Shown: positions 1 through 38,110 of the stretch, one piece after another
Position numbering within the stretch: the stretch's first letter is position 1
Layout: every line of letters starts with the position of its first letter
Source: Pseudomonadota bacterium
GTDB lineage: Bacteria; Pseudomonadota; Gammaproteobacteria; Burkholderiales; Burkholderiaceae_C
DNA: 38,110 bases
Assembly: GCA_018242005.1 (NCBI GenBank)
Contig: JAFECU010000311.1
Location: 1 to 38,110, forward strand
Direction of reading: 5' to 3'
Translations under genes and position numbers: made by a program
The notes under the pieces: generated by a model
Seen by the model: the letters and a program-made list of their open reading frames with translations, nothing else
Told to the model about the DNA's origin: nothing
The model's database searches: none

Positions 1-386
1 GTCTGGTTGGCGTCGTCATCGATGGCCTGCTTGCCCAGGATGATGAGGCCGGGTTGCTCCTTGTCGACCAGGGCCTTCAGGAGCTTGGCGACGGCCAGGG
101 GCTGGAGCTCGAGGTCGGCGGGGGTCTCGACCAGGATGGCGCGGTCGGCGCCGATGGCCAGGGCGGTGCGCAGGGTTTCCTGGCATTGCGCCACGCCGCA
201 GCTCACCGCGATGACCTCGGTGGCGGCGCCCTTTTCCTTCAGGCGCACGGCCTCTTCGACGGCGATTTCGTCAAAGGGGTTCATGCTCATCTTGACGTTG
301 GCGATGTCTACGCCCGTGCCGTCCGACTTCACCCGGACCTTCACGTTGTAGTCCACCACGCGTTTGACGGGGACCAAGACCTTCAT
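1..386 (-). CDS. etfB: Electron transfer flavoprotein beta subunit, 3' part outside window
   Basis: Beta subunit of the soluble ETF heterodimer, which takes electrons from acyl-CoA and related dehydrogenases and passes them to ETF-ubiquinone oxidoreductase. The visible 128 codons start [14 protein letters not shown], the usual EtfB N-terminus, and continue with the [20 protein letters not shown] and [12 protein letters not shown] segments of the nucleotide-binding fold. The family is about 249 residues, so roughly half is present. The ATG is preceded by AAGGAG at 8 nt, which fixes the start. etfA is expected next, beyond the window. A LiuR-like palindrome lies 25-40 bases upstream, suggesting control by branched-chain acyl-CoA catabolism. 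Identification is secure. Confidence 0.96.
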
Positions 387-411
387 TGCTGCTCCTTAAA
401 TGCCTGATTGA

Positions 412-427
412 TTGACGTAAACGTAAA
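412..427 (-). promoter_or_regulatory. LiuR-like operator upstream of etfB
   Basis: The 16-base site reads TTGACGTAAACGTAAA on the plus strand, an imperfect palindrome around ACGTnnACGT in an AT-richer 200-base gap. It resembles the sites described for the MerR-family regulator LiuR, which controls branched-chain amino acid and acyl-CoA degradation genes in proteobacteria. ETF genes are plausible members of that regulon. The assignment rests on motif memory, not on a scored matrix. Confidence 0.5.
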
Positions 428-599
428 CCGACCCATTCTATTGCGCACCGCAGCGCCCCGGACATTCGTAATGGCCGCAGCGCACCAAATTAGAAAAGAA
501 CGATCGTGCTTTTTAGCGATTATGCCAGCGAGTTCAGGTGCAGTCGAGCGGCAATGCGCACAAAAAATCTCGACCTGACCCCGCCCGGCGCAGCCCCGG

Positions 600-1388
600 T
601 CAGGCCCGCTTCCAGGCAGGCTGGCGCTTTTCGGCAAAGGCGCGCGCGCCCTCCTGCGCGGCCTCGTCCATCATGTTGGTGGCCATGGCCTGTCCGGCGA
701 TCTGGTAGGCGGCGTCCATGCCGAGTTCACGCTGCTGGTACACCAGGGCCTTGCCCATGGCCACGGCCGTACGCGGCTTTTGCAGAATGGACTGCACCAG
801 GGATTGCACCTCGGCGTCGAGTGCCTCGGGCGCCACGACGCGGTTCACGAGCCCTTGATCCAGGGCCGTGCGGGCATCGATGAAGTCGCCCGTGAGCAGC
901 ATTTCCATGGCCCGCTTGGCCGGCACGTTGCGCACCAGCGGCACGCTGGGCGTGGCGCAGAACAGGCCGTAGTGGATGCCGCTGGTGGCAAAGCTCGCCG
1001 CCTCGCTGGCCACGGCCAGGTCGCATTGCGCCACCAGCTGGCAGCCCGCCGCCGTGGCCATGCCGTGCACGCGCGCGATGACCGGCACGGGCAGCTTGTG
1101 GATGGCCAGCATCACGCGGCTGCACTGGGCAAACAGGTCCTGGTACCACGCCAGATCCGGGTGCGCCGCCATGTCCTTGAGGTTGTGGCCGGCGCAAAAA
1201 GCCTTGCCCGCGGCGGCCAGGACCACGACGCGGGCGCCCTCGTCCTGCGCCACATCGGCCAGGGCGCGCTGCAGGGCGGACAGCATGTCGTGCCCCAGGG
1301 CATTGAAGCGCGCCGGGTCGTTCAGGGTGAGTGTGACCACGCCGCGCGCATCGCGTGCCACCTGCAGCAGTTCAGAACCGTCGGACAT
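600..1388 (-). CDS. Enoyl-CoA hydratase/isomerase family protein, ECHDC3-like
   Basis: Crotonase-fold protein of 262 residues starting MSDGSELLQVARD. The oxyanion-hole segment AGKAFCAGHNLKDM and the second block TAAGCQLVAQCDLAVAS are clear. Both glutamates that act in classical enoyl-CoA hydratase appear replaced: the first position is Gln in GCQL, and the second region reads HYGLFCATPSVPL with no Glu. This pattern matches the ECHDC3 group, whose reaction is poorly defined, so hydratase activity should not be assumed. A longer upstream open frame exists, but the family N-terminus and the 14-base gap after the deacetylase-like gene support this ATG. It is probably cotranscribed with that gene; etfB follows after 213 bases and a separate operator. 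Confidence 0.9.
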   Translation of the reverse strand: MSDGSELLQVARDARGVVTLTLNDPARFNALGHDMLSALQRALADVAQDEGARVVVLAAAGKAFCAGHNLKDMAAHPDLAWYQDLFAQCSRVMLAIHKLPVPVIARVHGMATAAGCQLVAQCDLAVASEAASFATSGIHYGLFCATPSVPLVRNVPAKRAMEMLLTGDFIDARTALDQGLVNRVVAPEALDAEVQSLVQSILQKPRTAVAMGKALVYQQRELGMDAAYQIAGQAMATNMMDEAAQEGARAFAEKRQPAWKRA

Positions 1389-1402
1389 GATTGATTGCCT
1401 TC

Positions 1403-2356
1403 TTACAGATCGGCCAGCACGCGCACATGGGCTTCCACGCTGCGCGAGAGCGGCCCCATGACGTAACCGCCTTCGAGGCAGGAGACGATGCGCTTGTTGG
1501 AGAAGCGCCGTGCCACGTCCTTGATGCGCATGGTGATCCAGGTGTAGTCCTGCTCGGTCAGGCCCAGCTGGCCCATGTCGTCGTCGCGGTGGGCGTCGAA
1601 GCCGGCGCTGATGAAGATCATCTCGGGCTTGAAGGCCTCCAGGCGCGGGATCCACATCATCTCGACGATGTCGCGTATGTCCATGCCCTTGGTGTAGGCC
1701 GGCACGGGCACGTTGAGCATATTGGGCGCGGGGTCCTGGTCGCCGCAATAGGGGTAGAAGGGGTGCTGGAAGATGCTGACCATGAGCGCGCGCTCATCGC
1801 CGGCGAGGATGTCTTCCGTGCCATTGCCATGGTGCACATCAAAGTCCACCACGGCCACGCGCTTGAGGTTGTGGCGCTGCAAGGCGTACTTGGCGGCGAT
1901 GGCCACGTTGTTGAAGAAGCAGAAGCCCATGGCCTTGGCACGCGTGGCATGGTGGCCCGGCGGCCGCACGCAGCAGAAGGCGTTTTCCAGCTCGCCTGCC
2001 AGAACCGCATCGGTGGCCTCCAGGGCGGCCCCGGCGGCGCGAAGGGCGGCCGTCCAGGTGTGGCGGTTCATGGCGGTGTCGGTATCGAGCTGCGTGTACT
2101 GCGAGCCGCCGGCGGCCTCCTCCTCGATCAGCATGTCGGACAGGCCGCGCAACGCGGCAATGTGCATGCGGTCGTGCGCCAATTCGATGTCGGCCAGCGA
2201 GGCCAGCGGAGCCTCGCGGTGATCGAGCGCATCGGCCACGCCGGTCACCAGCAGGCGGTCCTCGATGGCATCGAGCCGCGCCGGGCATTCGGGATGCCCC
2301 GGTCCCATTTCATGCTTGCGGCAGTCGCCATGGGTGAAATAGCCCGTCTTGCTCAC
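1403..2356 (-). CDS. Histone deacetylase family protein (class II HDAC/AcuC-like)
   Basis: Zinc-dependent amidohydrolase of 317 residues in the HDAC/acetylpolyamine amidohydrolase superfamily. Visible landmarks are HPECPARL near the N-terminus, RPPGHHAT (the paired active-site histidines), VVDFDVHHGNGTED (zinc ligands) and SAGFDAHRDD (third zinc ligand and rim). The C-terminus ends EAHVRVLADL. The substrate could be acetyl-lysine on proteins or an acetylated small molecule. I place the start at the GTG codon of VSKTGYFTHGD because AGGGG lies 7 bases upstream; a TTG two codons earlier is too close to it. It is divergent from the MoxR gene across a 46-base gap and leads a short operon with the crotonase. 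Function as a protein deacetylase is inferred. Confidence 0.93.
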   Translation of the reverse strand: MSKTGYFTHGDCRKHEMGPGHPECPARLDAIEDRLLVTGVADALDHREAPLASLADIELAHDRMHIAALRGLSDMLIEEEAAGGSQYTQLDTDTAMNRHTWTAALRAAGAALEATDAVLAGELENAFCCVRPPGHHATRAKAMGFCFFNNVAIAAKYALQRHNLKRVAVVDFDVHHGNGTEDILAGDERALMVSIFQHPFYPYCGDQDPAPNMLNVPVPAYTKGMDIRDIVEMMWIPRLEAFKPEMIFISAGFDAHRDDDMGQLGLTEQDYTWITMRIKDVARRFSNKRIVSCLEGGYVMGPLSRSVEAHVRVLADL

Positions 2357-2388
2357 AGTCAATCCCCTGTGTCTCTCGGTAGTTTTCG

Positions 2389-2394
2389 GATAAC
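2389..2394 (+). promoter_or_regulatory. -10-like hexamer 8 nt before the moxR start codon
   Basis: GATAAC is separated from the ATG at 2403 by only 8 bases and no ribosome binding site is present, so transcription would begin at or next to the start codon. No good -35 hexamer is visible. Same arrangement as trmB, ada-alkA and rlhA in this window. Confidence 0.4.
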
Positions 2395-2402
2395 GTCGGG
2401 CC

Positions 2403-3323
<921 letters not shown>

Positions 3324-3327
3324 CACC

Positions 3328-4350
3328 ATGCCCGGCATGTTTGATCGGCTCTCAGCCTTCGACGGCGCACCACAACCGGCACGCCGGGCAGGCTTGAGGG
3401 AGCGCTGGCAGCGTTGGTGGAGCGCGCGCCTGCCGCCCAGCGACACGCTCACGCTGACCCAGCGCAACATCTACATCCTTCCCACGGCCGCGGGCTGGAT
3501 GCTGGCGCTGACGCTGCTGGTGCTGTTGGTGGCGTCGATCAACTTCCAGCTCAACATGGGATATCTGCTGACCTTTCTGCTGGTCGGCAGCGCGGTGGTC
3601 GGCGTGCACCTGTGCCATGCCACGCTGCGCGGCCTGTCGCTGCGCCTGCTGGTGCCCGAGCCGCAGTTTCTCGGTACGGCGGCGCGCCTGCAGGTGCAGC
3701 TGCACAGCAGCGCACGCGACACGCGCTATGGCATAGGCGTGGCCGTGCGCGCCGGCGCCCGGGAATGGGCCTGGACCGATGTGCCGGCCGAGGGCAGCAG
3801 CGCCGTGCAGGTGGCCTTCCAGCCCATGCGGCGCGGCGTGCAAAGCCTGCCCACACTGATGCTGGAGACCCGCTACCCGCTGGGCACCTTCCGTGTTTGG
3901 GCGCTGTGGCGGCCCGCGGCGCAGGTGCTGGTCTACCCCCGACCGGAAGCCCCGGCCCCGCCGCTGCCGCTGCCGCCCGGCGAGGCGCAAGCAGACGGCG
4001 GCGCCACGCCGGCGCGCGCCGCGGGCGAATTCGACGGTGTGCGCGCGTACCGGCGCGGTGACCCGCTGCGGCTGGTGCTCTGGAAAAAGGCCGCCCAGTC
4101 GCTGGCCACCGGCACGCATGGCCTGATCAGCCGCGACAACGCCCAGGCCCAGCGCCACGAGCTGTGGCTGGACTGGGGCGCCACCGGGCTCGCAGACCCC
4201 GAGGCCCGCCTGTCGCGGCTGGCAGCCTGGGTGCTACAGGCCGACCGCCTGGGCCTCACCTTCGGCCTGCGCCTACCCGGCCGGCAGATCGCACCCGACG
4301 GTGGCGCCGCCCAGCGACGCCGCTGCCTTGAGGCGCTGGCGCTGTGCTGA
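3328..4350 (+). CDS. DUF58 domain membrane protein
   Basis: A 340-residue protein with two predicted membrane helices near residues 52-70 and 78-95, followed by a soluble region with the DUF58 signature: EFDGVRAYRRGDPLRLVLWKKAAQ-type motif in which RxYRRGD and W are conserved. DUF58 proteins accompany MoxR ATPases and transglutaminase-like TgpA proteins, and are thought to be MoxR clients in envelope maintenance. The start ATG lies four bases after the moxR stop; an alternative Met three codons on (MFDRL) cannot be excluded. The C-terminus is followed by a 97-base gap that holds one copy of the dispersed palindromic repeat. Confidence 0.9.
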   Translation: MPGMFDRLSAFDGAPQPARRAGLRERWQRWWSARLPPSDTLTLTQRNIYILPTAAGWMLALTLLVLLVASINFQLNMGYLLTFLLVGSAVVGVHLCHATLRGLSLRLLVPEPQFLGTAARLQVQLHSSARDTRYGIGVAVRAGAREWAWTDVPAEGSSAVQVAFQPMRRGVQSLPTLMLETRYPLGTFRVWALWRPAAQVLVYPRPEAPAPPLPLPPGEAQADGGATPARAAGEFDGVRAYRRGDPLRLVLWKKAAQSLATGTHGLISRDNAQAQRHELWLDWGATGLADPEARLSRLAAWVLQADRLGLTFGLRLPGRQIAPDGGAAQRRRCLEALALC

Positions 4351-4370
4351 TCACCGTGTTGGTGTTAATG

Positions 4371-4420
4371 AAATTGCCCTTAAGCCCAATGCCATCAAGC
4401 GTCGCAAGCTACGCTTTTGA
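4371..4420 (-). repeat. Dispersed palindromic repeat, intergenic copy (inverted)
   Basis: Read on the minus strand this segment carries AGCTTGCGACGCTTGATGGC and a trailing GGCAATTT, matching the family pattern AGCTGCCAGCGCTT, loop, AAGCGCT, GGC, A/T run. It lies between the DUF58 gene and the transglutaminase gene. It is one of the more diverged copies. Confidence 0.6.
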
Positions 4421-4447
4421 TGCAGCCTGCCGCCCTGGAGGCAGGCC

Positions 4448-6502
4448 ATGAAGCTGGCCGAGCGCCTATCACGCCTGCCACGCGAGGCACGCGATGCGCT
4501 GTTCCTGCTGGCCGTCGTCGCCTGCTGCATCGCGCCGCTGGCCGCCCAGATACCGCCCTGGGCCAGCGCCATGGCGGCCACGCTCCTGGCCTGGCGCGGC
4601 TGGCTGGCCGCCACGGCAAGACCACTGCCTGGGCGCTGGGTCACGGCCGTGCTGCTGGCGCTTGTGGTACTGCTCACGCTGCTATCGCACGGCACCATCG
4701 TCGGGCGCGACGCGGGCGTGACCCTCATCGTCATGCTGCTGGCGCTCAAGATGCTGGAGCTGCGCGCACGCCGCGATGCGATGGTGGTGTTCTTCCTGGG
4801 TTTCTTCACGCTGCTGGCCAACTTCTTCTTCTCGCAGTCCCTGCCCACTGCCGCCGTCATGCTGGTGGCGCTGCTGGGCCTTCTCACGGCCCTGGTCAAT
4901 GCCCATATGCCCGTGGGCCGCCCGCCGCTGAACCTGGCCATGCGGCAGGCCGCCCGCATGGCGCTGCTGGGCGCGCCCATCACGGTGCTGTTGTTCCTGC
5001 TGTTTCCGCGCTTGGCACCGCTGTGGGGCATGCCCGCGGACAACCCCAGCGCGCGCACCGGCCTGTCGGGCCAGATGCGCATCGGCAGCATGGCATCTCT
5101 GGTGCAGGACGGCAGCGTGGCCCTGCGCGTGCGTTTCGACACGCCCGGCGGCGAGCCGCCGGCACCACAGGATCTGTACTTTCGCGGTCCGGTGCTCACG
5201 GCCTTTGACGGGCGCGACTGGTATGCCCTGTCGCAGCCGCAGGGCCAGGCCATCATCCTCGCCCGGCCCAGCCCGGCACAGCTGCGCGTGCAGGGCGCGC
5301 CGCTGCGCTACGAGCTCACGCTGGAGCCGCACCAGCGCCCCTGGCTGCTCACGCTGGACACGGTCAAGACCGCGCCCGAGCTGCCTCCCGGCTACCTGGC
5401 CCAGATGTCGCCCGAGCTGCAATGGAGCGCCAGCCGCCCCGTCACCGCCGCGCTGCGCTACCGCGCCGAGAGCTACCTGCGCTTTGCCCATGGCCCGCAG
5501 CGGCGCACGCCCGATCTGCGCGCCTACGTGCAGTTGCCCCCCGGCCTGAACCCGCGCACCCAGGCCATGGCACGGCAGATGCTCGCCGACCCACGGCTCG
5601 CAAAAGGCGGCGCGGGGTCCCTGGTGGACGCCGCCCTGCAGCGCCTTGCTCGCGGCGGCTACCAGTACACACTCGAGCCCGGCCTGTACGGCGAGCACAC
5701 GGCCGACGAATTCTGGTTCGACCGCAAGCAGGGTTTTTGCGAACACATCGCCTCGGCCTTCGTCGTGCTGATGCGGGCACTGGACATACCCTCACGCATC
5801 GTCACGGGCTACCAGGGCGGGCAGATGAACTCCATAGACGGCTACTGGACCGTGCACCAGAGCGACGCCCACGCCTGGGCCGAGGTGTGGATCGCCGGCC
5901 GCGGCTGGGTCCGCGTGGATCCCACGGGCGCCGTCGCACCCGGCCGCGTGGGCCAGTTGCAGCGGCTGCAGGCACCACGCGGCGTGCTCGGCAACGCCAT
6001 GGCAGCGGTCGTCAGCCCACTCATGCTGCAGGAACTGCGCGCCACCTGGGAGGCGCTGAACAACGGGTGGAACCAATGGGTGCTCAACTACACCCAGGGG
6101 CGCCAGCTCGACCTGCTCAGGGCACTGGGCCTTGAGGCACCCGACTGGCAGGACCTGGTGCGCCTCATGGGCCTGCTGATCTGCGCCGCCGCCATGACAG
6201 GCCTGGCCTGGACGTTGTGGCAGCGACGCCGCCAGGACCCCTGGCAGCAGCTGCTGCAGCAGGCACGCCAACGCCTGGCGCGCACCGGCCTGCAAATCGC
6301 GCCCCATCTGCCGCCGCGCGCCATGGCCCAGGAGGCGCGCGCCCACCTGGGTCCGGCCGCCGAACCCGCCGCGCAATGGCTGCTGCGCCTGGAGCAGGCG
6401 CGCTACGCCGCACGGCCCGCCGCCGCCCTGCCCCAGCTGCGCCGTGACCTGGCCCGACTGCCCTGGCCCGCGGCACAATCGCGCAGCACAGGCACACCAT
6501 GA
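4448..6502 (+). CDS. DUF3488/transglutaminase-like membrane protein (TgpA-like)
   Basis: A 684-residue inner-membrane protein of the TgpA type. Roughly the first 200 residues form several hydrophobic helices (DUF3488), ending near FLLFPRLAPLWGMP. A large extracytoplasmic part follows, containing a transglutaminase/protease-like core with the triad Cys431 (KQGFCEHIASAF), His475 (QSDAHAWAEVW) and Asp491 (VRVDPTGAV). A further membrane helix near residues 570-590 (LMGLLICAAAMTGLAWTLW) precedes a C-terminal cytoplasmic DUF4129-like tail. TgpA of Pseudomonas is essential for growth; the peptide or amine substrate is unknown. GGAGG lies 7 bases before the ATG. The stop overlaps the next start (ATGA). 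Confidence 0.94.
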   Translation: MKLAERLSRLPREARDALFLLAVVACCIAPLAAQIPPWASAMAATLLAWRGWLAATARPLPGRWVTAVLLALVVLLTLLSHGTIVGRDAGVTLIVMLLALKMLELRARRDAMVVFFLGFFTLLANFFFSQSLPTAAVMLVALLGLLTALVNAHMPVGRPPLNLAMRQAARMALLGAPITVLLFLLFPRLAPLWGMPADNPSARTGLSGQMRIGSMASLVQDGSVALRVRFDTPGGEPPAPQDLYFRGPVLTAFDGRDWYALSQPQGQAIILARPSPAQLRVQGAPLRYELTLEPHQRPWLLTLDTVKTAPELPPGYLAQMSPELQWSASRPVTAALRYRAESYLRFAHGPQRRTPDLRAYVQLPPGLNPRTQAMARQMLADPRLAKGGAGSLVDAALQRLARGGYQYTLEPGLYGEHTADEFWFDRKQGFCEHIASAFVVLMRALDIPSRIVTGYQGGQMNSIDGYWTVHQSDAHAWAEVWIAGRGWVRVDPTGAVAPGRVGQLQRLQAPRGVLGNAMAAVVSPLMLQELRATWEALNNGWNQWVLNYTQGRQLDLLRALGLEAPDWQDLVRLMGLLICAAAMTGLAWTLWQRRRQDPWQQLLQQARQRLARTGLQIAPHLPPRAMAQEARAHLGPAAEPAAQWLLRLEQARYAARPAAALPQLRRDLARLPWPAAQSRSTGTP

Positions 6503-7569
6503 CACCCACCATCGTAAAAACCATTCTTTTGATAGCTGCCAGCGCTTTATCCATCAGTGCTGCGGCCAAAAACACTCATAAAAAGCACGCCGCCAAGCCG
6601 GCGCCCGCCTACCACTACGCCCAACGCACGGAAGCCATGGAGTTTGCGGACGACGTGGCCGAGCGCCGCGGCCTGGACCGCGAATGGGTACGCCAGGCCG
6701 TGGGCCAGGCCCGGCTGCTGCGCGAGGTGCCGCGCCTGGTATTGCCGCCGCCCAAGACCCAGCCCAAGAACAGGGCCGCCTATCGCGCGCGCTTCGTCGA
6801 GCCCGTGCGCATTGGCGCCGGCCTGCGCTTCTGGCAGGACAACGCCGAGGCCCTGGCACGGGCCGAACGCGAATACGGCGTGCCGGCCGAGATCATCGTC
6901 GGCATCATCGGCGTGGAAACGCTCTACGGCCAGCACATGGGCGGCTACCGCGTGATCGACGCGCTGGCCACCTTGAGCTTTGACTTCCCCGACGCCCACC
7001 CGCGCGCGGCCGAACGGCGCGCCTTTTTCCGCGGCGAGCTGGAGCAGTTTCTGACCCTCATGGACCGCACCGGCATGGACCCGCACGATCCGCGCGGCAG
7101 CTACGCCGGCGCCATGGGCATGGGCCAGTTCATGCCATCGAGCTGGACGCGCTGGGCCGTGGACTTCGACGGCGACGGCCGCATCGACCTGTGGCGCAGC
7201 CCGCAGGACGCCATAGGCTCGGTGGCCAACTACTTCGTGGGCCATGGCTGGATCGCCGGCATGCCCACGCATTACGCCGTGGCGTTCGACGCCGAACGGC
7301 TGCAGCTCGACACGCTGCTCGCGCCCGACATACTGCCGACCTTCAGCGCGGCCCGCATGGCTGCCCTGGGCGCGCAGGTGCAGGGCGAAGGCGCCCGGCA
7401 CCAGGGCCCGCTGGCGCTGGTGGAGCTGCAGAACGGCACGGAGCCTCCCAGCTACGTGGCCGGCACCGAGAATTTCTACGCCGTCACGCGCTACAACTGG
7501 TCGAGCTACTACGCCATGGCGGTGATCGAGCTGGGGCGGGCGGTGGCGGCGGCGCGGCAGGCACCCTGA
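6499..7569 (+). CDS. mltB: Lytic murein transglycosylase B
   Basis: Soluble or membrane-associated lytic transglycosylase that cleaves peptidoglycan to 1,6-anhydromuropeptides. The 356-residue protein has the MltB core: AEIIVGIIGVETLYGQHMGG with catalytic Glu140, GSYAGAMGMGQFMPSSW, and the EF-hand-like DFDGDGRIDLW segment next to DAIGSVANYFVGHGW. It ends without the extra peptidoglycan-binding domain found in some homologues. The N-terminus TILLIAASALSISAAAK looks like a signal peptide but has no lipobox cysteine, and its codons coincide with a copy of a dispersed palindromic repeat. The ATG overlaps the preceding TGA, so it is likely coupled to the transglutaminase gene. Confidence 0.94.
   Translation: MTPTIVKTILLIAASALSISAAAKNTHKKHAAKPAPAYHYAQRTEAMEFADDVAERRGLDREWVRQAVGQARLLREVPRLVLPPPKTQPKNRAAYRARFVEPVRIGAGLRFWQDNAEALARAEREYGVPAEIIVGIIGVETLYGQHMGGYRVIDALATLSFDFPDAHPRAAERRAFFRGELEQFLTLMDRTGMDPHDPRGSYAGAMGMGQFMPSSWTRWAVDFDGDGRIDLWRSPQDAIGSVANYFVGHGWIAGMPTHYAVAFDAERLQLDTLLAPDILPTFSAARMAALGAQVQGEGARHQGPLALVELQNGTEPPSYVAGTENFYAVTRYNWSSYYAMAVIELGRAVAAARQAP
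6527..6573 (+). repeat. Dispersed palindromic repeat inside mltB (signal peptide)
   Basis: Contains ATAGCTGCCAGCGCTT followed by a short loop, AGTGCT, and GGCCAAAAA. It is AT-richer than its surroundings and supplies codons for LIAASALSISAAAK, the hydrophobic core and cleavage region of the MltB signal peptide. The same peptide register is seen in the DUF934 gene copy at 37257. Confidence 0.75.
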
Positions 7570-7672
7570 GACCCAGGGGCGATGCGGTCTTCATTGATGA
7601 CACGCAAGTTGCCCCAACCGGGTATCGCGCGGGTCGCGGTAGCCGGCAAACGAGAAGGCTCAAAGCCAGACC

Positions 7673-8611
7673 ATGCCAAACACCCGCGACGTACTGACCC
7701 CCGACAACCTCGCCATGCTGCAACGCATTGCCGAAACCGGCAGCTTTGCCGCGGCCGCGCGCCAGCTGGGCCTGGTGCCCAGCGCCTTGACCTATCGCGT
7801 ACGCCAGATCGAGGACGCGCTCGACGCGCTGCTGTTCGACCGCAGCGCGCGCCAGGCCCGTCCCACCGATGCCGGCCTGGAGCTGCTGCGCGAGGGCCGG
7901 CGCCTGCTGGAGGACGTGGACGCCATAGCCAACCGCGTGCGCCGCGTGGCCACGGGCTGGGAGCCGCAGCTGACCCTGTCGGTGGACGGCATCATCTCGC
8001 CCACCACCATTCTGGATCTTGTGGAGGCCTTTTACGCCATGGCGCCGCCCACGCGGCTCAAGTGGCGCGACGGCATCCTGAGCGGCACGGCCGAGGCACT
8101 GGCATCGGGCCACGCCGATCTGGCCTTGGGCGTGACCGCGGGTGCTTCCAACGTGGCGGGGCTGCAGTCGGCTCCGCTGGGGGATTTGCGCTTCATCTTC
8201 GTCGTGGCCCCACACCACCCGCTGGCGCGCGCGCCCGAGCCCATCAGTGACGCCACGCTGCGCGCGCACCGCATGATCGCCGTGGCCGACTCGGCACTGC
8301 GCGGCAACGTGACCATAGGCATCCTGGCCGGCCAGGACGTATTCACCGTGGACAACATGCGCGCCAAGATTCAGGCCCAGCTGCGCGGCCTGGGCGGCGG
8401 CTTCCTGCCCGAGCCCATGGTGCGCCCTTACATCGAGTCCGGCCACCTGGTGGCGCGCGCCGTGGCACGCCCGGAACGCACCATCGCCATGTGCTATCAA
8501 TGGGGCGGCCCCGGCGCGGCCACACCCGGGCGGGCGCTGCAATGGTGGCTGGCGCAGCTTCAAAGCCAGGCCACGCGGCGTGCGCTGCTGGAAAATCACC
8601 ATCATTTCTGA
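7673..8611 (+). CDS. LysR-family transcriptional regulator
   Basis: LTTR of 312 residues. The N-terminal winged helix-turn-helix spans about residues 10-65 (LAMLQRIAETGSFAAAARQLG, then SALTYRVRQIEDAL) and is followed by the long linker helix and a periplasmic-binding-like effector domain of two lobes from about residue 95. The effector is not evident. The next gene in the same direction, an FAD-dependent oxidoreductase, begins 83 bases later and is a possible but unproven target. It ends with ENHHHF. No divergent partner gene is present, which is unusual for this family and gives no hint of regulon. Confidence 0.93.
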   Translation: MPNTRDVLTPDNLAMLQRIAETGSFAAAARQLGLVPSALTYRVRQIEDALDALLFDRSARQARPTDAGLELLREGRRLLEDVDAIANRVRRVATGWEPQLTLSVDGIISPTTILDLVEAFYAMAPPTRLKWRDGILSGTAEALASGHADLALGVTAGASNVAGLQSAPLGDLRFIFVVAPHHPLARAPEPISDATLRAHRMIAVADSALRGNVTIGILAGQDVFTVDNMRAKIQAQLRGLGGGFLPEPMVRPYIESGHLVARAVARPERTIAMCYQWGGPGAATPGRALQWWLAQLQSQATRRALLENHHHF

Positions 8612-8694
8612 CTGCGCCGACTGCGCACCGCCTATGGCGCGTGTAGAGTCATTGGTATTTCACGCCTGCCTTCACACTCTCACGAAAGCCCGCC

Positions 8695-9789
8695 ATGACA
8701 GCACCGCGTCCCCGCTCAAGCAAACGGTTGAAACACAGCGCGTCGGACGGCCCGGCGCGCCGCTTTGCCATCGTCGGTGCCGGCATGGCCGGCATCGCCT
8801 GCGCGCGCACGCTGGCCCAGGCGGGACACAGCGTGACCGTGTTCGAGAAGGCGCCGCACAGTGGCGGACGCACGGCGGCGCTTGACTCGCCGTTTGGCAG
8901 CTTTGATACCGGCGCGCAGTACTTCACGGTGCGCGATGCGCGCTTTCAGCAGGCCCTGGACACCGTCCCCGGCCTGTGCCGCGCCTGGAGCGCCACCACC
9001 ATACGGGTGCTGGATGCCGCCGGCCGCGTGGCCACGGCCACGCGCACGCCCGGCGAGGCGCACTGGGTTGCCGCCCCGACCATGGACGCGCTGGTCCAGG
9101 CCTGGGCCCAGCCGCTGCAAGCCGACAACCGGCTGCACACGCACACCGCCGTCACGCGCATAGAGCGCGACCCCATGCGCACCACGGCCTGGCAGCTGCA
9201 TTGCGAGACGCTGGGCGGCGACACCCATTTGCACGGCGGCTTCGATGCCGTGCTGCTGACTCAACCGGCGCCCCTGAGCCAAGCGCTGCTGCTGCAGTCG
9301 GGCGTCACCCCGCCCTGGGGCGACGCCATGGCGGGAATCGATATCGCCCCCTGCTGGACGCTGATGTTGGCCTTTGCCCACGCCGTGCACCCTGGTCTGA
9401 CCACGCTGGGCCCGCAATGGAACGCGGCACGCAGCACACACCACCGCATCGCCTGGCTGGCGCGCGAGTCCAGCAAACCCGGGCGCAAGCAGATAGAGCG
9501 CTGGACGGTGCAGGCCAGCCCCGCCTGGTCGCTGGAACACCTGAACGACGATGCCGCCCGCGTGCAGGGCAAGCTCATCAAGGCCTTTACCGAGGTCACC
9601 GGCATACGTGCCACGCCCACACATGCCGAGCTGCGCCGCTGGCGCTTCGCCCAGACACAAAAACCCCTGGGCCAGAGCTTTCTGTGGGACGCCGCCACGG
9701 GGCTGGGCGCCTGCGGCGACTGGTGCCTGGGCCATAGGCTGGAGGACGCCTTCGTCTCCGGCCTGGAGCTGGCCCTGGCCGCTGCATGA
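8695..9789 (+). CDS. FAD/NAD(P)-binding oxidoreductase, renalase/amine-oxidase-like
   Basis: A 364-residue flavoprotein. The Rossmann dinucleotide motif is [18 protein letters not shown] near residues 23-40, followed by [12 protein letters not shown] (ribose-binding acidic residue and GG motif), and a C-terminal FAD-contact segment [18 protein letters not shown]. The layout matches the renalase-like NAD(P)/FAD-dependent group of bacteria rather than a secreted oxidase; no signal peptide is present and the basic N-terminus is ordinary. The substrate is unknown. The TGA overlaps the gluQRS start (ATGA), so the two genes are probably cotranscribed and coupled. Confidence 0.88.
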
Positions 9790-10745
9790 GCCGTGCGGCA
9801 GGCTACGTAGGCCGGTTCGCCCCCTCCCCCACAGGGCCGCTGCACGCCGGCTCGCTCGTCGCCGCCCTGGCCAGCTGGCTGGACGCCCGCGCGGCCGGTG
9901 GACGTTGGCTGGTGCGCATCGAGGACGTGGACCTGCCGCGCTGCCCCCCCGGTGCGGCCGAACGCATTCTGGCCCAGCTGGCCGCCTGCGGCCTGCTGCC
10001 GGACGACGCCCCGCTCTACCAATCGAGCCGCGGCGCGCGCTACCAGCAGGCCCTGGATCAGCTGCGCGAACGACACCTGGCCTACCCCTGCGCCTGCACC
10101 CGGCGCGACATCGAAGAAGCACTGGCCGCCCAGGGCCTGAAGCACGAGCGCCATGTGGAGCGTCCCTACCCCGGCACCTGCCGCCACGGTCTGCAGGGCC
10201 GGCCACCGCGCGCCTGGCGTTTCAATGCCACGCAATATCAGTCAAGCATGCATCCATCCGTTGATGGCAACGCGCCATCCGCTTCATTTTCAATAGTGAA
10301 TAGCGGCATCCAGTGGATCGACCGGCGCCTGGGCCCGCAGCACCAGGACGTGGCCCGCCAGGTGGGCGACTTCGTGCTGCACCGTGCCGACGGCCTGTGG
10401 GCCTACCAGCTGGCCGTGGTGGTGGACGATGCCGACCAGGCCGTGACCCATGTGGTGCGCGGCGAAGACCTGGCGGACAACACGCCGCGCCAGATCCTGC
10501 TGCAGTCGGCCCTGGGGCTGGCCACGCCGCGCTACCTGCACACGCCGCTGGTGCGCGCGGCCGATGGCGAAAAGCTCTCCAAGCAGCATGGAGCGCCGGC
10601 CATCGACGACAGCCGGCCCGTGCAGGCGCTGGCCGACGCCGCCCACGTGCTGGGCCTGCCACCCGCGAGAAATGAAAACAATCTCTCCGAGGCGCTGGCG
10701 CTGTGGGTCACCGCCTGGGCACGAAACTACAATCCGCCGCTGTGA
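9786..10745 (+). CDS. gluQRS: Glutamyl-Q tRNA(Asp) synthetase
   Basis: GluQRS activates glutamate and attaches it to queuosine in the anticodon of tRNA(Asp). The 319-residue protein has the truncated GluRS architecture without anticodon-binding domain: [15 protein letters not shown] (HIGH-type motif), the zinc site with Cys residues in [11 protein letters not shown] and YPGTCRHG, and a KMSKS-type motif EKLSKQHG. Between WRFN and IQWIDRRLG there is an AT-rich insertion of around 15-20 residues (about 10230-10305) that the Escherichia coli protein lacks. Overlaps the genes before (ATGA) and after (GTGA), forming a tight unit with the FAD protein and trmB. Confidence 0.93.
10728..10733 (+). promoter_or_regulatory. 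-10-like hexamer 8 nt before the trmB GTG
   Basis: TACAAT within the 3' end of gluQRS ends 8 bases before the GTG at 10742, and no Shine-Dalgarno sequence intervenes. A transcript starting here would be leaderless or nearly so, giving trmB its own expression besides readthrough. Confidence 0.4.
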
Positions 10746-11464
10746 CCGAAACGCTTTTCCACCAAGACCCCCATCCCGGCGCGCCCGCGGCCGTCGCCCA
10801 CCCGAAGGGCATCAAGAGCTATGTGCGCCGCGCCGGCCGCACCACCAGCGGCCAGGCCAAGGCCCTGGAAGACCTGGGCCCGCGCTATGTGCTGGACTAT
10901 GCGGCCGCCCCGCTCGACACGACTGCCGCCTTTGGCCGCACCGCCCCGCTGGTGCTGGAGATCGGTTTCGGCATGGGTGAGGCCACGGCCCATATCGCCG
11001 GAGTGCGTCCCGGAGACAACTTCCTGTGCTGCGAGGTGCACGAGCCCGGCGTGGGCGCGCTGCTCAAGCGCATCGGCGAGCAGGGCCTGACAAACATCCG
11101 CATCCTGCAGCACGACGCCGTGGAGGTGTTGGAGCACATGCTCGCGCCCGAGTCGCTGACCGGCGTGCACATCTTCTTTCCCGACCCCTGGCACAAGAAG
11201 CGCCACAACAAGCGCCGCCTGATCCAGCCGCCACTCGTGGCCAGGCTGGCCAGCCGCCTCAAGCCCGGCGGCTACATCCACTGCGCGACCGACTGGCAGC
11301 CTTATGCCGAGCAGATGCTGCAAGTGCTGTCGGCCGAGCCGCAGCTGGCCAACACGGCCCCCGGCTACGCCCCCAAACCCGACTACCGGCCCCTGACCAA
11401 GTTCGAGAACCGCGGCCTGCGCCTGGGCCATGGCGTGTGGGACCTGGTGTTCACGCGCCGCTGA
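10742..11464 (+). CDS. trmB: tRNA (guanine-N7)-methyltransferase
   Basis: TrmB forms m7G46 in the tRNA variable loop using S-adenosylmethionine. The 240-residue protein shows the SAM site [12 protein letters not shown], the acidic [10 protein letters not shown] loop, the signature [16 protein letters not shown], and the C-terminal [17 protein letters not shown] segment. The N-terminal [13 protein letters not shown] region is also typical. The chosen start is the GTG that overlaps the gluQRS stop (GTGA). An ATG 39 bases earlier would extend the protein by residues unlike the family. Translation could be by coupling or from a leaderless message. Confidence 0.95.
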
Positions 11465-11490
11465 CCTTCCCATTCACCGAGCCCCAAGCG

Positions 11491-12495
11491 ATGAAGCCCC
11501 TGCTGCAAAACCTGGCCGAAATGACCGCCCACCGCGATCACCTGCGGCTGGAGGTGTCGGTGCTGTCCACGCTGCTCAAGCTGGGCCACGTCGTGCAGGT
11601 GCGTGCGCTGGAGCTGTTCGAGCAGGACGGCGCCGCCATGCTGCGCCCGCGCAGCTGGAGCCAGGACGGGCAGATCGTCTCCAGCGAACACGATGCAGCC
11701 GGCGACACGCAGCGTCAGCCACTGGCGCGCGAGCCCGAACTGGCCCAATGCATCGCCGCCGGCGGCGAGAGTGCCGCACGCTCCACGCCCGGCCGGCACA
11801 CCCTGTGGCTGCCCGTGTGGCAGGCGGGACGCGCCACGACCTGCCTGGAAATCACCCAGCCGCGTGCCTTCAAGAAGCACCAGCACGACGTCATCAAGGG
11901 CGTATTCCTCGTCTACCAGAACTACCAGAACCTGCTGGACTACAGCGAGCGCGACGCACTCACGGGCCTGCTCAACCGCAAGACCTTCGAGGAGCAGTTC
12001 GCGCGCCAGGCCAGTGCAAATCCCGGCGCGGACGACAATGCCGACACGCCGCGACAGTGGCTGGCGGCCATCGACATCGACCACTTCAAGGGGGTCAACG
12101 ACCGCTTCGGCCATCTGTTTGGCGACGAGGTGCTGATCCTGGTGGCCAACCTGCTGCGCACGCAGTTCAAGAGCCAGGACCGCATCTTCCGCTTCGGCGG
12201 CGAGGAATTCGTGGTGCTGCTTCGCTCCATCACCCTGCCCCAGACCCGCCAGGCACTGGAGCGTCTGCGCCTGGCCATACAGTCCCACGTCTTTCCCCAG
12301 ATCGGGCAGGTCACCGTGAGCATAGGCTTCGTCGCCCTGCATGCCGGCTCGCCTGTGGAGATCCTGGGGCGCGCCGACCAGGCGCTCTACCACGCCAAGG
12401 AAAGCGGCCGCAACCGGGTGTGCTTCTACGATGACGTGATGCACAGCGGCGCGCTGCAGGTCAAGGTGGCCCACGACGAGGTCGAGCTGTTCTAG
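11491..12495 (+). CDS. GGDEF domain protein (diguanylate cyclase)
   Basis: A 334-residue cytoplasmic protein with no membrane segments. Residues 1-150 form a GAF-like or otherwise unassigned sensory region (HRDHLRLEVSVLSTLLKLG onwards). The GGDEF domain begins at SERDALTGLLNRKTFEE, includes the metal-site AAIDIDHFKGVND and the active-site motif RFGGEEF, and ends with ADQALYHAKESGRN. All residues needed for c-di-GMP synthesis appear present. The inhibitory I-site position reads KSQD instead of RxxD, so product feedback is probably weak or absent. Begins 26 bases after trmB and may share its transcript; no EAL domain or partner phosphodiesterase is nearby. Confidence 0.93.
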   Translation: MKPLLQNLAEMTAHRDHLRLEVSVLSTLLKLGHVVQVRALELFEQDGAAMLRPRSWSQDGQIVSSEHDAAGDTQRQPLAREPELAQCIAAGGESAARSTPGRHTLWLPVWQAGRATTCLEITQPRAFKKHQHDVIKGVFLVYQNYQNLLDYSERDALTGLLNRKTFEEQFARQASANPGADDNADTPRQWLAAIDIDHFKGVNDRFGHLFGDEVLILVANLLRTQFKSQDRIFRFGGEEFVVLLRSITLPQTRQALERLRLAIQSHVFPQIGQVTVSIGFVALHAGSPVEILGRADQALYHAKESGRNRVCFYDDVMHSGALQVKVAHDEVELF

Positions 12496-12619
12496 GACGC
12501 CATCGGACTTGGAGATCGCCGGCTGCAAGTCAATCGCGTCGGCTCGGTTTTCACCGTCTCACCGTGTCGTGACCGCCTTTTTGCCCAATAGCTCGGCCAT
12601 TGGGCCGACGCTCCGGCAA

Positions 12620-12800
12620 GGCTCAAGCAGCGATATCTGTTGACTCGTCATCCCAGCGTGCGCGATCTACGCGCAGCCCGTCATACCCGCGAAGGCGGGG
12701 ATCCGGGTGCGACCCATGCCGTTGATTCATTGTTGCTGTGGATCCCGCCTTCGCGGGGATGACGGCGGCTTGCCGTTCAACAGGATTTGCTACCTGAGCC
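12620..12800 (+). mobile_element. MITE-like palindromic element, copy 1
   Basis: About 181 bases bounded by imperfect terminal inverted repeats: GGCTCAAGCAGCGATATC at the left and the complement of the right end, GGCTCAGGTAGCAAATCC, with GTTGA following on both. Inside is CGCGATCTACGCGCAGCCCG and two opposed REP-like arms (CCCGCGAAGGCGGGGATCC and GGATCCCGCCTTCGCGGGG). It shares its ends and core with the element at 15796-15917. No transposase is encoded. No target-site duplication is obvious. Confidence 0.65.
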
Positions 12801-12923
12801 TCAGCCAACACCGGCCGAGCTGGGTTTGATTCTGGCTACGACACTCTTTGAGTGCGCCGCCGGCGCTCCAGGTCCGACGGCCTCACGGGCGCGGTGGAGC
12901 GTCGAGCGTTGAGGGTTTTGCGT

Positions 12924-12948
12924 GGAGCCGGCAGGATGCCGGCGCTCC
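12924..12948 (-). repeat. REP-like hairpin just after the alaS stop codon
   Basis: GCCGGC, a five-base loop, then GCCGGC, with flanking GGAG/CTCC, lies 3-28 bases beyond the alaS TAG on the minus strand. A partial relative (GCCGGCGCTCC) is at 12857-12867. There is no T-run, so it looks more like a REP element than an intrinsic terminator, though it could stabilise the alaS 3' end. Confidence 0.55.
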
Positions 12949-12951
12949 GCA

Positions 12952-15573
<2,622 letters not shown>

Positions 15574-15795
15574 GGGTCTACTCAAGGATTGGAAGGCCTG
15601 CCGCCGGCGGACAGGCGAACCTGGCATTTTAGGGGGTTTCCTCAGCGGCCCTGCGGTTGCACCGAACACAGGTGCCCGCCCGGTGGCCGCGAACACAAAC
15701 CGCAACCAGATGGCATCCCCGGTCTGGTCCCCTGCGGCTCGCTGGGCCAGCCGCAACCCATCGGCCGTCAAACGGGTGGTGCCGCTGATCGTGCA
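15574..15795. other. alaS upstream region, possible gene remnant and promoter
   Basis: On the minus strand TAAAAT (15631-15626) is a good -10 hexamer for alaS. The region also stays open in the alaS frame and encodes a plausible-looking stretch ([20 protein letters not shown], then [19 protein letters not shown]) that belongs to no family I recognise and has no good start, since it runs into the MITE-like element at 15796. It may be a remnant truncated by that element, or chance GC-rich coding potential. Confidence 0.35.
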
Positions 15796-15917
15796 ATTCA
15801 AGTAGCGATATCCATTGATTCGTCCTTCCAGAGCACGCGATCTACGCGCAGCCCGTCATCCCCGCCTTCGCGGGGATGACGGCGGTGAACTCATCATCAG
15901 AAATCGCTACTTGAGCC
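15796..15917 (+). mobile_element. MITE-like palindromic element, copy 2
   Basis: About 122 bases, related to copy 1 and in the same orientation. The ends are inverted: TTCAAGTAGCGAT at the left and ATCGCTACTTGA at the right. The core CGCGATCTACGCGCAGCCCG is shared exactly. The centre is a perfect 13-bp stem CCGTCATCCCCGC / GCGGGGATGACGG around CTTC (15853-15882). Relative to copy 1 it lacks about 59 internal bases. It sits between the divergent alaS and pseudouridine synthase genes and may carry a strong RNA hairpin into either leader. Confidence 0.65.
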
Positions 15918-15984
15918 TTTCCCAAACCCTGCCGCCGCAAGTGGTACGGCGCCATAATCTCGCCCCTTTTGCCCCCGAGTCTTC

Positions 15985-16905
15985 ATGCACAACAGCCACG
16001 ACCCGCGTGTCCTGCCCATGCGCGACGGCGTCAACCCCTGCTGCGTGGTGCTGCCATCGCAGGGACAGGGCCTGCTGCTCGATTTTCTGACGCAGCGCCT
16101 GCCCGCGGTATCGCGCGCCGACTGGATGCGCCGACTCGATGCGGGCGAGGTGGTGGACGAATTTGGCAGTGCCGCCTCGGCGCACAGCCCGTTCACGCCC
16201 GGCCGGCGCTACTACTACTACCGCGAGCTGGCAGATGAGCCGGCCATCCCGTTCCACGAGGAGGTGTTGTACCGGGACGAGCAGATTCTCGTGGCCGACA
16301 AGCCGCATTTCCTGCCTGTGGTGCCCGCTGGGCGCTACCTGCAGCAGACACTGCTGGTGCGTCTCAAACGGCGCCTGGGACTGCAGGAGCTCTCGCCCGT
16401 GCACCGAATCGACCGTGACACGGCCGGCCTGGTGCTGTTCTCGGTGCAACGTGCCACGCGCGGGCGCTACCAGGCACTATTTCGCGATCGCCAGGTGCGC
16501 AAGGTCTACGAGGCCGTGGCGCCCTGGCGGACCGGTCTGAGCTTTCCTCGCACCCACGCCAGCCGGCTGCAGGAGAGCGGCCACTTCTTTCGCATGCACG
16601 AGGTGCCGGGCACGCCGAATGCGGTGACCGAGATGGACGTCGTGGAACGGTCCGGCGACTGGGCGCGCTACCGGCTCGCACCGCTGACGGGCAAGCGCCA
16701 CCAGCTGCGCGTGCACATGGCGGCGCTGGGACTGCCGCTGTGTGGTGATGGCTTCTACCCCGAGGTCAACGATCCGCCCGAGGGCGACTATTCCAACCCG
16801 CTGCAGCTGCTGGCGCGCGGCCTGTCGTTCACCGACCCGGTGACAGGACAGGAGCGGTGCTTTGAAAGCCGCTTGCAGTTGCGCCCGTTGGCGGATTTCG
16901 GCTGA
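15985..16905 (+). CDS. RluA-family pseudouridine synthase
   Basis: A 306-residue enzyme that isomerises uridine to pseudouridine in rRNA or tRNA. An S4-like N-terminal region (LLDFLTQRLPAVSRADWMRRLDAGEVV) precedes the catalytic domain. The catalytic motif is LSPVHRIDRDTAGLVLFS with Asp143. Later signatures are YEAVAP, LTGKRHQLRVHMAALGLPLCGDGFYPEV and the terminal RLQLRPLADF. It fits the bacterial group annotated simply as pseudouridine synthase; the target uridine cannot be read from sequence. CATAAT at 15951-15956 may be its -10. The neighbouring Pat gene converges on it with a four-base gap between stops. Confidence 0.92.
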   Translation: MHNSHDPRVLPMRDGVNPCCVVLPSQGQGLLLDFLTQRLPAVSRADWMRRLDAGEVVDEFGSAASAHSPFTPGRRYYYYRELADEPAIPFHEEVLYRDEQILVADKPHFLPVVPAGRYLQQTLLVRLKRRLGLQELSPVHRIDRDTAGLVLFSVQRATRGRYQALFRDRQVRKVYEAVAPWRTGLSFPRTHASRLQESGHFFRMHEVPGTPNAVTEMDVVERSGDWARYRLAPLTGKRHQLRVHMAALGLPLCGDGFYPEVNDPPEGDYSNPLQLLARGLSFTDPVTGQERCFESRLQLRPLADFG

Positions 16906-16909
16906 CGCC

Positions 16910-19615
16910 TTACAGCTGGTGCACCACCAGCTTGAACTCCGGGTCTTCATCGAAGGCCCGCACCTCGAACCCAAGCCGGCGCATGAGCTTGAGCATGGTG
17001 GGGTTGTTGGCCAGCACCAGGCCCTGGATCTCGGCCAGGCCACGGTCGCGCGCCACCTCCATGATGCTGTGCATCAGGCGCGAGCCCAGGCCCTTGCCGG
17101 CGAAGTCGTCGGCCACCAGCAGGGCGAATTCGCAGCTGCTGTGGTCGGGGTTGGTGACGTAGCGCGACACGCCGACGATGCGCTCCTTGTGGCTGACCTG
17201 GCCTTCCTCGTCCACCACGCGTTCGCGCTGTACGGCCACGAGGGCCATCTCGCGGTCGTAGTCGATGAGCGTGAAGCGCGCCAGCATCGATGGCGGCAGC
17301 TCGGCGATCTGCGAGACGAAGCGGAAATAGCGGCTCTCCGGCGACAGTTCCTTGACCAGGCGCTGCACCATCTGCGCGTCGTCGGGGCGGATCGGGCGCA
17401 CCAGGCATTCACCACCGCCGCGCAGCGGCCAGATCTGCTCGTAGCGCGCCGGGTAGGGGTGTATGGACAGGTGGTTGTAATGCCCCGGGCCGACGCTCTC
17501 GGTGCGGCCGCTGGCGTGGGCCGTTTCGTGCAGGGCGATGCGCGCATCCACGGCCACGGCGCCCTGCTCGTCCACGATCAGGGGATTGATGTCCATCTCG
17601 CGCAGCTGGGGCAGAGCGCACACCATCTCGGACACGCGCAGCAGCACCTGCTCCAGCGCCTGCATGTCCACGGCACTGGCACCACGCCATTCACCCAGGG
17701 TCTCGGCCACGCGCGAGCGCTCCATGAGCCGGCGCGCCAGGAACTGGTTCAGCGGCGGCAGCTCCATGGCGCGGTCGTCGATGAGCTCGATCATGGTGCC
17801 GCCGGCGCCGAAGGTGATGACGGGGCCGAAGGGCGCGTCGCTGACCAGTCCGATGCAGATCTCGCGCCCACGTCGCGCGCGCGCCATCTTCTGCACCGTC
17901 ACGCCGTTGATGCGTGCCTCGGGCAGCAGGCGCGACACACGCTGCACCATGTCGGTGTAGGCCTCGCGCGCATCCGCGCCATTGGCCACGTTGAGCGCCA
18001 CGCCGCCCACGTCGGACTTGTGGGCAATGTCGGGCGAGTCGATCTTCAGCGCCACCGGAAAGCCGAGCTGCGTGGCGATCATCATGGCCTCGTTGCCATT
18101 GCGCGCCAGCATGGTCTTGGTGACCGGGATATGGAACGCCGACAGCAGCGTCTTGGACTCCATCTCGGTCAGCACGTTGCGGCGCTCGGCCAGCACGCTC
18201 TCGATGACCAGGCGCGCGCCCTCGATGTCGGGCTTGGCCAGCGTGGTCAAGGGCGGCGGCGTCTGCTGCAGAAGCTGCTGGTTCTGATAGAACGAGGCGA
18301 TGTTGCCAAAAGCGCCCACGGCGGCCTCGGGCGTGCGGAAGGAAGGGATCTGCGCGTCGCGCAGGATCTGGCGCGCCGGCACCACGGTGGCATCGCCCAT
18401 CCAGCACGACAGCAGCGGCTTGGGCGCCAGGCGCCTGGCCTCGGCCAGCACCCTGGCAACGCCCTCGGCGTCGATACCGGCCTTGGGCGAGAAGATGGCC
18501 AGCACGCCGTCGATCTGCCGGTCGCGAAAGGCCGCCTCCAACGCCACGCGGAAATGCTCGGGCCCGGCCTCCTCCGACAGGTCCACCAGGTCGGTCAGGG
18601 TGGCCATGGGCGGCAGCTGCGGCGCCAGCGCGTCGCGCGCCTCGCCCGAGAGCCGGCCCAGGTCGAGCCCGATCTCGTTTTCCCAGTCGGCCGCCAGCAC
18701 GCCGGGGCCGCCGCCGTTGGTGACGATGGCCAACCGCCTGCCCACGGGGCGGTAGCGCGATGCCAGGCATTTGGCGGCCGAGAACAGCTCGACGAACGAG
18801 CGCACGCGCACGGCGCCGGCACGGCGCAGCACGGCGTCGAACACCTCGTCGCTGCCCACGATGGCGCCGCTGTGCGTCTGCGCCGCCTGGTTGCCTGCGG
18901 GCTTGCGCCCGGACTTGAGCACCACCACCGGCTTGGCAAACGCGGCCGAGCGCAGCGCGCTCATGAAGCGGCGCGCATCCTGTATGCCCTCCATGTAGAT
19001 CACGATGCTTTGCGTGCGCGCATCGTTGGCCAGGAAGTCGAGCGCCTCGCTCAGGCCCAGGTCGGTGTGCGGCCCCAGGGAGATCACGCTGGAGAAGCCC
19101 ACGGAGTTGTTGGCCGCCCAATCCAGAATGGAAGCCGTGAGCGCACCCGACTGGCACACCAGAGCCAGGGAGCCTTCGCCCGCCAGCGGGCCCGCGGCGC
19201 TGGCGTTGAGCTTCAGCGACGGCCGCTGTATGCCCAACGAATTGGGCCCCAGCAGATGCATGCCCTCGCGCCGCGCGATCTTGCGCAGTTGCTCGGCCGT
19301 TTGCGCATCCACGCCGCTGGACAACACCAGGGCCGAGCGGCAGTTCATGCGGCCAGCGACCTCGAGCGCCGCGGGTAGGTCCTTGAGCGGCTGGGCAATG
19401 ATGGCCAGGTCCGCGCGCGTCTGCGCCAGGTCCGCCAGCGTGCCGCTGGTGTTGATGTCCAGGAACTGCAGCTGGCCGCTGAAGCGCTGCGCCGTCAGCG
19501 CCTCGCGCAAGGCGCGGGCCTGGGGCGTATGGCTTTCGGGCAAGTCGGCATCGCCGGCCAGCACGATGACCGAGCTTGGGTTGAACAGGGGCGTGAGGTA
19601 GTGCTTGTCCATCAT
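16910..19615 (-). CDS. Pat/YfiQ-type protein lysine acetyltransferase (NDP-forming acyl-CoA synthetase-like plus GNAT)
   Basis: A 901-residue protein with an ADP-forming acyl-CoA synthetase-like body and a C-terminal GNAT domain, the architecture of PatZ/YfiQ. The CoA-binding fold begins PLFNPSSVIVLAGD, succinyl-CoA-ligase-like folds follow (GPNSLGIQRP, LALVCQSGALTASILDWAA, IVTNGGGPGVLAADW), then an ATP-grasp-like segment (FPVALKIDSPDIAHKSDVGG). From about residue 735, PIRPDDAQMVQRLVKELSPESR through VADDFAGKGLGSRLM is the acetyltransferase with its RxxGxG-like CoA loop. Such enzymes acetylate acetyl-CoA synthetase and other proteins; the synthetase part is usually regulatory. The start has two adjacent Met codons and only a weak ribosome site. 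Confidence 0.93.
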   Translation of the reverse strand: MMDKHYLTPLFNPSSVIVLAGDADLPESHTPQARALREALTAQRFSGQLQFLDINTSGTLADLAQTRADLAIIAQPLKDLPAALEVAGRMNCRSALVLSSGVDAQTAEQLRKIARREGMHLLGPNSLGIQRPSLKLNASAAGPLAGEGSLALVCQSGALTASILDWAANNSVGFSSVISLGPHTDLGLSEALDFLANDARTQSIVIYMEGIQDARRFMSALRSAAFAKPVVVLKSGRKPAGNQAAQTHSGAIVGSDEVFDAVLRRAGAVRVRSFVELFSAAKCLASRYRPVGRRLAIVTNGGGPGVLAADWENEIGLDLGRLSGEARDALAPQLPPMATLTDLVDLSEEAGPEHFRVALEAAFRDRQIDGVLAIFSPKAGIDAEGVARVLAEARRLAPKPLLSCWMGDATVVPARQILRDAQIPSFRTPEAAVGAFGNIASFYQNQQLLQQTPPPLTTLAKPDIEGARLVIESVLAERRNVLTEMESKTLLSAFHIPVTKTMLARNGNEAMMIATQLGFPVALKIDSPDIAHKSDVGGVALNVANGADAREAYTDMVQRVSRLLPEARINGVTVQKMARARRGREICIGLVSDAPFGPVITFGAGGTMIELIDDRAMELPPLNQFLARRLMERSRVAETLGEWRGASAVDMQALEQVLLRVSEMVCALPQLREMDINPLIVDEQGAVAVDARIALHETAHASGRTESVGPGHYNHLSIHPYPARYEQIWPLRGGGECLVRPIRPDDAQMVQRLVKELSPESRYFRFVSQIAELPPSMLARFTLIDYDREMALVAVQRERVVDEEGQVSHKERIVGVSRYVTNPDHSSCEFALLVADDFAGKGLGSRLMHSIMEVARDRGLAEIQGLVLANNPTMLKLMRRLGFEVRAFDEDPEFKLVVHQL

Positions 19616-19620
19616 GGTGG

Positions 19621-19684
19621 GGCGATTTTCGGGTATTCCCCTAGACCTTACGAGTCCTGATCTTGATCTGTCTTAAATAAGTAA
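19621..19684 (-). promoter_or_regulatory. AT-rich control region of the Pat gene with two palindromic motifs
   Basis: Between the Pat start and the waaA stop lies an AT-rich stretch with GGGTATTCCC (19631-19640), an inverted repeat, and CTGATCTTGATCTG (19657-19670), which resembles an FNR/Anr box TTGATnnnnATCAA at 7 of 10 defined positions. Both are candidates for redox or response-regulator control. No clear -35/-10 pair can be fixed. Confidence 0.35.
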
Positions 19685-21022
19685 CTAATAGTTTGCTTTT
19701 GACAACAAATGTAGCACAGCCTGGGCCGTCGCCCGGGCGGCGCCGCGGTGCTCCTGGGTGAAGGCCTGACAGCGTGCGGCCAGCGCGGCGCGGCGCGGTG
19801 CGTCCTGCGCCAGCGTGGTCGCAAGATCCACCCCCGCGGCCATGTCGGCCACGCGCTCGGCAGCGCCGGCGGCTATGGCCAGCTGCGCGGCCTCGGCAAA
19901 GTTGAAGGTGTGCGGCCCCATGACTACGGGGCAGCCGCAGGCCGCGGCCTCGATCAGGTTCTGCCCACCCAGCGGCGCGAAGCTGCCGCCCAGCAGCGCC
20001 ACTTGGGCCATGCCGTAGTACAGCGCCATCTCGCCCAGCGAGTCGCCCAGCCAGACATCGGCCGCCTGCGGGCCGTCGCCCCATAGGCTGCGCCGCGACA
20101 CACTGAGGCCCGCGGCCCGGCACAGGCGCTCGGCCTCGTCAAAGCGCTGCGGGTGGCGCGGCACGAGCAGCCATTGCACAGGCATGGCTTCTACGGTTTT
20201 TGTAGCTGCCAGCACTTGGCTGGCGGGTGCTGGAGCCCAATTTTGCTTGATAACGTCGAGCCACATCGCCTCCTCGCCCTCGCGCGTGCTGGCCAGCACC
20301 ACCACGGGCCTTGGCGTGGCATCGCGCCACACGCGGCCCCGGGCCAGCTGCACGGGCGATGGTTCCACGTCGAACTTGAGATTGCCAAACACCCCGGCCA
20401 CGGGCGCGCCCAGGTCACGCAGGCGCGCCGCGTCCTGCTCGGTCTGCGCCCAGACGGCCGCCAGCCCCGCGTAGGCCGGGCGCGACAGCCAGGCCAGGCG
20501 GCGCGCGCCGGCATGTGATTTTTCATTCAGGCGCGCATTGGCCAGCGCCAGTGGCACGCCCTGAGCGCGGCAGCCTGCCGCCAGGTTGGGCCAGATTTCG
20601 GTTTCCATGAGAATGCCGATGGCCGGACGGAATTGGCGCAGAAAGCGCCGCACTGCGCCGGGCGTGTCCCAGGGCTGCCAGACCTGCATGTCGCTCGCCT
20701 GCAGGAGCTTTTCGCCCTCGGCCCGGCCCGTGGCCGTGCCGTTGGTGAGCAGCAGACGCATGCCGGGCAGCTGGGCGCGCAGCTCCTTGAGCAGGATGGC
20801 GGCGGCGCGCGTCTCGCCCAGAGACACGGCGTGTATCCACACCAGCGGCCCGCCCTGCCCGTCCTGCCCGTCCTGCGGCGCTTGTTGGTAATGGCCAAAG
20901 CGCTCTGGCACGGCCACTGCGTAGCCGGGCTCGGTGCGTGCGCGCCGACGCAGCTTGCGCAAGAGCAGCGGCTGGGCCAGCCACAGGGCCAGGCTGTAGA
21001 GCGCGAGGGCAAGGCGCTGCAT
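19685..21022 (-). CDS. waaA: 3-deoxy-D-manno-octulosonic acid (Kdo) transferase
   Basis: WaaA transfers Kdo from CMP-Kdo to lipid IVA at the inner membrane, starting the LPS core. The 445-residue protein begins with an N-terminal membrane anchor (LALALYSLALWLAQPLLL). The general base lies in HAVSLGETRAA (Glu70). LLLTNGTATGRAEGEKL, METEIWPNL, GNLKFDVEPSP, STREGEEAMW, LLVPRHPQRF and GGSFAPLGGQNLIEAAACGCPV are all typical. Between EGEE and LVPRHP it has roughly ten residues more than the E. coli enzyme, and these coincide with a dispersed palindromic repeat. Lies 25 bases after the phosphomannomutase stop, so probably one operon. Confidence 0.95.
   Translation of the reverse strand: MQRLALALYSLALWLAQPLLLRKLRRRARTEPGYAVAVPERFGHYQQAPQDGQDGQGGPLVWIHAVSLGETRAAAILLKELRAQLPGMRLLLTNGTATGRAEGEKLLQASDMQVWQPWDTPGAVRRFLRQFRPAIGILMETEIWPNLAAGCRAQGVPLALANARLNEKSHAGARRLAWLSRPAYAGLAAVWAQTEQDAARLRDLGAPVAGVFGNLKFDVEPSPVQLARGRVWRDATPRPVVVLASTREGEEAMWLDVIKQNWAPAPASQVLAATKTVEAMPVQWLLVPRHPQRFDEAERLCRAAGLSVSRRSLWGDGPQAADVWLGDSLGEMALYYGMAQVALLGGSFAPLGGQNLIEAAACGCPVVMGPHTFNFAEAAQLAIAAGAAERVADMAAGVDLATTLAQDAPRRAALAARCQAFTQEHRGAARATAQAVLHLLSKANY
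20195..20245 (+). repeat. Dispersed palindromic repeat inside waaA
   Basis: On the plus strand it reads TTTTTGTAGCTGCCAGCACTTGG with a later GTGCTGGAGCCCAATTTTG, matching the repeat family. The gene is on the other strand, so here the repeat is read in antisense and encodes KQNWAPAPASQVLAATKT, at WaaA residues about 257-276. This corresponds to a loop that is shorter in the E. coli protein. Confidence 0.7.
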
Positions 21023-21047
21023 GGCGCGGGCGGCGGGACGGCGACCG

Positions 21048-22436
21048 TCAGTGCGCCGCGCCGCCCACCTTGGCGCCGGGTTTGACGCGCTCGAGCAGGG
21101 CCAGCATGGCGGCCTCGATGCGGCGCAGCGCCTCATCGGTATGGCCCTCGAAGCGCAGCACCAGCACCGGCGTTGTGTTGCTTGCGCGGATCAGGCCAAA
21201 GCCATCGGGCCAGTCCACACGCAGGCCGTCTATGGTGCTGATGGTCGCGGGGGCGGCGAACAGGCTGGGCGCCAGGGCCTGCAGCTCGGCCGTCAGGTGG
21301 TGGGGCTCGCCCTCCTCGCAGGCCACATTGAGCTCGGGCGTGCTGTGGCTCGTCGGCAACTGGTTCAGCACGGCGCTCGGGTCGGCCGCGCGGCTCAGTA
21401 TCTCCAGCAGGCGGCAACCCGCGTAGGTGCCGTCGTCAAAGCCGTACCAGCGCTCCTTGAAGAAGATGTGGCCGCTCATCTCGCCGCCCAGGGGCGCGTT
21501 CAGCTCCTTCATGCGCGCCTTGATGAGCGAGTGCCCGGTCTTGTACATCACCGGCTCGCCGCCCGCGGCGGCAATGGCGGGCGCAAGGCGCTGGGTGCAT
21601 TTGACGTCGAACAGGATGGGCGCGCCCGGCACGCGCGAGAGCACGTCCTGCGCGAACAGCATCATCTGCCGGTCGGGGAAGATGTTCTGGCCGTCCTTGG
21701 TCACGATGCCCAGGCGGTCGCCGTCGCCGTCAAAGGCCAGGCCCAGCTCGGCATCGCTGCTCTTGAGCGCCGCGATCACGTCGCGCAGGTTCTCGGGCTT
21801 GGAGGGGTCGGGGTGGTGGTTGGGAAAGTTACCGTCCACCTCGGAAAAGAGCTCCACCACCTCGCAGCCCAGCGCACGGAAGATGGCCGGCGCCGAGGCC
21901 CCGGCGATGCCATTGCCGCTGTCCACGACGATCTTCATGGGGCGGGCCAGCTGCACGTCGCCCGTGATGCGCGCAACGTAGTCCGGCAGCACGTCGGCAT
22001 GCCGCACGCTGCCGCCGTCCTGCAGCTGCCAACCGCCCTGCTCCATGGTGCGGCGCAGGCCCTGGATCTCGTCGCCGTAGATCGCGCGGCCAGCGAGCAC
22101 CATCTTGAAGCCGTTGTAGTCCTTGGGATTGTGGCTGCCTGTGACCTGGATGCCGCTTGTGCACAGCGTGCTGGCGGCAAAGTACAGCATGGGCGTAGTG
22201 CAGGCGCCGATGTCGATGACCTCCAGGCCCACATCCACCAGACCGGCGATCAGCGCCCTGGACAACGCCGGGCCCGACAGCCGCCCGTCACGCCCCACGG
22301 CCACCACGCGCTCGCCCTGCGCCCGCGCCGCCGTGCCGAAGGCCCGGCCGAGCGCGCGGGCCACCTCTTCGTTGAGCGTGCCCGGCACGATGCCGCGGAT
22401 GTCGTAAGCCTTGAAGATGGCGGGGGAGAGTTGCAC
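21048..22436 (-). CDS. Phosphomannomutase/phosphoglucomutase
   Basis: Alpha-D-phosphohexomutase of the AlgC type, 462 residues, interconverting hexose 1- and 6-phosphates for LPS and exopolysaccharide sugar nucleotides. The N-terminus has FKAYDIRGIVPGTLNEE; the phosphoserine loop is VTGSHNPKDYNGFK; the magnesium loop is AFDGDGDRLGI; the sugar-specificity loop is GGEMSGHIFFKE; the C-terminal phosphate site is RASNTTPVLVLRFEG. I chose the GTG at VQLSPAIF because upstream codons are not conserved-like, with AGG about 7 bases before it. A TACAAT -10 lies at 22478-22473. Probably an operon with waaA, consistent with envelope carbohydrate synthesis. Confidence 0.94.
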   Translation of the reverse strand: MQLSPAIFKAYDIRGIVPGTLNEEVARALGRAFGTAARAQGERVVAVGRDGRLSGPALSRALIAGLVDVGLEVIDIGACTTPMLYFAASTLCTSGIQVTGSHNPKDYNGFKMVLAGRAIYGDEIQGLRRTMEQGGWQLQDGGSVRHADVLPDYVARITGDVQLARPMKIVVDSGNGIAGASAPAIFRALGCEVVELFSEVDGNFPNHHPDPSKPENLRDVIAALKSSDAELGLAFDGDGDRLGIVTKDGQNIFPDRQMMLFAQDVLSRVPGAPILFDVKCTQRLAPAIAAAGGEPVMYKTGHSLIKARMKELNAPLGGEMSGHIFFKERWYGFDDGTYAGCRLLEILSRAADPSAVLNQLPTSHSTPELNVACEEGEPHHLTAELQALAPSLFAAPATISTIDGLRVDWPDGFGLIRASNTTPVLVLRFEGHTDEALRRIEAAMLALLERVKPGAKVGGAAH

Positions 22437-22547
22437 GGGAGAACCTGCCTTGGCGGAGAGGGAAAGCCGTGGATTGTAGGCGTGCCCCTGCCCTCGCCAG
22501 GCATAGGCACATGTCCGAAAACGGCGAGTCCGCGCCCGTGCGCGGCC

Positions 22548-22553
22548 TATCAT
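22548..22553 (+). promoter_or_regulatory. -10-like hexamer 6 nt before the ada-alkA start
   Basis: TATCAT ends 6 bases before the ATG at 22560, with no ribosome binding site, so a transcript would start at about the A of the ATG. Just upstream a CCGCGC/GCGCGG inverted repeat (22530-22545) occupies the spacer and could be an operator. Confidence 0.35.
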
Positions 22554-22559
22554 GCAGCC

Positions 22560-24044
22560 ATGCCCTCCGATGCCGCCAGCTTCGATGACGACGCCCGCTA
22601 CCTCGCGCTCAAGGCGCGCGATGCGCGCTTTGACGGGCGCTTCTTCACCGGCGTGACGTCCACCGGCATCTACTGCCGCCCGGTATGCGCCGTACGCACG
22701 CCGCGGCGCGAGAACTGCCGCTTCTTTGCCCTCGCGGCCCAGGCCGAGGCGGCCGGCTTTCGCCCCTGCCTGCGCTGCCGGCCCGAGCTGGCGCCGCAGG
22801 CCGCGCCGTGGTCGGTGCAGGACGCATCGGGCATCCTCGTGCGCCAGGCGCTGCGCCTGCTCGACGCGCCCGAAGTCTGGTGCGACGCCGATGGCGCGCC
22901 GTTGGTCGCTGGCCTGGCCGCTCGCCTTGGCATCAGCGACCGGCACCTGCGCCGCATCTTCGAGGCCGCGCTGGGCATATCGCCGCTGCAGTACCTGCAG
23001 ACGCGGCGGCTGCTGACGGCCAAGCAACTTCTGACCGACACGCGCCTGCCCGTAACGCAGATCGCGCTGGCCAGCGGCTTTGCCAGCCTGCGGCGCTTCA
23101 ACGCGGCCTTCGGCGCGCATTACGGGCTCAACCCGACACAGCTGCGGCGAAACGGTGCGGCGCCCGGCGCGGACAAAGGCGGCCAGCCCGTGCACCTCGG
23201 TTACCGGCCGCCGCTGGATGCAGAGGCGCTGCTCGGCTTCTTTGCGGTCCGCCGCATACAAGGGCTGGAAGAGATCGACGGGCTGGCGCTGCGCCGCACG
23301 GTGCGCCTGGCGGGCGCCGGCAGCAAGCACACGGGCTGGCTTGAGGCGCGCTTCGACCCCGCCCGCGCGCAACTGCTGCTGCGCAGCAGCGATGGCCTGC
23401 AGCCCGTGCTGGCGCAGCTCATCGCGCGTGTGCGCGCCCTGCTCGACCTGGACGCAGACCCCGAGGCCATCAACGCCGTGCTGCACCCCTTCTTTCCCCA
23501 GGGCGACGGCCTGCGCGTGCCCGGCGCGATCGACGGCTTCGAGCTCACCGTGCGCGCCGTGCTGGGCCAACAGGTCACGGTGGCGGCGGCGCGCACGCTC
23601 GCGCAGCGGCTGGTGGCGCAGTGGGGCGAGCCCATTGCCACGCCCTGGCCGGGACTTGACCGCCTGTTTCCCACGCCCGCCGCCCTGGCCGCGGCCGGAG
23701 GCGATGCGCTGGGGCGGCTGGGCATCGTGCGCCAGCGCCAGGCCGCCATCGTGGCGCTGGCGCGGGCCGTGGACGAGGGCCGGCTGGCATTGCATGCCGG
23801 CAGCGACGTGGAGGCCACGACGGCCGCGCTGCGCGCATTGCCGGGCATTGGCGACTGGACGGCGCAGTACATCGCCATGCGCGCGCTGCGCTGGCCCGAC
23901 GCCTTTCCGTCCGGCGACGTGGCGCTGCACAAGGCCCTGGGCGTGCAGGGCGCCCGCCAGCCCGCGCGCGCCGCCGCCGAGGCCGCCCAGTCCTGGCGCC
24001 CCTGGCGCAGCTATGGCGTCATCAGGGCCTGGGATTCACTATGA
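22560..24044 (+). CDS. Ada-AlkA fusion: methylphosphotriester sensor and 3-methyladenine DNA glycosylase
   Basis: A 494-residue fusion for alkylation repair. Residues 1-80 are the Ada zinc domain with Cys39, Cys43, Cys70 and Cys73 (YCRPVC and CLRC); the first would accept methyl from phosphotriesters and switch on DNA binding. Residues about 90-195 are an AraC-type helix-turn-helix (LGISDRHLRRIFEAALGISP). An AlkA N-terminal domain follows, then the HhH-GPD glycosylase with GFELTVRAVLGQQVTVAAA, the LPGIGDWTAQYIAMRAL hairpin and catalytic Asp453 in PSGDVALHK. It therefore joins regulator and glycosylase without the O6-methyltransferase, which is supplied by the next gene. Divergent from phosphomannomutase. 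Confidence 0.93.
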   Translation: MPSDAASFDDDARYLALKARDARFDGRFFTGVTSTGIYCRPVCAVRTPRRENCRFFALAAQAEAAGFRPCLRCRPELAPQAAPWSVQDASGILVRQALRLLDAPEVWCDADGAPLVAGLAARLGISDRHLRRIFEAALGISPLQYLQTRRLLTAKQLLTDTRLPVTQIALASGFASLRRFNAAFGAHYGLNPTQLRRNGAAPGADKGGQPVHLGYRPPLDAEALLGFFAVRRIQGLEEIDGLALRRTVRLAGAGSKHTGWLEARFDPARAQLLLRSSDGLQPVLAQLIARVRALLDLDADPEAINAVLHPFFPQGDGLRVPGAIDGFELTVRAVLGQQVTVAAARTLAQRLVAQWGEPIATPWPGLDRLFPTPAALAAAGGDALGRLGIVRQRQAAIVALARAVDEGRLALHAGSDVEATTAALRALPGIGDWTAQYIAMRALRWPDAFPSGDVALHKALGVQGARQPARAAAEAAQSWRPWRSYGVIRAWDSL

Positions 24045-24113
24045 AACCAATAGCGTTTCGCGGTGGTACGACCTGGGCAAACGGCCTGTCTGTCATGTAA
24101 TCGGAAGTTCACC

Positions 24114-24659
24114 ATGCAATACCCCAAAGACACGGTGCAATACAGCACCGCCACCACGCTGGGCCTCGTGCGCCTGGCCGCAGGCGGGCATGGCCTCGTC
24201 GGACTGTGGTTTGACGGGCAGCGCCACCTGCCCGCGCGGCTGGACGGCCCGGACGCCTGGCCCGTGGATGAGGGCCACCCCGTGCTGCGCGCGGCGGCCC
24301 TGCAGTTGCAGCAATACCTGGACGGCCGGCGCACAGGCTTCGACCTGCCGCTGGATCTGTCGGGCGGCACGCCGTTCCAGCAGGCCGTGTGGCGCGCTCT
24401 GCTGGCGATTCCACGCGGCGCCACGACGAGCTACGGGGCGCTGGCGCGCCAGATCGGCCAGCCCAGCGCCGTGCGCGCCGTGGGTGCGGCCGTTGGGCGC
24501 AATCCCGTCAGCGTGGTCGTGCCCTGTCACCGCGTGCTGGGCAGCGGCGGGGCTCTGACGGGCTACGCCGGTGGCCTGCCGCGCAAGCTGGCGCTGCTGA
24601 GGCTGGAGGGCGCACCGCCTATGCAGGACATCCCGCAGAGCGTGCCCGCCTTCGCATGA
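24114..24659 (+). CDS. ogt: Methylated-DNA-protein-cysteine methyltransferase
   Basis: Suicide repair enzyme of 181 residues that transfers alkyl groups from O6-alkylguanine to its own cysteine. The active site is VSVVVPCHRVLGSGG with Cys138; the DNA-binding helix and arginine-finger region is TPFQQAVWRALLAIPRGATTSYGALA, then SAVRAVGAAVGRNP. The C-terminal GYAGGLPRKLALLRLEG is typical. The start MQYPKDTVQY has GGAAG six bases before it. It follows the Ada-AlkA gene by 69 bases, and together they restore the parts of E. coli Ada plus AlkA. Coregulation by the Ada-like domain is likely but not shown. Confidence 0.95.
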   Translation: MQYPKDTVQYSTATTLGLVRLAAGGHGLVGLWFDGQRHLPARLDGPDAWPVDEGHPVLRAAALQLQQYLDGRRTGFDLPLDLSGGTPFQQAVWRALLAIPRGATTSYGALARQIGQPSAVRAVGAAVGRNPVSVVVPCHRVLGSGGALTGYAGGLPRKLALLRLEGAPPMQDIPQSVPAFA

Positions 24660-24779
24660 AGCGCATGGCGGCGCGGGCCCGGCGAGCCCGACACGCCATG
24701 GATGCCGGGTTGCGGCTCCTACATTGCGTGCAACGCCTGGTTGTCCACCGGGCTCATGCGCACAAGCGAAGGCCGCTGG

Positions 24780-25733
24780 TCAACGCTGTCGCAAGCTGGA
24801 GCCCGTGATCCGAAAGCCGATGGTCGAAGCGCTGCCATCGACAAAGGGCACGCCCAGGGCGATCTCACCCGTGCCGTGCAGCAGGCAGCTGTCGCGGCGC
24901 AGCGGTACCGGCGCCTCACTGTCGTCAAAGCGCACCCAGGTGCCAAAGCTGCTCAGGTCGGTCAGCACGAAGGCGCCCCTCTGCCATTCCAGGCGCGCAT
25001 GCACGCGCGAGACCCGTGGGTCGGCGATGCACAGGTGCGAGTCGGGCGCGCGCCCCACATTGACCGGAACTTCGGCCGAGCTGAACAAGCGATGGGCCCC
25101 GGGCCAGGACAGCTGGATCTGCGCCGGGCAGGTTTCCATCTCCACAAGGGCCGCCATGTCGCTGCGCAGTTCGGCATGGACGGTACGGTCGCTGCGGTCC
25201 TCGGTGCGCCATTCGACCTGGTAGGTGACCAGGCGTTCGGCCTTGCCGCGTATATCCAGATGCCCCAGGCGCACGAAACTCATTCCCTGGGGCGCCCGCA
25301 GGCCGGCGACGACGGACTCGCTGGCCCAGATCTCGGCGGCATCGGCTCGCTCGCACAGGCGTGCAGCCACATTCACGGCATCGCCATAGCAGTCGCCATC
25401 GACCTCGACGACCTCGCCGCTGGCCAGCCCGATGTGGATGGCGACTTGCGACAGCTGGGCCTGTGGCGAAATCCACTGGCGATACTCGCGCATCATCGCC
25501 GCGGCCGCCAGAACGGCCGGCCCGGGCTCGGTAAACAGGCCCAGCACGCCGTCGCCCAGATTCTTCACCACACGCCCGCCGTGCCGCTGCATGCATGCGC
25601 CCATGGCCTGAGTGAGTGGCGCCACCACGGCGGCCGCGCCCTCGTTGCCCAAGGCCTCGTACAGCGCGGTGCTGCCGGTCATGTCGGCAAACACCACGGT
25701 CGCGCCAGCGTTCACGTCTGTGTTACTACCCAT
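24780..25733 (-). CDS. Class III adenylate/guanylate cyclase with C-terminal FHA domain
   Basis: A 317-residue soluble protein. Residues about 10-190 are a class III nucleotide cyclase: metal-binding Asp17 (VVFADMTGSTALYEALG) and Asp61 (KNLGDGVLGLF), the GDAVNVAARLCERA segment with the transition-state Asn and Arg, and a substrate-Lys region DIRGKAERLVTYQV. Residues about 215-300 form an FHA phosphothreonine-binding domain (VNVGRAPDSHLCIADPRVSRVHARLEW, SSFGTWVRF). It would make cAMP or cGMP under control of a phosphorylated partner or act as a kinase target. I choose ATG at MGSNTD with GGAAAAG upstream rather than a longer frame. No kinase gene is nearby. Converges with ogt. Confidence 0.92.
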   Translation of the reverse strand: MGSNTDVNAGATVVFADMTGSTALYEALGNEGAAAVVAPLTQAMGACMQRHGGRVVKNLGDGVLGLFTEPGPAVLAAAAMMREYRQWISPQAQLSQVAIHIGLASGEVVEVDGDCYGDAVNVAARLCERADAAEIWASESVVAGLRAPQGMSFVRLGHLDIRGKAERLVTYQVEWRTEDRSDRTVHAELRSDMAALVEMETCPAQIQLSWPGAHRLFSSAEVPVNVGRAPDSHLCIADPRVSRVHARLEWQRGAFVLTDLSSFGTWVRFDDSEAPVPLRRDSCLLHGTGEIALGVPFVDGSASTIGFRITGSSLRQR

Positions 25734-25949
25734 TCTTTTCCAATGCGGTTGTGCCGCCACCTCGCAAACTGTAAGGCCGCCAATCGTTACAAAGTGCAAG
25801 TTTGTATCTTATGCGTTCTGCGGCGGCACTGGTCGCCAGACGTTGCAGCAAGCCAACGCATTAACACAGTTTGACAACCGAAGGACGTTATGGCTGGCAC
25901 CCGGTCGGCGTGACTTGCGCCTGCGCACAACGCCGCCGCGGACGGCCGT
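25734..25949. promoter_or_regulatory. AT-richer gap upstream of the cyclase gene
   Basis: A 216-base gap between ldcA and the cyclase gene, unusually AT-rich at 25740-25890. It presumably holds the cyclase promoter; TTGCAC (minus strand, around 25790) is a possible -35, but no convincing -10 follows at 17 bases. No coding sequence or terminator is evident. Confidence 0.35.
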
Positions 25950-26924
25950 TCAAGCATGGCCCCAGTAGATGAGCGCATCGCGCCCTTCTACAGACAGCGA
26001 CACCTCGACCCCCACGGGCAGCAGCACCTTGGTTGGCACATGGCCGAAAGGAAGGTTGGTGAGCACGGGGGCCTTGATCTGCGTGCGCAACCAGTCCACC
26101 ACGGACTGCAGCTTGTAGCCCTTGTCGTGCGGCGTGAGCTTGTATTCGTTGAACTGGCCCAGAACGACGGCCTTTTGCTGCGCGAGCACACCTGCGTGCA
26201 GCAGTTGGGTGAGCAGGCGCTCGATGCGGTAAGGGTGCTCGCCCACGTCCTCCAGGAACAGCACGCCGCCCTTGATCTGCGGTAGGTAGGGCGTGCCCAC
26301 CAGCGAGCACAGCACGGCCAGGTTGCCGCCCCACAAGCAGGCCTTCTTCACGTAGATGTCGCGCACTGCGGGCCTGCCGTCGGGCAAGGGCTTTTCGGCA
26401 TGCATGCGCCAGCCGCTGCCCTCGCCATGGCCGGTGAACAGGTCGTCCAGGCAGGCAAGCATGATGTCGTCGGGCTCGCCCTCTACGCCCAGGTCCCCCA
26501 CCAGCGCCGGGCCGGCCCAGGTGGTGGCCCCGGTCTTGGCCAGCAGCGCGCACTGGAAGGCCGTGAAGTCGCTCACCCCCACGAACTGCGTGCCGCGCTG
26601 CACGGCCTTGGCCACGGCCTTGTACTGGATGCGCGGCAGCAGGCGCGTGAGGCCGTAGCCGCCGCGGCTGATCAGCGCCACGTCGGCGCCGCTGGCGGCC
26701 GCACGGTGGATGGCCGCCAGGCGCGTGTCATCATCGCCCGCAAAGCGCATGTGGCTGGCCAGCGCGTCGGGGTCGACCTCCACTTCGTGGCCCATGGTCT
26801 TCAATCGCGCCACGCCGCGGCGAAACGCCGCCTTGTCGCGCACGGCGCCCGAGGGCGAGTAGATATAGATATGGCGCGGGCCATGGTCGTGGCCGCAGTG
26901 GTCGTGATCGTGCTGGTGGGACAA
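25950..26924 (-). CDS. ldcA: LD-carboxypeptidase (murein tetrapeptide carboxypeptidase, S66 family)
   Basis: Serine peptidase of 324 residues that removes the terminal D-Ala from muropeptide tetrapeptides during peptidoglycan recycling in the cytoplasm. The fold begins IYIYSPSGAVRDKAAF; the SRGGYGLTRLLPRI loop and nucleophile region VGVSDFTAFQCAL follow, then CLWGGNLAVLCSLVGTPYLP, FLEDVGEHPYRIERLL (catalytic Glu) and LPFGHVPTKVLLPVG (catalytic His). The only in-frame start before an upstream stop is TTG. The first 17 residues are unusual, with seven His, three Asp and one Cys, resembling a metal-binding tail. It lies 68 bases after the tadA fusion gene in the same direction. Confidence 0.92.
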   Translation of the reverse strand: MSHQHDHDHCGHDHGPRHIYIYSPSGAVRDKAAFRRGVARLKTMGHEVEVDPDALASHMRFAGDDDTRLAAIHRAAASGADVALISRGGYGLTRLLPRIQYKAVAKAVQRGTQFVGVSDFTAFQCALLAKTGATTWAGPALVGDLGVEGEPDDIMLACLDDLFTGHGEGSGWRMHAEKPLPDGRPAVRDIYVKKACLWGGNLAVLCSLVGTPYLPQIKGGVLFLEDVGEHPYRIERLLTQLLHAGVLAQQKAVVLGQFNEYKLTPHDKGYKLQSVVDWLRTQIKAPVLTNLPFGHVPTKVLLPVGVEVSLSVEGRDALIYWGHA

Positions 26925-26992
26925 GGCGGTGTCTCACGCCCTTGCCGGGCGCGCTCCGTACGGTGAAAGGCGCCGCGGGGGCGCCCGAAATG

Positions 26993-28395
<1,403 letters not shown>

Positions 28396-28398
28396 GCG

Positions 28399-29034
28399 TC
28401 ATTCCTCCGGCAGGTTGTCCGCCATGCCCAGCCGCTGCATCCACGCGGCCAGGGCTCGCTCGTCGGGCGTGCCTTCGCCGTAGCGCGCGTACATGGCCGC
28501 GTGCGACTCCTTGCGGTGCTGGTTGAGCTTGATCTTGCATTGCAGATCCAGCACGCGCAGCTCGAAGGCCACGATGCCAGCCAGCATCTTGTGCGCAAAC
28601 TCCTCGCCCAGCGCGCGCCATTGGGCGGCGTAGGCGCTCTCGTGGTCGCCTATCAAGGCCTTGAGCAGCACGTCCTTGTCCTGCGCCCCATCGATCAGCC
28701 GGGCCTGCACACGGCAGTGCACGGCCAGGTAGTTCCAGGTGGGCACGCGCGCCAGGTCGGGGTAGACCGCGGGCGACAGGTAGGCGTGCGGGCCCTGGAA
28801 GGTGACCAGCGCCTCGGGGCGCGAGCGCAGGTAGCGCCAGTGCGGGTTGGGGCGCGCGCAGTGGCCCAGCAGCACCAGTTCACCATCGCCGCGCGCGTCC
28901 ACATGCAGGGGCATGGGGGTGACGAAGGGAAAGCCCTCGTCGTCGTTGCTGATCAGGCTGGCGAACGGGTGTTCGCGCATCAATGTCAGGGCGTGGGCGC
29001 GGTCCTTGGATTGGAACTGTGGCGGGAGATACAT
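28399..29034 (-). CDS. FMN-binding negative transcriptional regulator, PaiB family
   Basis: A 211-residue protein of the PaiB/flavin-reductase-like split-barrel fold. Signatures are MYLPPQF at the start, HPFASLISNDDEGFPFVTPMPL, LLGHCARPNPHWR, VTFQGPHAYLSPAVY, VPTWNYLAVHCR and the C-terminal KIKLNQHRKESH. PaiB of Bacillus was described as a negative regulator of sporulation and protease genes; in proteobacteria the role is undefined and may be FMN-dependent chemistry. A longer open frame exists, but MYLPPQF is the family N-terminus. Heads a minus-strand run of small membrane protein, tadA and ldcA, divergent from rlhA. TACAGT (complement of 29062-29067) is a candidate -10. Confidence 0.9.
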   Translation of the reverse strand: MYLPPQFQSKDRAHALTLMREHPFASLISNDDEGFPFVTPMPLHVDARGDGELVLLGHCARPNPHWRYLRSRPEALVTFQGPHAYLSPAVYPDLARVPTWNYLAVHCRVQARLIDGAQDKDVLLKALIGDHESAYAAQWRALGEEFAHKMLAGIVAFELRVLDLQCKIKLNQHRKESHAAMYARYGEGTPDERALAAWMQRLGMADNLPEE

Positions 29035-29110
29035 GGCGGATGGCTGGGCAAGACAGGAGTTCACTGTAGCAGCGAGTTCCCGCGCGCCAGCGCTCCAATG
29101 GGGCGCCTGG

Positions 29111-29116
29111 GATAAT
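29111..29116 (+). promoter_or_regulatory. -10-like hexamer 9 nt before the rlhA start
   Basis: GATAAT ends 9 bases before the ATG at 29126 and no Shine-Dalgarno sequence lies between, so the mRNA would have at most a few leader bases. A -35 is not evident. Confidence 0.45.
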
Positions 29117-29125
29117 CCGCTCCCT

Positions 29126-31102
29126 ATGTCCCTTCTGCCCCACCAGCTCGAACTGCTCTCCCCCGCGCGCGACGCCGACATCGGCATCGCCGCCATCGAC
29201 CATGGCGCCGACGCCGTCTACATCGGCGGCCCTGCGTTTGGCGCGCGCGCCACGGCGGGCAACGACATCCGCGAGCTGGAACGGCTGATCGCCCACGCCC
29301 ACCGCTTCAACAGCCGCATCTTCGTCACGCTCAACACCATCCTGCGCGACGACGAGCTGGAGGACGCGCGCCGCATGGCCTGGCAGGTGTACGAGGCAGG
29401 CGCGGACGCGCTCATCATTCAGGACATGGGGCTGCTGGAAATCGACCTGCCGCCCATCCAGCTGCACGCCAGCACCCAGACCGACATCCGCACGCCCGAG
29501 AAGGCGCGCTTTCTGCAGGACGCGGGCCTGTCGCAGATCGTCATTGCGCGCGAGCTCGACCTGCAGCAGATCCAGGCCATCCGCGCCGCCACCGACCCGG
29601 CCCGCACCACCATCGAGTTCTTCGTACACGGCGCGCTGTGCGTGGCCTACTCGGGCCAATGCTTCATCAGCCATGCCCACACGGGGCGCAGCGCCAACCG
29701 CGGCGACTGCAACCAGGCCTGCCGCCTGCCCTACGAGGTGCTGGACGGCGCCGGCCGCATCATCGCGCACGAAAAGCACGTGCTGTCGATGAAGGACAAC
29801 AACCAGTCTGACAACCTGCGCGCCCTCATCGACGCCGGCGTGCGCAGCTTCAAGATCGAGGGCCGCTACAAGGACTTAGGGTATGTGAAGAACATCACGG
29901 CCCATTACCGCAAACTGCTCGATGAGATCGTCGAGGAAGGCGCATACACGCGCGCATCGAGCGGCCGCACCACGTTCAGCTTTACGCCCGACCCGGACCA
30001 GAACTTCAACCGCGAGTTCACCGATTACTTCGTCAATGGCCGCCAGCAGGACATAGGAGCCTTCGACACGCCCAAGCAACCGGGCCGCGCCATAGGCTGG
30101 GTCACGCAGCTGGGCGACAAGTGGTTCGAGCTCGAGGTGAGCGACAAGGCCATGGTGCTGCACAACGGCGACGGTCTGTGCTACTGGGATCTGCAGAAGG
30201 AACTGGTGGGCGTGCACATCAACCGCGCCGAATGCGTGAGTGCCAAGAAGGGCATCTGGCGCGTCTTCCCCAAGGACGACATCGCCGGCTTCAAAGATCT
30301 GCGCAAGGGCCTGGAGATCAACCGCAACCGCGACATGGACTGGGTGCGCACCCTGGACAAGAAGTCCAGCGACCGACGCATTGGCCTGTGGGCCCAGCTG
30401 GCAGAGACCGCCGACGGTTTTGCACTGACGCTGACCGATGAGGACGGCTTCATCGGCAGCGCCGCGATCACGCAGCCGCACCGGCCGGCAACCGACGCCG
30501 TTCAAGCCGAAGCCACGCTGCGCGAGCAGCTCGGTCGCTTTGGTGCCACCATTTTTGCCGTGCACGACGTCGCGTTGCAGCTCTCCCAACCCTGGTTCGT
30601 GCCCGCCTCGGCGCTGAACCAGCTGCGCCGCGAGGCCGTGGCCGCGCTCGAGGACGCGCGCGCCAAGGGCTTCATCCGCCTGCCGCGCGCCCTGCCCGTG
30701 GAGCCCCCCGCGCCCTTCCCCGAGGACACGCTCACCTACCTGGCCAACGTCTTCAACCACAAGGCGCATGACTTTTATGTGAAGCACGGCGTGAAGGTGA
30801 TTGCCGCCGCCTACGAGTCGAAAGAGGAGGAAGGCGAGGTCAGCCTGATGATCACCAAGCACTGCGTGCGCTACAGCATGAGCCTGTGCCCCAAGCAGGC
30901 CAAGGGAGTCATAGGCGTCAAGGGCACCATCCGCGCCGAGCCGCTGCAGCTCATCAACGGCAAGGAAAAGCTGACCCTGCGCTTTGACTGCAAGCCCTGC
31001 GAGATGCATGTGGTCGGCAAGATGAAGAAGTCGGTCATCAACCAGCACCTCAAGGACATGCGGGAACAGCCCCTGCAGTTCTACCGCACTCGGCCCACAT
31101 AG
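29126..31102 (+). CDS. rlhA: 23S rRNA 5-hydroxycytidine synthase (U32 peptidase family, YdcP-like)
   Basis: A 658-residue member of the U32 family, matching E. coli YdcP/RlhA in length and through the C-terminal half, not the shorter YegQ. RlhA hydroxylates C2501 of 23S rRNA using prephenate-derived chemistry and an iron-sulfur cluster. It starts LPHQLELLSPARDADIG; the cluster cysteines lie in GALCVAYSGQCFISHAHTG and RGDCNQACRLPYE. SFKIEGRYKDLGYVKNITAHYR is highly conserved, and the C-terminal domain carries MITKHCVRYSMSLCPKQAK and FDCKPCEMHVVGKMK, with further cysteines. A longer frame upstream is not used. The substrate assignment rests on homology. Confidence 0.9.
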   Translation: MSLLPHQLELLSPARDADIGIAAIDHGADAVYIGGPAFGARATAGNDIRELERLIAHAHRFNSRIFVTLNTILRDDELEDARRMAWQVYEAGADALIIQDMGLLEIDLPPIQLHASTQTDIRTPEKARFLQDAGLSQIVIARELDLQQIQAIRAATDPARTTIEFFVHGALCVAYSGQCFISHAHTGRSANRGDCNQACRLPYEVLDGAGRIIAHEKHVLSMKDNNQSDNLRALIDAGVRSFKIEGRYKDLGYVKNITAHYRKLLDEIVEEGAYTRASSGRTTFSFTPDPDQNFNREFTDYFVNGRQQDIGAFDTPKQPGRAIGWVTQLGDKWFELEVSDKAMVLHNGDGLCYWDLQKELVGVHINRAECVSAKKGIWRVFPKDDIAGFKDLRKGLEINRNRDMDWVRTLDKKSSDRRIGLWAQLAETADGFALTLTDEDGFIGSAAITQPHRPATDAVQAEATLREQLGRFGATIFAVHDVALQLSQPWFVPASALNQLRREAVAALEDARAKGFIRLPRALPVEPPAPFPEDTLTYLANVFNHKAHDFYVKHGVKVIAAAYESKEEEGEVSLMITKHCVRYSMSLCPKQAKGVIGVKGTIRAEPLQLINGKEKLTLRFDCKPCEMHVVGKMKKSVINQHLKDMREQPLQFYRTRPT

Positions 31103-31501
31103 CACAGCCTTTTCAGAACTTGCGCCCTGGCTAAAAGCACCCCAGGCACAGCACTGTAGGTGGCCTTGTAGAGGGATGCGATGCTGACGGGCAGGCGCGC
31201 GCCCCTCCCCCGCTCCATTGCCCCCCTTGGTGTCGACCGTCGTCGCCGGGACCGCGACTCTTTCCTGAGACGCCGCGTTGTGCGGCATGCTGCGCCGCCG
31301 GACAAAGGCCCCACCCGAGGCTGGCCGCAGGAACGGCGGCGAAGGGAAACTTGATAAAGTTGCGCCGATTTTTCATGGAGTGCGGCCGTTGCGCTGAATG
31401 TCAATGGAACGCATTCCGGAAGTCAATTTTTAAAACTGGAATCAATAGCATTTCAGTTTGTTATTACCAAAACACCTGAAACACACCAAGGATCTCCCGT
31501 C
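31103..31501. other. Gene-poor stretch between rlhA and yggX, possible Tat-signal remnant
   Basis: This 399-base gap contains no intact gene I can support. On the minus strand at 31376-31131 an 81-codon frame starts [20 protein letters not shown], which looks like a twin-arginine signal peptide, but the sequence after about 30 residues becomes incoherent across all frames. It could be the decayed 5' end of an exported protein gene. The last 130 bases (31370-31500) are AT-rich and should contain the yggX promoter; AAGGA lies just before its ATG. Confidence 0.4.
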
Positions 31502-31774
31502 ATGGCACGCACCGTCCACTGCATCAAGCTCGGCAAGGAAGCCGAAGGCCTCGACTTCCCCCCCTACCCTGGCGAGCTGGGCAAGCGCATTTATGAAAAC
31601 GTGAGCAAGCAGGCCTGGGGCGAATGGCTCAAGCACCAGACCATGCTGGTCAACGAGAACCGCCTGAACCTGGCCGACGCCCGCGCCCGCCAATACCTGG
31701 CCCGCCAAATGGAAAACCATTTCTTTGGCAGCGGCGCAGACGCTGCGGCGGGCTATGTCCCGCCCAGCGCGTAA
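31502..31774 (+). CDS. yggX: Probable Fe(2+)-trafficking/oxidative damage protection protein
   Basis: A 90-residue YggX protein, which protects iron-sulfur clusters and may hand on iron. Family features are [61 protein letters not shown] and the terminal [31 protein letters not shown] before the ATG gives a usable ribosome site. The last 17 codons and stop are repeated exactly 93 bases downstream in the same frame, and the same region takes part in a large inverted repeat, so the 3' end has been rearranged. It lies alone between rlhA and the channel gene. Confidence 0.95.
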
Positions 31775-31802
31775 CGCAGTGCAGCGCTGCAAGAAATGGT
31801 TT
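31715..31802. repeat. Large inverted repeat at the yggX 3' end
   Basis: AAACCATTTCTT then GCAGCG at 31715-31734 is matched by CGCTGCAAGAAATGGTTT at 31785-31802, giving 18-bp arms with a two-base bulge. The enclosed part holds two further stems (GCAGCG/CGCTGC and GGCGGG/CCCGCC). Its RNA would fold strongly over the yggX stop codon and may serve as the gene's 3' structure. Confidence 0.7.
31722..31774 (+). repeat. 53-bp direct repeat, unit 1 (yggX 3' end)
   Basis: Identical to 31815-31867. Unit 1 encodes the YggX C-terminus from FFGSG through the TAA stop. Confidence 0.85.
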
Positions 31803-31814
31803 CGCTAAAACATC

Positions 31815-31867
31815 TCTTTGGCAGCGGCGCAGACGCTGCGGCGGGCTATGTCCCGCCCAGCGCGTAA
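31815..31867 (+). repeat. 53-bp direct repeat, unit 2 (copy of yggX 3' end)
   Basis: Perfect copy of 31722-31774, displaced by 93 bases (31 codons), so it stays in the yggX frame. With its upstream bases it forms a mini frame from an ATG at 31794 that ends [17 protein letters not shown]; there is no sign it is independently translated. Confidence 0.85.
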
Positions 31868-31964
31868 GCCACAGAGTCCCACCCCAGCCCGCCCTGCCGC
31901 CACACTGCAGACGCACGAGGCGGCATCTTTTTTGCGCACCACCCACTTGAGGGAGATTCCCCAC

Positions 31965-32630
31965 GTGCTTCCTTCGGTCTCCCTGCTGGAGTCGTTCCAG
32001 GCCACGCAGATGAGCTTCATGCTCGCGATCTACCTGCTGGCCATCACGGCCGAGGCCATGTCCGGGGCCCTGGCGGCCGGGCGGCGCAACATGGACATCT
32101 TCGGCGTGTCGGTGATCGCCTTCGTCACCGCGCTGGGCGGCGGCACGATACGCGACATGGTGCTCGGCCATTACCCGCTGGGCTGGACGCAGCACCCCGA
32201 ATACGTGTACCTGGTGATCGCCGCCGGCCTGCTGACCACCGTGGTCGCGCGCTTCATGATCCACCTCAAGCGGGTGTTCCTGCTGCTCGACGCCCTGGGG
32301 CTGATCGCCTTCTCGCTCATCGGCTGCAACGTGGCGCTGGAGCTGGCCTACCCCAACGTCGTAGTCGTGATGGCCGGCATGATCACCGGCATCAGCGGCG
32401 GCATTCTGCGCGACGTGCTGTGCAACCAGGTGCCCGTGGTGTTCCGGCGCGAGCTCTACGCCAGCGTGTCCCTGGCCGTGTGCCTGCTGTTCCTCGCACT
32501 GCGCACCTGGGACGTCAACCACAACCTGACCACCGCCGTGTGCTTCGTCGGCGGGCTGGCGCTGCGGCTGGCGGCCATACGCTGGCGGTGGCGGCTACCC
32601 GTTTTCTCGTACCAGCAGCGCTGGGAATGA
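31965..32630 (+). CDS. Trimeric intracellular cation channel family protein (UPF0126)
   Basis: A 221-residue inner-membrane protein of the prokaryotic TRIC group, formerly UPF0126 (YicG-like). About seven hydrophobic helices are visible, arranged as an inverted pair of three-helix bundles. Each half has the family glycine motif: ALGGGTIRDMVLGHYPLGW and GISGGILRDVLCNQVPVVF. Bacterial members conduct K+ or Na+ in vitro; the physiological role is unclear. I chose the GTG start because GAGGGAG lies 7 bases before it; the open frame extends back into the yggX repeat, but those codons are not family-like. mnmC starts 12 bases downstream, suggesting cotranscription. Confidence 0.92.
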   Translation: MLPSVSLLESFQATQMSFMLAIYLLAITAEAMSGALAAGRRNMDIFGVSVIAFVTALGGGTIRDMVLGHYPLGWTQHPEYVYLVIAAGLLTTVVARFMIHLKRVFLLLDALGLIAFSLIGCNVALELAYPNVVVVMAGMITGISGGILRDVLCNQVPVVFRRELYASVSLAVCLLFLALRTWDVNHNLTTAVCFVGGLALRLAAIRWRWRLPVFSYQQRWE

Positions 32631-32642
32631 TGGCCTTGCCCC

Positions 32643-34514
32643 ATGTCTGATTCCGTGTCCTGGCTGCCCGACGGCACGCCGTTTAGCAACCGATTTGGCG
32701 ACCGCTACCACGGCGAGCAGGGCCTGACCCAGGCGCGCGAAGTGTTCGTGCACGGCTGCGGCCTGCCCCAGGCCTGGGCCGGCGCGCAGCAATGGCGCAT
32801 CCTGGAGACGGGCTTTGGCCTCGGGCTGAACTTTCTCACCACCTGGGCCGCCTGGCGCGCCGATCCCCAGCGCCCACGGTTGCTGCATTTCGTGTCGCTC
32901 GAGGCCTGGCCGGTCACGGCGGACGACCTGCTGCGCTCGGCCCGTCGCTATCCCGACCTGCTGCCGTTGGCGCAAGAGCTGCTCGCCCAGTACTGGGGCC
33001 TGCTGCCCGGCGTGCACCGCCTGTGGTTCGATGATGGCCGCGTGCTGCTGACGCTGTGCGTGGGTGACGCCCAATCGCTCATGCGCCAGCAGCTGTGGGA
33101 GGTCGATTCCGTCTACCTGGACGGCTTCAACCCCCAGCGCAACCCCGAGATCTGGGGCATGGAGACCCTCAAGGCCATGGCGCGCCACTGCCGCCGCGGC
33201 ACACGCCTGGCCACCTGGACGGTGGCGCGCAGCGTCATGGACGCACTCACGCAATGCGGCTTTCAGGTCAGCAAGGTGCCCGGCCTGCCCCCGAAGCGCG
33301 ACAACCTGCAGGCCGTTTTCGACCCGAACTGGCAGCCGCGCAGCCGCCGCCAGGCGCCCGAGTTTCCGCGGCCCGCGCGCTGCCTGGTGCTGGGCGCCGG
33401 CCTGGCTGGAGCCACCGCCGCGGCCAGCCTTGCGCGCCGCGGCTGGCAGGTGACGGTACTGGACGCCGCTGCCACGCCCGCAGCCGGCGCATCGGGCCTG
33501 CCCGCCGGGCTGTTTGCGCCCCACCTCTCGCCCGACGACAACCTGTTTGCCCGCGTCTCGCGCGCCGGCGTGCGCGCCATGCTGCAGCAGTCCGCCGCAC
33601 TCTTGCAGGCGGGCGTGGACTGGAACCCGGCCGGCGTGCTCGAGCGCCGCCCCGCGGGCCAGCTGGGCCTGCCCGCCGACTGGCACGACGGCCCAGGCAG
33701 CGACTGGAGCCTGCCCGCCGATGGCGCGCGCCTTGCCGCCGCCGGCCTGCCGGCCGACGCCAGCGCCTGCTGGCACGCACGCGCGGGCTGGGTGCGGCCG
33801 GCGCGCTTCATCGCCCGTCTGCTGGAGCAGCCCGGAATCACCTGGCGCCCGAACAGCGCCGTGGCCCGGCTGGTGCGCAACACCAGCGGCCTCTGGCAGG
33901 CGCTGGACCGTGACGGCAATCCGCTGGCCGAGGTCGATCTGGTGGTGCTGGCCACCGGCCCCGCCAGCAACAGCCTGCTGGCCCCGCTGGGCGTGGCGCC
34001 GCTGCCGCTGCAACCCGTGCGTGGCCAGATGTCCTGGGGACTGCAGCCCGCCGCGGCCCAGGGCCTGCCGGCCTTTGCCGTGAACGGCGGCGGCGCGCTC
34101 ATGGCCCATGTGCCCTGCGAAGAGGGGCTCGCCTGGCATATGGGCGCGACCTTCGAGCGCGATGTGGACAGGCTACCCATGACGGCCGAAGAGCAGGCCG
34201 CCGCCCACGACCACAACTGGCAGCGCCTCAAGGCCCTCGTGCCGCAGGCCGCGCCCACGCTGCGGCCGGCCTTCGAGGGCGGACAGGGCCTGCGCGCCTG
34301 GGCCGGCGTGCGCTGCACGGCGCACGACCGCATGCCCATCGTCGGCCCCATAGCGCCCGCCGCCCTGCCCGGCCTGTGGATCAGCACCGCCATGGGCGCG
34401 CGCGGCCTCACGCGTGCCGTGCTCTGCGCCGAGCTGCTGGCCGCCCGCCTCATGGGCGAACCCCTGCCCGTGGAGGCCAAGCTGGCCCATGCCATGGGCA
34501 GCGAACGGCTGTAG
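32643..34514 (+). CDS. mnmC: Bifunctional tRNA 5-methylaminomethyl-2-thiouridine biosynthesis protein
   Basis: MnmC completes mnm5s2U34 in tRNAs for Lys, Glu and Gln. The 623 residues contain both enzymes. The N-terminal methyltransferase (MnmD) has the SAM site WRILETGFGLGLNFLTTW and the acidic catalytic segment VYLDGFNPQRNPEIWG. From about residue 245 the FAD-dependent oxidase (MnmC1) begins with RCLVLGAGLAGATAAASLARR, followed by ASGLPAGLFAPHLS and ending with RCTAHDRMPIVGPIA and WISTAMGARGLTRAVL. The start gives the expected N-terminus WLPDGTPFSNRFGDRYH. The partner MnmEG genes are not in the window. Confidence 0.95.
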   Translation: MSDSVSWLPDGTPFSNRFGDRYHGEQGLTQAREVFVHGCGLPQAWAGAQQWRILETGFGLGLNFLTTWAAWRADPQRPRLLHFVSLEAWPVTADDLLRSARRYPDLLPLAQELLAQYWGLLPGVHRLWFDDGRVLLTLCVGDAQSLMRQQLWEVDSVYLDGFNPQRNPEIWGMETLKAMARHCRRGTRLATWTVARSVMDALTQCGFQVSKVPGLPPKRDNLQAVFDPNWQPRSRRQAPEFPRPARCLVLGAGLAGATAAASLARRGWQVTVLDAAATPAAGASGLPAGLFAPHLSPDDNLFARVSRAGVRAMLQQSAALLQAGVDWNPAGVLERRPAGQLGLPADWHDGPGSDWSLPADGARLAAAGLPADASACWHARAGWVRPARFIARLLEQPGITWRPNSAVARLVRNTSGLWQALDRDGNPLAEVDLVVLATGPASNSLLAPLGVAPLPLQPVRGQMSWGLQPAAAQGLPAFAVNGGGALMAHVPCEEGLAWHMGATFERDVDRLPMTAEEQAAAHDHNWQRLKALVPQAAPTLRPAFEGGQGLRAWAGVRCTAHDRMPIVGPIAPAALPGLWISTAMGARGLTRAVLCAELLAARLMGEPLPVEAKLAHAMGSERL

Positions 34515-34570
34515 CGCCCCGATAAGCAACACCCCTCGACCCCGGCGCAGGCCGCGCCAGGGCTTGTGCA

Positions 34571-34590
34571 TAAGCTTATTCGCATAAGGG
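34571..34590 (+). promoter_or_regulatory. CysB-like binding site upstream of the sulfur assimilation operon
   Basis: CTTATTCGCATAAGGG contains the inverted pair CTTAT/ATAAG and resembles half-sites bound by the LysR-type regulators CysB/Cbl. It lies in an AT-rich 128-base gap, about 55 bases before the first gene of the operon, a suitable position for activation. A promoter hexamer pair is not clear. Confidence 0.5.
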
Positions 34591-34642
34591 AAGCACAAAA
34601 CAATAGTTTGAACTCATAAGCCGCACTTCTACAGTCGCGGCC

Positions 34643-35446
34643 ATGCCTGATTTCGCCTTCATCCTCGCTGGTTTTGCCGTCGGCCTCATCGTGGGGCTGA
34701 CGGGCGTGGGTGGCGGCTCGCTGATGACGCCCATCCTGATCTTCTTCTTCGGCGTCAAACCCTACCTGGCCGTGGGCACGGACCTGCTGTTTGCGGCCTT
34801 CACCAAGTTCGGCGGCACCGTGAGCCTGGCGCGCCAGCGCCTCGTGCCCTGGCGCGTGGTGGCCCTGCTGTGCGCGGGCAGCATCCCGGCCGCGCTGGCC
34901 GCCCTGTGGGCGCTGCGCCACATGGGGCCCGACAGCGCCGCCGCCCAGCGCCTCATGACCAGCACCCTGGGCGTGGCCCTGCTGCTGACGGCCGCGGCCA
35001 CCTTCTACAAGGTGCTGGTGTTCTCGCCCGAGCGCGCGGCCGCCGAGGCCGCACGCCGCAGCGCCCAGTTTGCCCACGCCAGCGCGCCACGCCACTGGAG
35101 CCTGCCCGTACTGCTGGGCGCGGTCATCGGCCTGCTGGTCACCTTCACCTCGGTGGGCGCGGGCGCGATCGGCGTGTCGGTGCTGCTGCTCGTCTTCCCG
35201 CACCTGCCGCTGCCGCGCATCATCGCCGCCGACATTGCCTATGCCGTGCCGCTGACCCTGGTCGCGGGCCTGGGCCATGCGCCCCTGGGCTCGGCCGCCT
35301 GGCCGCCGCTTGCGCAGCTCCTCATCGGGTCGCTGCCGGGTATCCGGCTCGGCTCGCGCCTGGTCAGCCGCACACCCGAGCGCCTGATTCGCTCCATTCT
35401 TTCCGTGCTGCTCGCCTGGGCGGGCGCAAAACTTGTTCTCGTTTGA
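34643..35446 (+). CDS. TauE/SafE family sulfur-related permease
   Basis: A 267-residue inner-membrane protein (formerly DUF81) with about eight hydrophobic helices in two similar halves. The first starts ILAGFAVGLIVGLTGVGGGSLMTP and the second LLGAVIGLLVTFTSVGAGAIG, the paired glycine-rich motifs of the TauE/SafE family. Members move sulfite, sulfoacetate or related anions. Being first in an operon with sulfite reductase and cysH suggests uptake or export of an inorganic sulfur anion; the substrate and direction are inferred. It ends nine bases before the cysI start. Confidence 0.9.
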   Translation: MPDFAFILAGFAVGLIVGLTGVGGGSLMTPILIFFFGVKPYLAVGTDLLFAAFTKFGGTVSLARQRLVPWRVVALLCAGSIPAALAALWALRHMGPDSAAAQRLMTSTLGVALLLTAAATFYKVLVFSPERAAAEAARRSAQFAHASAPRHWSLPVLLGAVIGLLVTFTSVGAGAIGVSVLLLVFPHLPLPRIIAADIAYAVPLTLVAGLGHAPLGSAAWPPLAQLLIGSLPGIRLGSRLVSRTPERLIRSILSVLLAWAGAKLVLV

Positions 35447-35455
35447 TACCCCACC

Positions 35456-37234
35456 ATGTACCAATACACCGACTTCGACAAGCAATTCGTCAAGCTGCGC
35501 GCCCAGCAGTTCCGCGACCAATTGGAGCGCTGGCAGCGCGGCGAGCTCACCGACGAGCAGATGCTGCCGCTGCGCCTGCAAAACGGCTGGTACATCCAGC
35601 GCTACGCGCCCATGGCGCGCATCGCCGTACCCTATGGCGAGATCAGCAGCCTGCAGCTGCGCACGCTGGGCCGCATCGCACGCGAATACGACCAGCCCAG
35701 CCCTGAGCTGCTGGCCCACGCCCAGGCGACACAGGATGCCCTGGAAGCCAGCCAACCCGGCGCCACGCTGGCCGCCGCGCCCTTGAAGTACGGCTACGGC
35801 CACTTCAGCACGCGCACCAACTGCCAGTTCAACTGGATTCCGATCACCAAGGCCGCCGACGTGATGGATCTGCTCGCCAGCGTGCACATGCATGGCATTC
35901 AGACCAGCGGCAACGACATCCGCAACATCACCTGCGATGCGCTCGAAGGCATTGCCGAGGACGGCATCGTGGACTGCCGCCCCTTTGCCGAAATCACCCG
36001 CCAGTGGAGCTCGCTGCACCCCGAGTTCAGCTACCTGCCGCGCAAGTTCAAGATCGCCTTCAACGGCGCCGTGGAGGACCGCGCCGCCATCGGCTGGTAC
36101 GACATCGGCCTGCAGGCGCTCAAGAACGAGGCCGGTGAGGTGGGCTTCACCGTCAAGGTGGGCGGCGGCATGGGGCGCACGCCCATCGTGGGCACGGTGG
36201 TGCGCGAGTTCCTGCCCTGGGCGGAGCTGCTCAACTACATCGAGGCCATCGTGCGCGTCTACAACGGCTATGGCCGGCGCGACAACAAGTGGAAGGCGCG
36301 CATCAAGATTCTGGTCAAGAGCGAGGGCCAGGGCTTCATCGACGCGGTGGAGAAGGAATACCGCGACATCGTCGAGCTCGACGGCGCGCCGCACCGCATC
36401 ACCCAGGCCGAGCTCGATCGCGTGACCAGTCACTTCGTCGTGCCCGAGCTCAAGCCCGCCAACCTGCCCAGCAAAGTCGATCCCCAGGGCCAGCTCTACC
36501 GGCGCTGGCTGGCGCAGAACGTGCGCGGCCACCGCCTGCCGGGCATGAAGACCGTGACCCTGTCGTTCAAGCGCGTGGGCTTTGCCCCGGGCGACGCCGA
36601 CGCCGACACGCTCGACGCCCTGGCCCAGCTGGCCGAGCAGTTCAGCGCGGGCGAGGCGCGCCTGACGCACGAGCAGAACCTGCTGCTGCCCTGGGTGTTC
36701 GAGAGCGACCTGCCCGCGCTGTACGAGGCGGCGCGCAAGCTGGGGCTGGCGCAGCCCAACATTGGCCTCTTGACCGACATGATCGCCTGCCCGGGCGGGG
36801 ATTTCTGCTCGCTGGCCAATGCGCGCTCGCTGCACATTGCCGCCGCCGTGACCGAGCGCTACCAGGACCTGGACGAGCTGTTCGACATCGGCCCCATCGA
36901 CCTGCACATGAGCGGCTGCATCAACAGCTGCGGCCACCACCACAGCGGCCATATCGGCATCCTGGGCGTGGACAAGGACGGCAAGGAGTGGTACCAGATC
37001 ACGCTCGGCGGCGCCGACGGCACGGCCTTGTCCGGCCCCGCCATTGGCGGCAAGGTCGTCGGCCCGGCGTTCACCGCGGCCGAGGTGCCGGGCGTGATCG
37101 AGGCGCTGCTCGACACCTACCGCGAACTGCGCCACCCGGGCGAATTTTTCATCGACGCCCTGCGCCGCATCGGCCACGACCCCTTCAAGCAGGCCGCCAA
37201 CGCCGCGCGCCACGCCAAGGCCGAAGCCCTGTAA
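35456..37234 (+). CDS. cysI: Sulfite reductase hemoprotein (nitrite/sulfite reductase beta component)
   Basis: Siroheme and 4Fe-4S enzyme of 592 residues that reduces sulfite to sulfide for cysteine synthesis. It has the two ferredoxin-like repeats (SSLQLRTLGRIAREY onward and VTLSFKRVGFAPGDAD). Cluster and siroheme ligands are Cys445 and Cys451 (IACPGGDFCSLANA) and Cys488 and Cys492 (SGCINSCGHHHSGHIG). The siroheme-binding arginines lie in YGHFSTRTNCQFNWI and the QTSGNDIRNI segment. No CysJ flavoprotein is present beside it, so the electron donor is probably ferredoxin or another reductase encoded elsewhere. DUF934 follows after 19 bases. Confidence 0.95.
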   Translation: MYQYTDFDKQFVKLRAQQFRDQLERWQRGELTDEQMLPLRLQNGWYIQRYAPMARIAVPYGEISSLQLRTLGRIAREYDQPSPELLAHAQATQDALEASQPGATLAAAPLKYGYGHFSTRTNCQFNWIPITKAADVMDLLASVHMHGIQTSGNDIRNITCDALEGIAEDGIVDCRPFAEITRQWSSLHPEFSYLPRKFKIAFNGAVEDRAAIGWYDIGLQALKNEAGEVGFTVKVGGGMGRTPIVGTVVREFLPWAELLNYIEAIVRVYNGYGRRDNKWKARIKILVKSEGQGFIDAVEKEYRDIVELDGAPHRITQAELDRVTSHFVVPELKPANLPSKVDPQGQLYRRWLAQNVRGHRLPGMKTVTLSFKRVGFAPGDADADTLDALAQLAEQFSAGEARLTHEQNLLLPWVFESDLPALYEAARKLGLAQPNIGLLTDMIACPGGDFCSLANARSLHIAAAVTERYQDLDELFDIGPIDLHMSGCINSCGHHHSGHIGILGVDKDGKEWYQITLGGADGTALSGPAIGGKVVGPAFTAAEVPGVIEALLDTYRELRHPGEFFIDALRRIGHDPFKQAANAARHAKAEAL

Positions 37235-37253
37235 ACCTCCCCCGAGAAATACT

Positions 37254-37649
37254 ATGAAAATAATAGCTGCCAGCGCTCTACAGACAAGCGCTAGTGCCGA
37301 AAAAACCTTGCAAATTGCCAACGACGCCAACCTGGCCGATCTGGCCGCCAGCGGCGCGCTCGAAGGCGTGGAGCGCATCGAACTGCAATTCCCCAAGTTC
37401 ACCGACGGCCGCGCCTACAGCCAGGCCCTGCTGCTGCGCCGGCGCTACAAGTTCGCGGGCGACATCCGCGCCACGGGCGACGTGCTGATCGACCAGCTCG
37501 TGCACATGCACCGCAGTGGTTTTTCCAGCGCCGTGCTGGCCGAGGGCGTGGACGCGGCGGCCGCCCAGCGCCAGTTCGAGCGTTTTGCCGCCTTCTACCA
37601 GGGCGACGTGCTCGAGCCCCGCCCGCTGTTTGCCAGGGAGGCCGCATGA
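37254..37649 (+). CDS. DUF934 protein of the sulfite reductase operon
   Basis: A 131-residue soluble protein. The DUF934 core is ERIELQFPKFTDGRAYSQALLLRRRYKF, then GDIRATGDVLIDQLVHMHRSGFSS. DUF934 genes regularly sit between cysI and cysH in beta- and alphaproteobacteria; a role as an accessory or electron-transfer helper for sulfite reduction is suspected but not shown. It is shorter than many homologues of about 160 residues, and the N-terminal codons MKIIAASALQTSASAEK are provided by a copy of the dispersed palindromic repeat. The start is thus inside repeat DNA. The stop overlaps the cysH start (ATGA). Confidence 0.9.
   Translation: MKIIAASALQTSASAEKTLQIANDANLADLAASGALEGVERIELQFPKFTDGRAYSQALLLRRRYKFAGDIRATGDVLIDQLVHMHRSGFSSAVLAEGVDAAAAQRQFERFAAFYQGDVLEPRPLFAREAA
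37257..37306 (+). repeat. Dispersed palindromic repeat at the DUF934 N-terminus
   Basis: Reads AATAGCTGCCAGCGCTCTAC then AAGCGCTAGTGCCGAAAAAA, close to the copy at 6527 in the same orientation and reading register (IIAASALQTSASAEK here, LIAASALSISAAAK there). It begins immediately after the ATG. Confidence 0.78.
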
Positions 37650-38110
37650 GCCACGCGCACGACATCGACCTCGCCCACATCAACGCCGAGCTGGGCCGCA
37701 ACGCCCCCGCCCTGGTGGCCTGGGCGCTGGGCCTGGGCAAGCGCGCCATCGTGACAACGAACTTTCGCCCCTTTGAGGCCGTGATCCTGCACCTGGTCAC
37801 GCGCGTGCAGCCCGATGTGCCCGTGGTGTGGATGGACAACGGCTACAACACGCCGGCCACCTACCGCTATGCCGACGAGGTGAGCCGCCTGCTCGGGCTG
37901 AACCTCAAGATCTACCTGCCGCTGCGCAGTCGTGCCCACCGCGAGGCCATCGACGGCCCCACACCCGCCATCGACGCGCCGGGCCATGCCGCGTTCACGC
38001 AGGAGGTCAAGCTCGAGCCCTTCGCCCGCGCCCTGCGCGAGACCGGCCCCGAAGTCTGGTTCACCGCCCTGCGCGCGAGCGACAGCGCCGTCCGCGCGCA
38101 GATGGAGCCC
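37646..38110 (+). CDS. cysH: Phosphoadenosine phosphosulfate reductase family protein, 3' part outside window
   Basis: First 155 codons of a CysH-type enzyme that reduces PAPS (or APS) to sulfite. Starts MSHAHDIDLAHINAELG; the PP-loop-related AIVTTNFRPFEAVILHLV and VPVVWMDNGYNTPATYRYADEV are typical. The segment EVKLEPFARALRETGPEVWFTALRASDSAVRAQ aligns with the E. coli [23 protein letters not shown] region but lacks its R-E-Q sequence. The paired cysteines of iron-sulfur APS reductases are absent in the visible part, so a cluster-free PAPS-type enzyme is favoured. The catalytic ECGLH-type cysteine would be beyond the window. Overlaps DUF934 by four bases; translational coupling is likely. Confidence 0.92.
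   Translation, partial: MSHAHDIDLAHINAELGRNAPALVAWALGLGKRAIVTTNFRPFEAVILHLVTRVQPDVPVVWMDNGYNTPATYRYADEVSRLLGLNLKIYLPLRSRAHREAIDGPTPAIDAPGHAAFTQEVKLEPFARALRETGPEVWFTALRASDSAVRAQMEP

Follow-up and report, generated by a model that had tools for sequence, protein, structure and literature searches.

A dispersed 68-bp palindromic element of Comamonadaceae genomes as a candidate DNA-uptake-type sequence

A palindromic element of ~68 bp, AT-richer than the genome and sharply bounded at both edges, is dispersed in several hundred copies through genomes of the Comamonadaceae. Sequence comparisons indicate that in conserved genes most of the tested copies arose by recoding of existing codons, in any reading frame that the motif keeps open, and not by insertion. 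We tentatively propose that this family uses the element for recognition across the whole chromosome, with a DNA-uptake-type sequence as the most likely candidate.

Copies in the window and properties of the element

The window, the whole 38,110-nucleotide stretch analyzed here, contains five dispersed copies, four strong (45.3-55 bits) and one decayed. All five had been proposed in the initial annotation, although as a unit of roughly 50 bases, which is shorter than the ~68 bp we measured. Copy 1 (6515..6585, plus strand, 45.3 bits) is in sense orientation at the 5' end of a gene encoding a transglycosylase SLT_2 domain protein (MltB-like; 6499..7569, plus strand; PF13406, E 1.8e-90), where it encodes KTILLIAASALSISAAAKN, which, judging from its composition, looks like the signal peptide of this protein. 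The element occupies this site in 8/8 genus genomes (PWM 50-77 bits), with LIA..ALS.SA.AK peptides. Copy 2 (20185..20255, plus strand, 51.4 bits) is antisense within waaA/kdtA (19685..21022, minus strand; PF04413, E 1.4e-60), the gene for 3-deoxy-D-manno-octulosonic-acid transferase (WaaA), and encodes VIKQNWAPAPASQVLAATKTVE in a WaaA loop of variable length; alignments judged by eye place element-like sequence at this site in all 8 genus genomes. Copy 3 (28113..28183, plus strand, 53.1 bits) is intergenic, with minus-strand genes at 26993-28123 and 28177-28395 on either side.

Copy 4 (37246..37316, plus strand, 55 bits) follows a gene ending at 37234 and is located at a DUF934 gene (37254..37649, plus strand; PF06073) that lies downstream of it or overlaps it. 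Whether it forms the leader of this gene or encodes its first residues (MKIIAASALQTSASAEK) is uncertain: the copy is coding only if the gene starts at the ATG at 37254, in which case the DUF934 domain begins at residue 20 of the ORF, and the gene caller places the start at 37308. Three copies had initially been read as coding; those at 6515 (sense) and 20185 (antisense) are firmly within genes, and the one at 37246 carries this uncertainty. Copy 5 (4359..4429, minus strand, 16.5 bits, E 0.004) is intergenic, between genes at 3394-4350 and 4448-6502. Across the 8 genus genomes its site scores 43-59 bits in four, 27 in the window's own genome and 18 in one, and the two others have either different DNA instead or almost no spacer. 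Judged by its orthologues, copy 5 is a true but decayed copy, because the orthologous site is strong in 4/8 congeners.

A pattern search of the window's own genome returned 98 matches over the two strands versus 0 with the reversed pattern, and a covariance model, trained on 82 own-genome copies that include three of the four strong window copies (not that at 20185), returned at least 150 matches, with one place matched on both strands. In 800 kb of a congener, G005, which provided an unbiased sample (that from G000 was seeded by the pattern), 114 copies exceeded 30 bits, and reversed DNA reached at most 3.5 bits. Enrichment over chance is clear from both reversal controls. Column-permuted profiles, a harsher control, reached 23.1 bits in 1 of 10 trials, and we therefore relied on scores above about 30. 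Extrapolation from G005 gives ~550 copies per genome, or ~1 per 7 kb, in keeping with the hundreds per genome first suggested. The two halves of the palindrome can pair as a stem, in which Watson-Crick double changes outnumber expectation (238 vs 154; other double changes, 120 vs 99), although subfamilies of copies could imitate part of this covariation. Our literature search found no description of the motif sequence, of a Comamonadaceae uptake sequence or of an interspersed repeat in this family.

Distribution and conservation across genomes

The element is present in 8/8 genus genomes and in 9/16 other Comamonadaceae genera (7 with at least 67 matches), with no match in the remaining 7/16. 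None of 16 other families of the order contained it, and a sample of 143 genomes of the class yielded only the window's own genome and one weak match, indicating that the element is essentially restricted to the Comamonadaceae. Records of A. temperans and A. facilis contain the motif. ComEC was found in 36/40 relatives, both with and without the element; competence genes therefore do not track it, and a correlation with them is not discriminating.

In the first 800 kb of G005 from dnaA the strands are balanced (58/58), which rejects or at least weakens a replication-oriented motif of the KOPS or Chi type. Spacing in G005 is more even than simulated (CV 0.68 vs 0.95 +/- 0.08, with 0/1000 simulations as low); in G016, stretch C2 is more even than chance (p 0.012) and stretch C5 is not significantly so (p 0.14). 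Copies occupy 23/59 convergent, 53/246 tandem and 5/83 divergent gaps, and in tandem gaps 30 are in the same orientation and 21 in the opposite one. Copies wholly inside called genes number 22/114 in G005 and 37/172 places in G000, the calls coming from our own codon-usage caller, which mis-called one locus (L111) where the copy is antisense in dapF. These genic copies, with their adjusted open frames, bear out the initial view of a coding-compatible repeat that encodes peptide segments. Density is lower in unaligned than in aligned DNA (26 copies in 219 kb vs 83 in 434 kb, or 0.118 vs 0.191 per kb; p 0.018), a comparison limited by the rearranged core DNA included in the unaligned class. The plasmid DNA scanned held 3 places in 181 kb, and one V. 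eiseniae plasmid held no copy; a few plasmids do carry the element. It also occurs in integron cassettes, where it lies within two DUF1010 proteins.

Orthologous sites in G000 and G005 share the element in 29/29 cases, after exclusion of 2/31 sites, both element-free, with flank identity of 59-63% on one side. Between these pairs the AGCT columns are 100% identical (29/29), CGCTT columns 83-97% and TTT columns 93-97%; columns beside the motif blocks are 34-69% identical and most flank bins 81-90%. Loop and spacer positions thus diverge while motif positions are held. With another genus (~82% DNA identity), 17/19 and 25/31 sites are common, 5 of those 25 scoring just 17-25 bits in G005.

Even spacing, strand symmetry and per-site conservation, together with symmetric half-sites whose information peaks lie about one helical turn apart, the avoidance of divergent promoter gaps and the paucity of copies on plasmids, would also fit recognition of the motif by a nucleoid, segregation or repair protein, with selection maintaining a site every ~7 kb. 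Column sharing alone cannot separate uptake from other DNA-binding roles. We consider such a protein an unlikely explanation, though one to be weighed seriously: several hundred sites, including antisense ones in conserved enzymes, would need separate selection, and loss of the element in several genera (the 7/16 without a match) is easier to understand for a dispensable uptake system.

Recoding and insertion at in-gene sites

At 17 in-gene sites, out of some 60 in-gene copies, we compared length with relatives: 2 sites show an element-length gap, 11 are essentially unchanged and 4 are partial or variable, the comparisons with solved structures being limited to recognized conserved enzymes, which favors alignable sites. 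At the site, AroE and DapF orthologues mostly span 22 aa whether or not they carry the element; no gap is needed to align ProA, LpxB and MCC-beta to solved homologues, and LipB differs from its solved homologue by a one-residue gap. These six proteins and others have essentially no extra residues, and insertion is not supported as the general rule. RecQ is a clear gain of 102 bp, counted as element-length; the other element-length gain, at 67949 in G005, comes from a single alignment with 51% flank identity. MurE and other names lacking a search match are presumed from motifs. Where an in-gene copy is read in sense frame 0, the T of the TAG stop is gone in 10/10 cases, whereas intergenic copies keep it in 160/192 (p 6e-8). 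The initial annotation had likened the element to Rickettsia palindromic elements inserted in frame into genes; the comparison with orthologues that it called for supports insertion clearly at RecQ, while most sites are length-neutral, and plain insertion of that type is rejected or weakened by the gap tests.

An old mobile repeat of REP or MITE type, partly RPE-like, now fixed after past insertion into intergenic DNA and into protein sites that tolerated it, would account for the sharp edges on both sides, the hairpin with compensated pair changes, the RecQ gain, unit-like gain or loss in gaps, and the presence of the element in integron cassettes and on a few plasmids. We nevertheless find it doubtful, since 11/17 in-gene sites are essentially the same length, an empty orthologous site occurs in 0/29 congeneric pairs, and old copies keep their motif positions. 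Moreover, no terminal inverted repeats were seen at the element edges, no target duplication was detected (direct flank repeats of 3-8 bp are within the shuffled range), and an insensitive blastn search of 50,697 phage records gave no element match. A freshly mobile MITE is rejected or weakened by the lack of target duplications and of an empty site among the 29 congeneric pairs.

An RNA hairpin or transcription terminator is very improbable: the stem with compensated changes, a T run on one side and the preference for convergent gaps are consistent with it, but orientation in tandem gaps is nearly free, which rejects or weakens an intrinsic terminator, the T run is short, many in-gene copies are antisense, copies occur at gene starts, and searches of Rfam with 9 sources (E up to 1) returned a single match, below its gathering score, which likewise rejects or weakens a known RNA family.

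A candidate uptake sequence and its closest known systems

To our knowledge, uptake sequences are known in two bacterial families, the Pasteurellaceae and Neisseriaceae, and none is as long as 68 bp. If the element is an uptake tag, Comamonadaceae cells would bind and take up motif-bearing DNA, and recombination of the fragments taken up would spread the motif in place and keep it uniform. Intergenic copies, lacking coding constraint, are the best matches, and within genes the motif settles where the protein tolerates the encoded peptide, as in signal peptides, loops and helices. The paired stem and blocks might be read by a putative DNA-binding protein at or near the type IV pilus. More tentatively still, the family may possess an uptake sequence of its own kind, a 68-bp stem-forming, multi-block tag that is spread by transformation, is maintained at ~1 per 7 kb and has rewritten codons of core enzymes and of a signal peptide.

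Parts of one report describe A. temperans, A. facilis and V. eiseniae as transformable, pilus mutants as lacking uptake, and evidence of selective DNA binding in Verminephrobacter (PMC4212676). The same parts describe no uptake by A. temperans of DNA from other Acidovorax species (PMC4212676); other Acidovorax also carry the motif, and therefore the motif alone cannot explain this barrier. Low density and the lack of an over-represented short core speak against the uptake reading, as do the 102-bp gain in RecQ and, in one of three stretches (C5 of G016), spacing that is not significantly even. The over-represented genome words listed included neither a 9-mer nor a 10-mer from the element; without a k-mer core, a simple short-core uptake sequence is rejected or weakened.

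An uptake tag would account for the selectivity with which Verminephrobacter is reported to bind DNA, and, as a third family with uptake sequences, the Comamonadaceae would make transformation self-recognition testable beyond the Pasteurellaceae and Neisseriaceae. Should the element have another role, it is still a family-wide motif that has reshaped conserved enzymes without breaking them, and its per-site conservation asks for a binding protein even then. Annotation of these genomes also calls for caution, since a peptide family or a gene start may be a translated DNA motif, as the element within the two DUF1010 proteins illustrates.

Of the known systems, the USS of Pasteurellaceae and DUS of Neisseriaceae, as described in sections of two papers (PMC1626085, PMC2397512), are like the element in being family-wide, in numbering hundreds to thousands, in lacking strand bias, in being spaced more regularly than random, and in preferring non-coding DNA while having many coding copies that are not insertions; USS also share blocks at helical-turn spacing. 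For Pasteurellaceae USS, the absence of insertion was established by the same length test that we applied (Redfield 2006; PMC1626085, in part). USS and DUS have a core of 9-12 bp at near 1 per kb, whereas the element has 68 bp at 1 per 7 kb, a paired stem and no dominant short core. RPEs, likewise small palindromic repeats found in frame inside unrelated genes, are ~150 bp long and form fusions by insertion into ORFs, according to part of one account (PMC10969869), whereas most in-gene sites of the element have no added residues; their hosts are Rickettsiales and those of the element Comamonadaceae. REPs and MITEs resemble the element in copy number, hairpin and convergent-gap preference; unlike them, it shows neither inverted terminal repeats nor target duplications, and a fifth of its copies are wholly genic. 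BREs, also short dispersed repeats of Betaproteobacteria with some copies in coding sequences, are, in the portion of their description considered here, ~90 bp long with 69% GC, often tandem, limited to 29 copies at most and also present in Bordetella (PMC3110155), whereas the element, by comparison with that description, is 68 bp, AT-richer and present in hundreds of copies, with one weak match outside its family.

Unit, copy number and taxonomic range of the element

The five places at which the initial annotation had described a repeat of roughly 50 bases (6515, 20185, 28113, 37246 and, inverted, 4359) do share one common unit, but that unit is ~68 bp long, with the consensus RCTAYTnAATTGATAGCTGCCAGCGCTTn7AAGCGCTGGAGGCCAATTTGACTTGAAAT and sharp edges on both sides (relative entropy is ~0 beyond the unit and changes abruptly at either boundary). 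Under a model trained on 82 own-genome copies, four of the five score 45-55 bits. The inverted copy scores 16.5 bits, and because the orthologous site scores 43-59 bits in four of eight genomes of the genus, we count it as a decayed element. A 23.8-bit profile match at 10232-10302 (minus strand), inside the gene at 9786-10745, lies within the permuted-control range and is unproven.

The window's own genome contains at least 150 matches (150 of 150 candidates scored). An unbiased 800-kb stretch of G005, a genome of the same genus, holds 114 copies above 30 bits, with few intermediates between background and element (nine places at 15-30 bits) and a maximum of 3.5 bits in reversed DNA; extrapolation gives ~550 copies per 3.84 Mb, bearing out the earlier estimate of hundreds per genome. 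The element occurs in all eight genomes of the genus and in nine of the 16 further genera sampled within the family (seven with at least 67 matches, G012 with six and G022 with one), and was absent from all 16 other families of the order sampled. Under stricter filters, 143 class-wide genomes yielded only the own genome and one 30.4-bit match, the latter in a genome with 6% contamination; one further family member among them had no match. A pattern scan of named genomes listed at least 80 records with the motif; among those listed were Acidovorax, Simplicispira, Giesbergeria, Comamonas, Diaphorobacter, Paenacidovorax, Paracidovorax, Extensimonas, Ottowia, Polaromonas, Rhodoferax and one Rubrivivax MAG, along with several MAGs named only to family or above.

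Placement and site-by-site conservation

Gene cover of the G005 stretch is 89%, and 77 of its 114 copies are intergenic, 22 fall entirely within genes (12 in sense and 10 in antisense) and 15 partly so. Element strands are balanced (58/58), density is 11-18 copies per 100 kb, and gaps of at least 50 bp carry the element most often when convergent (23/59), then tandem (53/246), then divergent (5/83). Inter-copy distances had a CV of 0.68 versus 0.95 +/- 0.08 in simulations that preserved gap type and allowed each gap a single copy (0/1000 as low). Two stretches of G016, from another genus, were compared with plain random placement: the first had a low spacing CV (p = 0.012), and the second did not reach significance (p = 0.14). 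That the element is the site of a chromosomal binding protein is a less likely but serious alternative to the reading favored below. By eye, the left end of several copies near gene starts (e.g., the loci L015, L067 and L070) reads, on the opposite strand, as an AGGAGT-like ribosome-binding site 5-10 bases upstream of ATG.

When 31 own-genome sites were mapped to the G005 stretch and two without the element were dropped (flank identity 59-63% on a side), the element was present in both genomes at all 29 kept sites. Across these pairs AGCT is 100% identical, CGCTT 83-97% and TTT 93-97%, versus 34-69% for the five columns 3' of AGCT, 55-72% for the loop and mostly 81-90% for flank bins. Between G005 and G016 (~82% DNA identity), the element is shared at 17 of 19 sites when starting from G005 and at 25 of 31 when starting from G016; five of the latter 25 are weak in G005 (17-25 bits). 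In stem pairs of 528 copies, Watson-Crick double changes numbered 238 where independence predicts 154, and double changes of other kinds 120 where it predicts 99, so that pairing appears to matter somewhat, with subfamilies possibly contributing to the signal.

Gaps without the element at absent sites often hold other repeats instead. Another dispersed repeat, around CCCGCCTTCGCGGGGATGACGG, lies in direct and inverted orientation at 12623-12817 and 15798-15934; no 10-mers of G005 are more over-represented than its relatives GTCATCCCCG/CGTCATCCCC, which occupy some sites lacking the element. Two 61-bp direct repeats (31714-31774 and 31807-31867) are 97% identical and 93 bp apart.

Copies within reading frames

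Among 54 in-gene copies from the own genome and G005, 25 of 28 antisense copies use one frame, which is open in the consensus, and sense copies use two (10/26 and 14/26). The T of the frame 0 TAG is kept in 0/10 in-gene versus 160/192 intergenic copies (p = 6e-8), and the frame 1 TGA in 0/14 versus 48/192 (p = 0.04). The frame 1 peptide, (L)IAASAL.ISA.A, forms the start of the SLT_2 lytic transglycosylase (window copy 6515) in 8/8 genus genomes; it resembles a signal peptide and probably works as one. In two paralogous own-genome genes, L030 and L033 (the latter with FAD-linked oxidase/CCG domains), the element occupies identical codon positions (RNQELPAL...), indicating that the copy was kept through duplication.

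The proposal that the element inserts in frame, as Rickettsia palindromic elements do, held at few of 17 in-gene sites compared with element-free or weakly scoring relatives: two show an element-length gap, 11 essentially no length change and four a partial or variable one. AroE has 22 residues at the site in most orthologues, with or without the element, and the same is true of DapF, whose orthologues share native WPL..A residues; against distant solved homologues these two are longer by 5 and 11 residues, not 22. Set against solved homologues, ProA, LpxB and MCC-beta likewise show essentially no change in length, and LipB differs by one residue. Length is also essentially unchanged in a metallo-beta-lactamase-fold gene, at G005 645727 and in a thioredoxin-TPR gene, the last compared with a single relative at 51% flank identity. 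Between G016 and G005 this further applies to a MurE-like gene (42.7 versus 17.8 bits) and to one more gene at its 3' end (31.5 versus 20.0 bits). The partial or variable class comprises WaaA (window copy 20185), whose loop ranges in length from 5 to 27 residues among relatives lacking the element, and three proteins whose homologue differs in length: ThiL (homologue 7 shorter), DapE (8 shorter within the element, 4 beside it) and SelO (3 longer). The gaps are at G005 67949 (a single alignment, 51% identity) and in RecQ, where YFGE.SEP and CGNCDNC directly adjoin in 14 of the 30 orthologues shown and a different repeat-coded linker separates them in others. This RecQ stretch is a hotspot of in-frame repeats; among orthologues L438-L449, several other genera have a repeat-like linker, SAAGPPQGGH.PLGGQRGHEVPSVGA, at the exact position of the element in the own genome and G005. 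The same gap test showed that Haemophilus uptake sequences (USS) are not insertions (Redfield 2006, PMC1626085).

Possible mobile repeat or uptake sequence

An old mobile repeat is likewise a less likely but serious alternative. Phage records gave no consensus match by blastn, which has low sensitivity, and plasmids gave few; a profile scan of 181 kb of Comamonadaceae plasmid DNA found three places; of the four pieces scanned, two had been picked for a match. Between G005 and G016, unaligned DNA, which includes rearranged core, has 26 copies in 219 kb versus 83 in 434 kb aligned (p = 0.018). On E. coli plasmid pG5A4Y217, two DUF1010 coding sequences between integron resistance cassettes (2334-2651 and 1156-1446) each carry a copy (62.5 and 59.2 bits, respectively), the Pfam DUF1010 match beginning at the element start. 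From this, DUF1010 seems to derive in part from translation of the motif, and these cassettes seem to be of Comamonadaceae origin.

We tentatively favor an uptake-type sequence, based on the uptake-sequence-like pattern together with independent transformation data; the motif would be bound, and binding would lead to uptake and then recombination. Against this reading stand the length (68 bp), the low density, the RecQ gain, the lack of a short core of the element among over-represented words of the genome, and the occurrence of ComEC in relatives with and without the element (36/40). A. temperans also fails to take up DNA of other Acidovorax species (PMC4212676), which counts against the uptake reading since those species also bear the motif. 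According to the same source, natural transformation occurs in A. temperans, A. facilis and V. eiseniae, V. eiseniae pilus mutants no longer take up DNA, and competition data point to selective binding ahead of uptake, its available part naming no sequence. As described in PMC1626085 and PMC2397512, uptake sequences resemble the element in being family-wide, strand-free, evenly spaced and preferentially intergenic, and in that genes are recoded in place and copies are conserved site by site.
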